The notes beneath the pieces were generated by a model, which was given only the letters and a program-made list of their open reading frames with translations, was not told where the DNA came from and did no database searches. A stretch of 64,000 nucleotides of DNA from Victivallales bacterium (GTDB taxonomy: Bacteria; Verrucomicrobiota; Lentisphaeria; Oligosphaerales; Oligosphaeraceae): NCBI GenBank assembly GCA_017617415.1, contig JAFZWH010000013.1:1-64000 (forward strand), written 5' to 3'. Shown piece after piece: positions 1 through 64,000 of this stretch (position 1 is the stretch's first letter; the number at the start of each line of letters is the position of its first letter). A program made the translations under genes and the position numbers.

Positions 1-35
1 GGTGAGAGGTTAGAGGTTAGAGGTGAGAGGTTAAA
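1..35. repeat. Heptamer array, GAGGTTA/GAGGTGA family
   Basis: Five 7-bp units in register (ggtgaga, ggttaga, ggttaga, ggtgaga, ggttaaa) at the window edge, just beyond the stop codon of the heparinase-like gene. The same unit family recurs near 26141 and, on the other strand, near 44051. The array may continue to the left of the window. Confidence 0.85.
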
Positions 36-57
36 GTTGAAGAGGGTAGAGGTTTTG

Positions 58-3000
58 TTATTTCCCTTGCCAAGTGCGGTCGTTACGTTGGAATTTGGGA
101 TAGTAGTCCGTGCCGGAACCAGCAGGAAGGTCGGTTGGCAGGAATTGGATTTGGTCAATGGCGCCATCTGGCCAGCGGAGAAGAACGCCATGGCCATTTG
201 CATCTGGCATCTTTTCCACGCCGGGACGGGTGTCCTCCGCATTTTTGAGCGGCACGAGGACCATCAGGAAGTGCGGGTCGTGAAGGCGTTCGGCGGTATG
301 CAGGAGCAGTCCATGCGTTTCGTGGGAGGTAGTCTCGAAGGTGGTTAGTTTCGTCTTCGCATTGGGCGAAGTCACTGGATAGACCGCCAGGCAAGCGGAC
401 GAGCCATTGTTGTTCCAGGGGACTCGTTCCAGCGGTGGCGTGCCGAGCGTGGCGTCCTCGGCGGTGAGGACTTGCCCGCCGTCTACCTTACCATCCAAAG
501 ACAAGGGCAGGGCGGTCTCCGCAGGAACCATCGCGAGGCGGAACAGCTGTGTCTGGGGTTCGCGGGCGTGCAGCGTGACCGCGATGTGCTCTCCTGCCTT
601 CAGGGGGTAACGCCGCGGCTGGGCGTCATTTCGGTGTTTCACTGGCGTCCAGCTTGGAGAGGCCGAGGAGTTGGTGTCCCAGATGGCGATATGGTCATTT
701 CCGATGGTGACGGCAAAACTGTCGGACCTGCCAGGGTCGGGACCTCCTGCGGCGGTCAGCCCACAGAAGACATACTCGCCGTCCGCCGATGCGACAAATT
801 CGAAATGCGCCTTGCCACCGGTCTGTCCCGCCAAACTGGTGAGAATGCTTTGGATGGCGGCAGGAGGGTGTGCGAGCCAGGCGCTCGGGTTGGAGGTGTC
901 CACCTCAAGGTAGCCAGGGAAATGCCATTGCCAGGTGAAATCGTGCAATGCGTCGTCGGCCTTTTGGATGTGGTCATAGACAACGAGGTAGGGCGGGAGG
1001 TCGCCGTCGGCGCGCACGAAGAGGAAGTGCCGTTCGGCGGCGGCGAGATTGCGTCCAGTGGGGACGGGGCGCTGCTGGCTGAAATCCAGATTCCACGCAT
1101 CTCGGGCATCCACGCGAATCCAGTCAATAAATGTATCATGGTGATAGCCAGTGATTTCTCCATTGCTATTGTTATGCCAGGAGATGGGCTGTCCCTCGCC
1201 GTCCACCAGCACGAGATTATGGGCGAAGGAACTGCCGCTTTTGCGGGAGTCGCCGTCATTGCCGTAGCCGCTGTCAATGAAGAAGTCCTGTCCGTAGGCG
1301 CGGAAGGTGAAGGAGCCCTTGTCGGCCTGGTCGTGTCCAGCGGCGTGGGGACCAGCCTCAACGGCGAGGTGGAGTGCATCGTGGTCAAAGCCGCCGTCAC
1401 GGGAAACCGCCAGCCCGCGTCCCCGGAAGAGCATTCCGGAGGGGAGAATGGCTTCGGGAGCGACAGTGACCGGGCATTCCTCAAAGAAAAGCAGATGGGC
1501 AAGCAGTTCGTGAGGCTGCAGGGTGCCCAGATCAACGGCGGCGCGGCCCTTTTCCCATACCCAGCCCATCACTTGGGCGAGTGCGCCGTAACTGAGCGTG
1601 CGTTCGCCTGCCGTCTCAGGGAAATGCGCCAAATAGCCAGCCGCGGAGAAGCGGTCTGGCGGAGCAGGGAGGCTTTCCCCTGGGCGTAGCGGGTCCGTGC
1701 GGGCGAGTTCGGCGAGGCGACCGCAGACGTAGTCATAGACGGGACAGCCCACGGGCGTGGCGTGGTTGCAGTCGGAGAGGTTGTTCCACAAGGGGCGGTT
1801 GGGGAGCATCTCGGCGGCCAGCCAGAGGGGTGCGAGTTGCCAGTTGGTCTCGCAGAAGAGGTCGCCGCGGTCCTGCTGGCGAAGGCATTCGGCGAACTCC
1901 AGTCCCGCACCAATGCCGTAGGAGAGGTAGGCGGGTCCTTCGTGTCCCGCGCCGTCCTGGTCAATTCCGAGGGTAAGGTAGTCTTTGAGATAGCGTCGGA
2001 AATGGAAGAGCAGGGCGTTTTCGGCGGTGGCGGTCTCGCCTTCCAGGGCGAGCATGGCCACGCCGGCGCAGCCGACCAGCCCAGGGCACCAGTTCCAGAC
2101 GCGATTCAGGGGATGGCCGCCCCACGCGCAGTTGTCCTTGCGGCTCTCGCGGTAGATTTCAAGGATGTGGCTTAGCAGGCATTGTTGGATCACGCGCTGT
2201 TCCTCCGGGGTGAGGAAGGCGTGGCACCAGTCGTAGCCGAAGGCAAGGGCGCGCACGAGAAAGGTTCGAGTGTAGTAGAAGCCCTGATTCAAGGCGGGGG
2301 AAGAGGCGGGCAGGGCGCGGGCCAAAGCCACAAGCGCCTGGGCGGCATGGCGGCTGAAGCGCTCGTCCCCGGTGATGAGCCCGACGGCCGCGAGGACCTC
2401 GATGGGACGCACTTGTTTGGTAAGGATGCCCTCGAAGGCCCCGCGTTGACGATGGGCGGGGAGTTTGGTGTCTCCCGCGAATTCCAGCAGTGGCTTGGCG
2501 GCATTCGGCGCATCGTAGGAAACAAGGTATTGCTCTGCGGACGCGAGGAGTTTTTCATAGACGAGTTGCGCGTCTCCGCCTGCGTGTGCCTTGGCTCGAA
2601 GGCGCGGGAGGGTCTCAGCGTTCAGAAGCAGCCGCGGATGCGGCATGGCGTCGGGGCGCGGCGTGGACAGGAGCAGTCGCTCCAGAGAGCGCTGTTCGAT
2701 GCGCAACGCGATGGCCGAGGCATTTGCTTGAGGAACCAGCGCCAGTTGATCAAGCCAGATGGTGGTCGGCTCTTCGGCGGCGAGGTCAACGAAGGTGAAC
2801 TGTAGGCGAGCTTTGTCATTCAAACGGCGTGGGGAGAAAGCGCTGCGGGCGTTCTGGGCAGGCTGAAAGCCGTCCCATGACAGGTAGAAGTCCACCCAGC
2901 CGCCTGTGCTATCCGAGAAGGTGCCGACGCGTTGCGTGTAATATTCCGTGGTGGAGGCGCCTGGAAGGAGCAGTGAGGCTTCCAGACGGCCTCGGCGGGC

Positions 3001-3243
3001 GTTGGTGCGGAAGCGTCCGTAGATTCCCGCATAATTGGCGGTGTCGGCGGGGAGGCCACGGGTAATCCATCCGAAGCCATGCTGAGCGGGGTCGATGGTC
3101 ACGCAAATACATTCCGGCGCTTCGGCAACCACCGTGGTGTTGTCCTTGGACGACCATTTGGCGTTGTCCAATGGCATGGAGAACTCCTGGGCAAGAAGCG
3201 CGGAGAGCAGGAGGAATCCGAAAATGGTCAGGAACTGGCGCAT
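58..3243 (-). CDS. Secreted heparinase II/III-like protein
   Basis: Predicted exported polysaccharide lyase-like protein of 1061 residues. The start is placed at an ATG that directly precedes a good signal peptide (MRQFLTIFGFLLLSALLA); an in-frame upstream start would add 31 residues without export character. No clear Shine-Dalgarno site is visible. Residues about 25-190 look like a carbohydrate-binding beta domain. From about 200 (HPRLLLNAETL) an alpha-helical barrel follows, with the CAWGGHPLNRVWNW block near 370. The heparinase II/III core lies near 631 (HAAGHDQADKGSF, then FIDSGYG). Family members cleave uronic-acid polysaccharides; the substrate cannot be told. It appears monocistronic. 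Confidence 0.85.
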   Translation of the reverse strand: MRQFLTIFGFLLLSALLAQEFSMPLDNAKWSSKDNTTVVAEAPECICVTIDPAQHGFGWITRGLPADTANYAGIYGRFRTNARRGRLEASLLLPGASTTEYYTQRVGTFSDSTGGWVDFYLSWDGFQPAQNARSAFSPRRLNDKARLQFTFVDLAAEEPTTIWLDQLALVPQANASAIALRIEQRSLERLLLSTPRPDAMPHPRLLLNAETLPRLRAKAHAGGDAQLVYEKLLASAEQYLVSYDAPNAAKPLLEFAGDTKLPAHRQRGAFEGILTKQVRPIEVLAAVGLITGDERFSRHAAQALVALARALPASSPALNQGFYYTRTFLVRALAFGYDWCHAFLTPEEQRVIQQCLLSHILEIYRESRKDNCAWGGHPLNRVWNWCPGLVGCAGVAMLALEGETATAENALLFHFRRYLKDYLTLGIDQDGAGHEGPAYLSYGIGAGLEFAECLRQQDRGDLFCETNWQLAPLWLAAEMLPNRPLWNNLSDCNHATPVGCPVYDYVCGRLAELARTDPLRPGESLPAPPDRFSAAGYLAHFPETAGERTLSYGALAQVMGWVWEKGRAAVDLGTLQPHELLAHLLFFEECPVTVAPEAILPSGMLFRGRGLAVSRDGGFDHDALHLAVEAGPHAAGHDQADKGSFTFRAYGQDFFIDSGYGNDGDSRKSGSSFAHNLVLVDGEGQPISWHNNSNGEITGYHHDTFIDWIRVDARDAWNLDFSQQRPVPTGRNLAAAERHFLFVRADGDLPPYLVVYDHIQKADDALHDFTWQWHFPGYLEVDTSNPSAWLAHPPAAIQSILTSLAGQTGGKAHFEFVASADGEYVFCGLTAAGGPDPGRSDSFAVTIGNDHIAIWDTNSSASPSWTPVKHRNDAQPRRYPLKAGEHIAVTLHAREPQTQLFRLAMVPAETALPLSLDGKVDGGQVLTAEDATLGTPPLERVPWNNNGSSACLAVYPVTSPNAKTKLTTFETTSHETHGLLLHTAERLHDPHFLMVLVPLKNAEDTRPGVEKMPDANGHGVLLRWPDGAIDQIQFLPTDLPAGSGTDYYPKFQRNDRTWQGK

Positions 3244-3408
3244 GCGAGAAGAAGATTGGAGAAATGTTTGACGGAACGTAGTTGATAGGCAGGGATTTTT
3301 ACCTTGCCAGCAGTTCAATTTGCCTGTGAATCGCATTTAACCACATACGAAAAGGCGCGGGGTCATGTTTGAAACAGTCGCCGTAAAGGCATTTTCGCAT
3401 GACGGGAG

Positions 3409-4224
3409 TCACTTTGCGTGGGGCTTTTTGCCTTGATAGAGTTGATTGATGAGGTCGAGGATTTTCTTTGGTGCGTCCACGTTGTCCATGCTCAGTTCGG
3501 CGTCGGCGGTGGCGGAGGTGCCGATGTGGATGTCGCCGATGTCGAGGAGTCGCTCCGTGATGTTCTGACGCAACCAGGTGGCGCGGATATCCTTGTGACG
3601 GACCTCGACTTCGTTGCGGGTGATGACGCCTTCGTCGAAGCGCAGACGATAGGTGGTGATGGTATAGACGGTGAAGATACGCCGGATGGCACGGGCGCAG
3701 AACCACAGAAAGTCCACGAAGAGCAGGAGCAGTCCGATGCGCAGCGCCCAGGCGGTGTTGGTCCTGGACTGAAGCCCCACATAAAGCATCAGGATGAGCA
3801 GGAGCCCGAAGAGGATGCCAGGGGGCAGCAGGATTTTCCAGGTGGAGTGGATGGTCAGCAGGACCTCCTCCGGTTCTTCGGTGTCACCAGATGGCACGGC
3901 GGATGACGTGGGGGCGGAGGACTTCGTGGAGGCACTGGCGGCGGTAGCAGAGGCTGATGCGGCTGGGGATGCAGTCACAGGCATAGTGTTGGGCGCGGGG
4001 ACCAGTGGCGCACCACGACCATCGAGGAACTCGCCACAGTATCGACATTTGATGGCCCCCGCCTTGATGGTCTCCAGGCAGTAGGGGCAGGTCTTGGTGT
4101 CCAGCGGCGCGTCTGGCGGCTGCGGGAAGAAGGTCTTGCCACAGTTCGGGCAGGTGGTCTCGTGCCCTTCAATTCGCTCGGCGGGCTCGAAGTCAGTATG
4201 GCAGGCAGGACAGGTTGTTTTCAT
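3409..4224 (-). CDS. Zinc-ribbon and PH-domain membrane protein
   Basis: A 271-residue protein with two N-terminal zinc ribbons: C5/C8/C25/C28 and C46/C49/C60/C63. A low-complexity Ala/Ser linker (about 75-105) follows, then two hydrophobic helices (ILLPPGILFGLLLILMLYVG and ALRIGLLLLFVDFLWF). The C-terminal bacterial PH (bPH2/YdbS-like) domain has TTYRLRFDEGVITR and the IRATWLRQNITERLLDIG region. These domains are usually membrane-associated, with unknown ligands. The start ATG is followed upstream, after 2 bp, by repeat element A, so its promoter must lie within or beyond that element. No Shine-Dalgarno site is visible. Confidence 0.75.
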   Translation of the reverse strand: MKTTCPACHTDFEPAERIEGHETTCPNCGKTFFPQPPDAPLDTKTCPYCLETIKAGAIKCRYCGEFLDGRGAPLVPAPNTMPVTASPAASASATAASASTKSSAPTSSAVPSGDTEEPEEVLLTIHSTWKILLPPGILFGLLLILMLYVGLQSRTNTAWALRIGLLLLFVDFLWFCARAIRRIFTVYTITTYRLRFDEGVITRNEVEVRHKDIRATWLRQNITERLLDIGDIHIGTSATADAELSMDNVDAPKKILDLINQLYQGKKPHAK

Positions 4225-4226
4225 AA

Positions 4227-4374
4227 GTTATTTATTATAAAATCGTTATGAAGAAATGATAGGAAAACTAAGATTCCGTTGGAAAGTGCGAAAAGCAATT
4301 TGCAAGTTGCACAAAGGGTGGTTAAATTAGCAGTGGGACACGCGGGTGGGGGAACCCCCACCCTATAGGAAAAG
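4227..4374 (+). repeat. Promoter-bearing interspersed repeat, copy A
   Basis: One of three related copies (others near 12997 and 49909). It shares gttatttattat and then GAAAACTAAGATTCCGTT with copy C. A promoter-like pair follows: TTGCAA (4300-4305), 17 bp, TAAATT (4323-4328). It ends in a perfect G/C-rich inverted repeat, GGGTGGGGG (4344-4352) and CCCCCACCC (4355-4363). A heptamer array begins about 40 bp later. The same order, box then G-rich hairpin then heptamers, is seen in the other copies. Confidence 0.7.
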
Positions 4375-4403
4375 GCTCGAAACCCTGAGAGGTCTGGGGC
4401 TGA

Positions 4404-4627
4404 GTCCTGAATCTTGAGACTTGGGACCTGAGTCCTGGGTCCTGAGTCCTGAATCTTGAGATTTGGGACCTGGGTCCTGAGACCTGAGTCCTGGGTCCTG
4501 AGACCTGAGGCTTGAGATTTGGGACCTGAGTCCTGAGACTTAGTCTCAGGTTCCGCCCGTCAGGTCTCAGGCCTGAAGTCCCAGGTCCCGTCAGTCATGT
4601 CTCAGGTCTGAAGTCCGAGTCCCGTGG
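4404..4627. repeat. Heptamer array with internal strand switch, GACCTGA family
   Basis: Thirty-two consecutive 7-bp units remain in perfect register. Units from 4404 to 4543 read GtCCTGA/GACCTGA/GATTTGG. From 4544 units read TCTCAGG/TCCCAGG, the reverse complement of the first type, still on the 7-bp frame. The switch point is an inverted repeat (CCTGAGACT / AGTCTCAGG, 4532-4550), so the transcript could fold into a long hairpin. The array fills the space between the small membrane protein gene and repeat element A; no coding potential was found. Confidence 0.9.
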
Positions 4628-4633
4628 CGCTTA

Positions 4634-5140
4634 TCATTCCGTTGCACAGCCGGACAGCGTGGACAAGAGGAGCGCACCGGCGAAGGTCACGACATAGACC
4701 CAGTTGTGCTTTGCGTGGAAACGAAAGGGCCAGGCGACTGCGAGCACGATGGGCGCAATCAGCAGAAAGAGCACACCTGCCCACCATCCCCAATGGCCAA
4801 AGCACCCAATGTATGTGGCGACAAATCCCTCAATGGCAAGCAGTGAAAAGGCGCAGGTCCCCCAAAGCAAGTAACTCTGGCTCCGCGACTTTGGTGCATC
4901 CAATGGCGTGGGAGGCAGACGTCGCCAATGTCGGATGGCGAAGAACAACGCGATTAGGGCGCAGACGACGACTTGAATCCATCCCAAAATGTCCGGGGTG
5001 TTTTCGATACGGACATTCATGCCAATTGATAGGAAAAGTTCAACGAAACCCATCGCCACCAACATGAGGACGGTGCCGTAGAAGGCCAACACAAGGTGCG
5101 CCACGAGGGACAACGCGCGGTGGATAGTTTCGAATTTCAT
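4634..5140 (-). CDS. Small multi-pass membrane protein, unknown function
   Basis: A 168-residue hydrophobic protein with about five predicted transmembrane segments (for example LVLAFYGTVLMLVAMGFVEL, IQVVVCALIALFFAI, LLAIEGFVATYIG, WAGVLFLLIAPIVLAVAW and VVTFAGALLLSTLSG). The start was moved to the internal ATG at MKFETIHRALS because the upstream extension (MLLHHCDIF...) is atypical; neither start has a clear Shine-Dalgarno site. The stop lies 7 bp from the heptamer array. I do not recognise a family. Confidence 0.6.
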   Translation of the reverse strand: MKFETIHRALSLVAHLVLAFYGTVLMLVAMGFVELFLSIGMNVRIENTPDILGWIQVVVCALIALFFAIRHWRRLPPTPLDAPKSRSQSYLLWGTCAFSLLAIEGFVATYIGCFGHWGWWAGVLFLLIAPIVLAVAWPFRFHAKHNWVYVVTFAGALLLSTLSGCATE

Positions 5141-5306
5141 CGGCACAGGGGTGAATGGAAAAATGTCGCAATGATGCAACAGCATATACTTTAAATGATA
5201 AAGTACAAAATGACGCTCTTAATCAAAAATACGGACTGGCATAGATGAAAAGTCACCATGTGGGGCGTGGCTTCATTCGTCTTCATCTGCAAAACATCAC
5301 ATCCAA

Positions 5307-6410
5307 ATGAAAAAACTCAATCTGCTGGAATTGCCTTATACAGAGCTGACTGCATTTGTCGGGGAAATTACTCGTCGAAGCATCAGTGAATTCCTCAAAC
5401 TCCACGTGCGTCTCTATACGGCTGACTTGCGGGAAGCCACTGAGGCATACCTTCTGAGAAGTGGCAAATGTCTGCGACCGAGTTTGTTGCTGCTGTCGGC
5501 GCTGGCTTCCGGCGCCAAACGCCCGGAACAACTTCTGCCCGCAATGGCGGCGGTCGAATGCTACCATGTCGCGACACTGATCCACGACGATATCATCGAC
5601 CACGATGAGTTGCGTCGCGGCAAACCCACCGTCCACGCGTTGATTGCCAGCCAGGCTGCCAAACGTCATCCACGGCTTGTTTCGGACAAGGCGCGCGATT
5701 ATGGTGTAGCCACCGCCATTGTGGCGGGCGACATCCTCTTTGGCTATTCGGCAAGCCTGCTTTCGATGCTGACCCGGCATTTTCCCATTGGGGTCGTGGA
5801 ATCCATTTTGTCCTATCAGTCGTGCATTCTTCATCCCGGACTGCTTCTTGGCGAACAACTTGACATGGAGCTGGAGATGATGGAACTTTCTAAAGTGACC
5901 GACAAATCCGTTGAAAAGATGATGCGTCTCAAGACAGGATTGCTTCTCGGCTTCGCGGCGCGAATCGGCGTTGCCTTGGGGGAACGAAAACCGCTGGAAG
6001 ATTCATCGTTGGCGACGGCGCTGGGCATGGCGGCGGAGGATGCAGGCGTAGCCTTCCAGATTGAGGATGACATTCTGGGGCTTTTCGGTGAAGCAGCGCA
6101 ACTCGGCAAGCCCATCGGTTCCGATCTGCGTGAGGGTAAACCAACTCTTCTGATGGTAAATGCTTGGTCTAAGGCCACGTCTGCCGAACGTAAGCGTCTT
6201 AAGTATATTTTAGGAAATCAAAGACTTACGGAAAGTGACATTGAGGACGCACGTGCCATTGTCGAGCGTACGGGCGCATTGGCGACTTGCCGTCGTCGTG
6301 CAAATTTCATGATCCGTCAGGCCAAGTTGGCGTGCAAGGCTGTGCCTGATGAACTTGCACGACAGGCGTTGTTTTCCTGGATTGACAGCCTTGTCAAGCG
6401 CAGTCACTGA
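5307..6410 (+). CDS. Polyprenyl diphosphate synthase
   Basis: A 367-residue trans-isoprenyl diphosphate synthase that extends allylic diphosphates with IPP, making the long chain used for quinones or undecaprenyl-type carriers. Typical blocks are visible: LRSGKCLRPSL (substrate binding), the first aspartate-rich motif DDIIDHD (D94, D95, D98) followed by RRGKPTVH, and the second motif FQIEDDILGLF near 252-260 followed by GKPIGSDLREGKPTL. Length is slightly above the usual 320-350. Product chain length cannot be judged. It seems a single gene, followed by the initiator tRNA transcription unit. Confidence 0.9.
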   Translation: MKKLNLLELPYTELTAFVGEITRRSISEFLKLHVRLYTADLREATEAYLLRSGKCLRPSLLLLSALASGAKRPEQLLPAMAAVECYHVATLIHDDIIDHDELRRGKPTVHALIASQAAKRHPRLVSDKARDYGVATAIVAGDILFGYSASLLSMLTRHFPIGVVESILSYQSCILHPGLLLGEQLDMELEMMELSKVTDKSVEKMMRLKTGLLLGFAARIGVALGERKPLEDSSLATALGMAAEDAGVAFQIEDDILGLFGEAAQLGKPIGSDLREGKPTLLMVNAWSKATSAERKRLKYILGNQRLTESDIEDARAIVERTGALATCRRRANFMIRQAKLACKAVPDELARQALFSWIDSLVKRSH

Positions 6411-6469
6411 GATTTTCTTTTCCGCCAGTCGGGAGTCATAGGATTTTCGGTGATTTTGTGTCATTTGCC

Positions 6470-6497
6470 TTGAAATTTCGGAAACTGGCGTTATAGT
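6470..6497 (+). promoter_or_regulatory. Promoter of the initiator tRNA gene
   Basis: TTGAAA (6470-6475), 16 bp, TATAGT (6492-6497), ending 37 bp before the mature tRNA. Strong fit to a housekeeping sigma-70-type promoter; the same TTGAAA-N16-TATAAT layout recurs in repeat element B. Confidence 0.65.
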
Positions 6498-6534
6498 ACA
6501 TAAGTTGCCAAAAACAACGACAAATCATACTTGA

Positions 6535-6610
<76 letters not shown>

Positions 6611-6614
6611 TTTC

Positions 6615-6650
6615 AAAGCCTTGGAAATAAAATACTTCCAGGGCTTTTTT
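6615..6650 (+). terminator. Rho-independent terminator after tRNA-fMet
   Basis: Stem AAGCCTTGGAA / TTCCAGGGCTT with a 9-nt loop, followed by six T residues. It begins 5 nt after the CCA end. Confidence 0.8.
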
Positions 6651-6823
6651 ATTGCCAATTGCCCGGTTGATTCCGAAAATACACTGAAACAATCCGAGGC
6701 AGGTAAATGATTCTCCTTTTTATTTCCAGTCCGAAGCAATCTCGCATTATTGCATTATTGTAACCAACACAACAGCATACATTCTTTATGAAGAGATTGT
6801 GCAACATTCGGGAGAGGAAAACG

Positions 6824-7684
6824 ATGAAACGCATCATCAACTACTTCATGCTTTTCGTTGTTGTTTTGGGGGCATGCGAATGTCTCGGACAGACTGCCGA
6901 TGAAAGCGAGATTGGGTTGGAGGTTGAGCAGTTGGAGGTTGAGCATTGGATGCAGGAGCTGCATTTCAATCTGGTTTCAAAGGAGGTTTTGAAGTATATT
7001 TCCTCAATGCAGAGTAGAGAAATTCGCATATTCTTAGAATTGGCTCGGAAATTTGTGGAAGATCCTGCGCTATATAAGGATAAGATACAAAATATAAAAA
7101 ATGCAGTGGCTCGTTTGACGGCATTCTCTTACTTGGTGGGAGACTGTTTTGTTGAACAATTCCGCATACATGCCAAGGAGGGACTTTATCTGCATAAACT
7201 GTTTGTCTTTTATGACAATGGAAATGTCTGGGAGGAAACTGGTTTCTCCATTCGGGAAACGTCTGATGCTTCCTCCAAGAACGCGGACAGTCAAACTGCC
7301 GAGAATGAAAAGGCAATTCATTTTGTCGATATTACCACCATAGACGATTTTCATATCGATACTCCCGATAAATTAAGCACACGCGCCGTGGTCAGCCGTG
7401 AAGAGTCATACCATTTCATTCCGTGGGAATACATGGAGATTGCCGATGCCGCATATTGCGCCAAGCGAGACGAGATTCTAAAACAAGTCTTGGAATTGAT
7501 GCAACAAAACCAGACAGAAGAATTGAAAAGTCTGCTTGAACGTTGCCACCTGACGAATGATGAATACTATTGGGGCTTTTCTGAGCAGGATTCGGCACAA
7601 ATCGCCAAAGCGTCCGGCAAAGTGGTTGGAATTGGAATTCAGGATGGCGCCTTGTGTCTTATTACTTCGTTGGCAGAAGAATAA
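6824..7684 (+). CDS. Predicted lipoprotein, unknown function
   Basis: A 286-residue protein. Its start is set by a good Shine-Dalgarno (GAGAGG) 7 bp before ATG; an in-frame ATG 36 bp upstream lacks one. The signal MKRIINYFMLFVVVLGAC ends with a lipobox (VLGAC), so it is probably lipidated and membrane-anchored. The mature part is mixed alpha/beta, rich in acidic and charged residues, with no motif I recognise. It is the first of three exported-protein genes that are clearly more AT-rich than the rest of the window. The next gene starts at its stop codon (TAATG overlap), so they are cotranslated. Confidence 0.75.
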   Translation: MKRIINYFMLFVVVLGACECLGQTADESEIGLEVEQLEVEHWMQELHFNLVSKEVLKYISSMQSREIRIFLELARKFVEDPALYKDKIQNIKNAVARLTAFSYLVGDCFVEQFRIHAKEGLYLHKLFVFYDNGNVWEETGFSIRETSDASSKNADSQTAENEKAIHFVDITTIDDFHIDTPDKLSTRAVVSREESYHFIPWEYMEIADAAYCAKRDEILKQVLELMQQNQTEELKSLLERCHLTNDEYYWGFSEQDSAQIAKASGKVVGIGIQDGALCLITSLAEE

Positions 7685-8241
7685 TGAATTTTCTTAATCT
7701 CATATCGCGTTTGCTGATAGCTTTTTTTGTCATCGGCTGTATTTTAGTGGCGTATTTACTGTTTTTTTATTATCCGCAACGGAAGACCGACACCTTGCCA
7801 GACATTGCGAGTTTCAATCGTCGGTGTGGGCTATATGATATTCCACTGTTCAGGACTGATGGAGAGATTCTTTGTTTTGAATGTATCTATATGACTGGCC
7901 GAAATGCCTGTCTTCTCGGAAAATTTGATGATGACTTGGAGTTCTTCCAGAATTTGGCGAAGCGAATTCCGTTGAAATCCATTGAAAATGGTCTTCCCTT
8001 TGACACGCCAGATGAGCTTCGCTATAGTTGGAGTTTTTACTTGTTGCCCATGCAGGACGGCATGGAAGGCACTCGGATCTTCGATGAAATTCGGCGCAAT
8101 TTCCACGTGACTGGCGACCATCACGTGGTATTGGATGAGCATTTGTATTACTTTACTTTCCATATTCGCACAGCGAGTTATGACATGGTCATTGACAAAA
8201 ATACGAACCTTTTTCTCCTCAGCATTCATGTTAGAAACTAA
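7684..8241 (+). CDS. Single-pass membrane-anchored protein, unknown function
   Basis: A 185-residue protein whose ATG overlaps the previous stop (TAATG). One N-terminal hydrophobic helix (LISRLLIAFFVIGCILVAYLLFFYY, a signal anchor) precedes an extracytoplasmic domain of about 150 residues. A cysteine in the helix (VIGC) resembles a lipobox but continues into a hydrophobic stretch, so anchoring by the helix seems more likely. Function is not recognised. AT-rich codon use matches its neighbours and not the flanking genome. Confidence 0.7.
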   Translation: MNFLNLISRLLIAFFVIGCILVAYLLFFYYPQRKTDTLPDIASFNRRCGLYDIPLFRTDGEILCFECIYMTGRNACLLGKFDDDLEFFQNLAKRIPLKSIENGLPFDTPDELRYSWSFYLLPMQDGMEGTRIFDEIRRNFHVTGDHHVVLDEHLYYFTFHIRTASYDMVIDKNTNLFLLSIHVRN

Positions 8242-9526
8242 AATCGCAACTTGCCTTGGAGGGACCGAACGGCTTTGCAGACCTGCATTGCTGTTTGTTC
8301 TTATGCTTCTGCTGGCCTCCTGTGGCACGATGAAGGTCATCTGCATCAATGTGGAGGACTTGAGCCTGAGAACAGTGACACTTCGCCATCCAAAGGGGTG
8401 CTCCGCCGCCCCTGATACCTGCTGGCGGTTCGAACGTCTGTTCAACGTCGATGAAGAAAGCGGGGAGTTCTTCACCCTTACGCGTGACAACAACAATAAG
8501 CATTGCTATATCAATGTCTATTCCCGGGATGGCATTTTTATTCAGCAGTATAAACGTCCAAATTTTATAGACAGGTTTCCGGGGTCCACATTGATGTTCG
8601 GCGATGAACTTCTGAGCGATGGTGAACTTCTCGGCGGAGAACTGGGAATGCTTTTCGGTGTTGTCAGATTGCAACTTACCTCCTACAATTTTAAAATAGG
8701 ACAGAAGAGGATCGTGTTTCCCAATACATCAAAACGCATGGAAATCTATTCGCTAAACAGATACAATTCGGAAATAGCGATAATTAACGTTCGACGCACG
8801 GGCGACATCAATTTTGAGAACTCATCCATTTCTGACATAGAAGAACTAAATAATGATGAAGAGCAAATATTCCTCTACAATGTCCGGAAGAACGAAATGA
8901 CGGAAATCAAGTTTCCCACCAACTGGGAGTCATTTATGCATAAAGGGACATGTGCGGAAAAAAGTCTTCTCTGGTTCGGCGCCATCGAAAATGATGCGAA
9001 CCACGATTATGTTGACGGGCATTTGCTTGAGGCGAGGCCTGACGGAAGCGCCACCGAGGTCACAGGCCTGCCCGGCCAAATTCACGGGACGGATATCCAG
9101 ACGGATGACCCAGATGACCATGTCTTCATTACCAATATGGTCATCCGAAGGGATAACCCAGATGAATATGTCTATATCTGCCATCAAACCCGAAAAGGCG
9201 CGCCTCACGGCGGTTTCAATGCAGACAAAGAGTTCCTCTGCGGATATTTTCCCGATTCGGGCAAGGAGATGAGGACCGTGCTCAAACTTGGGGGAAGAAG
9301 CGCAGGCGTCTCCGCTCTCACGGAATACGCATCAGACGATAGAATCGGGCTTTTGCTACATAAGCTTGATCCTTCAAGCTACTGGGAACTTCTCTTCACC
9401 CTGCCACCTAGACATCGTTATCAAATCTATGACAAGGACTTGAATCTCCTGAAAAGTTTTGTCCTTCCATGGTCTTCGGCTGAAAATCTGCAGGTTGGAA
9501 AGGTCTTTTACCAGGTTTATTACTAA
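8228..9526 (+). CDS. Predicted lipoprotein, possibly beta-propeller-like
   Basis: A 432-residue protein. The start is the ATG 14 bp inside the end of the preceding gene; the signal ALLFVLMLLLASC ends in a lipobox. The mature part has many short beta-strand-like segments with turns (for example FFTLTRDNNNKHCYINVY, DEYVYICHQTRKGAP and RYQIYDKDLNLLKSF), which suggests a repeat beta structure, but no named family is certain. A Shine-Dalgarno-like GGAGG lies downstream of the ATG, about 25 bp before an in-frame TTG, so an alternative shorter start is possible. It is the last gene of the AT-rich trio. Confidence 0.7.
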   Translation: MLETKIATCLGGTERLCRPALLFVLMLLLASCGTMKVICINVEDLSLRTVTLRHPKGCSAAPDTCWRFERLFNVDEESGEFFTLTRDNNNKHCYINVYSRDGIFIQQYKRPNFIDRFPGSTLMFGDELLSDGELLGGELGMLFGVVRLQLTSYNFKIGQKRIVFPNTSKRMEIYSLNRYNSEIAIINVRRTGDINFENSSISDIEELNNDEEQIFLYNVRKNEMTEIKFPTNWESFMHKGTCAEKSLLWFGAIENDANHDYVDGHLLEARPDGSATEVTGLPGQIHGTDIQTDDPDDHVFITNMVIRRDNPDEYVYICHQTRKGAPHGGFNADKEFLCGYFPDSGKEMRTVLKLGGRSAGVSALTEYASDDRIGLLLHKLDPSSYWELLFTLPPRHRYQIYDKDLNLLKSFVLPWSSAENLQVGKVFYQVYY

Positions 9527-9708
9527 GCCGGCGTCCCTTCCTCTTTCGCCTCCAGATTTGTGATCCAAGATAAGTATGTAATTTCCGCGTGTTGTGCTTC
9601 CGTCTTTTTCTTCAAAAAACATGCGGATTTGCAGGACCGTACAGTTCTCCGAGATTATATTGAATTCATTCCCTGAAATCACAAAATTATCCACCGGAGG
9701 TTCTCAGC

Positions 9709-11070
9709 ATGGCGTTGTTTGGCCACAGTGATGAAGATTTGGCAAAGCGCGAGCGTGAAATCGAGCGCAAGTATGCGGACATCAAGTTGTTGCTCCAAAA
9801 GCAACAGAATGAAATCGCGACGAAGTTCCAGGACCTCGGGACGCTGGACGCCGCGATTATGACGCGCAGCAATCTGGAGACCATCTACCAGCAACAACTG
9901 CAGGCGCTGGAGGAGCAGAAACAGTCGCTGGCGACGGCAATCCAATCCTATCAGAATGCGACGCAAGAGTTTGTCGAAAAGAAGCAGGATTTGATGGCAC
10001 GCGAGCAGGCGGTCATCGCAAAGGAGTGCGAGGCGCAGAGCGCCTTTGCATCGCGACTGGACGAACAGATGCAGCCGCTGAACCAACTAAAAGCGGAACT
10101 GGACGCCAAGGCGCAGCGCATTACGCTGATGCAGGATGAGTTCAACAAGAATTTCGTGGCGCAGGACCAGAGACTCCTGGCGGATTTCCAGAAACTCCAG
10201 GCGGGCATGAAGGAGAGTTTCAATGCCTTGCAACAGAAAGCATTGGAACAACTGGAACAGCTGGCCAAACGGGAGGCGGGGCTGAATGACCGTGAGGCGG
10301 AGTTGGCGCGGCGTGAGGCGGAGGTGCGGCAGGGGCTCTCCGGCGAGCGGTCGAAAATCTTCGAGGAGGTCAATATCGAACGTCAGCGACTCAATGCGCT
10401 GGAACAGTCACTGCGTCAGCAAGATGCGATGCTCCTGACGCGAAAGACGGAATTGGACAAGCAGGACGCCGCGCTGGCCGACCGAATTGCCGCCGTGCAG
10501 GCGCGCGAGAGCGAGGCGGCGACGCAGTTCGCGCAGCAGAAGCAGTCGATGTTGGCGGAGATGCAGCAGGCGCGCGAGGCGCAGGCCGTCTCTTTGGTCG
10601 AGTTGCAAAAGCAGGCCAGTGCGCATTGCGACCAGATGTTGTTGGACTGGAGCGCTTCGCTGGCGCAGGAGCGTGCCCAGATGCTGGCGGCCTTCACGGC
10701 GGAGATTCAGCCACAGCGTGACGAATTGGCGCGTCTGAAGGAGGAGCTCGGTCGTCGTCAGGCTGAATTGGATGAGGCGAGCGCTGCGCTGTCTGCCCGC
10801 GAGGCACGGGTGCGTCAAGGTGAGGAGACCAACGCACTGCGCGAGGAGTTCCTTGCCGAAAAGGAGAAGATCTTAGCCGAGAAGTTCCAGAAGATTGCCG
10901 AGGAGCGCATTGCCGCCGCGCAGGCGGAGGCGCAGGCCGCGCATGTTTCGCGGGACGAGGTGGCGGGTCGCCTGGCATCGGTGTCGATGCAGCTTGAGGC
11001 GCAGAAAGTCCTGCAAAATGAGGTCCCGGAGACTATTGCCGAGACTGAGGCGGAAGAGCCGCTGGCATAA
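9709..11070 (+). CDS. Long coiled-coil protein, unknown function
   Basis: A 453-residue, highly charged protein that is almost entirely heptad-like helix (for example REREIERKYADIKLLLQKQQ and LAKREAGLNDREAELARREA). It has no signal peptide, so it should be cytoplasmic. A strong Shine-Dalgarno (CGGAGG) precedes the ATG by 9 bp. Glu, Gln, Ala and Arg dominate. Such proteins act as scaffolds or chromosome/cell-shape factors, but nothing here assigns a role. The 180 bp upstream hold no other gene. Confidence 0.8.
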   Translation: MALFGHSDEDLAKREREIERKYADIKLLLQKQQNEIATKFQDLGTLDAAIMTRSNLETIYQQQLQALEEQKQSLATAIQSYQNATQEFVEKKQDLMAREQAVIAKECEAQSAFASRLDEQMQPLNQLKAELDAKAQRITLMQDEFNKNFVAQDQRLLADFQKLQAGMKESFNALQQKALEQLEQLAKREAGLNDREAELARREAEVRQGLSGERSKIFEEVNIERQRLNALEQSLRQQDAMLLTRKTELDKQDAALADRIAAVQARESEAATQFAQQKQSMLAEMQQAREAQAVSLVELQKQASAHCDQMLLDWSASLAQERAQMLAAFTAEIQPQRDELARLKEELGRRQAELDEASAALSAREARVRQGEETNALREEFLAEKEKILAEKFQKIAEERIAAAQAEAQAAHVSRDEVAGRLASVSMQLEAQKVLQNEVPETIAETEAEEPLA

Positions 11071-11103
11071 TAGGGCGAATGCCATTGCAATTCCCTTTTT
11101 GGG

Positions 11104-11205
11104 GGAATTATACAGTTAACTTGCCATCGTGGTTTCCGACAGCAGAAGGTTTTCGGGTGGTGTTTCGCGGAAAATGGCTTTAGGCAATTTAACTGTATAA
11201 TTTCC
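11104..11205. repeat. Imperfect inverted repeat, possible small mobile element
   Basis: GGAATTATACAGTTAACTTG plus CC (11104-11125) is nearly the reverse complement of 11183-11205 (GGCAATTTAACTGTATAATT then TCC). The arms are about 22 bp and are separated by 57 bp without coding potential. T- or C-rich runs flank both arms. It could be a MITE-like element, a folded RNA, or a bidirectional terminator after the coiled-coil gene. No target-site duplication was found by eye. Confidence 0.6.
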
Positions 11206-11275
11206 TTTTTTTCCAAGGTTCATTCGCAAGTTGGCTTTCAGGTGGTATAGTAAGACGTTTTCCAAAAGTTTTGCT

Positions 11276-11349
11276 GCGGGTGTAGCATAGTGGTAATGCT
11301 TCGGCCTTCCAAGCCGACGAGGCGGGTTCGATTCCCGTCACCCGCTCCA
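11276..11349 (+). tRNA. tRNA-Gly (TCC)
   Basis: A 74-nt cloverleaf with CCA encoded. Acceptor GCGGGTG pairs with CACCCGC; the anticodon loop is CTTCCAA, anticodon TCC; the T arm is GCGGGTTCGATTCCCGT. A weak promoter (TTCGCA, 17 bp, TATAGT at about 11223-11251) lies upstream. Confidence 0.93.
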
Positions 11350-11352
11350 GTT

Positions 11353-11387
11353 TGACCCGTCCATCAAGTGGGCGGGTTCTTTTTTTG
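11353..11387 (+). terminator. Rho-independent terminator after tRNA-Gly
   Basis: Stem ACCCGTCC / GGGCGGGT with a short loop, followed by a run of T residues, 4 nt after the tRNA end. Confidence 0.8.
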
Positions 11388-11461
11388 GTGGCGACTAGTG
11401 TATTTCAGGGGAGCGCCGTAGCAGTTTCCATCTTGAAAGGCTATGGGCACAGTCCCTTGCT

Positions 11462-11824
11462 TTATTCGTGGAATCTGAGCAGTTGCTTTCCGCGGAGCCA
11501 GATGCTGCTACATTGGATGGTCTGGCCTGTGCGCAGGGTGATGACACCCCGTTGGGTATGAGGCATTTGTACTCGTATAGGACGAATCTTCTCGTTGTTC
11601 ACCTGTCCGGAAATGCTGACGGTGATGGTTTGTCCGTGGATTTGACCTGGCACGGCGCGGATTGTGAGTTTCCCTTTGATATGGAACTGTCTTCCAGTTG
11701 CCATCTGATTGATGATTTGTTCGTTGACAGACCACCGTGCGTCGGCGGGAATTGCGGTGAACAGGAGAATCAGTCCGTACCCAATAGATAGGATTCTGAA
11801 ACAGTGTCTTTGCATTTTGATCAT
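11462..11824 (-). CDS. Small secreted protein, unknown function
   Basis: A 120-residue reading frame with a credible signal peptide (FRILSIGYGLILLFTAIPADA) and a mature part of about 90 residues rich in Ile, Gln and Arg. It starts 10 bp after the stop of the prepilin-like gene on the same strand, so it is probably its operon partner. There are two possible starts (MIKMQRH); neither has a clear Shine-Dalgarno site. I do not recognise it, and its small size makes the call moderate. Confidence 0.5.
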   Translation of the reverse strand: MIKMQRHCFRILSIGYGLILLFTAIPADARWSVNEQIINQMATGRQFHIKGKLTIRAVPGQIHGQTITVSISGQVNNEKIRPIRVQMPHTQRGVITLRTGQTIQCSSIWLRGKQLLRFHE

Positions 11825-11834
11825 TGGAGTGGGG

Positions 11835-12542
11835 TTATCGGTTGGGGAAGGGGATGATGCCTGGTTCCAGAATGCCGTCCTTCCAGGGGATGCACCATGG
11901 TGTATCGTTGGCTTTGCAGGGGGCTCCGAGGAACTCGTTCAGCCCACGTGACGCGACATGTCCGTCGATGAAAGCGCAGTTCGCACGACCTAGATGTCGG
12001 TTGGCGCCTTCGGACTGGCTATCCCAATCCAGGTCGAGTTCCTCCAGCAGGTTTTCCCAAGTGTTTGCGCCGTAGATGATGCATGGGTCGCCGGAGTCGC
12101 AGAGCAGATAGGAGTCAGCGGGTTTGTCTGCATAGACGTGGAGTGGTCCTCGATTGCCTTGGGTGCCGTCGTAGTTCCAGCCATAACTGCCGTCGTAATT
12201 CCGGAAGCCCTCCGGGGTGGCTTCGGGGATTTTGCCGGGCGAGGCGGGGCAGAGCAGCAGTCGGGTGTCCTGATAGTAGGGATGGCTCCAGTTGGTCCAA
12301 TTGAGACCGGGGTGCTGACTCGTGGGGGCGTTGGTGACATATGGGGGGAGGCGCCCATGCCAGTCATCGGCGTATTGGCTGAAGGCCAGTTGCAGTTGGT
12401 GAAGATTGCCGAGGCACTGGACCTGTCTGGCGCTGGCGCGTGCCTTGCTGATAGTGGGCAACATCATTCCCATCATAATGGAAATGATAGCGATGGTGGT
12501 CAGCATTTCAATGAGGGTAAATTGGGTGTGTTTTCTTTTCAT
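11835..12542 (-). CDS. Prepilin-like secreted protein (type IV pilin N-terminus)
   Basis: A 235-residue protein with a class III signal: short basic leader MKRKHTQ, then FTLIEMLTTIAIISIMMGMM. Prepilin peptidase would cut just before the F and methylate it. The start is set by a Shine-Dalgarno (AGGAGT) 6 bp upstream; a longer in-frame extension of 66 residues is rejected. The C-terminal part includes a WDNN-like beta region and CAFIDGHVASR, matching the DGH motif of the large planctomycete/lentisphaeral pseudopilin-like families. The likely role is surface or secretion-associated. A small secreted gene follows. Confidence 0.85.
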   Translation of the reverse strand: MKRKHTQFTLIEMLTTIAIISIMMGMMLPTISKARASARQVQCLGNLHQLQLAFSQYADDWHGRLPPYVTNAPTSQHPGLNWTNWSHPYYQDTRLLLCPASPGKIPEATPEGFRNYDGSYGWNYDGTQGNRGPLHVYADKPADSYLLCDSGDPCIIYGANTWENLLEELDLDWDSQSEGANRHLGRANCAFIDGHVASRGLNEFLGAPCKANDTPWCIPWKDGILEPGIIPFPNR

Positions 12543-12590
12543 CGGCACTCCTGGGTTGAACATGGGACGAGAATACGTTCTGAAGCAGAA

Positions 12591-12617
12591 GATATCCGGG
12601 ATATCCTTGATATCAAA
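12591..12617. repeat. Three 9-bp tandem units (GATATCCGG type)
   Basis: Units gatatccgg, gatatcctt and gatatcaaa, 49 bp upstream of the prepilin-like start. A related 9-bp pair (cggatgtct, cggatgtcc) occurs at 43985-44002 just after another stop codon. Confidence 0.6.
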
Positions 12618-12996
12618 TTCACCCTGAGTTTTTCCAAACGAATCATAGTTTTCTGATGATTTTTGGATGGACGCCCTGGGTGAAGGGCAGTTGGGGGCAC
12701 AGAATTTCTTGGGAAATCCTGCGTGGGAGGCTCTTGCCACTTTGTCACCTGTCTCCCTGAAGTAGTGGCGTGTGCTTCCTTCATTAGCGTGAATTCTCTG
12801 CTGATGTCATTCGTGTTTCGGAGGCGCGTGCATAATGGTAGAGTTGAAAAATCTCCAAGGGCGCTTTCCCCCCTTAGGAAGGAAATTTACATTGAAGCCA
12901 TTGTCATATCCCCTTGGGGCACAACGGAAGAAAGCTTGATAATTAATAACATAACTTATTATTAATCAATATATTAGTTAATATATAAATAAAAAG
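12618..12996. other. Non-coding stretch
   Basis: No convincing gene. The right part (about 12936-12995) is a 60-bp run of nearly pure A/T leading into repeat element B. Promoters for the minus-strand prepilin-like gene probably lie here, but I cannot choose one with confidence. Confidence 0.5.
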
Positions 12997-13111
12997 AATA
13001 GGAAAACTGAGATTTCGTTTCCTTTTTCGGAAGGCGACTTGAAAGGGAGCGGGAAACGATTATAATAAACTCCGTAAGGGGTGGGGGTTGCCTCCCTAAT
13101 TGAATATGCGC
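12997..13111 (+). repeat. Promoter-bearing interspersed repeat, copy B
   Basis: Shares GGAAAACTGAGATTTCGTTT, the GGCGACTTG block and AAGGGGTGGGGG with copy C, aligned without gaps until the G-run. It holds an excellent promoter: TTGAAA (13039-13044), 16 bp, TATAAT (13061-13066). The G-run and a following CCTCCC can pair. A heptamer array starts at 13112. This promoter points toward the sugar-binding protein gene at 13326 and would give a leader of about 250 nt. Confidence 0.75.
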
Positions 13112-13200
13112 GCGTCCATCGTCTGCCGTCTGGCGTCCCGGCCCTGCCGTCCGTCGTCTGCCGTCTGGCGTCCCGGCCCTGACCATGCTTGCCGTCCGGC
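13112..13200. repeat. Heptamer array, GTCCGAC/GTCTGCC family
   Basis: 7-bp units (tcgtctg, ccgtctg, gcgtccc, ggccctg, ccgtccg) form a 35-bp higher-order block, followed by a second copy of its first four units. Degenerate units continue to about 13200. It lies between copy B and the start of the next operon. Confidence 0.85.
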
Positions 13201-13325
13201 GCATTGTCGGAACTGTTATTTTATTAAAGGGTATATTATGAAGGAATTTCGTTTTTTGCCACCGCCCTGTCATGGCGAGTGGTTTGTCCCTTTTGCTTCT
13301 CACCATCTCAATTTAAGGAGATTCT

Positions 13326-14219
13326 ATGAAACATAGCATGTTGACGCTCTTGGCCTGTGCATGTTTGGCAGTATGTGCCGAGGACTTGGTAAGTCATCGT
13401 CAGGCGTTCCGTTCTCGACTGGCTCAGGACCCATCTGCCGCCATTGCCGAGGGGCTGCGTGATTCAGACGCGGTGATTCGCCGTTATTGTGTCTATCAGG
13501 ATTTCCTGCGCAATGGTCCTGATGTCGTGGAGAAGTGGGGGGATTTGCTTGATGACCCAGATGAGCAGGTGCAGTTGGCGGTAGTGGAATGCCTGGCCAA
13601 ATTGCCGACGGAGGATGCCCGCCGTCAAGCGATGGGGAAGACCTTCGTTACGAAATCGAAGTTCCCGACAGTGGTGCGGCAGGCTTCACGGCTGGATGCC
13701 GCGGCCTTTAATTTCCACCGGGTCAATGTACTGCTTAAGAATGATCCGACCTACGACCATATCGTCGAGGTCAAAGAGTCCATACAACTGCCAGACGACC
13801 GCTGGCTGATGCGCACCGATCCCGCAGAGACGGGCCACACGAAAAAGTGGTTCGTGGCGGATTTGGACGAGACGGGCTGGAAGCCGGTCAAATGCGAGGC
13901 CTGGGAAGGGCAGGGCTTTCCCGGCTACGACGGCGTAGCCTGGTACCGCATCCGCTTCAACGCCCCGCCGAAGGGCGACTGCGTGGGCGCCAATCTGCAA
14001 TTCGGCGCGGTGGACGAGCAGGCGTGGGTCTGGCTGAACGGCAAATATGTCGGCCAGCACGCCATCGGGCCAGAGGGATGGGATATCGCCTTCTGGCTGA
14101 ATGTCGGAGACGAAATTGTCTGGGATGCCGAAAATCTTCTGGTGGTGCGCGTCGAGGACAGCAAGATGGCGGGTGGCATCTGGAAACCCATCGAACTTCA
14201 GACTTTAATCAGCAAATAA
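13326..14219 (+). CDS. Secreted protein with HEAT-like and sugar-binding-like domains
   Basis: A 297-residue exported protein (signal MKHSMLTLLACACLAVCA). A good Shine-Dalgarno (AAGGAG) lies 6 bp before the ATG. Residues about 25-110 are helical and resemble HEAT-type repeats (DSDAVIRRYCVYQDFL, DPDEQVQLAVVECLAKL). Residues about 150-297 resemble the galactose-binding-like jelly roll found in GH2 enzymes (GVAWYRIRFNAPP, WVWLNGKYVGQH, NLLVVRVEDS, GGIWKPIEL). It has no catalytic domain, so binding is the likely role. First gene of an operon; the next ATG is 15 bp after its stop. Confidence 0.75.
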   Translation: MKHSMLTLLACACLAVCAEDLVSHRQAFRSRLAQDPSAAIAEGLRDSDAVIRRYCVYQDFLRNGPDVVEKWGDLLDDPDEQVQLAVVECLAKLPTEDARRQAMGKTFVTKSKFPTVVRQASRLDAAAFNFHRVNVLLKNDPTYDHIVEVKESIQLPDDRWLMRTDPAETGHTKKWFVADLDETGWKPVKCEAWEGQGFPGYDGVAWYRIRFNAPPKGDCVGANLQFGAVDEQAWVWLNGKYVGQHAIGPEGWDIAFWLNVGDEIVWDAENLLVVRVEDSKMAGGIWKPIELQTLISK

Positions 14220-14234
14220 CCGGAGGAGAATGAG

Positions 14235-17200
14235 ATGAAGAATTTCAATCAAGGCTTGCTTCTCGTCCTGGCATTGAGTCTGGGAATGGTTTTGTGTGCT
14301 CAGGAGACGATTGTCGCCGAATGGGATTTCTCCGTCCGGCAAGACGCCACGGTGGATGGACGAATCGCCGACGGCTTCGTGCGTGGCGCCACTGTCGTCG
14401 AGAATGGTTGGCTCACGATACCCTCGGGTACGGGCTTCACCGAGCCACAGGGCTTCCAGGTCTCCAAGTCCATCCATCCCGAACTGGCACCGCAGAGCGG
14501 TTTTCGCGTGGATGTCGTAGCGAAATTGGCCGCAGGGGTGGAGGAGAAAAACCAGCAGACCCTTTTCGATACCAAGTATTTCCTTGATCAGGGACCGCAG
14601 AGCCGCGAGCCTGCCTTCCATGGCTTCCTCTTTGGGCTAATCAAAGGCTCCAACGGCAAGATCGCACGCTTGCGGATTTACCTGGGCTTCCAGTCCAACA
14701 GCGTCATGGCAGAGAGCGACTTCTTTACTCCGAAGGCGGGGCAGGAACAGACCTTCTCCGTGAGCTATGATGGTCGTTCGCTGGTCACGTTCCGCGTGGA
14801 CGGACAAGACGTGGGGAGTGTCACCGTGGCACCCGGCGGTTCCATCGAGCCGTCCATTCAGCGTGCGGTGATTGGCGACCGTCTGGGGACAAACCACAAT
14901 CCCTGGCGGGGTGCCATCCGCAAAGTGACGCTGACTTCGTTCCCGGCGGTCCCTGAGCCAGAGCCGCTGCCGACGGGCGAGAGCGTGCTGGCCGAGTGGG
15001 ATTTTGGCGTGAAGACAGATGCCACGTTGGACGAACGAATCGCCGATGGCTTCGTGCGCGGCAAGACGGTCATCGAGGACGGCTGGCTGGTGATGCCCAC
15101 CGCCTCTGGCAATATGGAGCCGCAGGGCTTCCAGGTCTCCAAATCCGTCCACCCGGAATTGGCTCCGCAGAGCGGCTTCCGCGTCGAGGCGGTGGCGAAA
15201 CTGCGCGAAGGCGAGTTCGACACTGTCCAGCAGACCTTCTTTGATACCAAATACTACCTTGACCAGGGACCGCAGAGTCGCGAACCCGCCTTCCACGGCT
15301 TCCTCTTCGGGCTGGTGCGTGGCACCAGCGGAAATGCACGGCTGCGCCTCTACTTGGGTTTCCAGTCCGACAGCGTGATGGTGGAAAGCAAGTTCTTCGA
15401 GCCGAAGCCAGGTCAGGAACAGACCTTCGCCGTGAGCTATGACGGAGCCAGGACGGTGACGTTCTGGGTGGATGGTCAGCCGCTCGGCAGCCACGAGGTC
15501 AAGCCTGGCGGCCCAATCGAGCCGTCCATTCAGCGTGCGGTGATTGGCGACCGCTACGGGTCGAACCACAACCCCCTGCGCGGGGCGATTCGCAAGGTTC
15601 GGCTGATTACCTTTCCGGCGCCCTTGGCGTTCCTGAGCGTGCCTGGTCGCCATGCCTTTGTTCGTGGCGAGAAGGATGCCTCGATAAAAGTGAATATCCA
15701 GGTGGTGAAGCAGTTCCAGCCAGGCGCGAAAGTTCGCCTGAACCTGGTTGGGATTCCCGAAGCGGTCGTCGAGACCACGCTGCCTTTCTCGCTGGAGGAG
15801 AATGCCGACTATGAAATCGCCGTGCCTTTTCCGGCAGACTACGCGGTGGGCGACTATGCGGTGAAATTTGAACTGCTGGGGACTCTCGCGAATGGCGAAA
15901 CGGCACAGTGTGCTCTGGAGGACCAGTTCTCCATCGGTCCCAAACAGCCACAGGACGACTTCCCGATTATCCTTTGGAGCGGCGGTCTCCCGATGGACAC
16001 TCTGCTGTCCCATGGCATGACCCACGAACTGCATTGGTTCATGCATTTTCTGATCAAATATGGCAAAGAGTCACTCCAGCAGCAGGTCAATCTCCGCCTG
16101 GATGAGGCGGTTGCCAAGGGTGCCCGGCTGGTGAATCAGTTCGCGGTCAGTGCGTATTTGGAAAAGGACTACCCACGCATTCGGGCGGACGGCACGGTGG
16201 TGCCAGATGCCATCGATGCCGCCAATCCCGAGTTCCAGGAGAAGACGGTGCAATATGCCATTGACTTTGCGGAAATCACTTCCGAACATCCGGGCTGCGA
16301 CGCGGTGCTGCTGAACTCCGAGGTGCGTGACCGCAGCGTCCCTTCGTTCGGTTCCAGCGACCCAAAGACCTTTGAGGAGTTCGCCGGTTTTCCTGTTCCT
16401 GCGGAGGCGGTGGCGAAGGATGGCATCAACTGGAGAAGCAAGCCGGATTTTCCGCTGGACCGCGTGATTCCCTACGATGACCCGTTGCTGGTCTTCTACC
16501 GCTGGTTCTGGACCGTCGGCGATGGTTGGAATGTCGTGCAGTCCAAAGCCACCGATGCCCTCCATAAACACCACAAACTGCCGATCTGGACGTGGTTCGA
16601 CCCCGCCGTTCGCGTGCCGCCACTATGGGGCAGCGGCGGTTCCGTGGATGTCATCAGCCAGTGGACCTACGGCTATCCCGACCCCATGCGAACTGGCGGG
16701 GCCACGGACGAACTCGTCGCAATGGCGGCGGGGCGTCCGGGCCAGAAGGTGATGTCGATGACGCAGTTCATCTGCTATCGCAACCAGACCGCGCCGGTCA
16801 ACGAGAAGGTTGACAATCCGCCCTCCTGGCTTCAGGGCAACGAGACCGCTGGCTTCATTTCCATCCCGCCGGACTCGCTGACCGAGGCGACCTGGGCCAT
16901 CATCGCGCGGCCCGTGCAGGGCATCATGTACCACGGCTCCAATTCCGTGTGGGGGGAAAACGAGGATTATTACAAGAAGAACAAACGGGCGGCCGAGAGC
17001 CATGTACCGTACTGTACCACGAATCCCGATACCAAGGTCGCATTGGCAAATGTCCTCAACAATGTCGTGAAACCACTGGGACCGACGCTGAAGCGCATTC
17101 CCGCCCGTGCGCCCGAGGTGGTGCTGCTTCATAGTTTCGCCTCCGCGATGTACGCCAAACGCGGCACTTGGGGATGGGGAAATGACTGGCTCTCACATGT

Positions 17201-18113
17201 ACATTTGATGTTCTCTTGGGCCAACCTCGCACCTGCAATCTACTATGAGGAGACCATCCTGCGCGACGGGCTGGATGGCGTGAAGGTCCTTGGGCTTTTC
17301 CACTGCGACGTCCTTACCAAAGAAGTCGTGGACAAGATTCTCGACTGGCAGGCGCAGGGGGGCATCATCGTGGCGGACGAACATCTGGCCCCCGTCATTC
17401 TGCCGGACATCGTGATTCATGAGGTCCCATACGTTCAGGAGAACGACCAGAACAAGGCCGACCTCCAGCAGCTCGCGCGTGAATTGCGTGCACAGCTGGA
17501 TCCGTACTATTTGCCCTATACGGATGCCGACGACTACGACATCGTGACACGCACCCGCACCTACGGCGATGCGGACTATGTCTTCGCCATCAATGACAAA
17601 CGCACCTACGGGGATTACATCGGCCAGTGGAAGCGCACCATGGAGAAGGGCATGCCCAATGCCGGAAAGGTGACGGTGAAACGTTCTTCCGCAGTGGTTT
17701 ATGACCTGGTTGCTCATCAGACAGTGCCCTTTGAGTCCAAGGATGGCGTGACCACCATCCCCGTCCAATATGAGACCAACGACGGACGGCTCTTCCTGCT
17801 GCTGGACAAGCCGATTGACGCAGTGAAGACGGAGGTGCCCGCAGAGGTGTCCGCGGGAATGGAGCAATTCCTTCGAGCTGAGGTGTGTTCAGCGGATGGC
17901 AATCCCGTGAAGGCACTGATTCCAGTGGAGGTCATGATTGCCGATGGTGAAGGAAAAAACCTCGATGATTCCGGTTACAGTTGTGCCGTCGATGGTCGCC
18001 TGGAGTGGCGTTTCACGGTTCCGAAGGGAACGCCGTCTAACAGTAGATACACTGTCACGGTCACGGATTTGGCCTCCGGGAAATCCGTTGCCAAGACGAT
18101 TGCGGTAAAGTGA
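14235..18113 (+). CDS. Large secreted protein with two LamG-like repeats and a glycosidase-like region
   Basis: A 1292-residue exported protein (signal ends near LVLALSLGMVLCA). A strong Shine-Dalgarno (GGAGGAG) precedes the ATG. Residues about 25-238 and 247-462 are an internal duplication: both contain the IADGFVRG, PQGFQVSKS.HPELAPQSGF, FDTKY.LDQGPQSREPAFHG and GAIRKV blocks, consistent with concanavalin/LamG-like sugar-binding domains. An Ig-like segment (about 470-570) is followed by a long alpha/beta region that looks like a TIM-barrel hydrolase and a C-terminal beta region. No catalytic residues can be assigned, so a hydrolase role is inference. Operon with its two neighbours. Confidence 0.7.
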   Translation: MKNFNQGLLLVLALSLGMVLCAQETIVAEWDFSVRQDATVDGRIADGFVRGATVVENGWLTIPSGTGFTEPQGFQVSKSIHPELAPQSGFRVDVVAKLAAGVEEKNQQTLFDTKYFLDQGPQSREPAFHGFLFGLIKGSNGKIARLRIYLGFQSNSVMAESDFFTPKAGQEQTFSVSYDGRSLVTFRVDGQDVGSVTVAPGGSIEPSIQRAVIGDRLGTNHNPWRGAIRKVTLTSFPAVPEPEPLPTGESVLAEWDFGVKTDATLDERIADGFVRGKTVIEDGWLVMPTASGNMEPQGFQVSKSVHPELAPQSGFRVEAVAKLREGEFDTVQQTFFDTKYYLDQGPQSREPAFHGFLFGLVRGTSGNARLRLYLGFQSDSVMVESKFFEPKPGQEQTFAVSYDGARTVTFWVDGQPLGSHEVKPGGPIEPSIQRAVIGDRYGSNHNPLRGAIRKVRLITFPAPLAFLSVPGRHAFVRGEKDASIKVNIQVVKQFQPGAKVRLNLVGIPEAVVETTLPFSLEENADYEIAVPFPADYAVGDYAVKFELLGTLANGETAQCALEDQFSIGPKQPQDDFPIILWSGGLPMDTLLSHGMTHELHWFMHFLIKYGKESLQQQVNLRLDEAVAKGARLVNQFAVSAYLEKDYPRIRADGTVVPDAIDAANPEFQEKTVQYAIDFAEITSEHPGCDAVLLNSEVRDRSVPSFGSSDPKTFEEFAGFPVPAEAVAKDGINWRSKPDFPLDRVIPYDDPLLVFYRWFWTVGDGWNVVQSKATDALHKHHKLPIWTWFDPAVRVPPLWGSGGSVDVISQWTYGYPDPMRTGGATDELVAMAAGRPGQKVMSMTQFICYRNQTAPVNEKVDNPPSWLQGNETAGFISIPPDSLTEATWAIIARPVQGIMYHGSNSVWGENEDYYKKNKRAAESHVPYCTTNPDTKVALANVLNNVVKPLGPTLKRIPARAPEVVLLHSFASAMYAKRGTWGWGNDWLSHVHLMFSWANLAPAIYYEETILRDGLDGVKVLGLFHCDVLTKEVVDKILDWQAQGGIIVADEHLAPVILPDIVIHEVPYVQENDQNKADLQQLARELRAQLDPYYLPYTDADDYDIVTRTRTYGDADYVFAINDKRTYGDYIGQWKRTMEKGMPNAGKVTVKRSSAVVYDLVAHQTVPFESKDGVTTIPVQYETNDGRLFLLLDKPIDAVKTEVPAEVSAGMEQFLRAEVCSADGNPVKALIPVEVMIADGEGKNLDDSGYSCAVDGRLEWRFTVPKGTPSNSRYTVTVTDLASGKSVAKTIAVK

Positions 18114-18117
18114 CCGG

Positions 18118-19377
18118 ATGTCCGAGGAAGCATCACAACCGAAGGAAGGACTCACCGCGTTGCGGCTGCTGGACCGCGTGGTCGCAGTGGTCAGCTGGCT
18201 GACGCTGATGGCGCTGGTCGTGCTTAGTGTGGCGCGGCGCGGTTTCGGGTGGACATTGCCCTGGACGTGGGTGAATGTCTGGCTGGTGCCTGTCCTCACG
18301 GCGGCGGCGGTGGGCTACCTGACGAACTACTTGGCCATCTGGCTGCTGTTCCGGCCTTACACGAAGCACGGTCCTTTCTGGGGTGTGATTCCGCGCAACC
18401 AGCCGCGGCTGGCGAAGTCGTTGGGCAAGACCATTCCCGAACGGCTTCTTCCGCCTGCGGAACTGGCCCAGACTATCACGGAGTTGGCTGGGGCATTCTT
18501 GCGTAACCCGGAGATTCTGGCACGTGTGCGGGGTGCAGTGGGCGATGCGGTTTCCGCAAATGGCCATGCCATCGCGGCTTTTCTGGTTCCATACGCCAGC
18601 CGGTCGCTCAAGGTCGTGCTGGACGACCAATTGAAGGGAGAGAAGGTCGCTCAACTGGTGGGTTTCTGTGCCGAGCAGTTCCTGTCGAAACCGGAGAACC
18701 GCACGAAGGTCGCTGAGGGAATCTTGGCGGAAGTGCAACGGAATTCTCCGCAGTTGATTTCTTTCCTACATGCTGCTCTTCGGCCTGCTGCAATTGCATA
18801 TCTCAAGCAGCATTTTGGAATGATGCTGGCGGTGTTGGGCGGTGCCGAGACAGTGGTCGATGGGATACTGAACCACCTGGACTGGACATCCATCGAGCAG
18901 CTGATTTCAGAGCGACTGGGCACGCAGGAGACTCAGAAAATGCTTGCCGATGAGGTCGGAACACTGGCAACGAAATTGCGGGAGTATCTTCAGTTACCAG
19001 AAGCACAGCAGGCATTGGATTGCTTTATTGATGAGCATACTCCACAACTCGAAAATGCTATTGCCAATTACCTTCAGGAGAAACTTCCGGGAATGCTGGA
19101 GGAACTCTTCGGCAACGACGGCTTATGGAACGCAGTCGCCGAAAAGATGCTACCGTATTTGCAGCAGTTGATTGAGCAAGAGTTGTCCGCGCATTCCGAG
19201 GAGATTGTCGCTCGGCTGGATTTGCCTGGACGCATTGAACGGGCAGTCAATGAACTTGACCCTGCGGAAGCGCATTCGTTAATCAATCAAGTTTCCGGTC
19301 GAGAACTGACTTTATTACAAGTATTAGGATATTTCCTGGGGGCTGTCGCCGGCTTCTTGATGATATTTGCCGGATAA
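18118..19377 (+). CDS. DUF445 family membrane protein
   Basis: A 419-residue protein whose ATG lies 4 bp after the preceding stop. Two N-terminal helices (VVSWLTLMALVVLSVA and VWLVPVLTAAAVGYLTNYLAIWLLF) are followed by the family signature FRPYTKHGPFWGVIPRNQPR and LAKSLGKTI. A long helical extramembrane region precedes a final helix (VLGYFLGAVAGFLMIFA). The function of the family is not established; it is often linked to envelope integrity. Its position in an operon with secreted carbohydrate-related genes fits an envelope role. Confidence 0.85.
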   Translation: MSEEASQPKEGLTALRLLDRVVAVVSWLTLMALVVLSVARRGFGWTLPWTWVNVWLVPVLTAAAVGYLTNYLAIWLLFRPYTKHGPFWGVIPRNQPRLAKSLGKTIPERLLPPAELAQTITELAGAFLRNPEILARVRGAVGDAVSANGHAIAAFLVPYASRSLKVVLDDQLKGEKVAQLVGFCAEQFLSKPENRTKVAEGILAEVQRNSPQLISFLHAALRPAAIAYLKQHFGMMLAVLGGAETVVDGILNHLDWTSIEQLISERLGTQETQKMLADEVGTLATKLREYLQLPEAQQALDCFIDEHTPQLENAIANYLQEKLPGMLEELFGNDGLWNAVAEKMLPYLQQLIEQELSAHSEEIVARLDLPGRIERAVNELDPAEAHSLINQVSGRELTLLQVLGYFLGAVAGFLMIFAG

Positions 19378-19390
19378 GACTTATCTTTGG

Positions 19391-19516
19391 GACCTGAAAT
19401 TAGGGACCAGAGACCTGAGACCTGAGGCCAGAGACCTGGGACCAGAGACCTGGGACCAGAGACCTGAGACCTGGGACCTGAAATTAGGGACCTGGGACCT
19501 GGGACCTGAGACCTGA
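19391..19516. repeat. Heptamer array, GACCTGA family
   Basis: Eighteen 7-bp units in unbroken register (gacctga, gaccaga, gacctgg, with aattagg twice). It begins 13 bp after the DUF445 stop codon. From 19517 to about 19572 a different, looser set follows (gctagcataactagcatggct, ending ggggctagacc), also with GCTAG-type inverted repeats. Confidence 0.9.
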
Positions 19517-19586
19517 CTGGCTAGCATAACTAGCATGGCTATAGGGGATAGAGGCGCTAGAGGGGCTAGACCACTGTATTATCAAA

Positions 19587-19631
19587 AGGGGAAAAGGGGC
19601 GTTTAGGGGAAGTGAAAGGGGCGATTAGGGG
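19587..19631 (+). promoter_or_regulatory. Probable MraZ operator repeats
   Basis: AGGGG occurs at 19587, 19595, 19605, 19617 and 19627, mostly with a spacing of 10 bp. MraZ proteins are known to bind G-rich repeats spaced by one helical turn upstream of their own gene. The set lies about 180 bp before the mraZ start, so autoregulation is likely. The exact promoter is not obvious. Confidence 0.5.
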
Positions 19632-19807
19632 GGCGAAAAACACCCAAAACGCTTTTTTTTGCAAAAAAATGAAAAATTTTTCAAAAAAAGTTGAATTTCG
19701 CATGGAAAAATTGATTTTTGGTATTAACTTAGGTGCAAATAGGAAGAAAAAGTTGCTAAATGGTGAAAAAAGGGGCAACGAATCTTCTTTTTCGTTAAAT
19801 CGTGGCA

Positions 19808-20458
19808 ATGGCATCAACTCCGACAAATTTCAGACGGCCCCGCTTTACAGAAAGTGGTCGGCTGACGATGGACAAGCAGCGGCGGGTTATTCTGCCGAAG
19901 CCCTGGCGTTTGTCCACGGACAAGATTGCCAAGGTTGCCAAAGAGGGTGAAGGCGACAAGGTCGATGACGAACGGCCTGTGGATTCAGATGAGCTGACCT
20001 ACTTTTTCTTGATGCCTTGGGTGCTGAATGGGAAGAAGGTCATCTACGTCTTTGACCAGGAGCAAATGGCCTTGTCTTCCGCAGCGTGGGACAACATCTC
20101 TCCCTTCAGCCTGGGCCAGCAGTTCCCCTTCTCGAATTTTGTGCGCCGAATCCAGATGGTCAGTTTGGACAGCCAGTGGCGCTTTTCCATCAACAACTAC
20201 CTGAAAGAATACGCCAACCTCCCGCCTCTGAAAAAAGACGGCGTGGCTTTTTCAGGCAGTTGGCACTGGGGAATCCTTCAGAATGCGGCGGAGGACGATG
20301 CCGATGTCGCGATGGATGATGAGACGATGCAGTTTATGAACCAGTTTGCCGCTTACCAGCAGGCACGCCAGGAAAAGCTGGAAGATGTGGCGGCGAATCG
20401 AGGCTTTCCTCCGGGAATGATGCCGGGCTTCCCGCCGGGCGTCTTGCCGATGAATTGA
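19808..20458 (+). CDS. mraZ: MraZ, transcriptional regulator of the division cluster
   Basis: A 216-residue AbrB-fold protein that binds DNA and represses the division and cell wall cluster. Both diagnostic DxxxR motifs are present: DKQRR (22-26, in MDKQRRVILPKPWR) and DSQWR (121-125). It is longer than typical MraZ (about 150) because of an acidic insertion near 45-60 (KEGEGDKVDDERPVDSDE) and a Pro/Gly/Met-rich tail (GFPPGMMPGFPPGVLPMN). The start may be the ATG used here or a GTG 6 bp upstream. The next gene starts 12 bp later. Confidence 0.85.
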   Translation: MASTPTNFRRPRFTESGRLTMDKQRRVILPKPWRLSTDKIAKVAKEGEGDKVDDERPVDSDELTYFFLMPWVLNGKKVIYVFDQEQMALSSAAWDNISPFSLGQQFPFSNFVRRIQMVSLDSQWRFSINNYLKEYANLPPLKKDGVAFSGSWHWGILQNAAEDDADVAMDDETMQFMNQFAAYQQARQEKLEDVAANRGFPPGMMPGFPPGVLPMN

Positions 20459-20469
20459 GTCTTTGAAAA

Positions 20470-21432
20470 ATGGGTGAGGATTTTGTCCACCAGCCAGTTT
20501 TGCAGCGCGAGGCGCTGGCGGCACTGACTGGGGGGAATGGCAGACGGTTTTTGGACGGCACGCTGGGTGGCGGCGGCGATACCGCCGCGCTTTTGGAGGC
20601 GTTCCCGGAAGCGGAGGTGCTGGGGATTGACCGTGACCCAAGTGCTTTGCGGGCAGCCAGCGAACGTCTGGAACCATACGGTGAACGTTTCCACGCCTGG
20701 CATGGGACTTTCTCCCAGATGGAACGGGCGCTGGATGAACATGGTTGGCCGATGGTTGACGGCGTCCTTCTGGACATCGGAGTCTCGTCGCCGCAGATTG
20801 ATACTCCGGAACGTGGTTTCTCCTTCCGCTTTGATGCTCCGCTGGACATGCGGATGGACCCTTCCACGGGAGCAACTGCCGCTGATCTGCTCAATAAGCT
20901 TTCCGCCGAGGAACTTGCGGATATTTTCTGGAAATTCGGCGAAGAGCGCTTTTCCCGCCAGGTCGCCCGGGCGGTCGTCGCCCGTCGTCAGCAGCGTCCA
21001 TGGGAGCGTACCAAGGAACTGGCAGATCTGCTGGAAAGGGTGATTGGCCATTCGCATCAGCATGGTCTGCCGCCACCGACCCGTGTTTTCCAGGCATTGC
21101 GCATCGCCGTAAATCATGAACTGGAGGAATTGACGGCGGCGCTCAAAGCCGCCGAACGACGACTGACCCCAGGCGGGCGGCTCGTGGTCATCTCCTTCCA
21201 TTCGCTGGAGGACCGCATCGTCAAGCAGTTCTTTCAGCATGCCGCGCTGAGTTGTGTTTGTCCTCCGGGCATGCCATGCACCTGTCACAAACAGGTCACA
21301 CTTCAGATCCTCACCCGCAAGCCGATCACCGCCACCGCCGTAGAATTGTCCGTCAATTCGCGGTCCGGATGTGCGAAACTGCGGTGCGCCGAGCGAACCG
21401 CAGCCCCATCCGAATGGCTGGCCGGAAGCTGA
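20470..21432 (+). CDS. rsmH: 16S rRNA m4C1402 methyltransferase RsmH
   Basis: A 320-residue SAM-dependent methyltransferase acting on the N4 of C1402 in 16S rRNA. Family landmarks: HQPVLQREAL, FLDGTLGGGGDTAAL (SAM loop), VLGIDRDPSA, DGVLLDIGVSSPQID, RGFSFRFDAPLDMRM and the C-terminal VISFHSLEDRIVKQFF. Length is normal. It sits between mraZ and ftsL as in most bacteria. Confidence 0.97.
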   Translation: MGEDFVHQPVLQREALAALTGGNGRRFLDGTLGGGGDTAALLEAFPEAEVLGIDRDPSALRAASERLEPYGERFHAWHGTFSQMERALDEHGWPMVDGVLLDIGVSSPQIDTPERGFSFRFDAPLDMRMDPSTGATAADLLNKLSAEELADIFWKFGEERFSRQVARAVVARRQQRPWERTKELADLLERVIGHSHQHGLPPPTRVFQALRIAVNHELEELTAALKAAERRLTPGGRLVVISFHSLEDRIVKQFFQHAALSCVCPPGMPCTCHKQVTLQILTRKPITATAVELSVNSRSGCAKLRCAERTAAPSEWLAGS

Positions 21433-21438
21433 AGGAAG

Positions 21439-21506
21439 CCTGTAGAAAAGTTGTCGAAAAAAGAGTAAATTCTGGGTAAAATAACCTGTAGAAAAATTGT
21501 CAAAAA
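21439..21506. repeat. Direct repeat between rsmH and ftsL
   Basis: Two copies of CCTGTAGAAAARTTGTCRAAAA (21439-21460 and 21485-21506), 46 bp apart, with A-rich flanks. They contain the TTGTC core also found in the 10-bp repeats near 36975 and 44779. They could be regulator sites for ftsL-ftsI. Confidence 0.55.
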
Positions 21507-21545
21507 TCATTTCTGAGTCTTGCTGACTCCGTGTTCTGTTCCACC

Positions 21546-21947
21546 ATGAAGTTTTACACCAAGGCCATCCTCGAATCCCGCAAAATCCGACTAGATCGTT
21601 CCCGGAACGGCGGACGTGGAGATTGGATTGCGTTGGCCAAATTCATCATTGTGGTTGCAGTTGCTTTTGGTGCAGTGGGAATCATTTTGCATCGGCATAA
21701 TCAGGTCCAGCAGGAGTTGGTGGAGCTTCGCGCCGCCATTCAGGAACTCCAGGGGGCCAACCGGGAACTGGAGTTCCGTTCGCAAAACCGCTATGCCGAG
21801 CTGGAGCGTCTTCGCAGCACCGACATTACCGAGCGTGCCCGTGCTCTCGGGCTACGCCCAGTCAAGAACTCTCAAATCGTGCGAAACATCCATCTTGTCT
21901 GGCAAGATGGTGAACTGCGACCGGCGCCGGAGGTGGCCGGCCGATAA
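21546..21947 (+). CDS. ftsL: FtsL-like division protein
   Basis: A 133-residue bitopic protein: short basic N-terminus, one transmembrane helix (FIIVVAVAFGAVGIIL), then a periplasmic coiled coil (VQQELVELRAAIQELQGANR). Sequence similarity in this family is low, so the assignment rests on topology, size and position between rsmH and ftsI. FtsL scaffolds FtsB/FtsQ and activates septal synthesis. The start is the internal ATG at MKFYTKAIL. Confidence 0.75.
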   Translation: MKFYTKAILESRKIRLDRSRNGGRGDWIALAKFIIVVAVAFGAVGIILHRHNQVQQELVELRAAIQELQGANRELEFRSQNRYAELERLRSTDITERARALGLRPVKNSQIVRNIHLVWQDGELRPAPEVAGR

Positions 21948-22031
21948 CCTCCTCTTCTATGCGAAAACTCTTTGCCTTGTTGACATTCCGGATTTGGTTC
22001 CGGGGAAACCTGAATCGCTGATTTTTCTTCC

Positions 22032-24302
22032 ATGACGCAGACCGCCGCCCAGCCATATGATTTTGACGCGCCCAGCCGGGCATCCTGGTTGAAGCGTGTC
22101 TGGCGCAGTTTCCAGCCGTGGAATCCGCTGGAGGACAGTGCGATGTCGGCGCCACCTACGCTCACGCGGCGGATACGCCTGGGGGTGTTGATTCGTTTCT
22201 TCTTAGTAATCAGTATTTTATGTGTGATGACCGGGCTGCTGGGGCGCCATGTCTATCATCTCCAGATCACGCGACATGACGACTTTTTCGGGGAGGCGAT
22301 GGCAATCTGCCGTTCCCATAGCATCCAGACTGCACAGCGGGGGTCGATTTTTGACCGTCGGGGCAACCTGCTGGCGGGCGAGGTGGCGACCAGCGATGTT
22401 TTTGTCGAGGCGAAGCGTTTCAGCAAGCATTTGGACGAGGTAACACGGATCATCGCGCGCAATCTCCATCTCAATGAGTCGTTGCTACGCTCACGGTTGG
22501 ATGGCACGACGGACTACGAGGCGCCGGTGGTGTTGAAAAACAATGCCTCAGAGGAATTTGTGGACGCCAACGGGCTGTGGGCCATCGCCGGCGTCAAGGT
22601 CACGCAGAATTCTAATGCCGAGGAGGGGAAACAAGTGTCGTATCGGGTATCCTTCCACCCGTACGCACTTGAAGAAGCCACTCGGCGCCATTCACAGCAG
22701 GAACTCACTCGCATCTTCAATCTAAGCGAGAAGGCCTTGCTGAAAAAATGCGAGGATGCGCATGCCCGCGGGCGTGAAATCGCCATCGCAGTCAAAGTGC
22801 CGCGCGATGATGCCGCGCGGATGATGCGGGAGCTACGGGAGTTCTGGCGCACCGTGGAAACACGGCCGTTCCTGGGCGTCCGGGTGACCGACTCCTGGAA
22901 GCGTATCTATCCCTTGGACTGCGAGCTGGCGAATCTCCTGGGATATGTGAATGACGTTGAATACCAGCCGGATGAGCAGTCTCGTGAGGGGGCGCGGCTG
23001 GCTGGCGCAATCGTCTCGTGTGGAATTTCCGGGATTGAGAGCTTGATGGACAATTATCTTCGGCCCACCTATGGTGAATTCACCTACACGCACTACAAGA
23101 GTGGTCGCCCCGCCGAGGAGGGAATGCAATATCGGGTTCGTCCCCAGAAAGGCGCAGATGTCTTCCTGACCATCGAGGAGCCAATCCAGCAAATCCTTGA
23201 GGAGGAACTGCTGAAGGCATGTGAAAAACATGTGCCGGACCATGCGTACGCGATAATGATGGAACCTTCGACGGGTGCGATTTTGGCGGTGGCTCAGTAT
23301 CCACAGTTCAACCCCAACGACCGCAGCACCTTTTTGCCTGAGAATACAAGAAATCATTTTATTTCCATGAGTTATGAACCTGGTTCCATCATGAAGCCAA
23401 TCAGCCTAAGCTCCGTGCTGGAAAGCCATCAAGCCACGTTGGAGACGCAGATTGACTGCGAGAAAGGCTTGTGGTACTACTGTGGAATCCCTCTGCGGGA
23501 CTCTCACAACTGCGGGATACTCACGCTGGCGGGCGTGATCGAGCAGTCCAGCAACATCGGAACGGCAAAATTCTCCGTGAATCTGGGTGGCGAGGCGATG
23601 TATCGGCATCTGAGACGTTTCGGGTTGGGTGAACGGACGGGCGTGGGCTTTTATCCGCCGGGCAAGGAACCCATCGTCTTCCGCCGAGAGGACCGGGGCC
23701 GTTTTTCGGAGTATCGTCATTGGGACAAGATCAGCATCACGCGTTTCCCGATTGGGCAGGGACTTCGCGTCACTCCATTGCAGATTCTTCAGATGTGGTC
23801 GGCGTTGGCCAACCATGGCGTGATTATGCAACCCTATATTGTGGATCATGTACGCTATGCGGATGGTCGGACGGAATACTCCCAGCCGCAGGTCAAGAGC
23901 CAGGCGATTCCAGCCGAGGTCGCCTCGCAGATGACCGAGGCGCTTACGCAAGTGACGCAGGGACAGCATGGTACTGGCAAGCGGGCGGCGATCAAGGGTT
24001 ACAAAGTCGCGGGAAAGACAGGCACGGCTCAGCTCTGGATTAACGGCGACAAGGCGAAAGGCATTTTGGGACACTACAGCAACACGGATTATTTTGCGTC
24101 GTTCATCGGCTTTGTTCCGGCGGAGCAACCGCGGTTTCTGTTGCTGGTCTCGTTGGACCGTCCGACCAAGGATCCCCACTCTGGTGGTGGTGCGGCGGCG
24201 CCGGTCTTCAAGGCAATTGCTGCTCGCACCCTGGAATATTTGCAGGTGCCAAGCGATGCAGAGTCCGCGCAGACCTCCATACTTGGTTCTGCGCAGCGCT
24301 GA
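22032..24302 (+). CDS. ftsI: FtsI, septal peptidoglycan transpeptidase (class B PBP)
   Basis: A 756-residue penicillin-binding protein that cross-links septal peptidoglycan. One transmembrane helix near 60-80 (LGVLIRFFLVISILCVMTG) is followed by RGSIFDRRGNLLA. Catalytic motifs are intact: SIMK (S452-K455), SSN (506-508) and KTGT from K662. The protein is longer than E. coli FtsI (588), mainly through an extended cytoplasmic N-terminus and a large pedestal domain. It is the last gene of the cluster: no murE, murF or mraY follows, and a hairpin and an oppositely oriented antiporter gene come next. Confidence 0.93.
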   Translation: MTQTAAQPYDFDAPSRASWLKRVWRSFQPWNPLEDSAMSAPPTLTRRIRLGVLIRFFLVISILCVMTGLLGRHVYHLQITRHDDFFGEAMAICRSHSIQTAQRGSIFDRRGNLLAGEVATSDVFVEAKRFSKHLDEVTRIIARNLHLNESLLRSRLDGTTDYEAPVVLKNNASEEFVDANGLWAIAGVKVTQNSNAEEGKQVSYRVSFHPYALEEATRRHSQQELTRIFNLSEKALLKKCEDAHARGREIAIAVKVPRDDAARMMRELREFWRTVETRPFLGVRVTDSWKRIYPLDCELANLLGYVNDVEYQPDEQSREGARLAGAIVSCGISGIESLMDNYLRPTYGEFTYTHYKSGRPAEEGMQYRVRPQKGADVFLTIEEPIQQILEEELLKACEKHVPDHAYAIMMEPSTGAILAVAQYPQFNPNDRSTFLPENTRNHFISMSYEPGSIMKPISLSSVLESHQATLETQIDCEKGLWYYCGIPLRDSHNCGILTLAGVIEQSSNIGTAKFSVNLGGEAMYRHLRRFGLGERTGVGFYPPGKEPIVFRREDRGRFSEYRHWDKISITRFPIGQGLRVTPLQILQMWSALANHGVIMQPYIVDHVRYADGRTEYSQPQVKSQAIPAEVASQMTEALTQVTQGQHGTGKRAAIKGYKVAGKTGTAQLWINGDKAKGILGHYSNTDYFASFIGFVPAEQPRFLLLVSLDRPTKDPHSGGGAAAPVFKAIAARTLEYLQVPSDAESAQTSILGSAQR

Positions 24303-24606
24303 GGAGTCCAGGCTGGACTCGGCGGAGCTGATATCGTTGCAGACGCCGGCTCGGACGGGACATCTCAGCAATCAGGCGACCAGGGAAGCCAGGCGATGGT
24401 GACCGCCTTGATATCGCTCCCCTATAGGTTGTCTCCTCCAACGGCTCCGGCAAATCATATCCTTGCCGGAGCCAATATTGGATGGAACTTGTGGATTCGC
24501 AAATGGAGTGATTTACGATTATACTGCTTTGCCAGTCACTTCATGCTGCACCATGTGACTTGATCTGAAGAGCTTCCGTGCATAATAGACAATTGCCTCG
24601 ATGGAA
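24303..24606. other. Intergenic region between convergent genes
   Basis: Between ftsI and the antiporter stop codon. It holds the hairpin listed separately at 24443 and no supported gene. The rest shows nothing notable. Confidence 0.6.
24443..24473. terminator. Hairpin between ftsI and antiporter genes
   Basis: Perfect 11-bp stem GGCTCCGGCAA / TTGCCGGAGCC with a 9-nt loop. There is no T-run on the plus strand, so it may be a bidirectional or factor-assisted terminator. Confidence 0.55.
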
Positions 24607-25968
24607 TCAGAGAATTTCGTCTGCTTCCTCGGCGGCATTGGGGACCTGGTAGGCATCGACCTTGGTCTCCTGCTCGAATTTCAGGTCGTAGTGGTGGATG
24701 ATTCCGCGCACGATGAGGGGGATGGGCAGGGTGGTGACAATGGAGAGGATAATAATGGCGTTGAAGAAGTTATTGTCCAGCATTTCCAGTTGTTTGCCGA
24801 TGGCGGCGGCGGCGAGGGTGGCGGAGAGTTGCGGTACGGTCATGAAGCCCGCGCAGATTCCCTCGATGTTTCGGAAGCCGGTGAGGCGTAGTGAGAGCCA
24901 TCCGGAGAGAATCTTCGAAGATATCAATCCGATGACGGTCAGGAGGATGATCTGGAGATTGCTGATGGAAACGAAGGCGGAGAAGTCCGTGTCCATCCCG
25001 ATGGAAATGAACAGGAAAGGAATAAGTAGACCATAGCCGATTCCCTCGAATTTATAGAATACGGCAACGGGGATGCCTTCCTTGTGCATCAGGGGCGAGA
25101 GCGCCAGGCCGGCAATGAAGGCGCCGACGATGAGGTTGATGCCGATGCATTCGCCCGCCAGGACAGTTACCAAGATGGTCAACAGCAAGAAGGTCACCAG
25201 CAGGTCGATGTTGGATTCCAAGCGTTTGACCATTCGCTTGCCGACTTTATTGACCAAGAAGATGGAGATTCCGATGAAGAGGATTACGGCGATCAGGAAG
25301 ATTGGCGTAAACCAATTCCCAAGTAACGTGGGGTCCAATGCATTGAAGATGGACAGCCCGCCATCGCCAGTGGTGGGCCCCAGTTGCATACGGCGGATTT
25401 GCACGGCCACGGCGAGGAGGATGATACTTGCGATGTCCGTGATGACCGTCGAGATGAGGACTGCCGCGCCGAAGCGCGTCTTGGAGAGACCCAGTTCACG
25501 GATGACAGGGAAGACGATGCCCACGGAGTGTGAAGCGAAGAGCGATGCGTAGAGGAGTTTGCCCGCGAAGTCATATGGGCGGAAAAAGTCGTAAACCAGA
25601 TAGCCGGCGATGGCGGGCAGCGCGAAAGTAAGGATGCTCAGGGCGGCGACCGGCTTGCGGGCGGAACGGATAAGCTTGAAGTCCGCCTCCATGCCGGCCA
25701 GCGCCATCAGGAAGACGAGTCCGAGCGACCCCAGTTCGTCAATCAGGATGGTGAAATTCTGCTCCGCGAATTCTGCGGAGCCGCCAAGCCAACCCGCCAG
25801 CCATTCCGCGAGGTAATGCACGAGGTTGCAACCGGAGGGACCCACCACCATACCCACGACAAGCAAGGCAATGACCCCCGGGATGCCCAGTCGCCGCAAT
25901 GTAAGTGGCACCAAGGTGATGAGCGCGATGAAGATAATAAAGAGGATTAGAAAAATCGGGGAACTCAT
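24607..25968 (-). CDS. Cation:proton antiporter (CPA2/KefB-like)
   Basis: A 453-residue inner-membrane protein with about 12 transmembrane helices. Family features include IPGVIALLVVGMVVGP near the N-terminus, LVFLMALAGMEADF, the ASHSVGIVFPVIRELGLS region, DIASIILLAVAV and FLFISIGMDTDF. Family members exchange Na+ or K+ for protons. No RCK/TrkA-N domain is fused; the C-terminal tail is short. A tiny basic reading frame lies directly upstream on the same strand. Confidence 0.88.
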   Translation of the reverse strand: MSSPIFLILFIIFIALITLVPLTLRRLGIPGVIALLVVGMVVGPSGCNLVHYLAEWLAGWLGGSAEFAEQNFTILIDELGSLGLVFLMALAGMEADFKLIRSARKPVAALSILTFALPAIAGYLVYDFFRPYDFAGKLLYASLFASHSVGIVFPVIRELGLSKTRFGAAVLISTVITDIASIILLAVAVQIRRMQLGPTTGDGGLSIFNALDPTLLGNWFTPIFLIAVILFIGISIFLVNKVGKRMVKRLESNIDLLVTFLLLTILVTVLAGECIGINLIVGAFIAGLALSPLMHKEGIPVAVFYKFEGIGYGLLIPFLFISIGMDTDFSAFVSISNLQIILLTVIGLISSKILSGWLSLRLTGFRNIEGICAGFMTVPQLSATLAAAAIGKQLEMLDNNFFNAIIILSIVTTLPIPLIVRGIIHHYDLKFEQETKVDAYQVPNAAEEADEIL

Positions 25969-25996
25969 CGTCGTGTAGTGATCGTGGGATGGGCGA

Positions 25997-26137
25997 TTAC
26001 TTCCCTTTGTTTTGCTTTTTCAGCATCCGAAGGATTGCCCGGAAGAGCTGCGTGAGGAGCGAACGGATGGTGGGCGAGCGGCGCCGGTAAGTCGTTGTGC
26101 GGTTGCGCGAAGTGGTTTTTCGCCGTGAGAGGGCCAT
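25997..26137 (-). CDS. Small basic protein, 46 residues, uncertain
   Basis: A complete frame beginning MALSRRKTTSRNRTTTYRR and ending in MLKKQNKGK; about one third of residues are Arg or Lys, with a short amphipathic helix (IRSLLTQLFRAILRMLKK). It ends 28 bp before the antiporter start, on the same strand, so it could be its leader gene. No Shine-Dalgarno site is visible and a heptamer array abuts its 5' side. It may be chance. Confidence 0.35.
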   Translation of the reverse strand: MALSRRKTTSRNRTTTYRRRSPTIRSLLTQLFRAILRMLKKQNKGK

Positions 26138-26140
26138 TTA

Positions 26141-26172
26141 AGGTTAGCGGTTAGAGGTTAGAGGTTAGAGGT
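26141..26172. repeat. Heptamer array, GAGGTTA family
   Basis: Units aggttag, cggttag, aggttag, aggttag, aggtgtt in register, 3 bp from the start of the small basic frame. Same family as 1-35. Confidence 0.85.
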
Positions 26173-26314
26173 GTTCTGTTCGCCCGCCACGGAAGAAGAA
26201 AGGGATAAGGCGTAGCGTTTTTCATAAAATACACCATCAAAATGTCATTTGCAAAACAGCAGGGCAACTTATCTGACAGTATTTTCAGGAAAAATAACCA
26301 AGCCAGAATAAATT

Positions 26315-26776
26315 ATGTCCAATTCCCAAACCGAATTTGCAGTTCTGTCCATGGATGTCATTTATCGTCTAGAAAAAGACCTTCCGCTGGAGGAGGTCGC
26401 CGAATTGTATCGCGTCGCCGGATGGATGTCGTTGGGCGAGGAGCCATCCGGCTTGGCGCCGATGTTGCAGAACTCCTTCGCCGTACAAGCCGCCTTCGAG
26501 GCTGGAACCGGGCGGCTTCTTGGAATAATGCGGGCACTCTCGGATGGCTGCAGTGACGCCTATCTGCTGGACTTGGTGGTTTTGCCCGAGGCGCGTCGAA
26601 AAGGAATTGGACGCGAAATCGTGGAACACCTGGCCGTATATCTGAAATCACTTGGCATCGAGTGGATTGTCTGCATCGGCGCACCTGGAACCAAAGAGTT
26701 CTACAACACCACCAGCGGAAAGGCAATGGAAGGCTTTGTGCCTTGGAGATTTGAAAATCCCCAAGACAATTCTTGA
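26315..26776 (+). CDS. GNAT family N-acetyltransferase
   Basis: A 153-residue cytoplasmic acetyl-CoA-dependent acetyltransferase. The acetyl-CoA loop is clear: LDLVVLPEARRKGIGREIVEHL (pyrophosphate-binding R/K-x-x-G-I-G). The last part (FYNTTSGKAMEGFVPWRF) fits the GNAT C-terminus. The substrate is unknown. Its stop overlaps the start of the next gene (TGATG), so the two are coupled. Confidence 0.88.
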   Translation: MSNSQTEFAVLSMDVIYRLEKDLPLEEVAELYRVAGWMSLGEEPSGLAPMLQNSFAVQAAFEAGTGRLLGIMRALSDGCSDAYLLDLVVLPEARRKGIGREIVEHLAVYLKSLGIEWIVCIGAPGTKEFYNTTSGKAMEGFVPWRFENPQDNS

Positions 26777-27711
26777 TGGAAATGACAATTATGCCGCAAA
26801 TCCTCGACTCTTTCCAACCACTGACGTTGACGGATGTCCCGCAACTTGCCAAGTTTCTGCGCGCTTCAAAGGAACGCAGCTGCGAGTTCTCCATCGCGAA
26901 TCTCTATCTGTGGAGCTTTTCTTACCACATTCGCTGGCAGGTTTTTAATAATCGACTCTATCTGCATACGGAAAACCGCGAGGAACCCGAAGACGCACTG
27001 ATGGTCGTGGTCCCCGAAACGGTTCCTGACCCGCCCGCCAAGGAACTCCTGGCTTTCTCCGAAGAAATGCAGAAACACGGTCATACTGGACGGATCCAGC
27101 AACTCAGGGAGAATTTTGTCCAGAATTGTCCAGAATTGTCCAAATGGTTTGAAGTCAAGCAGATGGACGAGGAGGTCGCGGAATATGTCTATCGTCTGGA
27201 CAATTTGGCGCTGCTGACCGGCGAGAGGTATTCCAAGAAGCGCAATCTCATCAAGCATTTTGCGCGCAATTTCCCGACAGCGACAAGCCGACCGTTGTGC
27301 GAGGCCGACTTGCCGGCGGTGCTGGCGATGTCCGAGGAGTGGCTGGATGGACATCCAGAGCGTGAATCACGTCATCTCCAGGAGGAGCTTAGCGCATTGC
27401 GGCATCTTCAAGATGCTCCACTGGAGTACTTTGGGCTGTTGGGGCAGGGAATCTTTCTGGACGGCAAGCTCATTGCCTACGAGTTCTGCAGCCCTGTGGC
27501 TGGGGGGATGTGGACGGAGCATTTCGAGAAGGCATTGAAGGACTTCAATGGCGCTGCTCAGGCACTGAATCAATTCAGCGCTCAGGCTTTGCAGGGGCGC
27601 TGCGAGTGGCTGAACCGGGAGCAGGATTTGGGTTCGCCGGGGCTGCGTCAGGCCAAGCAGTCCTATCACCCGGAATACCTCCTGCGCAACTATGATTTGT
27701 TTCCAAGGTAG
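26776..27711 (+). CDS. DUF2156 (phosphatidylglycerol lysyltransferase-like) protein
   Basis: A 311-residue protein of the double-GNAT DUF2156 group. Typical blocks: CEFSIANLYLWSF near the N-terminus, YVYRLDNLALLTGERYSKKRNLIKHF in the middle and KQSYHPEYLLRNYDL at the end. The group resembles the catalytic half of MprF but lacks its flippase helices; the acceptor is not known here. Two further in-frame ATG codons lie within 15 bp. Residues near 117 are coded by three exact 10-bp repeats. Coupled to the GNAT gene upstream and close to the transporter gene downstream. Confidence 0.82.
   Translation: MEMTIMPQILDSFQPLTLTDVPQLAKFLRASKERSCEFSIANLYLWSFSYHIRWQVFNNRLYLHTENREEPEDALMVVVPETVPDPPAKELLAFSEEMQKHGHTGRIQQLRENFVQNCPELSKWFEVKQMDEEVAEYVYRLDNLALLTGERYSKKRNLIKHFARNFPTATSRPLCEADLPAVLAMSEEWLDGHPERESRHLQEELSALRHLQDAPLEYFGLLGQGIFLDGKLIAYEFCSPVAGGMWTEHFEKALKDFNGAAQALNQFSAQALQGRCEWLNREQDLGSPGLRQAKQSYHPEYLLRNYDLFPR
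27116..27141 (+). repeat. Three 10-bp TTGTCC repeats inside a coding region
   Basis: TTGTCC at 27116, 27126 and 27136 separated by AGAA. The same 10-bp layout occurs upstream of genes at 37120 and 44901. Here it is translated within the DUF2156 protein. Confidence 0.7.
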
Positions 27712-27717
27712 GCGGAT

Positions 27718-28644
27718 ATGTTTTTCCTGGGTGTCATCTACCTGATTGCCACGGGGCTTTTCTGGGTTCTTCTGGGGGCCATTGTCGGGGCGGTGGAACG
27801 CCGGGGTCTCTCGACCGCGCTCCTGATGCTTTTGCTGGCGTCGGGGATGGTGGCGATTGGCGGGTGTGTCGTGGCGGTATTGCCTGCCTCGCCTCTGCCT
27901 CCGCGACAGTATGCGCTGGCGGCCGCCAGCCTCTTCTGTGCCGGGTTCTTCGACTACATGCTCTTCCTGACGATGGGGAGGGCGATGCGCAATGGTCCCA
28001 ATGGTATTGTCTGGACCGTCGCGCAATCTGGGGTAATCTTCCCCTTCCTGTTTGGGGTGTTTTTCTATTTTGTACCGGTGACCTGGGTGCGTGGCGTGGG
28101 GATGGCCGCAGTGCTGGCGGCGCTGGTCTGCAATGGCTTGGCGAAAGGACTTGGCGAGACGCCTGATAGTGATTCCGGGGCAGGAAGTTGGCGCTTCTGG
28201 ATGTTCCTGGCTTTTCTGGCGGCGGGTGGAAATCAGGTCTTTACCAACTGGCCAAGCTACTACGAGGGCATCCGCGATGGCTTCAGCGCCTACTCCAGGA
28301 CCTTCTGGCTGTATATGGGATATCTCGCCGGATTCGTGCTTTCCGAGAATCGCAGACTGCTTCGGCGCGATTACTGGCGGCAATTACATGACCGTCGGCT
28401 GTGGGGTTTCGCCGCGTTGTGGATTGTCGGCACGCTGGTAGTGTCCTTCTGGTTGTCGTTCCGTGGCATGGATTTGGTAACAGCCCATGGTCTGGGCGCC
28501 ATCTGCTATCCGGTGATGGTCTGCTCGTGTCTAGTGGGCTTCCCCATCTATTCCACGCTGGTGTTGCGCGAGCGGTGTACGGCCTTGCAATGGGCGGCTC
28601 TGATAACCGGCGTGGCTGGAATAGTGATGATCTCCGTCGAATAG
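27718..28644 (+). CDS. DMT/EamA-like membrane transporter
   Basis: A 308-residue membrane protein with about 10 hydrophobic helices, the layout of drug/metabolite transporters (two 5-helix halves). The last helix pair (FPIYSTLVLRERCTALQWAALITGVAGIVMI) matches the EamA ending. The substrate is unknown. It starts 6 bp after the DUF2156 stop and closes this three-gene operon. Confidence 0.75.
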   Translation: MFFLGVIYLIATGLFWVLLGAIVGAVERRGLSTALLMLLLASGMVAIGGCVVAVLPASPLPPRQYALAAASLFCAGFFDYMLFLTMGRAMRNGPNGIVWTVAQSGVIFPFLFGVFFYFVPVTWVRGVGMAAVLAALVCNGLAKGLGETPDSDSGAGSWRFWMFLAFLAAGGNQVFTNWPSYYEGIRDGFSAYSRTFWLYMGYLAGFVLSENRRLLRRDYWRQLHDRRLWGFAALWIVGTLVVSFWLSFRGMDLVTAHGLGAICYPVMVCSCLVGFPIYSTLVLRERCTALQWAALITGVAGIVMISVE

Positions 28645-28654
28645 ACTGACGAGG

Positions 28655-29263
28655 CTATTCTCGGAATGGCGTCTTTAAACAATATAGTACAAGATCGATA
28701 TTGCTTTTGATTTGCTCCATGTCGGCAGTTTGAGTCACCACGCTTTCCAGGGCGGCGGCCTCCAGATGCTGAAAGAGGATGTCCCCGACCATGTTGCAGT
28801 TCACTGGCTGGAACTCGCCGGAGTGCTTGCCTTCACGCACAAGGTCGGCCAGGGTTCGGCGCAGCATCACGGTATGACGCTTTACTCGATGCAGGACATT
28901 CTCGCCATTGCGCTGTTGGTCAATGAGATATTCTGTGATGGCACTGAGCAGCCCGAGGTTCGACTGCATGAGGTCAAGAACCTGCCCCGTGAACTGACGT
29001 AGCTTGTCTGTCGCCGTGAGTTCAGGATGTGCCGCGACGAATGCACGGAACTCGGTGCCGATTTCGATGGCGATGCTGGAGATGACATCGTCAAAGACCT
29101 CGCGCTTACTGTGGTAATAGCGATAGATGACCGTACGACTCAGGCCGCAGTGGCGTGCCAGCTGTTGTAAGGTGACATCCGAATAGCCGAGTTCACTGAA
29201 GAGTGCGCGGGCACGCATCAGGATAAGTTTGTTGCGTTGGGCGTGGTTGATGCTCGGCTTCAT
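28655..29263 (-). CDS. TetR family transcriptional regulator
   Basis: A 202-residue repressor-type regulator. The N-terminal helix-turn-helix is typical: ARALFSELGYSDVTLQQLAR then HCGLSRTVIYRYYHSKREVF. The C-terminal ligand and dimer domain is not assigned. The start is the ATG at MKPSINHAQ; a longer frame would add 29 residues, part of them coded by a heptamer array, and is rejected. It faces the transporter operon tail to tail, so its target is not clear from context. Confidence 0.88.
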   Translation of the reverse strand: MKPSINHAQRNKLILMRARALFSELGYSDVTLQQLARHCGLSRTVIYRYYHSKREVFDDVISSIAIEIGTEFRAFVAAHPELTATDKLRQFTGQVLDLMQSNLGLLSAITEYLIDQQRNGENVLHRVKRHTVMLRRTLADLVREGKHSGEFQPVNCNMVGDILFQHLEAAALESVVTQTADMEQIKSNIDLVLYCLKTPFRE

Positions 29264-29267
29264 GAAA

Positions 29268-29288
29268 ATGAGGAATGAGGAATGAGGA
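29268..29288. repeat. Heptamer array, ATGAGGA family
   Basis: Three exact 7-bp units (atgagga) 5 bp upstream of the TetR start, within its 5' leader. Confidence 0.8.
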
Positions 29289-29462
29289 ACCGCAGGGGTT
29301 TGGGGTGGGGTGCCACCCGTAGAATTGTAAGTGCCAATAAGATAGCACAACTGGGGTGTTTTTCCCAGAAGAATGCGACAATTTGTTCATAGAATGCGCC
29401 ATTTGCGGGACATTTTGGCACACTTTGCAAATTCAAGCCCGCAATTCCCCTATCAGAGATTT

Positions 29463-29478
29463 TGGCATGGCGTATGCT
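29463..29478 (+). promoter_or_regulatory. Possible sigma-54 promoter of hsp20
   Basis: TGGCATG, 4 bp, ATGCT: GG and GC are separated by exactly 10 bp, one mismatch from the sigma-54 consensus TGGCAYG-N4-TTGCW. A TATATAAAG follows directly, so a different promoter type is possible. No upstream activator site was identified. Confidence 0.4.
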
Positions 29479-29502
29479 ATATAAAGAATTGTTGTTTGAA
29501 CG

Positions 29503-29520
29503 CCGTCCTGCGAGGGACGG
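29503..29520 (+). promoter_or_regulatory. Leader hairpin of hsp20
   Basis: CCGTCC / GGACGG stem with a 6-nt loop in the 5' leader, about 30 nt before the Shine-Dalgarno site. It might tune translation, but it does not cover the ribosome site as classical RNA thermometers do. Confidence 0.35.
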
Positions 29521-29561
29521 GGAACCAATGAACTACTCAATCAAACATGGAGGAAATGAAA

Positions 29562-30002
29562 ATGAATGATTACAACAAGAACTATCTAAGCCATCACGAT
29601 GCTCTTGACGACGTTTTCCAGAACTTTTTCGGCTGGCCGGTGATTCCGCTGGTTTCACGCCGTCAAAATGGTGCCCCAGCCACTTGCGGAACCTGCAAGA
29701 ATGGCGTCCAGGGCTTCCGTAAGATCAAGAATGGCAACTACCTGTTGCAGATCGCCGTGCCGGGCATTAAGACCAAGGATTTGACCATTGACCTCAAAGA
29801 TGGTGCGGTCGCCATCAAGGGCGAGACCAAAGTGGAGGAGGACGAGGAGGCCTTCGTCAATTCCATTGAGGCGGTTTACAGCCTGCCGGAAGACGCTGAC
29901 GCGGCCACAGTCAAGGCCAAGTTGGCGGACGGCGTGCTGAACATCCAGGTCGCACCCAAGGCTCAGACCGAACCGGCCGTCACTCGGATTGCCATCGAAT
30001 AA
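29562..30002 (+). CDS. Hsp20/alpha-crystallin small heat shock protein
   Basis: A 146-residue ATP-independent holding chaperone. The start is set by GGAGG (29549-29553) 8 bp before this ATG; two upstream in-frame ATG codons overlap or precede that site. The alpha-crystallin domain spans about 45-135: YLLQIAVPGIKTKDLTIDL, then AIKGETKV and the signature A-K-L-A-D-G-V-L-N-I. The N-terminus is short and has a CGTC pair and a third cysteine-like site (TCGTCKNG). A strong terminator follows. Confidence 0.92.
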   Translation: MNDYNKNYLSHHDALDDVFQNFFGWPVIPLVSRRQNGAPATCGTCKNGVQGFRKIKNGNYLLQIAVPGIKTKDLTIDLKDGAVAIKGETKVEEDEEAFVNSIEAVYSLPEDADAATVKAKLADGVLNIQVAPKAQTEPAVTRIAIE

Positions 30003-30039
30003 CCGATTCGTCTAACCAAACCCAATAACCAAATTCAAG

Positions 30040-30076
30040 CCTCCCTCGCCGGTTCCCGGCGGGGGAGGTTCTTTTT
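30040..30076 (+). terminator. Rho-independent terminator after hsp20
   Basis: Long stem CCTCCCTCGCCGG / CCGGCGGGGGAGG followed by TTCTTTTT. Confidence 0.85.
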
Positions 30077-30496
30077 CTATTGCAGAGAATGATAGATGCT
30101 GAGGAAATCCTCCGGAGTGACGACTGCCATCTCGGCGGATGCGAAGTCCTCGGTATTGTGGGTGACCAGATAGTCCGCGCTGCAGGAACGCGCGCAGAAA
30201 TACTGTATTGCGTCCTTGAAGTCCTTGAAATTGGAATAAAGCGCCTGGTCGAGGATGTCGGTGGTGACATCCACAGGGGTTATGATGGAGCGGAGGGCTA
30301 TTAGTTTTGGAATGCGGTCGCGGGGAGGCGTTCGGGACCGTTGGATATATGCGATGTTGGAAAAGGAAAGAACAGATGTGTATCCACAGATGCATTTTTC
30401 CTCACACCATTCAAGAATTTTCTGGGCATCTGAGAAAAAGGGATGACGGATTAAGACAACATCCAATATCACATTGGTATCAAGGTAAATATTCAT
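30077..30496 (-). CDS. PIN-domain toxin (VapC-like)
   Basis: A 139-residue PIN ribonuclease-type toxin. The N-terminal acidic motif is MNIYLDTNVILD (D6), and the second acidic site is in NFKDFKDAIQY; YLVTHNTEDF supplies the third. Family members cut RNA with Mg2+. Its ATG overlaps the antitoxin stop by 1 bp (TAATG), the usual coupled arrangement. The gene ends directly at the hsp20 terminator, which may act in both directions. Confidence 0.88.
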   Translation of the reverse strand: MNIYLDTNVILDVVLIRHPFFSDAQKILEWCEEKCICGYTSVLSFSNIAYIQRSRTPPRDRIPKLIALRSIITPVDVTTDILDQALYSNFKDFKDAIQYFCARSCSADYLVTHNTEDFASAEMAVVTPEDFLSIYHSLQ

Positions 30497-30768
30497 TATT
30501 CCATTCCGTAATGTTCACAGATGCATTTTTGAATGAGTTCCTTGTCGCCGAGTTTCTCAAGTTCTGGCGGCAACTTGATGCAGCCGGATAGCGCCTCGAC
30601 TGCGGGATGGAGTTTAGGCTTCACGACGGGGTGGTTGGCCTGATGGACGGCGCGGATGTAGTTGGCGAAGAGCGCGGAGACGCTGGTGTTGCGTTCGGCC
30701 GCGATTTGCTTGGCCATCTGAACGATGTCAGGAGACGCACTGAGGGTGATCTTGATGGTGGTCGGCAT
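30496..30768 (-). CDS. Antitoxin partner of the PIN toxin
   Basis: A 90-residue protein. The start is the ATG at MPTTIKITLSASPD, with GGGAG 9 bp upstream; a longer frame is unlikely because it would run across the promoter. The N-terminal half (ITLSASPDIVQMAKQIAAER, then NTSVSALFANYI) resembles a ribbon-helix-helix DNA-binding fold, and the C-terminal half probably wraps the toxin. It should neutralise the toxin and repress the operon. Confidence 0.75.
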   Translation of the reverse strand: MPTTIKITLSASPDIVQMAKQIAAERNTSVSALFANYIRAVHQANHPVVKPKLHPAVEALSGCIKLPPELEKLGDKELIQKCICEHYGME

Positions 30769-30798
30769 GAATGGGGTCTCCCAGTGGGGTTGCTTTTG

Positions 30799-30826
30799 AC
30801 AATACGTATTGGCGTTTGTCATACAA
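30799..30826 (-). promoter_or_regulatory. Promoter and operator of the toxin-antitoxin operon
   Basis: On the minus strand: TTGTAT, 16 bp, TATTGT. The perfect palindrome CAATACGTATTG (30800-30811) covers the -10 box, and a second half-site-like TGTATTG overlaps the -35. This is a good binding site for autorepression by the antitoxin. Confidence 0.6.
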
Positions 30827-30899
30827 TACATACTCTTCGGAGAAATGCAAATGAGCGGGGGTCTTTTCCAATTCTTTTTTCAAGAGGTATATTAAGGGT

Positions 30900-32000
30900 A
30901 TGTTTATTGACACGACAACCATTCGAGTGATTGCCGGGCACGGCGGCGCAGGGAGCGCGAGTTTCCGGCGCGAGATGTTTGTTCCCAAAGGCGGACCAGA
31001 CGGCGGTGACGGTGGGAAGGGCGGCGATGTGGTTATCTACGCAGACCACGGAGAATCCAGCCTTATCGACCTGCGTTACCAGCGAATCTGGAAAGCCGAG
31101 CGAGGCGGGGACGGCTCGGGACGTCAGAAACACGGCAAGAACGGCGCGGATTGCCGGATACGAGTCCCGATGGGTACACTGATTTTCGATGCGGACACCA
31201 ACGAGTTGCTCTGCGACCTCAAGGCAGATGGTCAGGAGTTCATCGTGGCGCATGGTGGCAAAGGCGGTCTGGGCAATGTCCATTTTGTGAGTCCGACCAA
31301 CCGCGCCCCGCGAAATTGCCAGCCGGGTATCGCCGGCGAGGAACGCAATGTTGCCTTGGAAATCAAAACCATCGCGGATGTCGGGCTGGTTGGGTTTCCG
31401 AATGCAGGGAAGTCCACACTGCTGGGCGCGGTTTCGGCAGCGCATCCCGCCACTGCGCCATACCCGTTTACCACGCTTTTCGCCAATGTCGGAATCGTGG
31501 ATTTTCCGGACTACACTCGCATTACGATTGCGGACATTCCCGGACTGATTGATGGCGCACACGACAACATCGGGCTGGGGATTTCCTTCCTGCGCCACAT
31601 CGAACGTTGCCGGATGTTCTGCTATGTATTGGACATGGCGGGGGTGGACGGGCGGGATCCCGTCGAGGACCTGGCGACTCTGCGAAAGGAACTGGAACTT
31701 TACGAACCTGGCATGTCCCGGCGGCCCTTTGTCATTCTGGCCAACAAGATGGACTTGCCGGGGGCGGCGGAGAATCTGGAGCGCCTGAAGGCGTCGGAAC
31801 CTGCCGATACCCAGATTTTGCCAAGTTGTGCGGAACTCAAGGAGGGCACCGCCGAGTTCATCGAGGCGCTACGAAAACGCCTGGCTGAACTGCCCGCCGA
31901 GGAGGATGAGGCGACCCGGCGCATTCTGGCGCATCGCCACAATGGTTTCAAGGAGGCGCACGAAATCAACCGCGATGCCTTCGCAGGATGGGATGACTAA
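30900..32000 (+). CDS. obgE: Obg GTPase
   Basis: A 366-residue ribosome-associated GTPase involved in 50S assembly and stress control. The N-terminal glycine-rich Obg fold (GHGGAGSASFRRE, GGPDGGDGGKGGDV, HGGKGGLGNVHF) is followed by the G domain: P-loop GFPNAGKST (165-173), DIPG (switch II) and NKMD. It is shorter than E. coli ObgE and lacks the long acidic tail. A TATATT box ends 6 bp before the ATG, so transcription may start at or near the start codon. The next gene overlaps its stop (TAATG). Confidence 0.95.
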   Translation: MFIDTTTIRVIAGHGGAGSASFRREMFVPKGGPDGGDGGKGGDVVIYADHGESSLIDLRYQRIWKAERGGDGSGRQKHGKNGADCRIRVPMGTLIFDADTNELLCDLKADGQEFIVAHGGKGGLGNVHFVSPTNRAPRNCQPGIAGEERNVALEIKTIADVGLVGFPNAGKSTLLGAVSAAHPATAPYPFTTLFANVGIVDFPDYTRITIADIPGLIDGAHDNIGLGISFLRHIERCRMFCYVLDMAGVDGRDPVEDLATLRKELELYEPGMSRRPFVILANKMDLPGAAENLERLKASEPADTQILPSCAELKEGTAEFIEALRKRLAELPAEEDEATRRILAHRHNGFKEAHEINRDAFAGWDD

Positions 32001-32488
32001 TGGGACAGTCCTGGACAATTCTGTTTTTCGGTGTGGTTCTTGTGTTGCTGGGCGTCCTGACGATGACGCTTTGCAGCTTGGTGAAGAACCGTCTGATGAA
32101 GCAGGTTCTGCTAAGCCGTCCGGTCACGGTGCCTCGTTCGGTGGGGCAGCTTTGGACGGAGGCCGGGCTGGGCGTGATTCTCACCAGTGCGGTCTTCTTC
32201 TTCTCAATGCTCTGCTTTGCCAGCGAACTGGCGTTGCGCATCTCGTTTCCGATCGCGTATGGTGCTAGCGTGCTGTGTGGCATTGGCTGCTTCATCCGCT
32301 CACGGGAAGGGCTGAATGCTTTGGGACTGACCAAGGACGAGGGGGCGAACCCCGAACCTGTCGCGGTCTTTCCGGAGGAACGCCGGTTCCTTGTCATCTT
32401 GGCGTTCTTTTCGGTTGCGCTTACCGCATTTCTGGCTGGGTTGCTCACCGTGGGCTGGGCACTCTGGAGTTTAAAGTCTAAAGTCTAA
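32000..32488 (+). CDS. Small membrane protein, unknown function
   Basis: A 162-residue protein with about four hydrophobic helices (ILFFGVVLVLLGVLTMTLCS, GVILTSAVFFFSMLCFA, FPIAYGASVLCGIGCF and FLVILAFFSVALTAFLAGLL). Its ATG overlaps the obgE stop. The last residues (SLKSKV and the stop) are coded by the heptamer array TAAAGTC, so the natural C-terminus may have been altered by that array. No family recognised. Confidence 0.7.
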   Translation: MGQSWTILFFGVVLVLLGVLTMTLCSLVKNRLMKQVLLSRPVTVPRSVGQLWTEAGLGVILTSAVFFFSMLCFASELALRISFPIAYGASVLCGIGCFIRSREGLNALGLTKDEGANPEPVAVFPEERRFLVILAFFSVALTAFLAGLLTVGWALWSLKSKV

Positions 32489-32577
32489 AGTCTAAAGTTT
32501 TGGGGACTGAGGACGGAAGACTGAAGATTTGGAAGTTGGATCTTTTCGCCTTTAACCTTTAACCTTTAACCTTTTAA
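32472..32577. repeat. Heptamer arrays TAAAGTC and CCTTTAA
   Basis: Three exact taaagtc units (32472-32492) and taaagtt, then seven looser 7-bp units, then cctttaa three times (32549-32569) and ccttttaa. The stop codon of the membrane protein lies in the third unit. CCTTTAA begins about 80 bp after the array starts, still in register. Confidence 0.85.
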
Positions 32578-32585
32578 CTGAAAAA

Positions 32586-33221
32586 ATGTACGTTGGTCGT
32601 ATTGTTGCCGTCGGGCGCACCCCGCAGGGATTTGGCGCCGCTCTTTATCGCGTTTCCTCTCGTTCCTTCCCGAACCGCATGTCGGTGCAGTTGAAGGACT
32701 CTATCGCGATTGTTCCGAAGCCGGGCTTTGAAACAGACATCCAGAAGAACCCCTACATCGCCTACAACTGCCTGCGCTTTGCCAATGGACTGGCGATTGT
32801 CTCCAACGGCTCCCAGACCGATCCCGTCACCGAAAAGATCGCCACCGGAATGGCGCCGCGTGACGCACTGGCGTCTGTGATGCTTGCGATGGACTACGAA
32901 CACGACAGCCTGGATACCCCGCGCATCACGGGAGTGGTGACACCGAATGGCGAGAAGGGCTGGCTGGCCATCGTGCGCAAGGACGCATTGATCGTGCGGG
33001 AGTTTGCCCTCCAGCCGGGCGAGTGCTTCTACGTCTCTACCTACGAGCGCAACGTTCCCGGTCCGGAACAGCGTTGCGGAGCCTTCGTCGCCGAAGATCC
33101 CGAGGCCGCCTGCGATTACATCTTGGGTGGTGGCGGAGTCTTCGCGGACTTCGAGCGACCGATTTCCGCCGCATGTGCGGTCGCCACGGCGGACGGGACG
33201 TTCCGCAGTGCGTTTAAGTAA
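32586..33221 (+). CDS. purO: IMP cyclohydrolase, PurO type
   Basis: A 211-residue enzyme closing the IMP ring from FAICAR in purine synthesis. It matches the archaeal-type stand-alone cyclohydrolase rather than bacterial PurH: YVGRIVAVGRTPQGFGAALYR, VSSRSFPNR, KNPYIAYNCLRFANG, NGSQTD and DYEHDSLDTPRITGVV. In most bacteria PurH does this step, so the gene is probably a transfer or an old PVC trait. Heptamer arrays flank it on both sides. Confidence 0.88.
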   Translation: MYVGRIVAVGRTPQGFGAALYRVSSRSFPNRMSVQLKDSIAIVPKPGFETDIQKNPYIAYNCLRFANGLAIVSNGSQTDPVTEKIATGMAPRDALASVMLAMDYEHDSLDTPRITGVVTPNGEKGWLAIVRKDALIVREFALQPGECFYVSTYERNVPGPEQRCGAFVAEDPEAACDYILGGGGVFADFERPISAACAVATADGTFRSAFK

Positions 33222-33254
33222 TTAGCAATTAGCAATTAGCAATTGGGATTAGCA
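33221..33254. repeat. Heptamer array, ATTAGCA family
   Basis: Three exact attagca units (33221-33241), a 6-bp interruption, then one more. The first base is the last base of the purO stop codon. Confidence 0.85.
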
Positions 33255-33279
33255 AGAAGTTGCTAAGTTAAAGCAAAGT

Positions 33280-33744
33280 ATGTCTGAACAACAGCTTGCC
33301 ATTCTTTTCCTAAATGGTCCGAATCTCCAGCTGCTGGGGATGCGGGAACCGGGCATCTACGGCACCGAAACGCTGGCGGCCATCAAGTCGCGCTGCGAGG
33401 CGGTCGCTGCCGAGTTGGGCGTGACGCTGGTGTGCCGCCAAAGCAACCACGAGGGCGACTTGGTGGACTGGATTGACGAGATGCCCGGCAAATTCGATGG
33501 ACTGGTCATCAACCCTGGTGCCTACACGCATACCAGCGTGGCGTTGCGGGATGCGGTGGCGGCGGTGCGTCTGCCAGTCGTCGAGGTTCACATCAGCAAC
33601 ATCTACCAGCGCGAGGAATACCGTCACCGCAGTTATCTCTCTGAAGTAGCCTGGGGAATGGTCGCCGGTCTGGGGACCGATGGCTACGAGTGGGCGTTGC
33701 GGGCGCTGGTGCGGAAGTTGCAGAAATCATCATCCGAGGAGTAA
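33280..33744 (+). CDS. aroQ: Type II 3-dehydroquinate dehydratase
   Basis: A 154-residue enzyme of the shikimate pathway converting 3-dehydroquinate to 3-dehydroshikimate. Motifs: LNGPNLQLLGMREPGIYG (catalytic Tyr loop), RQSNHEGDLVDWI, INPGAYTHTSVALRDA and VEVHISNIYQREEYRHRS. Length is normal. It is followed by accB and accC, a common arrangement, and the Shine-Dalgarno of accB overlaps its 3' end. Confidence 0.95.
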   Translation: MSEQQLAILFLNGPNLQLLGMREPGIYGTETLAAIKSRCEAVAAELGVTLVCRQSNHEGDLVDWIDEMPGKFDGLVINPGAYTHTSVALRDAVAAVRLPVVEVHISNIYQREEYRHRSYLSEVAWGMVAGLGTDGYEWALRALVRKLQKSSSEE

Positions 33745-33748
33745 CGTT

Positions 33749-34201
33749 ATGGAGCTCAAGTCCATCAGTCGTCTTGCCGAGTTGATGGCCCGTCACGGCC
33801 TTTCGGAACTCGAGATCAAGGAAAACGACACCTCCATCCGATTGTGTCGCCCACTGAATGACGCAATGGTGCCGCCAATGGCGATGGCGGTGGAAAATGA
33901 GCATGTCAGCTTGTACAAGGAGCCAAGTGTCACGGCAGAGCCTGCGCCGGAGGAACCATCCGATGAGTCGCGGTATATCACTGCGCCGATGCTGGGAACC
34001 TTCTTCAGCGCGGCGACGCCGGATGCGCCGGCTTTGGTTGCCGAGGGGGACGAGGTCACGCCAGACACTGTCGTATGCATCATCGAGGCAATGAAAGTGA
34101 TGAACGAAATCAAGGCCGAGACTTCCGGAACCATCACCAAGATTCTGGTTCCCAATGGCAGTCCGGTGGAATTTGGCCAGAAGCTCTTTGAGATTCGCTG
34201 A
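33749..34201 (+). CDS. accB: Biotin carboxyl carrier protein of acetyl-CoA carboxylase
   Basis: A 150-residue subunit that carries biotin in acetyl-CoA carboxylase for fatty acid synthesis. The start ATG has GAGGAG 8 bp upstream. The biotinylation motif EAMKVMNEI is intact with K116. A flexible Pro/Glu-rich linker (about 55-75) precedes the biotinyl domain. Directly coupled to aroQ and accC. Confidence 0.95.
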   Translation: MELKSISRLAELMARHGLSELEIKENDTSIRLCRPLNDAMVPPMAMAVENEHVSLYKEPSVTAEPAPEEPSDESRYITAPMLGTFFSAATPDAPALVAEGDEVTPDTVVCIIEAMKVMNEIKAETSGTITKILVPNGSPVEFGQKLFEIR

Positions 34202-34211
34202 GCCATAGAAG

Positions 34212-35597
34212 ATGATGGACGAGAAACCGGCGAAAATCCTCATTGCCAACCGGGGTGAAATTGCCCTGCGGGTTATCCGGGCGTGCCGCGAACTGCAGTT
34301 GCCCAACATCCTGGTCTTCTCTGAGGCCGACCGCAATGCATTGCCCACACGGCTGGCAGACGAGGCGATTTGCATCGGCGCGGCGCCCGCTATTGAGAGC
34401 TATCTCAAGCTCGACCGCATTATCGCCGCCGCTGAACTCACTGGTGCGACCGCCATCCACCCCGGCTACGGCTTTCTCTCCGAGAATCCGCATTTCGCCG
34501 AAGTCTGCGAGGCATGCAACCTGAAATTCATCGGCCCCAGTTCGCAGGCCATCTCCATTTTGGGAGACAAGGCGGCTGCGCGCAATGCGATGAAAACCGC
34601 TGGGCTGCCAGTGATTCCAGGGTCGGAAGGCGTGGTGGCGAATATCCCTGAAGCATTGGCGCAGGCGGAAAAACTTGGCTACCCCGTGATGCTCAAGGCA
34701 TCGGCCGGCGGCGGCGGAAAAGGCATGCGTGCGGTGCTGGACGCCAATCAGCTGCCCAGCGCCTTTCACACTGCCTCGGCAGAGGCTCGGCTTGCCTTCG
34801 GGAACGGCAGTCTCTATTTGGAGAAGTGCCTGGTCGAGCCACGGCATGTGGAAATCCAATTGATGGCCGATCGACAGGGCAAGGTGCTGACCTTCGGCGA
34901 ACGCGATTGCAGTCTTCAGCGAAACCATCAGAAGCTTATTGAAGAAAGTCCCTGCCCGGTGTTGCCTGACGATGTGCGCAAGCAGATGTGTGAGGCGGCG
35001 GTGAAGGCCGCGCAGGCCGTCGGCTATGTCGGCGCGGGGACTGTCGAGTTCCTCTACGAACCGGCGTCTCGGCAATTCTTCTTCATGGAGATGAATACGC
35101 GCCTGCAAGTCGAACATCCGGTCACCGAGATGGTCACTGGACGCGATTTGGTGCGTGAGCAGATTACGGTGGCGCTGGGAAAACCATTGCACTGGAGGCA
35201 GTCGGAGATTCGGTGCCACGGCCATGCCATTGAGGTGCGGATTAATGCCGAAGACCCTGCGCACGGCTTTTCGCCCTGTCCTGGCAAGGTCAAATTCTAC
35301 CAGCCGCCTGGGGGACCGGGCGTTCGTGTGGACTCGCATCTCTATGACGGATATGAGGTTCCGCCATTTTACGACAGCATGCTTGCAAAGGTGATTGTGC
35401 ACGATGAAAACCGTGAATTGACGCGGCAGCGGGCATTGCAGGCATTGCGCGAACTATCCATTGAGGGCATTGTGACTACGGCGCCGTTCGCACGCGAGGT
35501 GCTTGCCTCGCCCGAGTTCGCCAGTGGCGATTACCACACCGATACCTTGGAACAACTGCTGCGTCGTCGCGAGACCACCGCTGACTTGGACTTGTAG
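34212..35597 (+). CDS. accC: Biotin carboxylase of acetyl-CoA carboxylase
   Basis: A 461-residue ATP-grasp enzyme that carboxylates biotin on AccB. Signatures: ILIANRGEIALRVIRAC, HPGYGFLSENPHFAE, KASAGGGGKGMR, and the MEMNTRLQVEHPVTEM metal-binding and catalytic block. Length is normal (about 450). Two ATG codons stand side by side at the start. AccA and AccD are not in this window. Confidence 0.96.
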   Translation: MMDEKPAKILIANRGEIALRVIRACRELQLPNILVFSEADRNALPTRLADEAICIGAAPAIESYLKLDRIIAAAELTGATAIHPGYGFLSENPHFAEVCEACNLKFIGPSSQAISILGDKAAARNAMKTAGLPVIPGSEGVVANIPEALAQAEKLGYPVMLKASAGGGGKGMRAVLDANQLPSAFHTASAEARLAFGNGSLYLEKCLVEPRHVEIQLMADRQGKVLTFGERDCSLQRNHQKLIEESPCPVLPDDVRKQMCEAAVKAAQAVGYVGAGTVEFLYEPASRQFFFMEMNTRLQVEHPVTEMVTGRDLVREQITVALGKPLHWRQSEIRCHGHAIEVRINAEDPAHGFSPCPGKVKFYQPPGGPGVRVDSHLYDGYEVPPFYDSMLAKVIVHDENRELTRQRALQALRELSIEGIVTTAPFAREVLASPEFASGDYHTDTLEQLLRRRETTADLDL

Positions 35598-35628
35598 TTG
35601 GTCTCCAGCGTTTATTTTCGTTTTTTTT
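35571..35628 (+). terminator. Weak terminator at the end of accC
   Basis: GAGACCA (35571-35577, inside accC) pairs with TGGTCTC (35599-35605), followed by T-rich sequence. The large loop makes this a tentative call. Confidence 0.35.
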
Positions 35629-35742
35629 GCATCATTTTGCCTATTTTGCATCTTTGAACCCAAAAACGCGGTATATTAACCACTGTTCAAATCGCAAAGC
35701 CGTTTCCGTTGATAACAATACTTACTGAAAGGAGGAATTACC

Positions 35743-36249
35743 ATGGCGAAAGAAAAAGAACTCGGACAGGAAGTCGTTGATGACGCCGCCCAGGCGGGCA
35801 AGCCCGTCAAGCAGACCGAGCTTATCCTCAATCCTGATTGCGCTGAAGCCGATGGCGAAATTCGTGTTTCCCAGAATGTAATCGCGAGAATCGCCCGCCG
35901 CAACGCACTCTCCGTCGAAGGAGTGGCTCGTTTCTGCCCGAAGGGCATCTCCGACCTCAAGAACCTCTTCAGCGCTCGCTCCTACGACAGCAGCATGGTC
36001 ATCGATTTCCAGGATGGCGTGGTGAATATCACGCTGTCCCTGCTTTGCTATTTCGGCGCAAAGATTCCGGAAGTTTGCAAGGAGATTCAGAATCGCGTGC
36101 GTGAGCAGGTGGAGACCCTTGGTGGCGCGAAAGTCGGCGTGATCACCGTGCTGGTGAAGGATCTGCTGGATCCCGAAGAGAAGGCCGAGGAGCCGGCGGA
36201 AGACGAGGACGAGGCGGGTGACGAAGAAACTGCCGATGACGTGCTGTAG
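35743..36249 (+). CDS. Asp23/Gls24 family envelope stress protein
   Basis: A 168-residue protein with a textbook Shine-Dalgarno (GGAGGA) 9 bp upstream. The core (GEIRVSQNVIARIARRNALS, VEGVARF, VNITLSLLCYFGAKIPEVC and EIQNRVREQVE) matches Asp23. The C-terminal tail is highly acidic. In Gram-positive bacteria Asp23 is held at the membrane by AmaP, and the next gene here looks like such an anchor. A -10-like TATATT lies at 35671. Confidence 0.85.
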   Translation: MAKEKELGQEVVDDAAQAGKPVKQTELILNPDCAEADGEIRVSQNVIARIARRNALSVEGVARFCPKGISDLKNLFSARSYDSSMVIDFQDGVVNITLSLLCYFGAKIPEVCKEIQNRVREQVETLGGAKVGVITVLVKDLLDPEEKAEEPAEDEDEAGDEETADDVL

Positions 36250-36313
36250 TTTGTAGTGTTTCATCTGCGGGGCGACACGCGCGTCCCGCAGACAACTTTG
36301 ACAGGAGGCTGAG

Positions 36314-36811
36314 ATGTGCGGATTTTTCTCCAATGTCACCGGGCATCTGACGAACCGGGAGTTCCTGCTGGGGATGCTCTTGGCCACTCTTTTGCTGGTG
36401 ATTGTCTTTTTGGTGGTGAAGCTGATCTGCCGCTGTCGCCGTAACTGCAACCAAATCGTTGTGCGGGACCAGGGCGGTAATTTTGTGATTCACCGCACAG
36501 CTTTCCGCAATTTCTTGAAGGGCGTCCTCAAGGAAGTGCCAGGGGTGGTGCTGCGTGATGTGCGGCTGCGTCAGCTCAAGGAGGGCAAGCTGGCTGTGAA
36601 TCTTTCTTTGGGCGCGGAGCCTGGTGCGGATGTGATTAAAATCCATGATACCCTGCGAGCCAATATCCTGAAGGAGGTTTCGGATAAACTGGGTATCTCC
36701 GGCCAGATTGAGGAAATGAACCTGGTGTTCAAAAGTCTGCCCATGTCAGACGAGTTGAAGGGCGAGCCCGGACGGGAAATCGCCCCTCCGCCGACGAATG
36801 ACGAGGTTTGA
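36314..36811 (+). CDS. AmaP-like membrane anchor for Asp23
   Basis: A 165-residue protein with a good Shine-Dalgarno (AGGAGG). One N-terminal membrane helix (FLLGMLLATLLLVIVFLVVKLI) is followed by a Cys/Arg-rich stretch (CRCRRNC) and an Asp23-like soluble domain (AVNLSLGAEPGADVIKIHDT). Size, topology and position after the Asp23 gene suggest it anchors Asp23. A strong terminator ends this two-gene operon. Confidence 0.75.
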   Translation: MCGFFSNVTGHLTNREFLLGMLLATLLLVIVFLVVKLICRCRRNCNQIVVRDQGGNFVIHRTAFRNFLKGVLKEVPGVVLRDVRLRQLKEGKLAVNLSLGAEPGADVIKIHDTLRANILKEVSDKLGISGQIEEMNLVFKSLPMSDELKGEPGREIAPPPTNDEV

Positions 36812-36830
36812 TGACTTTCCTGCCAAATTG

Positions 36831-36860
36831 GAGCCGCCTCCGGGCGGCTCTGCTTTTTTC
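36831..36860 (+). terminator. Rho-independent terminator after the Asp23/AmaP operon
   Basis: Stem GAGCCGCC / GGGCGGCTC with a very short loop, followed by TGCTTTTTT. Confidence 0.85.
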
Positions 36861-36881
36861 AGGAACCAAGTCCTACTGGCT

Positions 36882-36905
36882 TAAAGTCTAAGTCCATAGT
36901 CCATG
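36882..36905. repeat. Short heptamer array, TAAAGTC family
   Basis: Units taaagtc, taagtcc, atagtcc in register, just after a terminator. Related to the array at 32472. Confidence 0.6.
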
Positions 36906-36974
36906 CCTTTTTCAGGTTTCATGACTTGGGGCGCATGTCCTGTCAAGGGCACTATTGGATGGTGTTGAGCAAAA

Positions 36975-37000
36975 TTGTCAAGAATTGTCAAGTTTTTTCG
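36975..37000 (+). repeat. 10-bp TTGTCA repeats upstream of the HTH-EIIA gene
   Basis: TTGTCA at 36975 and 36985, separated by AGAA, then AGTTTTTTCG. The layout nearly matches 44779-44804 (TTGTCA, TTGTCA, TTGTCC). One-turn spacing suggests a protein bound on one face of the DNA. Confidence 0.6.
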
Positions 37001-37009
37001 TGGCTTGAC

Positions 37010-37038
37010 TTGTAAAGATGACAAATGATGCTTATATT
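37010..37038 (+). promoter_or_regulatory. Promoter of the HTH-EIIA gene
   Basis: TTGTAA (37010-37015), 17 bp, TATATT (37033-37038), giving a leader of about 75 nt. Confidence 0.5.
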
Positions 37039-37119
37039 TAAGGAAATGGTTTCTTTTTGAATTTTAATTGCCTAACGGTGTTTTTAGTATAGCGGATTAC
37101 CAACCCCAGGAAAACCAGT

Positions 37120-37833
37120 ATGATTCTCACTTTGAAGGAATTGGCCGAGTACTTGCGCGTCAATGAGCGTACAATTATGCGCATGCGTGACCAAGGCAAG
37201 ATTGAGGGCGTGAAAATTGGTGGTCAGTGGCGTTTCAATGGCAGTGAGATAGACAAATTGTTCTTCCCTCAGAATGATGTCGAGGTGGCGAAGGATGTCG
37301 AGAAGGACGAGCCGTTGTCGGCGTTGTCTCATCCGGTTATGGGCATTCCGCTGAGCCGAGTGATGCACGAGAACCGCATTCTGCTCAACCTGAATGCGAC
37401 GAATCGCGATGACCTCATTACTGAAATGACCTCTGCTCGCATGATGTATGGTTTGGTACTGGATGCTTCGGACATTCGGAAGAAGTGCCTGGATCGCGAG
37501 AATGTCCTCTCTACCGCGATTGGCGAGGGCATTGCGATTCCTCATCCGCGCGACCCGATTGCGACTCTGCGTGCCAGCGCGGCGGTGGTCTATGGCTATT
37601 CGGCGGACGGCATTGATTTCAATGCGCCGGATGGCAAGCCGGTTCATCATTTCTTCCTGGTCTGCAGTCAGACGATTGAGCTTCACCTTCATTTGATGGG
37701 GTGCATGGCTCGGTTGCTCAAGGACCGCGAGTTCGTGGATGCCTTGCCAAAGTGCACTCAGAATGCGGAGGTCATCCGGTTGGTGATGAAGCACGAACGT
37801 GCGGAGTTGGCACCCGCCAGCACAAATCGTTGA
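37120..37833 (+). CDS. Fusion of an excisionase-type HTH and a PTS EIIA domain
   Basis: A 237-residue protein. Residues 1-50 form a MerR/excisionase-like helix-turn-helix (LKELAEYLRVNERTIMRMRD, KIEGVKIGGQWRF). Residues about 75-230 are an EIIA-Ntr/fructose-type domain with the phospho-acceptor histidine H142 in GIAIPHPR. The fusion suggests a DNA-binding regulator whose activity is set by phosphorylation from EI/HPr-type partners. Those partners are not in this window. It ends in a terminator. Confidence 0.88.
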   Translation: MILTLKELAEYLRVNERTIMRMRDQGKIEGVKIGGQWRFNGSEIDKLFFPQNDVEVAKDVEKDEPLSALSHPVMGIPLSRVMHENRILLNLNATNRDDLITEMTSARMMYGLVLDASDIRKKCLDRENVLSTAIGEGIAIPHPRDPIATLRASAAVVYGYSADGIDFNAPDGKPVHHFFLVCSQTIELHLHLMGCMARLLKDREFVDALPKCTQNAEVIRLVMKHERAELAPASTNR

Positions 37834-37861
37834 TGATGAGCCTCACAATGCAATGAATATC

Positions 37862-37898
37862 ACGCCATCGGAGGCCTTGTGCTTTCGGTGGCGTTTTT
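37862..37898 (+). terminator. Rho-independent terminator after the HTH-EIIA gene
   Basis: Stem ACGCCATCGGA / TTCGGTGGCGT followed by TTTT. Confidence 0.8.
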
Positions 37899-37930
37899 GA
37901 TTTGTCTGAACCTTTTTGCTGACGACTTTC

Positions 37931-39133
37931 ATGGCAACTGTCTATCCATTCTGCGCCTGTCTGCCGAAGCCTGGTCTGGCCGCCCAGGTCGCCTCGCTGC
38001 CCTACGATGTCTATACCCGACAGGAGGCCCGCGCCGCCGCCGGCGGGCATCCGCTTTCGTTCCTGCGGGTGACGCTGGCGGACATCACGCTGCCCGATGA
38101 GGTGTCCTCCTACGACCCGAAGGTCTATGAACTTGCCGCCCAGACCTGGCAGAAGTTCCTTGCGGAGAGTGTCCAGCCGGATGTCCAGCCATCCTATTAC
38201 ATCTATTCCCAGCAAATGGGAGACCATCGGCAGTATGGCATTGTGGGCTGTGTGTCGGTGGACGAATACAACGCGGGCATTGTGCGCAAGCACGAGCGCA
38301 CGCGTCAGGAGAAGGAAGATGATCGCACGCGGCATATCCTTGCCACGAAAGCGCAGACCGGACCGGTCTTTTTGGCCTACCGTGATGTCGTCGTGCTGAA
38401 TGCCCTCGTGGCGGCAGTCTGCGCCACCGAGGAGCCGCTCTTCGATTTCACCGCATCCGACGGCATCCGCCATACTGGCTGGCGCATTCCCGCCGACCGT
38501 AACGAGGTCGTACGAACCGCCTTCGAACAGGTGCCGATTCTCTATATTGCAGACGGACATCACCGCGCCGCCGCGGCCGCGCGCTCCTGCGCCGAACTTC
38601 AGGGGGCGGGCGAGTCCGGACGGACCTTGGCGGTCATCTTCCCGGCCAGCCAACTGCGGATTCTGGCATATAACCGCGTGGTGAAGGACCTCAATGGCCT
38701 CACGCCGGAACAGTTCCTGGCGGAATTGGCGAAGGTGGGCACTGTTACGGATAATGCCCCGGCGGTGCCGACGGCTTCCGGCGAGGTCTCCATCTACCTG
38801 GGCGGCAAGTGGTATGGCCTGCAGTTCCGCGAACGCCACTCGGAGAACCCTATCGAGGCGCTGGACGTCAGCCTGCTCCAGAACCAGGTTCTTCAGCCTA
38901 TCCTGGGCATTGAGAATCCGCGCACCGACCACCGCATCGACTTTGTCGGCGGCATTCGCGGCACTGCCGAACTCGAACGGCGCGTGAATGCGGGGGAGGC
39001 GGTCGCTTTCTCAATGTACCCGACTTCCCTTGAGCAACTTATGGATGTCGCGGACGCCAATGGCATTATGCCTCCAAAGTCCACGTGGTTTGAACCCAAG
39101 CTGCGTGACGGACTCTTCACCCATCAGATTTAA
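37931..39133 (+). CDS. DUF1015 family protein
   Basis: A 400-residue cytoplasmic protein. Family landmarks: VASLPYDVYTRQEAR, HPLSFLRVTLADI, YYIYSQQMG, the ERTRQEKEDDRTRHI stretch and VPILYIADGHHRAAAA. The last block (ADGHHR) is the most conserved site of DUF1015 and suggests an enzyme; no reaction is assigned here. The start is the internal ATG at MATVYPFCACLPKP. The next gene starts 14 bp later. Confidence 0.85.
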   Translation: MATVYPFCACLPKPGLAAQVASLPYDVYTRQEARAAAGGHPLSFLRVTLADITLPDEVSSYDPKVYELAAQTWQKFLAESVQPDVQPSYYIYSQQMGDHRQYGIVGCVSVDEYNAGIVRKHERTRQEKEDDRTRHILATKAQTGPVFLAYRDVVVLNALVAAVCATEEPLFDFTASDGIRHTGWRIPADRNEVVRTAFEQVPILYIADGHHRAAAAARSCAELQGAGESGRTLAVIFPASQLRILAYNRVVKDLNGLTPEQFLAELAKVGTVTDNAPAVPTASGEVSIYLGGKWYGLQFRERHSENPIEALDVSLLQNQVLQPILGIENPRTDHRIDFVGGIRGTAELERRVNAGEAVAFSMYPTSLEQLMDVADANGIMPPKSTWFEPKLRDGLFTHQI

Positions 39134-39147
39134 TCCTTAGAACCGCA

Positions 39148-42100
39148 ATGCCTAAGACGACTCTCGAACTCGCCAAGAACCCGCCGTCCCGCAATCGCCC
39201 GGTGCCTTTTTGGAGTTGGAATGACCAGTTGGAGGCGAACGAGTGTGTCCGCCAAATCGAACTGATGCACGAGCAGGGCATCGGCGGCTTCTTCATGCAC
39301 GCACGTGGCGGTCTGCTCACCGACTATCTGTCGAAGGAGTGGTTTGAGGTCACCGAGGCGTGCATCAAGGCGGCCGAGCGGCTTGGGATGAACGCCTGGG
39401 CGTATGACGAGGACGGATGGCCCTCCGGCTTCGGTGGCGGACTGGTCAACGGGAAAGGTATTGAATATCAACAAAAATACTTGCGTATTAAAGAGATATG
39501 TGATATTTTAGAAATTCAGGCCATCAAACATCTCATCGCGGTCTATGATAAGCATGGTCAGCTGCTTCTCAATCCGGACAGTCTCCCTGCGGAGGGTGGT
39601 CTGGCGGTCTATTTCGATGTCAATCCCTATTATGTCGATACCTTGGATGGCAAGGTGATAGCGGAATTTCTGCATTCCACGCACGAGAAATACTTTGACG
39701 TTCTGCCTCAGCCAGAGCGTGAGGCGATGCGTGGCTTCTTCACGGACGAGCCGCAGATTTCGCGTGATGGCACGCCTTGGTCGTTCATTCTGGAGGCCGA
39801 ATACCGGCAGGCATACGGGGACGAACTTCTGCCACGCCTGCCCCAGCTCTTCTACGAAATCGGGGACGACTACCGCGTGACGCGCCACCGTTTCTGGCTC
39901 TTGGTCACGCGACTCTTCTCGGAGAACTTCATGCATCAGATTCAGAAGTGGTGCCATGCCCACGGCTGGCAGTTGACCGGGCATCTGGTACTGGAGGAGT
40001 CGATGCATTACCAAATCTGCAGCAACGGCATCGCCTTGCCCCATTATGAATACTTCGATATTCCTGGCATGGACAACCTTGGAAGGTATTTCACCTGGGT
40101 GACCTGTCCGCTGGGACTCTTCAGTGCCGCCGCGCAGACGGGGCATCGCCAGATTCTCTCCGAGACCTTCGCCCTGTGTGGCTGGGCGGTCTCGTTTGCC
40201 GACCTCAAATGGCTGGCGCAGTGGCAGTTCGTGCATGGCGTGAATTTCCTTTGCCAGCATCTGGAAGGCTATAGTCTGCGTGGTATCCGCAAGCGCGACT
40301 ATCCTGCGTCGCTTTTCATCCACCAGCCGTGGTGGGACTACTACAAGCCCTTCAACGACTACTTCAGCCGTCTGGGCGTGCTGCTGGAGGCGGGCGATGT
40401 CCACTACCGCACGCTGCTCATCCAGCCCGGCGCCACCGCCTTCACCAACTACAACGACCGCGATAACGGCAAGCTGGATGAATACGACCAGGCGTTCCAT
40501 GCGCTCACCGACCTCCTGGAGGCCAGCCAGGTGAATCATCACTATGGCGACGAGGAACTCATGCGCCGTCACGGCAAGGTCGCGGATGGTGAACTTGTCA
40601 TCGGCGCACAGTCCTACGCTGTGGTGATTTTGCCGAAGCTCTCCAACCTGGGCGAAGTGCAGTACACGATGCTGAAGCAGTTTGCGGAGCAGGGTGGTCG
40701 AATCTACGGACTGCGCAACGACTTGGAGCAGGGCTTCTGGGTCGCGGGAGTGGACCATTCCGGCGATACCCTGCTTGCCAAAGTGCAGTGGTTTGACTCC
40801 GCCGAGGCTCTCGTGGCGGCATTGCCCGCCGAGTGCCGCGTGGTCAATCTGCGGACGCCGGAGGGCAGGGCGCTGCCGGACCTCAATGCCACCAGCCGCT
40901 CCTTTGCGGACTTTGACGGCAAACCCGCCGTGCTCTACTATATCGTCAACAACAACCGCGAGAAGCCCTTCGAGGCGGTCGTGGACATTCCTGCCAAAGG
41001 ACTGGAACGCTACGATGTCGCCACTGGCAAAGTGGTCCCGGTCGCTTATCACCGCGAGGGCGACGTCTGCGTGCTGGAGCACCGCTTTGAGGCGGTCGGC
41101 GACTTGGTGCTGCTGGCGCGGGACTACGAGGCGCCTGCCGCTGTCGCCGAGGTGCCCGTTGCTGCTACGTTGCCGCTGGGCGATGCTTGGCAAGTGGTCG
41201 GCTCCACCGAGAACCTCCTCACGCTGGACCACTGCCGTTGCGAGGCGGATGGCAAGGAACTCTTTGCGCACGAGTATGTCCTGACCATCCACGACGAGCT
41301 GCTCAAGTTCGAGCGGGCACTGCCCATCGTTCTGGAATATGCCTTTGAGGTGGATGAGCAATTTGCGTTGGGTACGCCGGTGGATTTGCTCATCGAGCAT
41401 CCGGAACGCCAGCGGATTCTGGTGAATGGCGTGGAAGTCAGCAATGTCTCCCACGGCTTCTTCCGGGACAAGGCGTTCGAGCGCATCGCGATTGGTCCGC
41501 AACTGAAACGCGGTCGCAATGTCATCCGGCTGGAGGGCGAATTCTTCCAGACCGAGGAGACCTACGAGTGCATTCGCCGAGGCAAGATCTTCGAGAGCGA
41601 GAAGAACAAGCTCTCCTACCACAGCGAGGTCGAGGCGGTCTATCTGGCGGGCGACTTCGGCGTCGCCACGCCCGGTTCTTGGCAGGAACTCACGGCAGAT
41701 TCCACACGATACACGGGGACCTTCGCCCTGACCACGCCATCCAAGGCGGTCCAGGGGGACGATGTGGGCCCCTGCGGCAGACCGTTCTTCTCCGGTGTCA
41801 TTGAACTGGAGCAGACGGTCGAACTGACCGATGCGGAGACCGCACAGCCCACCGCTGTGCGCTTTGACGCGGTGTACGCTTCGGTGCTGGAAGTTGCCGT
41901 CAATGGACAGCGCATCGGCAGACTGACAATGCCCGACTACGAATTGACCATCCCCTCAGGAGTGCTGAAGCCAGGCGCGAACACCATCCGCTTGAAGTTG
42001 GTGACCAGTCTGCGCAACATGCTTGGCCCGCACCACCTCCAGGAGGGCGACTCCCATAGTGTGTGTCCCTACCACTTCTACAAGACGCCCGGCGGCGTCT

Positions 42101-42180
42101 TTACCCCGCACGACGCGGCTCCCTGGAATGACGGCTACTGCTTCGTGAAACAAGGCGTGAAAACAATTCGTAATTCGTAA
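39148..42180 (+). CDS. Glycoside hydrolase, GH106-like
   Basis: A 1010-residue protein without a signal peptide. The N-terminal part shows NRPVPFWSWNDQLEANECVR, then IELMHEQGIGGFFMHARGG and YDEDGWPSGFGGG, which match the barrel of enzymes related to GH106 alpha-L-rhamnosidases. The C-terminal third has beta-rich sugar-binding-like domains (VRFDAVYASVLEVAVNGQRI, LKPGANTIRLKL). Being cytoplasmic, it probably acts on imported oligosaccharides. The last codons and the stop lie in an AATTCGT heptamer array. Confidence 0.72.
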   Translation: MPKTTLELAKNPPSRNRPVPFWSWNDQLEANECVRQIELMHEQGIGGFFMHARGGLLTDYLSKEWFEVTEACIKAAERLGMNAWAYDEDGWPSGFGGGLVNGKGIEYQQKYLRIKEICDILEIQAIKHLIAVYDKHGQLLLNPDSLPAEGGLAVYFDVNPYYVDTLDGKVIAEFLHSTHEKYFDVLPQPEREAMRGFFTDEPQISRDGTPWSFILEAEYRQAYGDELLPRLPQLFYEIGDDYRVTRHRFWLLVTRLFSENFMHQIQKWCHAHGWQLTGHLVLEESMHYQICSNGIALPHYEYFDIPGMDNLGRYFTWVTCPLGLFSAAAQTGHRQILSETFALCGWAVSFADLKWLAQWQFVHGVNFLCQHLEGYSLRGIRKRDYPASLFIHQPWWDYYKPFNDYFSRLGVLLEAGDVHYRTLLIQPGATAFTNYNDRDNGKLDEYDQAFHALTDLLEASQVNHHYGDEELMRRHGKVADGELVIGAQSYAVVILPKLSNLGEVQYTMLKQFAEQGGRIYGLRNDLEQGFWVAGVDHSGDTLLAKVQWFDSAEALVAALPAECRVVNLRTPEGRALPDLNATSRSFADFDGKPAVLYYIVNNNREKPFEAVVDIPAKGLERYDVATGKVVPVAYHREGDVCVLEHRFEAVGDLVLLARDYEAPAAVAEVPVAATLPLGDAWQVVGSTENLLTLDHCRCEADGKELFAHEYVLTIHDELLKFERALPIVLEYAFEVDEQFALGTPVDLLIEHPERQRILVNGVEVSNVSHGFFRDKAFERIAIGPQLKRGRNVIRLEGEFFQTEETYECIRRGKIFESEKNKLSYHSEVEAVYLAGDFGVATPGSWQELTADSTRYTGTFALTTPSKAVQGDDVGPCGRPFFSGVIELEQTVELTDAETAQPTAVRFDAVYASVLEVAVNGQRIGRLTMPDYELTIPSGVLKPGANTIRLKLVTSLRNMLGPHHLQEGDSHSVCPYHFYKTPGGVFTPHDAAPWNDGYCFVKQGVKTIRNS

Positions 42181-42190
42181 TTCGTAATTG
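42165..42190. repeat. Heptamer array, AATTCGT family
   Basis: Three exact aattcgt units plus aattg. It overlaps the last four codons and the stop (42178-42180) of the glycosidase gene. Confidence 0.85.
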
Positions 42191-42248
42191 CCGTCTTGTA
42201 GAGTAGTCACCAACTCGTAGTAATTCCCTCGCGGAGTTGCGAAAGAAA

Positions 42249-43154
42249 ATGCAACAGGAAGCCCCAGTTTACTTTGACCGCGCCAGCGGTGAATTGCGGC
42301 AGGAGACCGTGTTGGGCGACAAGTGGCTGCGTTGGGCCTACTGCTCGCCCATCCACGGGCTGCTGCAATGGCCGCTCTTCGAATGCGCCGCCTTCTCGCG
42401 GATGATGGGCTGGTATCTGGACTCCCACGCTTCCGTCAAAAAAATCGAGCCCACCATCCAGGAGTTGAAAATCCCAATGGACGAGGCGGTGATGCCACCC
42501 GGCGGTTTTCGGTCCTTCAACGACTTCTTTGCGCGTGCGCTGAAGCCCGATGCTCGGCCATTGCCCGAAGACGAGTCACGGCTGATTTCTCCGGCGGATT
42601 GCCGTCTGACCGTCTATCCGGACATTCCGGCGGGCGTGGCGATTCCCGTGAAGGGCGTGCCGTTTTCGGTGACGGAACTGTTGGGGAATGAAGGCGCGCA
42701 GTATGTGCGTCAATTGGCGGGTGGAAGTCTGATGGTCTGCCGGCTCTGTCCCGCCGACTACCACCGCTACCATTTTCCAGATGTGGGAACTACCCTGAAA
42801 TACTGGCGTCTGCGTGGCAAATACCACTCCGTAAATCCCTTGGCGCTCTCGCTGGGCTTCAAGGTCTTCGCCGAAAATCTCCGCACCGTGCGAATCATGC
42901 AATTGGCACATTCAGCGGCACCCTGTGCGATGATTGCCGTCGGGGCCTTCGGCGTGGCTTCCATTCATGACCAGCCGGGTGACTGCTTCTCCCGTGGCGA
43001 CGAGGCGGGATTCTTCACCTTCGGAGGGTCCACCGTCATCATGGTCTTCCCCCCCAATACGGCGCGCTTCGACGACGACCTCATTGAACACAGCGCACAG
43101 GGCATTGAGACCCTCGTGAAGGTGAACTCTGCCATTGGTTTCTGGATTCATTGA
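42249..43154 (+). CDS. psd: Phosphatidylserine decarboxylase
   Basis: A 301-residue enzyme making phosphatidylethanolamine. Landmarks: GFRSFNDFFARALKPDARPL, ISPADCRLTVYPDI, CRLCPADYHRYHFPDVG, PCAMIAVGAFGVASIHDQPG and the C-terminal processing site F-G-G-S-T, where self-cleavage would form the pyruvoyl group (usual motif LGST). The start is the ATG at MQQEAPVYF with GGAG 12 bp upstream; a TTG 12 bp earlier is possible. Confidence 0.92.
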   Translation: MQQEAPVYFDRASGELRQETVLGDKWLRWAYCSPIHGLLQWPLFECAAFSRMMGWYLDSHASVKKIEPTIQELKIPMDEAVMPPGGFRSFNDFFARALKPDARPLPEDESRLISPADCRLTVYPDIPAGVAIPVKGVPFSVTELLGNEGAQYVRQLAGGSLMVCRLCPADYHRYHFPDVGTTLKYWRLRGKYHSVNPLALSLGFKVFAENLRTVRIMQLAHSAAPCAMIAVGAFGVASIHDQPGDCFSRGDEAGFFTFGGSTVIMVFPPNTARFDDDLIEHSAQGIETLVKVNSAIGFWIH

Positions 43155-43187
43155 TTTTGTTTATAATTTGTTTATAATAAAGGAGTT

Positions 43188-43982
43188 ATGATGAAAAAAA
43201 CACTTGCACTCCTAAGCCTTGCCCTGATGATGCTTCTGGTCGGTTGCGCCACCGCGCGGAAGGAGCCGGTGGACATCTTCGCCGTCAACCCGCATCGCCC
43301 GCCGGTGATGCCGGAGACCTACATGGTCCATCGCGTCTCCGAAAAAGTCGCCTCGGGGTTGCTTCTGGCGGGCTGGGAGGACTACCGGTGGGAGACCGCC
43401 GAGACGCTCACGCTCACGAATTTCCGTCCGGAGAGCAAATTCTACTACGTGACTGTCCAGGCGAAGTTCCTGCATGACGGCAAAAACATCTACGCGATTT
43501 ACCACACGGACAACGACCGCTTCGTCATCGCCACGCATTCCCTCAACAACTCGGATGTGTGCCTGGACACCTGCGTGGAGTTCTTCTTTCAGCCGCAGGG
43601 GGCCAAGTGGTACGGCAACTGCGAGTTCTCGCTGTCTGGCGCATATCTGACGATGTTCCACCCGGATGCGCAGAACCCCTGGATGGGCGAACGCTACCTT
43701 GCACCGGAGCATCAGGCGCTCGTGGAGATGTACAGTGCCTATCGGCGCATTATCTCGCCAGAGATGCCTGGGCCAGTCAAATGGACCATCAACTTCAAGA
43801 TCCCGATGGCGGCCTACGAACCCTACGGCGGACCGATAGGAGACCTCTCCGGTCAGAAGTTCATGGCGAACTTCTACCATTGCGCGGACCTCTCCAGCCA
43901 TCCGCGCTGGGTGAGTTGGGCGCCCCTGCCGTATCTTGCCTACCATATCCCCGAGTGCTTCCAGGAAATCATCTTCGAATAA
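43188..43982 (+). CDS. Lipoprotein with a CBM9-like domain
   Basis: A 264-residue lipoprotein (signal TLALLSLALMMLLVGC with lipobox LVGC) and a good Shine-Dalgarno (AAGGAG). The mature part resembles the CBM9/DOMON-like sugar-binding fold: YAIYHTDNDRF, NNSDVCLDTCVEFFFQP, WTINFKIPMAAYEPYGG and FMANFYHCADLSSHPRWVSW. Two Cys residues in the VCLDTCVEFFF motif are shared with the next gene. It probably binds a carbohydrate at the cell surface. Confidence 0.8.
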   Translation: MMKKTLALLSLALMMLLVGCATARKEPVDIFAVNPHRPPVMPETYMVHRVSEKVASGLLLAGWEDYRWETAETLTLTNFRPESKFYYVTVQAKFLHDGKNIYAIYHTDNDRFVIATHSLNNSDVCLDTCVEFFFQPQGAKWYGNCEFSLSGAYLTMFHPDAQNPWMGERYLAPEHQALVEMYSAYRRIISPEMPGPVKWTINFKIPMAAYEPYGGPIGDLSGQKFMANFYHCADLSSHPRWVSWAPLPYLAYHIPECFQEIIFE

Positions 43983-43984
43983 TT

Positions 43985-44002
43985 CGGATGTCTCGGATGT
44001 CC
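43985..44002. repeat. Two 9-bp units after the lipoprotein gene
   Basis: cggatgtct and cggatgtcc start 2 bp after the stop codon. Related to the 9-bp repeats at 12591 (reverse complement). Confidence 0.55.
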
Positions 44003-44050
44003 CAGGACCTGATTTAAACCTCTCTGCTGGCGTGGGCGCCAGCAGTACTC

Positions 44051-44078
44051 CCACCTCCCACCTCTCACCTCTCACCTT
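44051..44078. repeat. Heptamer array, GAGGTGA family on the minus strand
   Basis: Units ccacctc, ccacctc, tcacctc, tcacctt, exactly the reverse complement of the family at 1-35, ending 3 bp before the next start codon and therefore occupying its Shine-Dalgarno region. Confidence 0.85.
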
Positions 44079-44081
44079 CGT

Positions 44082-44768
44082 ATGGCTTTAGATGCCAAAT
44101 ACTTGGTCAAGAAGACCACGAATCCGCCGACCTTGGATGCCCTTTGGGATGATAGCGTCTGGGCGAATGCCGAGACCGTCCAAGTGGCGTGGGTGCATTC
44201 CGCCAGTGCGGACGCTCCGCGTCCCGTCGTCCAGGCAAAATTGCAGTATGATGCAGGAAATATCTACGGCATCTACAAGGTGGACGATGTCTCCGTGCGT
44301 GCCGTCAAGACCGTCTTCAACTCGGATGTCTGCCAGGACTCCTGCGTGGAGTTTTTCTTCCGTCCTGGCTATGACCAGGGACCCTACTTCAACCTGGAAA
44401 TGAGCATCGGTGGGGCGTGCCTTTCGTCGTTTATCCGCGACTGGACGCGTACCCCCACTGGCTTCGTGGACTTTACGCCACTCGCGCCAGAGGATGGACG
44501 ACTCCTCGGCGTAAGAAGCACTCGCCCTGGCGTCATTGACCCGGAAGAACACCGCCCGCAGACTTGGCAGATGCGCTTCCAGATTCCCATGACGGTGCTG
44601 GCAAAATATTGGGGGGCGCCGCTGACATTGCGCTCCGGCACGAAATGGAGCGCGAACTTCTACAAATGCGCCGACAAACTCGAATATCCGCATTGGATGG
44701 CCTGGCAGCCCCTCGAACCGCTGAATTTCCACCAGCCCAAATTCTTCGGGACACTGCTGTTTGAATAA
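44082..44768 (+). CDS. CBM9-like protein, paralogue of the preceding lipoprotein
   Basis: A 228-residue protein without a signal peptide. It shares the fold and motifs of the gene before it (YGIYKVDDVSVRAV, NSDVCQDSCVEFFFRPG, WQMRFQIPMTVLAKYWG, SANFYKCADKLEYPHWMAWQ). The two look like a tandem duplicate in which one copy is exported and the other is not. A heptamer array occupies its ribosome-binding region. The role is presumably carbohydrate binding or a DOMON-like module. Confidence 0.75.
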   Translation: MALDAKYLVKKTTNPPTLDALWDDSVWANAETVQVAWVHSASADAPRPVVQAKLQYDAGNIYGIYKVDDVSVRAVKTVFNSDVCQDSCVEFFFRPGYDQGPYFNLEMSIGGACLSSFIRDWTRTPTGFVDFTPLAPEDGRLLGVRSTRPGVIDPEEHRPQTWQMRFQIPMTVLAKYWGAPLTLRSGTKWSANFYKCADKLEYPHWMAWQPLEPLNFHQPKFFGTLLFE

Positions 44769-44778
44769 GTTGCCAAAA

Positions 44779-44804
44779 TTGTCATGATTTGTCAAGTTTT
44801 GTCC
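44779..44804 (+). repeat. 10-bp TTGTCA repeats upstream of the aldolase gene
   Basis: TTGTCA (44779), TTGTCA (44789) and TTGTCC (44799) with 4-bp spacers, one helical turn apart. A TATATT box (44826-44831) lies 21 bp further on. The same layout precedes the HTH-EIIA gene. Confidence 0.65.
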
Positions 44805-44900
44805 AGAAATTTCCGATTTTCGGTTTATATTAATGAATAGTACGACCGAGTGGCCGTGAGTTGGGTTTTCAATTCGGGGCTTGTCCCCGGGGAGGAAAGC

Positions 44901-46196
44901 GTGGAAAATCTGATGTATATGCATCCGCGCGACCAAATCGTGGAATTGATGGGTCGCATCTACGGCAATGGTCTGACCACCACCAGCGGCGGAAATCTCT
45001 CGATTTTGGATGCCGAGGGCAATATCTGGATTAGCCCGGCGAGTATCGACAAGGGCACGCTGCGCCGCGAGGACATCGTGTGCGTGAAGCCGGACGGCGA
45101 GATGCTGGGCCCGCACAAGCCTTCCAGCGAATTCCCGTTCCACCGCGACATCTATAAGTTGCGTCCGGACGTTCGGGCGATTGTCCACGCGCACCCGCCG
45201 ACACTGGTGAGTTTCTCAGTGGCGGGGCAGATTCCGAACACGGCGGTCTTCCCGACGGCGAAGTCGATCTGTGGCACGGTGGGCTATGCGCCCTACGAGG
45301 TGCCGGGCAGCGAGGCGTTGGGGCGCAACGTCTCGGCCGCCTTTGCGGAGGGGCACTCGACGATTCTTTTGGAGAACCACGGTACCTGCTGCGCCGGCAA
45401 CAGCCTGCTCCAGGCCTTCCAGCGCTTTGAGACGTTGGACTTCTGCGCCCGGCTGATTCTCGGCGGTCTGCGCATTGGCCAGCCGGTCTATCTCACCGAA
45501 CCCCAGATGGAATACTACGCCATTGACCGCAATGTGGACTTCCATGAGTTCGTGCCGGATAGCCGTACCTCTCAGGAGATGGAGATGCGCTATCAGATGG
45601 CGCTCCTCATCCGTCGCGCCTACCGCCAGCAACTCTTCACCAGCACCGAGGGCACCTTTGGCTGCCGTCTGGACAAGGACTCCTTCCTGGTCACCCAGCG
45701 CACTCTTGACCGCGGCACCATCCAGCCCGAGGACCTCGTGCTGGTGCGCGGACATCAGCATGAGACCGGCAAGAAGCTCTCGCGCGGCGCGTGGTTCATC
45801 AAGGCGATTTTCGATGCGAACCCCGACATCAACTCGGTGATTCTGGCGAATCCGCCGAATGTGATGGCATACGCGGTCACCCACGAGACCTTCGACCCGC
45901 GCGTGATTCCGGAGAGCTACATCCTGCTGCGCGAAGTGCCCACCTATCCCTTCGGGGAACACTTCCGCAATCTGGGCGAGGTCACCAAGACCATCTCGCC
46001 ACGCTATCCCGTGGTGCTTATCCAGAACGACTGCATGGTCACCACCGGCGCCACGCTGCTGCAGGCCTTCGACCGCCTGGAAGTCGCGGAATACTCCGCA
46101 CGGGCGACCATCGGCTGCAAGGCCCTCGGCGGCATGAAGCCCATCACCGACCAGGAAATCAAGGACCTGGTCAAGGCCTTCCATCTCGTGGAGTAG
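44901..46196 (+). CDS. Tandem class II aldolase/adducin-fold protein
   Basis: A 431-residue protein with two class II aldolase domains (about 5-215 and 225-430). Family members are Zn-dependent lyases or epimerases on sugar phosphates. The first copy keeps the zinc ligands: H96 and H98 in IVHAHPP and H160 in ENHGT. The second copy has NANPPN-like and QNDCM sequence at the same places, so its metal site is lost. The start is GTG with GGAGG 5 bp upstream; a further upstream GTG lacks one. Confidence 0.85.
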   Translation: MENLMYMHPRDQIVELMGRIYGNGLTTTSGGNLSILDAEGNIWISPASIDKGTLRREDIVCVKPDGEMLGPHKPSSEFPFHRDIYKLRPDVRAIVHAHPPTLVSFSVAGQIPNTAVFPTAKSICGTVGYAPYEVPGSEALGRNVSAAFAEGHSTILLENHGTCCAGNSLLQAFQRFETLDFCARLILGGLRIGQPVYLTEPQMEYYAIDRNVDFHEFVPDSRTSQEMEMRYQMALLIRRAYRQQLFTSTEGTFGCRLDKDSFLVTQRTLDRGTIQPEDLVLVRGHQHETGKKLSRGAWFIKAIFDANPDINSVILANPPNVMAYAVTHETFDPRVIPESYILLREVPTYPFGEHFRNLGEVTKTISPRYPVVLIQNDCMVTTGATLLQAFDRLEVAEYSARATIGCKALGGMKPITDQEIKDLVKAFHLVE

Positions 46197-46213
46197 ATCA
46201 GGGGAGAGCTGCG

Positions 46214-46320
46214 TCGTCTGACGTCTGTCGTCTGTCGTCCCGTCCGCCGTCCGCCGTCTGTCGTCCCGCCTGACGTCTGTCGTCTGTCGTCTGACGTCCC
46301 GCCTGACGTCTGACGTCCGT
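46214..46320. repeat. Heptamer array, GTCTGAC family
   Basis: About 14 units (gtctgac, gtctgtc, gtccgcc, gtcccgc) with 5-bp interruptions (ctgac). It starts 18 bp after the aldolase stop. Confidence 0.88.
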
Positions 46321-46345
46321 TAAGTCGCCCAATAGCGATTATATT

Positions 46346-46387
46346 AGCGGTGTTTCCGTTTTCGGGGGCGCCGCTTTTCTTTTTTTG
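46346..46387 (+). terminator. Terminator or attenuator immediately before trpB2
   Basis: AGCGGTGTTTCCG / CGGGGGCGCCGCT stem with a TTTT loop, followed by TTTCTTTTTTT. The T-run ends 20 bp before the trpB2 ATG, and a TATATT box (46340-46345) directly precedes the stem. It may end the aldolase transcript or act as an attenuator. Confidence 0.7.
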
Positions 46388-46407
46388 ACAAATCAGGAGA
46401 ACCAAAG

Positions 46408-47781
46408 ATGTCTGCTTTGAATTCCCAAGAGATTCCCTATAAGATTTATCTGTCGGAAGATGAACTGCCGAAGGCGTGGTACAACGTCCGCGCGGAGATG
46501 AAGAAGAAGCCCGCGCCTTTGCTGAATCCACAGACGCGCCAGCCAGTCACGCTGGATGAACTGAGCCAGGTCTTCTGCCGCGAACTGGCGAAGCAGGAAC
46601 TGGACGACGCCACGCCCTTCATTCCGATTCCCCAGCCGATTCTGGACTTCTACAGGATGTACCGTCCCTCGCCGCTGGTGCGGGCATTCTTTCTGGAGAA
46701 GGCGCTGAACACGCCGGCGCACATCTACTACAAGTTCGAGGGCAATAACACCTCCGGCAGCCACAAGCTCAACTCCGCCATCGCGCAGGCGTACTACGCC
46801 AAGCAGCAGGGGCTGACCAGCATCACCACCGAGACCGGCGCCGGCCAGAGGGGCACCGCGCTGTCGATGGCGTGCTCGTTCTTCGGGCTGAAATGCCATG
46901 TCTATATGGTGAAGTGCTCCTACGAGCAGAAGCCACACCGCCGCGAGGTCATGCGCACCTACGGCGCCGAGGTCACGCCGTCCCCCTCCAACACCACCGA
47001 GGTCGGCCGTGCGATTCTGGCGGCGCATCCGGACACCAACGGCAGCCTGGGCTGTGCAATCTCCGAGGCGGTCGAGACCGCCGTCAAGACGCCGAACTGC
47101 CGCTACACGCTGGGTTCCGTCTTGGCGCAGGTGCTGCTGCACCAGAGCATCATCGGCCTGGAGACGCAGACGGCGCTGAAGAAGTACGGCATCAAGCCGG
47201 ATATCATCATCGGCTGCGCAGGCGGCGGCTCCAACCTGGGCGGGCTAATCTCGCCCTTCGTGGCCGAGAAACTCCGGGGCGAGTCCGATTGCCGCATCAT
47301 CGCGGTGGAGCCGGCCTCTTGCCCGAGCCTCACCCGCGGCAAATACGCCTACGACTTCTGCGACACCGGTCGCGTCTGCCCGCTGGCCAAGATGTACACG
47401 CTGGGCTGCGACTACATACCGTCTCCCAGCCACGCCGGCGGACTGCGCTACCACGGCATGAGCTCCATCGTCTCCGAACTCTACGATCAGGGGCTGCTGG
47501 AGGCGCGTTCCGTCACGCAGGTCGAGGTCTTTGCGGCCGCCCGTCAGTTTGCGCGGGTGGAGGGAACGCTTCCGGCCCCCGAAAGCTCCCACGCCATCAA
47601 GGTCGCCATTGACGAGGCGCTCCGGTGCAAGGAGACCGGCGAGGCGAAGAACATCGTCTTCGGTCTGACGGGCACCGGATTCTTCGACATGTACGCCTAC
47701 GAGCGCTTCAACGACGGCGAGATGACCGACTACATCCCCACCGACGAGGAGCTCGAGGCGGCCGCCAGCCGACTGCCGTAG
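46408..47781 (+). CDS. trpB: Tryptophan synthase beta-like protein, TrpB2 type
   Basis: A 457-residue PLP enzyme. It belongs to the longer TrpB2 group, known by its N-terminal LSEDELPKAWYNVRAEM segment and by RPSPLVRAFFLEKAL. The PLP lysine is K120 in SGSHKLNSA; the phosphate loop GCAGGGSNLGG and the IAVEPASCPS block are present. It joins indole and serine to tryptophan, in some organisms without TrpA. No other trp genes lie in this window. AGGAGA lies 9 bp before the ATG. Confidence 0.9.
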   Translation: MSALNSQEIPYKIYLSEDELPKAWYNVRAEMKKKPAPLLNPQTRQPVTLDELSQVFCRELAKQELDDATPFIPIPQPILDFYRMYRPSPLVRAFFLEKALNTPAHIYYKFEGNNTSGSHKLNSAIAQAYYAKQQGLTSITTETGAGQRGTALSMACSFFGLKCHVYMVKCSYEQKPHRREVMRTYGAEVTPSPSNTTEVGRAILAAHPDTNGSLGCAISEAVETAVKTPNCRYTLGSVLAQVLLHQSIIGLETQTALKKYGIKPDIIIGCAGGGSNLGGLISPFVAEKLRGESDCRIIAVEPASCPSLTRGKYAYDFCDTGRVCPLAKMYTLGCDYIPSPSHAGGLRYHGMSSIVSELYDQGLLEARSVTQVEVFAAARQFARVEGTLPAPESSHAIKVAIDEALRCKETGEAKNIVFGLTGTGFFDMYAYERFNDGEMTDYIPTDEELEAAASRLP

Positions 47782-47800
47782 TCATCTCTGCCTTTCACCC

Positions 47801-48346
47801 ATGCTCTATTTCATAGCCGACACGCATTTCTTCCACGCGAACATCATCTCGCTGTGCCAACGGCCATTTGGCTCGGTGGAGGAGATGAACGAGACGATGA
47901 TTCGGAACTGGAATGAGCGTGTGGGGGAGGGGGATACCGTCTATGTCCTGGGGGACTTGTTCTTCAAATGTCCTGACGCCGAACTGATGGAGGCGGTGCT
48001 TGCGCGACTGAAGGGCAAGAAGCACCTGGTCGTCGGGAATCATGACGACTCCTGGATGGACAAGGTAAATCTGCGGCGGCACTTTCTCTCCGTGGGGCTT
48101 TTTCAGGAGGTCACGGCCAGTTTCGGGTTGCTGACGCTATGCCACTACCCCCTGCTGAGCTGGCGGCACGACCAGAAGAGTTATATGATCCACGGGCACA
48201 TCCATAACAACCGGAATGCGGACTACTGGACGTTGCTGCAAAAGCGGGAGCGGGTGCTGAATGCGGGCGTCGAGGTCAATGACTATCGCCCGGTCACCTT
48301 TGAGGAGCTTCTGGAGAACAACCGGCGGTTCAAATTGCTCCCCTGA
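47801..48346 (+). CDS. Calcineurin-like phosphoesterase
   Basis: A 181-residue metallophosphoesterase. The metal-binding motifs are in order: ADTHFFH, GDLFFK, VVGNHDDSW, LCHYPLLSW and IHGHIHNN. Size and pattern resemble small YfcE/phage-type phosphodiesterases. The substrate is unknown. It begins 19 bp after the trpB2 stop. Confidence 0.85.
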   Translation: MLYFIADTHFFHANIISLCQRPFGSVEEMNETMIRNWNERVGEGDTVYVLGDLFFKCPDAELMEAVLARLKGKKHLVVGNHDDSWMDKVNLRRHFLSVGLFQEVTASFGLLTLCHYPLLSWRHDQKSYMIHGHIHNNRNADYWTLLQKRERVLNAGVEVNDYRPVTFEELLENNRRFKLLP

Positions 48347-48485
48347 CCGCTGGACGACGCCTCTGACCTCCTTTGACTTCTATCAAGCAACTCGCTCATA
48401 AAACACGGATTTTGATATATCAGTATCTCCGCTCCGCCGTGTTCGTCGTCAGCCCATCCGTGACTGCCTCCGGCTACTTTTGCAA

Positions 48486-49832
48486 TTACCTCTTCTGGAT
48501 TTCGATATTTTTACGATGACTCCAGAGATAATATGCGGGGATGAGAATGACGCAGGCGCCAATCCAGGCCAGCGGCGAGGATAGGCAGACGCCGCGGTAA
48601 CCGATGAATTTCGGGAGAATCACCGCGCCGGACATGCGTCCCAAGAGTTCGATCACGGCGGCGACCAGCGGCCACAGGGGCAGGCCGACGCTCTGCATCA
48701 CATTGCGGTACACGAACATCGTGGCAATCGCGAAGTAGAAGGACACGACGGTCTGGAAGTAGATTCGGGCGAGACGAAGCACCTCGGCGTCGGGTTCCTT
48801 GAGGAAGAGTTGCGTCATCGCGTCATCTCCAAAATAGCAGATGATCCCTGCGATGAGGCACCAGGGAAGCGAGAGACCGAAGAGCGTCTGGGTGATGCCT
48901 TGACGGATGCGCTGGAACTGCTGTGCGCCGTAGTTTTGGGCGACGAAGGTCCCCAGGGCGATGCCGAAGGTGGGCAGCGGGTTCGAGAGAATCAGGCTGA
49001 TTTTGTTGGCGATGGTGATGCCGGCGACCGCCGTGGGACCGAAGTCGTTGACCGCGACCTGGAGGATGACAGCCCCCAGCGCGATGATGGAGAAGTGGAA
49101 ACCCATCGGGATGGCCTGCTTCAGAAGGTCGGAGTACATCCGGTTGTCGCTTTGCCAATCGGAACGGCGCAGCCGTAGGATGGGGAAGTGGCGCGAGACG
49201 AACCACAGGCAGCAGAGCGCGGAGAGTAGTTGGGAAAGCACGGTCGCCCACGCCGCGCCGGCCACGCCCATGCCGAAATGCAGAATGAAAAGCAGGTCCA
49301 GAAGGATGTTGACGACCGAGGAGAGGATGAGGAAGTAGAGCGGAGTACGGCTGTCGCCCAGGGCGCGGATGATGGCGGAGAGCGTGTTGTAGAAGAAGGT
49401 CGCGCCCAGACCGATGAAGAGAATGCGCAGATAGGTGACGGCATTCTCCAGCAGTTCTGGCGGGGTGCGCATGGCACGGAGCATCGTCCGGGTGCAGGGC
49501 ACGCAGATGGCGGTCAGGATGATGGTCGCGATGACCGAAAGGACTGCCGAGTGGGTGACGGAACGCCGAAGTCCCGCCTCGTCCTTTGCCCCAAAGCGCT
49601 GCCCGATGATGACGCCAAAGCCGCTGGACATCCCGAAGCAGAAGCCGATGATCGCGAAGACCAAGGCACCGACCGCACCGACGGAGGCCAGCGGGTTCGC
49701 CCCCAGCGTGCGTCCGACGATCAGCGTGTCCACCACGTTGTACAACTGCTGGAAGGCATTGCCAATCAGCAGCGGGATGGAGAATAGGAGAATCAGCTTC
49801 AGCGGATTCCCTTGGGTCATATCTTTGATCAT
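48486..49832 (-). CDS. MATE family efflux transporter
   Basis: A 448-residue membrane protein with about 12 helices and the two-fold MATE pattern: NAFQQLYNVVDTLIVGRTLG near the N-terminus, GASVGAVGALVFA-type helix, and the conserved LKQAIPMGFHFSIIALGAVI at the start of the second half. Members export drugs or metabolites using a cation gradient. Repeat element C starts 77 bp upstream of its start codon. Confidence 0.92.
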   Translation of the reverse strand: MIKDMTQGNPLKLILLFSIPLLIGNAFQQLYNVVDTLIVGRTLGANPLASVGAVGALVFAIIGFCFGMSSGFGVIIGQRFGAKDEAGLRRSVTHSAVLSVIATIILTAICVPCTRTMLRAMRTPPELLENAVTYLRILFIGLGATFFYNTLSAIIRALGDSRTPLYFLILSSVVNILLDLLFILHFGMGVAGAAWATVLSQLLSALCCLWFVSRHFPILRLRRSDWQSDNRMYSDLLKQAIPMGFHFSIIALGAVILQVAVNDFGPTAVAGITIANKISLILSNPLPTFGIALGTFVAQNYGAQQFQRIRQGITQTLFGLSLPWCLIAGIICYFGDDAMTQLFLKEPDAEVLRLARIYFQTVVSFYFAIATMFVYRNVMQSVGLPLWPLVAAVIELLGRMSGAVILPKFIGYRGVCLSSPLAWIGACVILIPAYYLWSHRKNIEIQKR

Positions 49833-49908
49833 CGGCCTAGAAGGGTAGTTGGAGGAAACAATGGCATGGCGGATTTTAGTATTGTCTTTATGTTTTGTTA
49901 ATCAGATT

Positions 49909-50064
49909 GTTATTTATTATTTTTATGAAAAAGGATAAGAAAACTAAGATTCCGTTTCCAAATCCGTGAGGCGACTTGCATTGTGCTGAAACAGGGTTAT
50001 AGTAACCACTGAAAGGGGTGGGGGCTTACCTCCCCAAATGGGACGCGCGTGCGCGTGAAGGAAT
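49909..50064 (+). repeat. Promoter-bearing interspersed repeat, copy C
   Basis: Shares gttatttattat and GAAAACTAAGATTCCGTTT with copy A and the GGCGACTTG and AAGGGGTGGGGG blocks with copy B. Promoter-like boxes: TTGCAT (49976-49981), 16 bp, TATAGT (49998-50003). The G-run and CCTCCCC can pair. A heptamer array begins at 50085. The promoter points to the plus strand, away from both flanking minus-strand genes, so it would transcribe mainly the array. Confidence 0.75.
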
Positions 50065-50084
50065 GACAGACCAGATGTCGAACC

Positions 50085-50174
50085 GTCTATCGTCTGTCGT
50101 CCGACGTCCCGCCCTGACGTCCGACGTCCGTCGTCTGACGTCCGACGTCCGTCGTCTGTCGTCCGACGTCCCGC
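50085..50174. repeat. Heptamer array, GTCCGAC family
   Basis: Twelve units (gtctatc, gtctgtc, gtccgac, gtccgtc, gtctgac, gtcccgc) with one 6-bp interruption (cctgac). It ends 14 bp before the EamA transporter stop. Confidence 0.9.
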
Positions 50175-50188
50175 ATTGGTTTCCTGCA

Positions 50189-51109
50189 TCATTTCCGTGC
50201 GGGAAGCAGTTGCGCCAGCAGGACGGCGGCGAGGATGGCGGCGCAGCCAATCAATTCGCGCAGGGTAAGAGTCTGCTTTAGGAACAGCCAGCCGCCCACC
50301 GCGCTGAAGACGGCCTCCAGGCTCATGAGCAAGGTCGCGATTGTCGGCTGGACGAACTTCTGCCCGACCACCTGAAGCGTATAGGCGACCCCGCTGGAGA
50401 GTACTCCGCAGAAGAGCAGCGGTCCCAGCGCGGCTTGGATGTCGTTGGCGTGGAAGGACTCGCCCAGAAACAACGCGACGGGCAGCGAGACCAGCCCCGC
50501 CGTCAGAAATTGCAGACAGGAAAGCCTTACGCAATCGACCTTTTGGACAAAATGGTCGATGGTCAGGATTTGAAAGGAGAACATGAGGGCGCAGGACAGC
50601 AGCCAGAGGTCACCGACTTCAAAGCCGGTGTGAATCGAGAGACCACACAGGAGTGCCAGCCCGACCAGCGCCAGCGCGACGGCCAGCCAGATACTCCACG
50701 CAACGCGGCGCTTCAGGAGCAGCCAGCCCAGCAATGGTACAATAATGATATATAGGGCGGTCAAGAAGCCCGCCTTCGCCGTGGTGGTGGACTGGATGCC
50801 GACCTGCTGGAGCATGCTCGCCACGCCCAGGAAGAAGCCGCACGCCCCGCCACCAAGCAGGAGGCATCGCCGTTCGGCGGGCGACTGGGCGTTTCCCCAG
50901 AGACTCGGTCGTTGATGTCCCAGCAGGTCCAGCAGAACAATGCAGGGCACCAACGCCAGTGCGCCGATGAAGGAGCGCAGGGCATTGAAGGAGCAAGGCC
51001 CCAGGTGCTTCATCCCGAGGGACTGCGCGGAGAAGGCGAAGCCCCAGATGAGCGCCGTCAGCAGCAGCGCCAGCACACCGAGGAGTTCTTTGCGTTTGGT
51101 GGAGTTCAT
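50189..51109 (-). CDS. EamA/DMT family transporter
   Basis: A 306-residue membrane protein with about 10 helices in two EamA halves: LGVLALLLTALIWGFAF, LGPCSFNALRSFIGALALVP, LLGWLLLKRRVAWSIW and LMSLEAVFSAVGGWLFLKQT. These proteins move metabolites or drugs. The start is the ATG at MNSTKRKEL; an upstream frame adds 24 unlikely residues. No ligand can be predicted. Confidence 0.88.
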   Translation of the reverse strand: MNSTKRKELLGVLALLLTALIWGFAFSAQSLGMKHLGPCSFNALRSFIGALALVPCIVLLDLLGHQRPSLWGNAQSPAERRCLLLGGGACGFFLGVASMLQQVGIQSTTTAKAGFLTALYIIIVPLLGWLLLKRRVAWSIWLAVALALVGLALLCGLSIHTGFEVGDLWLLSCALMFSFQILTIDHFVQKVDCVRLSCLQFLTAGLVSLPVALFLGESFHANDIQAALGPLLFCGVLSSGVAYTLQVVGQKFVQPTIATLLMSLEAVFSAVGGWLFLKQTLTLRELIGCAAILAAVLLAQLLPARK

Positions 51110-51239
51110 GAACGCTATCGGACAAACCTGAAAGGACAACTCATTAATATAATTTAACAAATCCTCCAAGTGCCAAAACACATTTATATTTAGGAGAAAA
51201 GCGATTTGTCACATTCCACTCCACCGCAAAGAGGTCATC

Positions 51240-53969
51240 ATGCCCACGAAGAAATCCCCTGTCTCCCCCAAGCGCTTCTACTATTTCAACTCGACCCACT
51301 GGGACCGCGAGTGGTACCAGCCGTTCCAGAAGTACCGCCACTACTTGGTGCAGAATGCGGCGGGAATTCTGGATGCCCTTGAACACACCAAGGGCTTCCA
51401 GAAGTTCGTCTATGACGGACAGACCATCGTGCTGGAAGACATCTGCGAGATTCATCCCGGCTGGCGTCCCCGCCTGGAGAAGCAGATCAAGGCTGGACGG
51501 CTCATCGTCGGACCCTGGTACGTGATGCCGGACGAGTTCTTGTGCACGGGCGAGGGAATTATTCGTAACTTATTGATAGGAAAAGAGTTATCAAAGTCAT
51601 TTGGCGGCTCCGCCTGGCCGGTGATGTATGTATGTGACATCTTTGGTCACATCGCGCAGACGCCGCAGATTGCGACGGGCTTCGGCCACGAGCTGGCGGT
51701 CATCTGGCGCGGCACCACGCAGGAGTTCCCGCCGTATTTCCAGTGGGAATCGTCGGACGGAACGCGGATGCCAACGATGAAACTCTCCAGCACTTGCGGG
51801 TACTGCTCGTTCACGCTGGAAGTGAACAAAGTCTGGGATATCGACGTGCCGGAGGCACAGTTCAAGGAGAACTTCGCGAAGCTGATGGAGAACATCGGCC
51901 CCTACTTCGGCGAGGGTGTGGCGCTGCTGGACGGCTGTGACCACCAGCAGGTGCATCATCAGACTCCGCAGTATCTGAAGTGGATTCAGGAGATGTATCC
52001 GGAGGCGGAGGTCATCCACAGCGACTTCCGCGACATCGTCCCCAACGAGTTCGGCGGGAAGACGAAGCGTCCGGTGATCGCGGGCGAGCTGATCCACACC
52101 TGCCAGAAGGAACCCAACAACACGTGGATGATTCCGCACACGCTCTCCAGCCGCTATGACCTCAAGCAGTGGGAGGACCGCTGCGCCGACCGCCTGGAGC
52201 TTACGGCGGACATCGCGCAGGCCGCCGAGGTCGCCCGGGGCAACGCCGAGAATTTCCCGTTCCTCAAATACGCCTGGAAGCAGCTCGTCAAGAACCATCC
52301 GCACGACTCCATCTGCGGATGTTCCATCGACGCCGTGCACCGCCAGATGCTCGCACGCTTCGAGGAGATTGACCAGGTGGCGGACGAACTCCTGCTCGAC
52401 CCGCGCAACGCGGACTTCGAGCGGCTGACCGGCACCGACATCCGCCTCTTCGAGTATCCCGCCGACGAAAATGGCGACTACCTGGTGCGCCTCTACAACC
52501 CGCTGCCCTTCGCCCGCGACGAGGTGGTGAATCTCACGCTTTCCTTCCCCGCCGGGAAGTATCCCGCCACCTGGAGCGAACCCTTCGGCTACGAGTTCCT
52601 CAACGCCTTCCGCATCTACGACGAGAATGACAAGGAACTGCCCTACCAGTTTACCGCGCCGCCCCGCCGTCATCAAAGCCAACGCATCTACCGCGTGCAT
52701 TTCACCTTCTGCGACGACTATCCCGTCGCCCTCCGTGTGAAACTGCGCGCTTGCGGCTGGACTACGCTGAAGCTCCGCAAATCCGCCACGCCCGTGCGCT
52801 ACCAAGTCAGCCAGCTGACTTCTCGCGGCAGTGCGTCGAATGGCCGCCTGGAACTCACCGTCAATGGCGACGGCACCATCTCCATCTTTGATTTCAAGAC
52901 CAACAAGGCATATCTGGGACTCAACCAGTTCGTCTTTGACCGCGACATCGGCGACGGCTGGAACTACGTGAAGCCACAGGGTACTGCCATGCAGGTGGCG
53001 GGTGGCGTGGTCGAGCGAATCTCCATGGTGACGGACGGACCGGCGGAGACGGCCTTCGAGGTGGTCACGCGCTTCACGCTTCCACGCGAGATGCTCTTCG
53101 CGGGCAATATCCTGGAGCATTACGATGGCCTGCGCGAAAGCCCCGACCAGGCGGATTTGGTGGTCAAGGCGACCTACACCTTGGCGGCGAATGCGCCGGA
53201 GGTCAAGGTGGCACTCGATTTCACCAATACCATCAAGGACTATCGTCTGCGCATGGTGATGCCCACGAATATCTCCGGCGACTACTACGCCTACCAGAAT
53301 TTCGCGGTGCTGAAGCGCAAGCCTGGCCGCGAGAAGGACCGTGCCACCGAGGACTGGCTCGAAAGCGAACCCCTGGAGAAGAACTTCTCGCGGATCGCCT
53401 GGAAGCGCGACGACGAGGGCGGGCTGGCATTCATCGCCAAGGAGGGCCTCCACGAACTCTCCGCCGACACCGATGCCGAGGGTGCGCTGGTGGTGACGCT
53501 CCTGCGTGCCTTCCGACGCACCGTCCACACCAATGGCGAAATTGACGGACAGCTCCTCAAGCCGCTGCACTACGAATACGCCTTCCGTGCCATCGCCCCC
53601 AAGGACACCACGGCCGACCTGATGCGTGCCGCGCAGGTTCTCCGCGCGGGCGTGCCCATCCAGTATATGATTCCGCAGTTCATGGCCAAGAAGGAACTGC
53701 CGCAGGACGAGAGTTTCCTGACCATCGAGGGCGACCTCGCGCTCTCCGCGTTGAAGCCCGCCGAAGACGGACAGGGCAGGGCGGTCATCCTGCGCGTCGA
53801 GGCACTCTCCGACAAGCCCGTGAAGGGAACCATCCGTTTCGCCAAGCCCGCGAAGGTCACGCCCGTCCGGCTGGACGAGACGCCCATCGGCAAGACCTCC
53901 AAGCCAGTTACCTCTTTCCAGGTCACCGGTGCTCCCTGGCACCTCCAGACCTACCGCCTGGAGTTTTAG
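51240..53969 (+). CDS. GH38 alpha-mannosidase
   Basis: A 909-residue cytoplasmic glycosidase hydrolysing alpha-mannosides. Zinc ligands H20 and D22 lie in STHWDREWYQ; the nucleophile D133 is in YVCDIFGHIAQTPQI; the later zinc histidine lies in KNHPHDSICGCS. A middle helical bundle and a large C-terminal beta-sandwich region follow, as usual. No signal peptide, so it acts on imported sugars. Its leader carries a TATATT box at 51185. A heptamer array starts 7 bp after the stop. Confidence 0.93.
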   Translation: MPTKKSPVSPKRFYYFNSTHWDREWYQPFQKYRHYLVQNAAGILDALEHTKGFQKFVYDGQTIVLEDICEIHPGWRPRLEKQIKAGRLIVGPWYVMPDEFLCTGEGIIRNLLIGKELSKSFGGSAWPVMYVCDIFGHIAQTPQIATGFGHELAVIWRGTTQEFPPYFQWESSDGTRMPTMKLSSTCGYCSFTLEVNKVWDIDVPEAQFKENFAKLMENIGPYFGEGVALLDGCDHQQVHHQTPQYLKWIQEMYPEAEVIHSDFRDIVPNEFGGKTKRPVIAGELIHTCQKEPNNTWMIPHTLSSRYDLKQWEDRCADRLELTADIAQAAEVARGNAENFPFLKYAWKQLVKNHPHDSICGCSIDAVHRQMLARFEEIDQVADELLLDPRNADFERLTGTDIRLFEYPADENGDYLVRLYNPLPFARDEVVNLTLSFPAGKYPATWSEPFGYEFLNAFRIYDENDKELPYQFTAPPRRHQSQRIYRVHFTFCDDYPVALRVKLRACGWTTLKLRKSATPVRYQVSQLTSRGSASNGRLELTVNGDGTISIFDFKTNKAYLGLNQFVFDRDIGDGWNYVKPQGTAMQVAGGVVERISMVTDGPAETAFEVVTRFTLPREMLFAGNILEHYDGLRESPDQADLVVKATYTLAANAPEVKVALDFTNTIKDYRLRMVMPTNISGDYYAYQNFAVLKRKPGREKDRATEDWLESEPLEKNFSRIAWKRDDEGGLAFIAKEGLHELSADTDAEGALVVTLLRAFRRTVHTNGEIDGQLLKPLHYEYAFRAIAPKDTTADLMRAAQVLRAGVPIQYMIPQFMAKKELPQDESFLTIEGDLALSALKPAEDGQGRAVILRVEALSDKPVKGTIRFAKPAKVTPVRLDETPIGKTSKPVTSFQVTGAPWHLQTYRLEF

Positions 53970-53976
53970 GTTAAAA

Positions 53977-54133
53977 GACGTCCGACGTCCGACGTCCCGG
54001 CCACCCTGACGTCCGACGTCCGTCGTCCGACGTCCGACGCCCCGCCCCGACGTCCGACGTCCGTCGTCCGACGTCCCGGCCACCCTGACGTCCGACGTCT
54101 GTCGTCCGACGTCCGCCGTCCGCCGTCCCGCCC
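53977..54133. repeat. Longest GTCCGAC-family heptamer array
   Basis: About 20 units (gacgtcc, gtccgac, gtccgtc) with recurring breaks (cccggccaccct and cccgcccc). GACGTC palindromes occur repeatedly. It starts 7 bp after the mannosidase stop and runs into a GC hairpin with a T-run. Confidence 0.9.
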
Positions 54134-54155
54134 TGCGGTTTCGGCGGCGTTTTTC
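54121..54155 (+). terminator. Probable terminator at the end of the array
   Basis: CGCCG and CGGCGGCG can pair across ccgccctgcggttt, followed by TTTTTCTT. It would end the mannosidase transcript after the array. Confidence 0.5.
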
Positions 54156-54370
54156 TTGTCATCGGCGACAGAACGCCGTGAATGCCCCGGAGAGTTTTGC
54201 AATTGCCTCAGATAGCAGGCATATCGTGCCAGCATATAATCCTGGATGGCATGCTGTGAACCGCCTCCCAGACAGACCATTTTCCTGACACTAGGAAAAT
54301 GTTTATCAACTTGGGCACCAACGCTTTGGTTTCCTTCATGGGGCTAAGGGGCGAGATATTTCGTCCGCTA
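54156..54370. other. Non-coding stretch
   Basis: No gene or clear signal seen between the terminator-like hairpin and the stop of the ATPase gene. Confidence 0.5.
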
Positions 54371-55657
54371 TTATGGGCACAATGCAGAAATGGGAATGAC
54401 ATGGACACCATCCTTACGGGTGTAAGCCATTTTGCCTCCAGTGACCACCATCAGCAGGTCTGGCAATCGGAGCGGGCATTGCTTTTCATTCTGATTGTAT
54501 TTCTGAATCTGTCTGGTGATTCCCACCAGATGCTTTGCTCCTTCCTCAATTTCTGAAGAACCAAGTTTGACTTCAATCAAGGCATAGCGACCATCCCGCA
54601 GATGCAACACGGCATCTGCCTCCAGACCATATCGGTCACGGTAATAGGAAAGTTTTCCTCCCAGCGGCGAGGAATATGCCCTCAAGTCACGTAGCACAAG
54701 GCTCTCAAAGAGAAAGCCGAAGGTTTTGAAATCCTGCAAAAAGAACTCTGGCTTGACGCCAAATGCCGCAACTGCGATGGACGGATCGCAGAGGCCGCGC
54801 TTTTTGGAGGCTCGGATGTCCGTGGCACTGCGGATGGCCGGACACCAGGCATCGATGTCTTCAACCACAAACAACTTGCGCAATGCATCAAGATATGAGT
54901 CCACCGTTGCCAAGGAGGTGTCCCGAACCGAAAGAATGTCTTTGCGAATACTGGCAGTGGTTGCCAGGGTCGAAATGTTGCGGGCATACGATTTTAACAG
55001 CGTAAGTGCCAATGACGGGTCACGGGTGACACCATCCACCTTCGAGATGTCCACTTCAACGACCTGCGTCAAGTAGTCTTGGGCAATGAACAATTGGGCG
55101 TCGTCTCCATTGGCGGAAAGCGATGACGGCCAGCCACCGCGGCAGGTCGCAAATATCAGTTCCTCAATGGACAATTGACCACTCGCGCCGCTGACCGAGG
55201 TCCCTGGCGAGGCAAACAGTTCGCGCAAAGAAACCTGTCCTGATGACTCTTGAGATTCAAATAACGACATGGTGGACATCGCCAGGCGGGAGATTCGCCC
55301 AGTCCCAGTATGTTTGGTCTTCTGGTCATCGACCACCACCGAACCAGTCAGGATAAATTGTCCTTTCGCACCACTGCGGTCCACCGCCACACGCACTGCA
55401 TCCCACAGTACCGGAGCCAGTTGCCATTCGTCAATCAGTCGTGGCGTAGTTCCACGCAACAACAACGATGGTTGAGTTGCGGCCATCTTCAGATAGCCTT
55501 CCTGTAAATCGGGGTCTTGAAGTTCCAAGACGCTCTTCGCCTGTTGCTTGGCCGTAGTGGTCTTCCCGCACCATTTGGGGCCAACGATAATCGTTGCACC
55601 AATGGAACGAAGTCGAAGTGCCAATTCTTGATCCGCAATGCGTGGCATGTATTTCAT
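54371..55657 (-). CDS. AAA ATPase with DUF4143 domain
   Basis: A 428-residue protein. The N-terminal ATPase domain has Walker A GPKWCGKTT (26-34) and LIDEWQ as Walker B-like. The C-terminal DUF4143 domain has a nuclease-like motif, LEADAVLHLRDGRYALIEVK (D, then E-V-K). Members are common in host-associated and anaerobic bacteria; the function is unproven, with suggestions of defence or nutrient roles. A Shine-Dalgarno (AGGAGG) is 6 bp upstream. The 23-bp repeats lie just beyond its promoter region. Confidence 0.88.
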   Translation of the reverse strand: MKYMPRIADQELALRLRSIGATIIVGPKWCGKTTTAKQQAKSVLELQDPDLQEGYLKMAATQPSLLLRGTTPRLIDEWQLAPVLWDAVRVAVDRSGAKGQFILTGSVVVDDQKTKHTGTGRISRLAMSTMSLFESQESSGQVSLRELFASPGTSVSGASGQLSIEELIFATCRGGWPSSLSANGDDAQLFIAQDYLTQVVEVDISKVDGVTRDPSLALTLLKSYARNISTLATTASIRKDILSVRDTSLATVDSYLDALRKLFVVEDIDAWCPAIRSATDIRASKKRGLCDPSIAVAAFGVKPEFFLQDFKTFGFLFESLVLRDLRAYSSPLGGKLSYYRDRYGLEADAVLHLRDGRYALIEVKLGSSEIEEGAKHLVGITRQIQKYNQNEKQCPLRLPDLLMVVTGGKMAYTRKDGVHVIPISALCP

Positions 55658-55681
55658 TTTTACCTCCTGTCCAAAATATAA

Positions 55682-55687
55682 TATAAT
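55682..55687 (+). promoter_or_regulatory. TATAAT box before the 23-bp repeats
   Basis: A perfect -10-like hexamer, 6 bp before the first ATG of the repeats on the plus strand, inside an A/T-rich stretch. No good -35 is seen. A minus-strand promoter for the ATPase gene may share this stretch. Confidence 0.35.
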
Positions 55688-55693
55688 ACTGTC

Positions 55694-55813
55694 ATGAAGA
55701 TTTGGTGGATTTCGTTATGAAGATTTGGTGGATTTCGTTATGAAGATTTGGTGGATTTCGTTATGAAGATTTGGTGGATTTCGTTATGAAGATCTGGTGG
55801 ATTTTGTTATGAA
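55694..55813 (+). repeat. Five tandem 23-bp repeats with overlapping micro-frames
   Basis: Unit atgaagatttggtggatttc plus gtt at 55694, 55717, 55740, 55763 and 55786, with a partial copy from 55809. Each unit starts with ATG and reads MKIWWISL (last full copy MKIWWILL), and its TGA stop overlaps the next ATG as ATGA. The last two copies carry agatct instead of agattt. The partial copy runs into a heptamer array. Confidence 0.85.
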
Positions 55814-55890
55814 GATCTGGGACCAGAGCCCCGACGCCCCGCCCTGACGTCCGACGTCCGCCGTCCGACGTCCGCCGTCCGACGTCCCAC
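55814..55890. repeat. Hybrid heptamer array
   Basis: Starts with GACCTGG-family units (gatctgg, gaccaga) and then changes, without loss of register, to GTCCGAC-family units (gtccgac, gtccgcc, repeated). It begins inside the partial 23-bp repeat. Confidence 0.85.
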
Positions 55891-56040
55891 CCTTGAAACC
55901 AGGAGCTTGGCTGAACCAGAAAACAAGGAGCTGACAGGAGGGGAGTCAGAGTTTACTGTGATTTGGAGAGTGAGTTTCCCTCTTTCTTCTCGTAAAAGTC
56001 CACATTTTGGCATAAAAATCCACATTTTTCAGCGCATCAC

Positions 56041-56082
56041 TTGAAAAATCGTCAAAAGCTGTGTATAATTATATGCACAGCT
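56041..56082 (+). promoter_or_regulatory. Promoter and operator of the GntR/LacI-type regulator
   Basis: TTGAAA (56041-56046), 17 bp, TATAAT (56064-56069). A near-perfect palindrome, AGCTGTG and CACAGCT arms around the A/T core (56057-56082), covers the -10 box. This fits a repressor dimer site, probably for autoregulation. Confidence 0.7.
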
Positions 56083-56142
56083 AAGAAACCACGCGGCGGT
56101 GTTCCGCCGAAACGAGGACAACGCAGTAGTTAAGATTTGCCC

Positions 56143-57210
56143 ATGGCCAAGATTCTGAAATATGATTCCATTCGGATGAAGATTCTGCACTATATCGCGG
56201 AGAACAATCTTCGTCCGGGAGACCGTCTGCCCTCCGTGCGCCAGCTCATCCATCAGGTGGACGGCAGCATGATATCGCTGCGGCGTGCCATGAAGGAGCT
56301 GGAGTTTGACGGCATCGTCGAGTTGCGCTCCGGCGGACAGAACCCCGGGAGCTACCTGAAGCGCAGCATCTACAGCGACAAATGGGATTTCTATATCCTG
56401 TACATCAACATCTGCCGGGGGAACGAGAAGTCGGGTGAGCCGCTTGAGCAGCAGCTGGGCATCGTCACCTCCTACTTCAACAGCCGCGGGCTGGGGGTCA
56501 AGTTCTTCAGCGTTTCATCCATCGAGGATGACATCATCCTGAAGGCCCACAACGCCTCCGCGATACTTCTGGACGGTTGGTTTGACGACAAAATCGTCGC
56601 CCAGCTGGAGACGCTCCGTCTGCCCATGATACTCATTGGCAACCGGAAAGCAAGCCACAAGAAAGAGACCGCGACGGTCATGCGCGACAATGTTCAGGCG
56701 GCCAGCTTGGCCTTCCGCCAATGCGTGGCCGACGGCAGGCGGAAGATCGCGCTGCTTCGAGGCGAGGACGACTATTATTCCTATAATGAATACGAGGAGG
56801 GGTACCGTCAGGCCGCGAAAGAGCATGGCATGGCTCCGATTATCGGATGCAGCCCCAGGGAAAAGGGCCTCAGGGGATTCCTGGAGGAATTCATGCCGGG
56901 CAACACCGACATCGACGGGTGGCTCCTGTCCCACACCATGTTTGACCGCGTCATCTCGTGGTACTGGCGCAATCATGTCACGGCGCAGCCGGAATTCATT
57001 TTCCTGGACCATACGCCGGTTTTCTGTGATGTCATCGACAGCCCGTATATGCGGTGGATCACCTTCGACTCCATCGGACTGACCGCCGCCGGCCAACTGA
57101 TGGACGGGCTGCTGAACAACCGTCCGCCCCAATCCAGGCTGTTGGCCCCACGACTGGTGCGGGACGAAGATTTTTGGACTCTGCCGCCAATTCAAGGGGC
57201 AGGAGAATGA
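56143..57210 (+). CDS. GntR-HTH regulator with a LacI-type sugar-binding domain
   Basis: A 355-residue regulator of the AraR type. Residues 1-75 are a GntR winged helix (ILHYIAENNLRPGDRLPSVR, then RRAMKELEFDGIVELRSGG). Residues about 85-345 resemble the periplasmic-binding-protein fold of LacI (WDFYILYINICRG, ALLRGEDDYYSY, YEEGYRQAAKEHG). It should bind a sugar and repress the operon until induced. The TTG 6 bp upstream is an alternative start. A promoter with a palindromic operator lies about 60 bp upstream. The phosphatase gene starts 4 bp after the stop. Confidence 0.85.
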   Translation: MAKILKYDSIRMKILHYIAENNLRPGDRLPSVRQLIHQVDGSMISLRRAMKELEFDGIVELRSGGQNPGSYLKRSIYSDKWDFYILYINICRGNEKSGEPLEQQLGIVTSYFNSRGLGVKFFSVSSIEDDIILKAHNASAILLDGWFDDKIVAQLETLRLPMILIGNRKASHKKETATVMRDNVQAASLAFRQCVADGRRKIALLRGEDDYYSYNEYEEGYRQAAKEHGMAPIIGCSPREKGLRGFLEEFMPGNTDIDGWLLSHTMFDRVISWYWRNHVTAQPEFIFLDHTPVFCDVIDSPYMRWITFDSIGLTAAGQLMDGLLNNRPPQSRLLAPRLVRDEDFWTLPPIQGAGE

Positions 57211-57214
57211 AGCC

Positions 57215-58744
57215 ATGGCCGAAAGGAACTCAAAACCAAGTGACTGTTCGCCATTGACCGAGCTGTCAAAGCTGCCGCAGGTTCGCCTGGAGGATCCAAG
57301 GCAGGTGGTGATCATGTGGCAGACCGCACGCTCCTGGCCACTGGGGGGCATCCGCCTCGTCAGAAAAGGTGCGCCGGACGACGATGTCCGCGAAATCTGG
57401 ATGGAGCATGACGACGAGTTGCACTACTATCGTGGCTACGACCACTGGGTGACCCTTACGGGATTGGCGGACGGCGCGTCCTACGAGTATCTCCTGCTGG
57501 CGCGGGACGCGGACGGCCAGGTCCGGCAGCTGGTCGAGACGCCGTTCGCCTTCGATTATCCGGACTATCATGTCAAGGTGGAAATCACCGGCGGGCCGTT
57601 TGTCACCAATCCGGGAACGGCTTGCATGAGCGTGGTGTGGCGCACCAGCCTTCCCTCCGGCGCCGCCGTCGATGTGCGGAAGACTGGCACGGACGAGGTC
57701 CGCCGCGTGCTGCGCGGCGATACGGGCATCCTGTCCGTCCATGACCTTCACCATGTCGTGCATCTGACCCGGCTTGAGGAAGGCACGTCGTATGACTACC
57801 GGCCGGTGATTTTCGACTCGCGGACGGGCGCCTTCCTCCCGGCGGGAGAGTGGCGGACCTTCACCACGCTCTCCAAGGCAAAGAAGCGCTTCCGCGCACT
57901 CTATATGGCCGACCTGCATGGCGACCGGCTCAAGCTGGCGCAGATGCTGGAGCGGTTTGACGCCGCCTCCTGTGATTTCGTCCTCTACGGCGGTGACATG
58001 GTGTGGAGTGCGATGCACGCGCCAGAGGCCGAGAACCTGTGGGATGAGTTCATCCACACCTCCGTCGAGCATTTCGCGACCACGGTGCCGATGGTCATGG
58101 TCCGCGGGAACCACGAGGGCGGCGGACTCTATGCGGATTCCTACGCCAAAGTCTTCCATTCGCCGGAGGGCAACACGTACCATGCGTTCCGCTGCGGTGA
58201 TTTCCTCTTCGTGTGCCTGGACTCCGGCGACATCTGTCCCGCCGAACGGGATTGCTTCCCCGAGTTCTTCGCGCGGCAGCGGGAATGGCTGAAGCGCGTC
58301 TTGGACTCGGAGGAGGCGCGGACCGCGCGGTTCCGGATCGCGGTTGTCCACGCCCCCACGCATGGCATGCCCGATGGCGAAATCAACGAACGGATGCGGC
58401 GGTATTTCCTCGACCTCCTCAATGACCCGTCGCCCGAACGGCGCTTCCAGCTCTGCCTCGGCGGCCATGACCACCGATGCTTCCGATGCAACGCGGGTGA
58501 GGGCTTCAGCCGTCTGGCACAGCCCCTTCCGGGCGAAGTCATGAAATTCGGCGACGTTTTCCTCTACACGGTGATGCTCAACGGCGGACCGCTGCCGCTT
58601 GACGGCAAATGGGAATACACCGTCACGGAAATTATCGGCGCGGAGGATAAAGTGCAAGTCACCATGCTGGATGGCGTGACCGGCGAGCAAATCGACGCCA
58701 TCGCCATCGACGCGGCCGGAAAGGTGACGGAGCTTGCCACATAG
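57215..58744 (+). CDS. Fibronectin-III-like and metallophosphoesterase protein
   Basis: A 509-residue protein with no signal peptide. The N-terminal 215 residues hold one or two fibronectin III/purple acid phosphatase-type beta domains. The C-terminal part is a calcineurin-like phosphoesterase with ADLHGD, YGGDMVWS, VRGNHEGGG, VVHAPTHG and GGHDHRCF, giving all metal ligands. The layout is that of purple acid phosphatase-like enzymes; the substrate is unknown. CAGGAG lies 9 bp before the ATG. It forms an operon with the regulator. Confidence 0.85.
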   Translation: MAERNSKPSDCSPLTELSKLPQVRLEDPRQVVIMWQTARSWPLGGIRLVRKGAPDDDVREIWMEHDDELHYYRGYDHWVTLTGLADGASYEYLLLARDADGQVRQLVETPFAFDYPDYHVKVEITGGPFVTNPGTACMSVVWRTSLPSGAAVDVRKTGTDEVRRVLRGDTGILSVHDLHHVVHLTRLEEGTSYDYRPVIFDSRTGAFLPAGEWRTFTTLSKAKKRFRALYMADLHGDRLKLAQMLERFDAASCDFVLYGGDMVWSAMHAPEAENLWDEFIHTSVEHFATTVPMVMVRGNHEGGGLYADSYAKVFHSPEGNTYHAFRCGDFLFVCLDSGDICPAERDCFPEFFARQREWLKRVLDSEEARTARFRIAVVHAPTHGMPDGEINERMRRYFLDLLNDPSPERRFQLCLGGHDHRCFRCNAGEGFSRLAQPLPGEVMKFGDVFLYTVMLNGGPLPLDGKWEYTVTEIIGAEDKVQVTMLDGVTGEQIDAIAIDAAGKVTELAT

Positions 58745-58754
58745 TCTGGAGTCT

Positions 58755-58775
58755 TCTAAATTTCAAATCTCAAAT
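58755..58775. repeat. Short heptamer array, CAAATCT family
   Basis: Units tctaaat, ttcaaat, ctcaaat in register, just after the phosphatase stop. Short, so counted only because of the consistent pattern elsewhere. Confidence 0.5.
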
Positions 58776-58900
58776 CAGAGAACAAGGAGCTGCGAAACTG
58801 TTGAAAAGAACACTGAAAGGAGACTTTTGTTGAATTTGATTTGTTACATCAAAACATGCTGATTGTGTCAAAATCACCTGCAAAACCAAGGAAGAAAACC

Positions 58901-59608
58901 ATGAAGAAATCGTTCACTTTGATTGAATTACTTGTTGTCATCGCAATCATCGCGATTCTCGCCGGAATGTTGCTGCCCGCCCTAAGCAAGGCGCGCGCCG
59001 CCGCCCAGAACACCAAGTGCATCAGCAACCTCAAGCAGGTCTGCCTGACCGCCATCATGTATGCCAATGACTACAACGGCGTATATCAGTACGACCTCTG
59101 GATGGATCCGGGGGCCTGGACATACGAGCATACCTTCCCCTCCATTTTCGAGAAGTACAACGATGATGACTTCGATCTCTACGAGGGAGTCAAGCCCACC
59201 CGGTACCCCGTCTATTTCTGCCCGCTCGCCAACGCAACGAGTGAATTCCATTGCTACGGAACTCTTTATGTGAAGGAGTACTCCTTTACCCGCGAAGATC
59301 CTGACACCAGCGCCGACTATTGCAATCTGAACAAGGTGAAGAACGCGCAGGCGCAGCCCATCTTCGGAGACGCCATGAACTCGAGCGGCAACATCGCTCC
59401 GTACTTCTCGACCCAGGGCACGAGCGGCACCGGCCCGTTCAACTATCGGCTCTACACCAGCCATGGCAACAAGCTGACGGCGGGCTTCGCCGACGGCCAT
59501 GCCCTCTCCGCGGAGCCTGGCTCTTTCAAGGACGCCACCTACAAGTACAAGAGCGGCAACTTCATCTACTATACCGCCGAGGCAGGCGCCAAAGAAATCG
59601 CCTGGTAA
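58901..59608 (+). CDS. Prepilin-like secreted protein, copy 1
   Basis: A 235-residue protein. The start ATG ([13 protein letters not shown]) has AGGAAG upstream; an earlier frame is rejected. Class III prepilin leader KKS, then [20 protein letters not shown]; a conserved [20 protein letters not shown] helix; the C-terminus carries [15 protein letters not shown]. It is nearly the same as the next gene. These large prepilin-like proteins are numerous in Lentisphaerota; their role is not settled. Confidence 0.88.
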
Positions 59609-59708
59609 TCGACGGTTGACGGCTCCGGCGCCGCTCTTTGCCCAAAAAAGGGCGGCACCGAATTTGCATCCACCATTAAATCAAAAACCGCAAACAAGGA
59701 AGAAAACC

Positions 59709-60416
59709 ATGAAGAAATCGTTCACATTGATTGAATTACTTGTTGTCATCGCGATCATCGCGATTCTCGCCGGCATGCTGCTGCCCGCACTGTCAAAGGC
59801 GCGCGCCGCCGCCCAGAACACCAAGTGCATCAGCAATCTCAAGCAGGTCTGCCTGACCGCCCAGATGTATGCCAATGACTACAACGGCGTCTATCAGTAC
59901 GACCTCTGGCTTGATCCGGGGACCTGGTCTCAGGAGCGTCTTTTCCCAAGCATTTTTGAGAAATACAATGACGACGAATTTGATCTCTCTGCGGGGATCT
60001 CGCCCAAGAGATATCCGATCTATTTCTGCCCGCTCGTCGATGCGACGAGTGAAGCACAGTGCTACGGAACTCTTTATGTGAAAGAGAACTCCTTCACCCG
60101 CGAAGACCCCGACACCAGCGCCGACTATTGCAATCTGAACAAGGTGAAGAACGCACAGGCGCAGCCCCTTTTCGGAGATGCCCTGACCTCCGGGGCCGCT
60201 GTATCGGTGTGGTTCTCGACCCAGGGTGAAAGCGGCACTGGCCCGTTCAACTATCGGCTCTACACCAGCCATGGCAACAAGTTGACGGCGGGCTTTGCCG
60301 ACGGCCATGCCCTCTCCGCGGAGCCTGGCTCCTTCAAGGACGGCACTTACAAGTACAAGAGCAGCAACTTCATCTACTATACTGCGGACGCCACTGCCAA
60401 GGAACTCACCTGGTAA
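59709..60416 (+). CDS. Prepilin-like secreted protein, copy 2
   Basis: Also 235 residues. The first about 57 residues match copy 1 almost perfectly, and the C-terminal part differs at scattered positions (for example [11 protein letters not shown] against [11 protein letters not shown]). The start is the ATG at [10 protein letters not shown]. Intergenic sequence after each copy is also similar (gctccgg and gccgctct), so the duplication included a 3' flank. A recent duplication is likely. Confidence 0.88.
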
Positions 60417-60516
60417 TCGACACTTATCAAGCTCCGGTGCCGCTCTCCGCCAGGGGACAGCGCCGGATGCCGTCAGTGTAATTGCATTGAAAAGCAAAAA
60501 CGACAGGGAAAGCGAG

Positions 60517-62814
60517 ATGATGGCCAAAGTGCGACAGATGGTGTTCTTCCTTTCATTGGCAATCGCGTGGATGCTTTGTCCTCAAATGGCATTCGCCGAT
60601 TTCCCGTTGGCCTCCTCCGGGAAGGCGCAAACGGAGATTGTCATCGGGGCAGAGCCACATCCTTGCATCGCCTTGGCCGCATCGGAACTTCAGCATTGGG
60701 TGCGCGAGATTTCCGGCGCCACCCTGCCCATCGTGGAGACGGCCGGCAACGAGACCGCCTCGCACATCTATCTTGCCATTTCCCCTGAAGCCTTTGCCGC
60801 GGACGTGGAGGCGCTCGGCGAGAGCGACGGCTTCGCGGTGCGTCCTTTGGGAAGCGACATCTGGCTGTTCGGCAATTGTCCGCGGGCCGTTCTGCTTGGA
60901 GTCTATCGGCTGCTCTTCCGCAACACCGACATCATCTGGGCGCGTCCCACTGCGACCTTCTTCACTCCTGACCCGAATCTGGCCCTGACCGATTTTGACT
61001 TCAGGGAGCTTCCGACCCTGGAGAGGCGCGGTACCAGTATGGCGCTGCTGGTGGATGGCGAATTGGAAATCAACGGGTTGTGGGAACTTCACAACGGCTG
61101 CAATGTCATTTGCCCGGTGGCCTCCCTTACGCCACGAAATCCCTATCGGGAGTGGATGGCCAAATACGACGGGTGGATGTACGCCTTTGAGGGGCATCCC
61201 CTGATGTGGCAGTTTCTGAATCCCGCAAAATACGCCCAGGAGCATCCAGAATATTACGCCCTGGTCAAGGGACAGCGCGTCTTTGATCGCCATCCCTGTT
61301 ACAGCAACCCGGAGATGTTTGAGACCTTTAAGAAGGAACTGGCAGAGGAACTGGCCAAGGTGCCGGATTTCGTCAAGCGTTTCAATCTTTCCGAAGCCGA
61401 TCGCAACGACGGCTATTGCGAATGTGAATTGTGCCGCCAGGAAATCGTCCTGGAAGACGGCACCCGTGCCGTTCCCACTCCAGGGACGAATTATTTCCGT
61501 TTTTTGAACAAGGCCGCCGCCGTTCTGAACGAACTCCGCCCCGGCGCGTGCTTTGTCTGCCACGCCTATTTTGCCACCGAGCACGCGCCGCAGATTCCCA
61601 TCGCGGAAAACATCCTCCCTGACTACTGCCCGATCTGGCAGAATATGAAATATCCGCTCTCCGACCCGGAGCACAACTCACACAGTCACGACTGTGTAAC
61701 CTCTTGGTCTTCAACAAAGAATGGTATCACGCTCTTCTCCTACTACGGACTGGCTCCAGCCTATCCCCGTCCCACGGACCGGACGATGATTGGCGATGTC
61801 AATTTCATTATGAAAAACATGCGCTTTCGCGGAATCACTATCATGATTCATCCGGAGACAGGTCCTCACGGCCGTCCCGACGCCTGGGATTTCAACGCCA
61901 TGAGCTACTGGGTGATGATGAACAGCTGCTGGGCGTTGCCGGAGACGGCGGATGCGATGCGCGAAATCTTCCTTCGGCGGGTCTTTGGTCCCGCGGCGGA
62001 TGACATGAGCCGTTTTTATGCGCTGACCGAGGAGTTTTACCGGAGTTCTCCGGGCGCATCCACATTTCAGGATACGGCCGACACCCTTTGGGAGCAGTGC
62101 GTCTTCAAGCCAGGTCTGACCGATGCCTGCATCGAAGCCCTGGAGAACGCCAGAGCCAAAGTGGATGACGACCTCCGGAAACAGTGGATCAGCCGGATGA
62201 TCGACACCATCAAGCTCAACAAAGAGATTTCCAGTTATCAGGTTTACGCCGTGAAAGCCGACCGCGTGGATTTTGACCCCGATTTCGCCACTGGCGCATG
62301 GGCCGACGCGCCGAAAGCCAACCGATTCAGCACCAAATACGATGGCCAGGGGGTGGTAAGCTCGCTCCATGATTCGGACAAGTACTTCGCCAAATTCCTC
62401 TATGACGACGAAAACCTCTATGCGGCGTTCCGCATGGAGGCGGACAAGGACTACAACCCCAGCGGAGAGGTACTGGAACGGGACAAGATGCGTTCTCCCA
62501 CCTACAGTGTGCTGCTCCAGGTCGCCTCCTCGAAATCGGTCCCCCGCGAGGTCTGGGTGGATGTCAATGGCAACTACAGCGACATGATTTATCAGGATCC
62601 CTGGGACAAGTGGAACGCGGAGGGCATCAAGATTGACAATCAAGTCAGCGGCAAGGTCTGGAGCCTGATGATCACCATCCCCCTGAAATCCTTTGCCATC
62701 GACATCCAGGCGGATGACACGACCCTGCGATTTGAGATTGACAGGAATTACACGCTGAGCATGGCGCACGGCGATCCGGTGGGCTGGCCGCATCTCAATT
62801 TTATTGAAAAGTAA
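60517..62814 (+). CDS. Secreted DUF4838 protein
   Basis: A 765-residue exported protein (signal VRQMVFFLSLAIAWMLCPQMAFA). After an N-terminal GH20-type accessory domain (CIALAASELQHWVREISGA and LGVYRLLFRNTDIIWARP) comes the DUF4838 region: FNLSEADRNDGYCECELCRQ and a CXXC-like pair. A C-terminal CBM9-like domain starts near 600 (FDPDFATGAWADAPKANRF). It is expected to be a surface carbohydrate-degrading enzyme; catalysis is not proven. Two adjacent ATG codons stand at the start. Confidence 0.82.
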   Translation: MMAKVRQMVFFLSLAIAWMLCPQMAFADFPLASSGKAQTEIVIGAEPHPCIALAASELQHWVREISGATLPIVETAGNETASHIYLAISPEAFAADVEALGESDGFAVRPLGSDIWLFGNCPRAVLLGVYRLLFRNTDIIWARPTATFFTPDPNLALTDFDFRELPTLERRGTSMALLVDGELEINGLWELHNGCNVICPVASLTPRNPYREWMAKYDGWMYAFEGHPLMWQFLNPAKYAQEHPEYYALVKGQRVFDRHPCYSNPEMFETFKKELAEELAKVPDFVKRFNLSEADRNDGYCECELCRQEIVLEDGTRAVPTPGTNYFRFLNKAAAVLNELRPGACFVCHAYFATEHAPQIPIAENILPDYCPIWQNMKYPLSDPEHNSHSHDCVTSWSSTKNGITLFSYYGLAPAYPRPTDRTMIGDVNFIMKNMRFRGITIMIHPETGPHGRPDAWDFNAMSYWVMMNSCWALPETADAMREIFLRRVFGPAADDMSRFYALTEEFYRSSPGASTFQDTADTLWEQCVFKPGLTDACIEALENARAKVDDDLRKQWISRMIDTIKLNKEISSYQVYAVKADRVDFDPDFATGAWADAPKANRFSTKYDGQGVVSSLHDSDKYFAKFLYDDENLYAAFRMEADKDYNPSGEVLERDKMRSPTYSVLLQVASSKSVPREVWVDVNGNYSDMIYQDPWDKWNAEGIKIDNQVSGKVWSLMITIPLKSFAIDIQADDTTLRFEIDRNYTLSMAHGDPVGWPHLNFIEK

Positions 62815-62896
62815 CTGCGTCAGATGGTGCTTGAGAGGCTGCCGCTGGACTATGACGGCAGGGTCGTTGAAAGAGAAATCGTTGAGCAAGAGCAAG

Positions 62897-63856
62897 ATGC
62901 GCATCACAGGGACCTTTCTGGATGAGATTAGCCATGACATCCCCCATCAGAACTGGGGCGAAGATGAGTGGCGCAAGGACTTCGGCGCAATGCGGGCGGC
63001 GGGCATCCATACGGTGATTCTCATCCGCTGCGGGCACCGGCGCTGGATGACCTTCCCCTCCAAGGTCTTGCAGGCCAAGGCTGACGGCTTTGAGCCACCC
63101 GTCGATCTGGTGCGGATGTTCCTCTCGCTGTCGGAGGAGTTCGGCATGGACTTCTATTGCGGCACCTACGATTCCGGCCATCCGTGGTGGGAGCCGGACT
63201 ACCAGGTCGTCCCCGAGGTCGCGCTCATGCGTGAGGTGTGCGACGAACTCATCGACCGCTATGGCGACTGCCCTGCGTTCAAGGGCTGGTATTTGTCTCA
63301 GGAGATTGCGGGCTCCAATCCCGCTGCGGTCGCGTGCTACCAGGCCTTGGGCGCGCATCTGAAGGCGCGCATCCCCGGCAGCAGAATCATGATCTCCCCC
63401 GGCATGAAGGGTGCGAAGGCGTATGACGCGAACATGAAGAAACTCGGCAAGACCATCGCGCCGGAACTCCACGAGGCCGAATGGGACGAAATCATGAAGC
63501 GCATCCAGGGCACTGTGGACATCATCGCGTTCCAGGACGGACATGTGGAGATCGAACTGCTGCCCGTCTTTCTGGAGATCAACAACCGCCTGGCAAGGAA
63601 ATACGGAATGGAGTGCTGGACCAACAGCGAGAGCTTCGACCGGGACATGCCCATCGACTTTCTGCCGGTCAAATGGGAGAAACTCTGGCTCAAGCTAAAG
63701 GCCGCCGAAAAGGCCGGCATCACCAATGCCATCACCTTCGAGTTCTCTCATTTCATGAGTCCGCACTCCATGTATCCGTCCGCCAGGGGGCTTTTCGACC
63801 GCTACTGCGAATACGCCGGCCTGCCGGCCAGGGCGAAGGATTTCAGACTCTATTGA
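62897..63856 (+). CDS. DUF4434-like glycosidase-type protein
   Basis: A 319-residue TIM-barrel-like protein without a signal peptide. Blocks: MRITGTFLDEISHDIPHQNW, FGAMRAAGIHTVILIRCGHR, the GWYLSQEIAGS motif (likely catalytic Glu) and ITFEFSHFMSPHSMYPSARG. Similar proteins in Lentisphaerota and Bacteroidota carry DUF4434. The start is the internal ATG at MRITGTF; the upstream frame overlaps the previous gene. It lies 82 bp after the previous stop. Confidence 0.75.
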   Translation: MRITGTFLDEISHDIPHQNWGEDEWRKDFGAMRAAGIHTVILIRCGHRRWMTFPSKVLQAKADGFEPPVDLVRMFLSLSEEFGMDFYCGTYDSGHPWWEPDYQVVPEVALMREVCDELIDRYGDCPAFKGWYLSQEIAGSNPAAVACYQALGAHLKARIPGSRIMISPGMKGAKAYDANMKKLGKTIAPELHEAEWDEIMKRIQGTVDIIAFQDGHVEIELLPVFLEINNRLARKYGMECWTNSESFDRDMPIDFLPVKWEKLWLKLKAAEKAGITNAITFEFSHFMSPHSMYPSARGLFDRYCEYAGLPARAKDFRLY

Positions 63857-63874
63857 GCGGGGAAACCGCAGGCC

Positions 63875-64000
63875 ATGACAGCGCCATTGCCATTCGAGGT
63901 CATTTTCTCCAGCCCGGACGGCACGGAGAGCCGGATTGCCTCCTGGACACAAGCGGGCGGCGTTCGTTATCCCATCTGGAATGGCCGTGATGCGGTGCAC
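63875..64000 (+). CDS. Partial gene at the window edge, unknown
   Basis: An open frame from ATG (MTAPLPFEVIFSSPDGTESR) to the end of the window, 42 codons, 18 bp after the preceding stop. Probably the next gene of the operon. The visible part has a beta-rich look but no recognisable family. Confidence 0.55.
   Translation, partial: MTAPLPFEVIFSSPDGTESRIASWTQAGGVRYPIWNGRDAVH

What the first reader, a model, noticed from the sequence alone, without database searches (positions are those of the whole stretch)
1..58775. Many intergenic tandem arrays share a 7-bp period but not a sequence
Seen directly: at least 15 arrays of 7-bp units lie between genes or at their ends, in at least nine different sequence families (GAGGTTA, GACCTGA, GTCCGAC, TAAAGTC, CCTTTAA, ATTAGCA, AATTCGT, ATGAGGA, CAAATCT). 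Locations include 1, 4404, 13112, 19391, 26141, 29268, 32472, 33221, 42165, 44051, 46214, 50085, 53977, 55814 and 58755. Established: heptanucleotide repeats (STRRs) are known in cyanobacteria, where one or few sequences dominate. Inference: a common period with varying sequence points to a process that copies in 7-nt steps from a local seed, rather than a mobile repeat. The mechanism and purpose are unknown.
Basis: partly seen in the sequence, partly recalled or inferred. Interest (0 to 1): 0.85.

Follow-up and report, generated by a model that had tools for sequence, protein, structure and literature searches.

The report
Rumen bacterium's seven-base DNA repeat arrays
The DNA between genes of this uncultured rumen bacterium (order Victivallales) is dotted with arrays of repeated seven-letter words from a small shared vocabulary, and tiny hairpin-shaped repeats have inserted into some of them, a pairing previously described, to my knowledge, only in cyanobacteria.

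Summary
Confirmed: the 7-bp arrays are real, mostly intergenic and far beyond chance. In 849 kb of this Victivallales genome the same detector finds 93 period-7 arrays, against 3 of period 6, 2 of period 8 and 25 of period 9. The 'local seed' inference is not supported. 139 arrays from four congeneric species use only 37 unit classes (about 129 expected from independent seeds). The same units recur at dozens of unlinked sites, and the classes form a single-substitution network. Nor is 7 universal: 9-bp arrays share these genomes and dominate in one genus of the family. Orthologous sites show exact whole-unit gain or loss, replacement of the unit along a whole array, and arrays present or absent. 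New here: AACCTCT-type arrays host a ~24-nt palindrome (55 copies, 2-4 in congeners) and AATGAGG arrays border a second palindrome (33 copies). Related species carry the arrays without the inserts. This matches cyanobacterial small dispersed repeats embedded in heptamer arrays (recalled from memory). Most likely mechanism: ordinary tandem-array turnover plus spread of array sequence between sites, with small hairpin elements using arrays as landing sites. Reverse transcriptase was not found in three array-bearing relatives. Why 7 (or 9) remains open.

The parts
1..54 (+). 7-bp array, class AACCTCT (GGTTAGA); contig C56 begins inside it
   Evidence: TRF, 7.6 copies; contig-end test
4400..4539 (+). 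7-bp array, class ACCTGAG/ACTCAGG, with 42- and 56-bp higher-order repeats
   Evidence: TRF
4542..4625 (-). 35-bp-unit array carrying TCAGGTC-type units, inverted relative to 4400-4539
   Evidence: TRF; 12 of 14 inverted match
13112..13181 (+). degenerate 7-bp array, GACGTCC/CGTCTGC family, 35-bp higher-order unit
   Evidence: TRF
19388..19516 (+). 7-bp array GACCTGA with 14- and 21-bp registers
   Evidence: TRF; own-genome pattern search
26141..26172 (+). 7-bp array AGGTTAG; absent at the orthologous gap in G013, G014 and G015; same unit at many other sites
29267..29289 (+). 7-bp array AATGAGG; at least 6 copies in G014, absent in G013
29290..29335 (+). diverged copy of palindromic dispersed element B inserted at the end of the AATGAGG array; absent from the orthologous G014 site
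32468..32498 (+). 7-bp array TAAAGTC over a gene's stop codon
32549..32574 (+). 7-bp array CCTTTAA; the orthologous G013 gap has AATTCGT and CATTCCA arrays instead
33220..33255 (+). 7-bp array AATTAGC at a gene's stop; G014 has degenerate GAGTCCC repeats there, G013 and G015 none
42165..42189 (+). 7-bp array AATTCGT spanning a gene's stop codon; conserved in G013 and G015, exactly one unit (7 bp) shorter in G013
44024..44048 (+). palindromic dispersed element A (CTGCTGGCGTGGGCGCCAGCAGTAC) embedded in the array; absent in G013, G014 and G015
44048..44077 (+). 7-bp array CTCACCT/CCCACCT; orthologous arrays use CTAACCT (G013) and TTAACCT (G015)
46213..46318 (+). degenerate 7-bp array CGTCTGA/GACGTCC; absent at the G014 orthologous gap
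50090..50171 (+). 7-bp array CGTCCGA, 21-bp register
   Evidence: TRF
53977..54128 (+). 7-bp array GACGTCC with 38-bp higher-order unit
   Evidence: TRF
55831..55887 (+). 7-bp array GACGTCC, exact 14-bp register
   Evidence: TRF; exact run
58758..58776 (+). weak 7-bp array AAATCTC, 2.7 copies
   Evidence: TRF

Best explanation
These are lineage-specific families of short tandem repeats in intergenic DNA. Shown: (1) the arrays draw on a small vocabulary shared across the genome and genus; (2) at one conserved site they differ by exactly one unit between species, and a neighbouring 9-bp array differs in copy number; (3) the unit can be replaced along a whole array while the site is kept; (4) small palindromic elements (A, ~24 nt; B, ~40 nt) lie in or beside particular array families and are absent from the corresponding arrays of congeners. 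Inferred: arrays lengthen and shorten by replication slippage or unequal recombination between units. A mutated unit can take over an array this way, giving the single-substitution network. New arrays are seeded mainly from existing ones, by template switching, gene conversion or carriage next to a mobile palindrome, which keeps the vocabulary small. Coding DNA rarely tolerates 7-bp steps, so arrays persist between genes. The palindromes are probably non-autonomous mobile elements that use the arrays as permissive landing sites. What favours a 7-bp period (9 in some relatives) is unknown.
For: Period-7 peak and intergenic location. 37 classes among 139 arrays against ~129 expected from local seeds. 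30 single-substitution edges among 32 classes against 10.6 +/- 3.2 in letter-shuffled sets, maximum 21 of 200. One-unit difference at 42165 with flanks otherwise aligned. Whole-array unit replacement at 44051 in G000, G013 and G015. 9-bp array in the same gap strongly expanded in G014. Same site, different unit at 32472-32574. Vocabulary is lineage-bound: AATTAGC arrays in 8 of 198 class genomes, all in three genera of one family. Element A: 55 copies in G000, 2-4 in congeners; 9 of 20 sampled copies within 15 bp of a 7-bp array against 3.7% of noncoding positions. Array-with/array-without-element comparisons at 44024 and at L189:16801/16857 against G014 L208, and at 29290 against G014.
Against: Slippage alone does not predict a 7-over-6-and-8 bias, nor a shared vocabulary; the seeding step is inferred, not seen. 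Strain-level length variation could not be tested (one genome per species). Some comparisons show whole arrays gained or lost with surrounding sequence too diverged to see the event. Element A in the window has a 22-bp core and the flanking array also differs from congeners, so it is not a perfectly clean insertion.
Confidence: 0.6

Rival explanations
1. The arrays are carried and spread by the small palindromic elements (REP-like, moved by a RAYT/Y1 transposase): the heptamers are part of, or left behind by, the mobile unit.
For: Elements A and B sit in or beside specific array families. Y1_Tnp hits in 22 of 29 family genomes including G000. One G000 protein resembles REP-associated tyrosine transposase NF047646 (69.1 bits, below the 80-bit cut-off), and a B-like core lies a few hundred bases from its gene.
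Against: Most arrays have no palindrome next to them. Congeners with the same arrays have only 2-4 copies of A. Orthologous arrays exist without the element, so arrays appear older. Y1_Tnp was not found in G006 and G026, both of which have 7-bp arrays. The B-like core near the transposase gene belongs to a longer TIR element, and the other four related genes showed none.
Confidence: 0.2
2. The arrays are binding sites for a regulator (RNA- or DNA-binding), kept by selection, as MacGregor suggested for TAACTGA repeats in Beggiatoaceae (PMC4679880).
For: Arrays lie near gene starts and stops; a limited vocabulary; in genus g9 AATTAGC arrays form inverted pairs folding into long stems.
Against: Arrays near starts and stops are about equally frequent (36 against 30). 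The pyrimidine bias on the coding strand is also present in array-free gaps (19% pyrimidine-rich against 4% purine-rich). No clear stop-codon excess. Arrays and units are often not conserved at orthologous gaps.
Confidence: 0.12
3. One reading: a process copies DNA in 7-nt steps from a local seed (for example reverse transcriptase or terminal transferase).
For: Strong single period with several sequences.
Against: Shared vocabulary; 9-bp arrays in the same genomes and the same gap; RVT_1 not found in array-bearing G019, G020 and G027.
Confidence: 0.04
4. Assembly artefact of the metagenome bins.
For: Contig ends are enriched in arrays.
Against: Orthologous arrays in independently assembled species; two finished cyanobacterial plasmids show the same period-7 peak.
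Confidence: 0.02

Closest known systems
Intergenic tandem heptanucleotide repeats of bacteria (cyanobacterial STRRs; long SSRs of Mrazek 2007; 'tandem heptamer repeats' of Mori 2018, PMC6344855)
   Same: Head-to-tail 7-bp units, intergenic, several units per genome, variable copy number, no known function; detected with the same method in two cyanobacterial plasmids.
   Different: Host is Lentisphaeria; a larger, mutation-connected vocabulary; 9-bp arrays are a second component and dominate in one genus.
Small dispersed repeats (SDRs) of Nostoc (Elhai 2008; recalled from memory, cited as ref. 43 in PMC3116915)
   Same: 20-odd-nt hairpin sequences, dispersed, intergenic, embedded in tandem heptamer arrays; recent copies.
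   Different: Different sequence and phylum; RNA-mediated movement untested.
TAACTGA repeats of Beggiatoaceae (PMC4679880)
   Same: Intergenic heptamer direct repeats, indels in 7-nt steps in related cyanobacteria, contigs ending in repeats.
   Different: Essentially one unit, mostly just upstream of start codons; here many units, no start-site preference.
REP/REPIN elements with RAYT transposases (PMC3116915, PMC3733652)
   Same: Short palindromes in tens of copies; a RAYT-like gene in the genome; element B contains GTAG next to its stem.
   Different: In B the GTAG follows the stem on the strand as read; A lacks it; no consistent linkage to the RAYT-like genes.

Membership tests
Bacterial tandem heptanucleotide repeats (STRR/long SSR) | Head-to-tail 7-bp units in excess over neighbouring periods | tested here: met
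   93 against 3 and 2 for periods 6 and 8
Bacterial tandem heptanucleotide repeats (STRR/long SSR) | Mainly intergenic | tested here: met
   110 of 139 at least half noncoding; gene calls are my own heuristic
Bacterial tandem heptanucleotide repeats (STRR/long SSR) | Same units recur at many sites in a genome | tested here: met
Bacterial tandem heptanucleotide repeats (STRR/long SSR) | Copy number varies in whole units between close relatives | tested here: met
   42165: one unit fewer in G013; between species only, strains not available
Small dispersed repeats (Elhai) | 20-odd-nt dispersed sequence with predicted hairpin | tested here: met
   Element A: 55 copies; 9-bp stem, -10.9 kcal/mol, z -5.2
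Small dispersed repeats (Elhai) | Embedded in tandem heptamer arrays | tested here: met
Small dispersed repeats (Elhai) | Evidence of recent mobility (site with and without element) | tested here: met
   Two loci for A (44024; L189:16801/16857) and one for B (29290)
Small dispersed repeats (Elhai) | Movement through an RNA intermediate | not testable with these tools
   No experiment; RVT_1 single hit in G000
REP/RAYT | GTAG (or variant) tag at one end of the palindrome | tested here: inconclusive
   B has GTAG after its stem; A does not
REP/RAYT | Palindrome flanks a RAYT gene | tested here: not met
   Only one of five related genes has a B-like core nearby, inside a longer TIR element
RT-templated repeats | Reverse transcriptase present wherever arrays are | tested here: not met
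   RVT_1 not found in G019, G020, G027, which have 7-bp arrays (G027 pooled with G026) or are congeneric with array-bearing genomes; bins are 93-96% complete

The most novel reading that the evidence does not exclude
Tandem heptamer arrays are specific docking sites for ~24-nt hairpin mobile elements, a partnership that arose separately in cyanobacteria and Lentisphaeria; each element family prefers one heptamer family and inserts at a preferred phase of the unit, and such insertion helps spread the array sequence.
Probability: 0.35. Interest if true: 0.72.

Novelty: new member of a known kind. Interest (0 to 1): 0.55.

Why it matters
Heptamer repeats are described as the most abundant tandem repeats in intergenic DNA of a wide range of prokaryotes, with no clear clue to their function (PMC6344855). 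This family offers a comparative handle: closely related genera with 7-bp or 9-bp arrays, congeners in which the same site keeps an array but changes its unit, and one species where a tiny hairpin element has recently multiplied inside one array family. That allows the questions 'what sets the period', 'how do arrays reach new sites' and 'how do ~24-nt elements move' to be tested with long-read genomes of relatives.

Tried and rejected
Local seed: rejected by class counts. Reverse transcriptase as maker: not consistent across the family. Hairpin-forming inverted array pairs as a general feature: no excess in genus g1 (9 sites against 8 in control flanks), though seen in G019. Stop-codon function: 0.82 of arrays against 0.66 +/- 0.11 for shuffled units, weak. 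Strand-specific (mRNA) function: the orientation bias is no stronger than that of array-free gaps. Clustering of arrays: 16 close pairs against 11.8 expected, not notable. Association of arrays with contig ends as an artefact sign: reinterpreted. Exact insertion site of element A: removing the 21-bp core restores 7-bp phase best (0.49-0.50 against 0.23 control), but junctions vary, so no target duplication is claimed.
Full report
Source. The window is part of contig C56 (86.5 kb) of a 3.2-Mb, 176-contig metagenome-assembled genome. A conserved ObgE protein places it next to Victivallales bins from goat abomasum and sheep rumen (96-99% protein identity). I call the window's genome G000. Congeners are G013, G014 and G015. 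The family has 29 genomes in 12 genera.

Observation. All fifteen reported arrays are found by Tandem Repeats Finder. Exact runs of period 7 stand out in the window and do not occur in Markov copies of it. In 849 kb of G000 a single detector with a fixed threshold gives, for periods 6, 7, 8, 9 and 10: 3, 93, 2, 25 and 1 arrays. With TRF score at least 46, noncoding DNA in the first 605 kb holds 32 period-7 arrays, 7 of period 9 and 1 of period 8. Genes were called with my own hexamer-score ORF caller, so coding/noncoding figures are approximate.

The period is not universal. In G010, a single-contig genome of the same family, the same detector gives 0 arrays of period 7, 30 of period 9, 11 of period 8 and 7 of period 10 in 260 kb. 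In the gap around window 44 kb a 9-bp unit (GTCCCGGAT type) is present as a long array in G014, a shorter one in G015 and remnants in G013 and G000, right beside the 7-bp array.

Vocabulary. 139 period-7 arrays in G000, G013, G014 and G015 fall into 37 classes after allowing rotation and reverse complement. Independent intergenic 7-mers as seeds would give about 129 (minimum 115 in 500 trials), and the commonest class would appear 2-3 times instead of 21. For the noncoding arrays, 32 classes have 30 single-substitution links against 10.6 +/- 3.2 for letter-shuffled classes. Searches of congeners with window DNA return the AGGTTAG, CCTTTAA, AATTAGC and AATGAGG arrays at dozens of unlinked places. 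AATTAGC arrays occur in 8 of 198 genomes of the class, all in three genera of this family. The vocabulary is therefore inherited within lineages and shared between sites.

Orthologous sites. At 42165 the AATTCGT array spanning a stop codon is conserved in three species and is exactly one unit shorter in G013. At 44051 the array is CTCACCT/CCCACCT in G000, CTAACCT in G013 and mostly TTAACCT in G015. At 33221 G000 has AATTAGC, G014 degenerate GAGTCCC repeats, and G013 and G015 nothing similar. At 29267 G014 has more AATGAGG copies and G013 none. At 32472-32574 G013 has AATTCGT and CATTCCA arrays where G000 has TAAAGTC and CCTTTAA.

Embedded palindromes. Comparing array flanks revealed shared sequence at unlinked sites. 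Element A, CTGCTGGCGnGGCGCCAGCAGTAC, sits inside AACCTCT/ACCTCTC arrays, twice in one array at L189. Allowing two mismatches, G000 has 55 copies, G013 2, G014 4, G015 3. It folds into a 9-bp stem. Of 20 sampled copies, 9 lie within 15 bp of a 7-bp array against 3.7% of noncoding positions. Element B, around GGGGGC...GCCCCCGTAGAATTGTAGGGTC, has 33 copies in G000 and 1-2 in congeners and typically follows AATGAGG repeats. Congeners carry arrays without the element at 44024, at L189:16801/16857 and, for B, at 29290. The arrays therefore appear older than the palindromes.

Who moves them is open. Y1 transposases are common in the family and one G000 protein resembles the REP-associated type below its cut-off, but its gene and four relatives are not consistently flanked by A or B. 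RVT_1 is found in 15 of 29 genomes and not in G019, G020 or G027; G019 and G020 have 7-bp arrays, and so does the pooled G026/G027 sample.

Function. I found no evidence of one. Arrays are about as often near stops as near starts; strand bias is no stronger than that of other gaps; stop codons are not clearly enriched; no general inverted pairing exists in this genus. In G019, however, two AATTAGC sites are inverted pairs that fold into long stems, and five further pairs are seen in coordinates.

Literature. Mori et al. [quoted passage not shown] MacGregor (PMC4679880) reports TAACTGA arrays, 7-nt indels between Cyanothece strains, mixed heptamers in Microcystis, contigs ending in repeats, and attributes to Mrazek 2007 the idea that 7 nt is the polymerase contact length. 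Rehm et al. (PMC4692102) describe intergenic heptamers in Xanthomonas and Nostoc. From memory, not read here: Elhai 2008 described 21-27-nt SDR elements in Nostoc embedded in tandem heptamers. My scan of two cyanobacterial plasmids gives 6 and 13 period-7 arrays in 200 kb each.

Conclusion. The arrays belong to a known, unexplained kind of bacterial repeat. The new points are the host group, the shared mutation-linked vocabulary, the coexistence and lineage switch with 9-bp arrays, and the two palindromic elements with sites present and absent between species. The steps shown are array turnover between species and recent insertion of palindromes; seeding between sites and the cause of the period are inference or unknown.

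Noticed in passing
window 55694-55820: A 23-bp-unit array, 5.5 copies, 98% matches, directly before the 7-bp array at 55831.
   Followed up: no
window 4400-4625: A GACCTGA-type array followed at once by an array in the opposite orientation, able to form a long imperfect hairpin.
   Followed up: partly
L039 ~11304, L194 ~1149, L204 ~295, L124 ~18805: A ~115-bp element with terminal inverted repeats (GTTCCCC...GGTACC ... GGTACC...GGGGAAC) carrying a core like element B; looks like a MITE, and one copy lies a few hundred bases from a RAYT-like gene.
   Followed up: partly
L161 4993-5081 and 17945-18074 (G019): AATTAGC arrays as head-to-head inverted pairs predicted to fold into long stems; further pairs seen in coordinates on contigs C6, C21, C22, C54 and C89.
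   Followed up: partly
L098-L100, L147-L156 (G010): Intergenic arrays of period 9 (GATCCGTCC family), 8 (CGCGAAGG) and 10 (TGCCGTCGAT family) instead of 7.
   Followed up: partly
G134, another family of the class: The control pattern read backwards (CGATTAA x3) matched 8 times, suggesting that this genome has its own heptamer arrays.
   Followed up: no
L045 6998-7334 and 1-168: Long arrays of 42-47-bp units in G000.
   Followed up: no
window 27116-27142: Exact 10-bp tandem repeat (TTGTCCAGAA x2.7).
   Followed up: no
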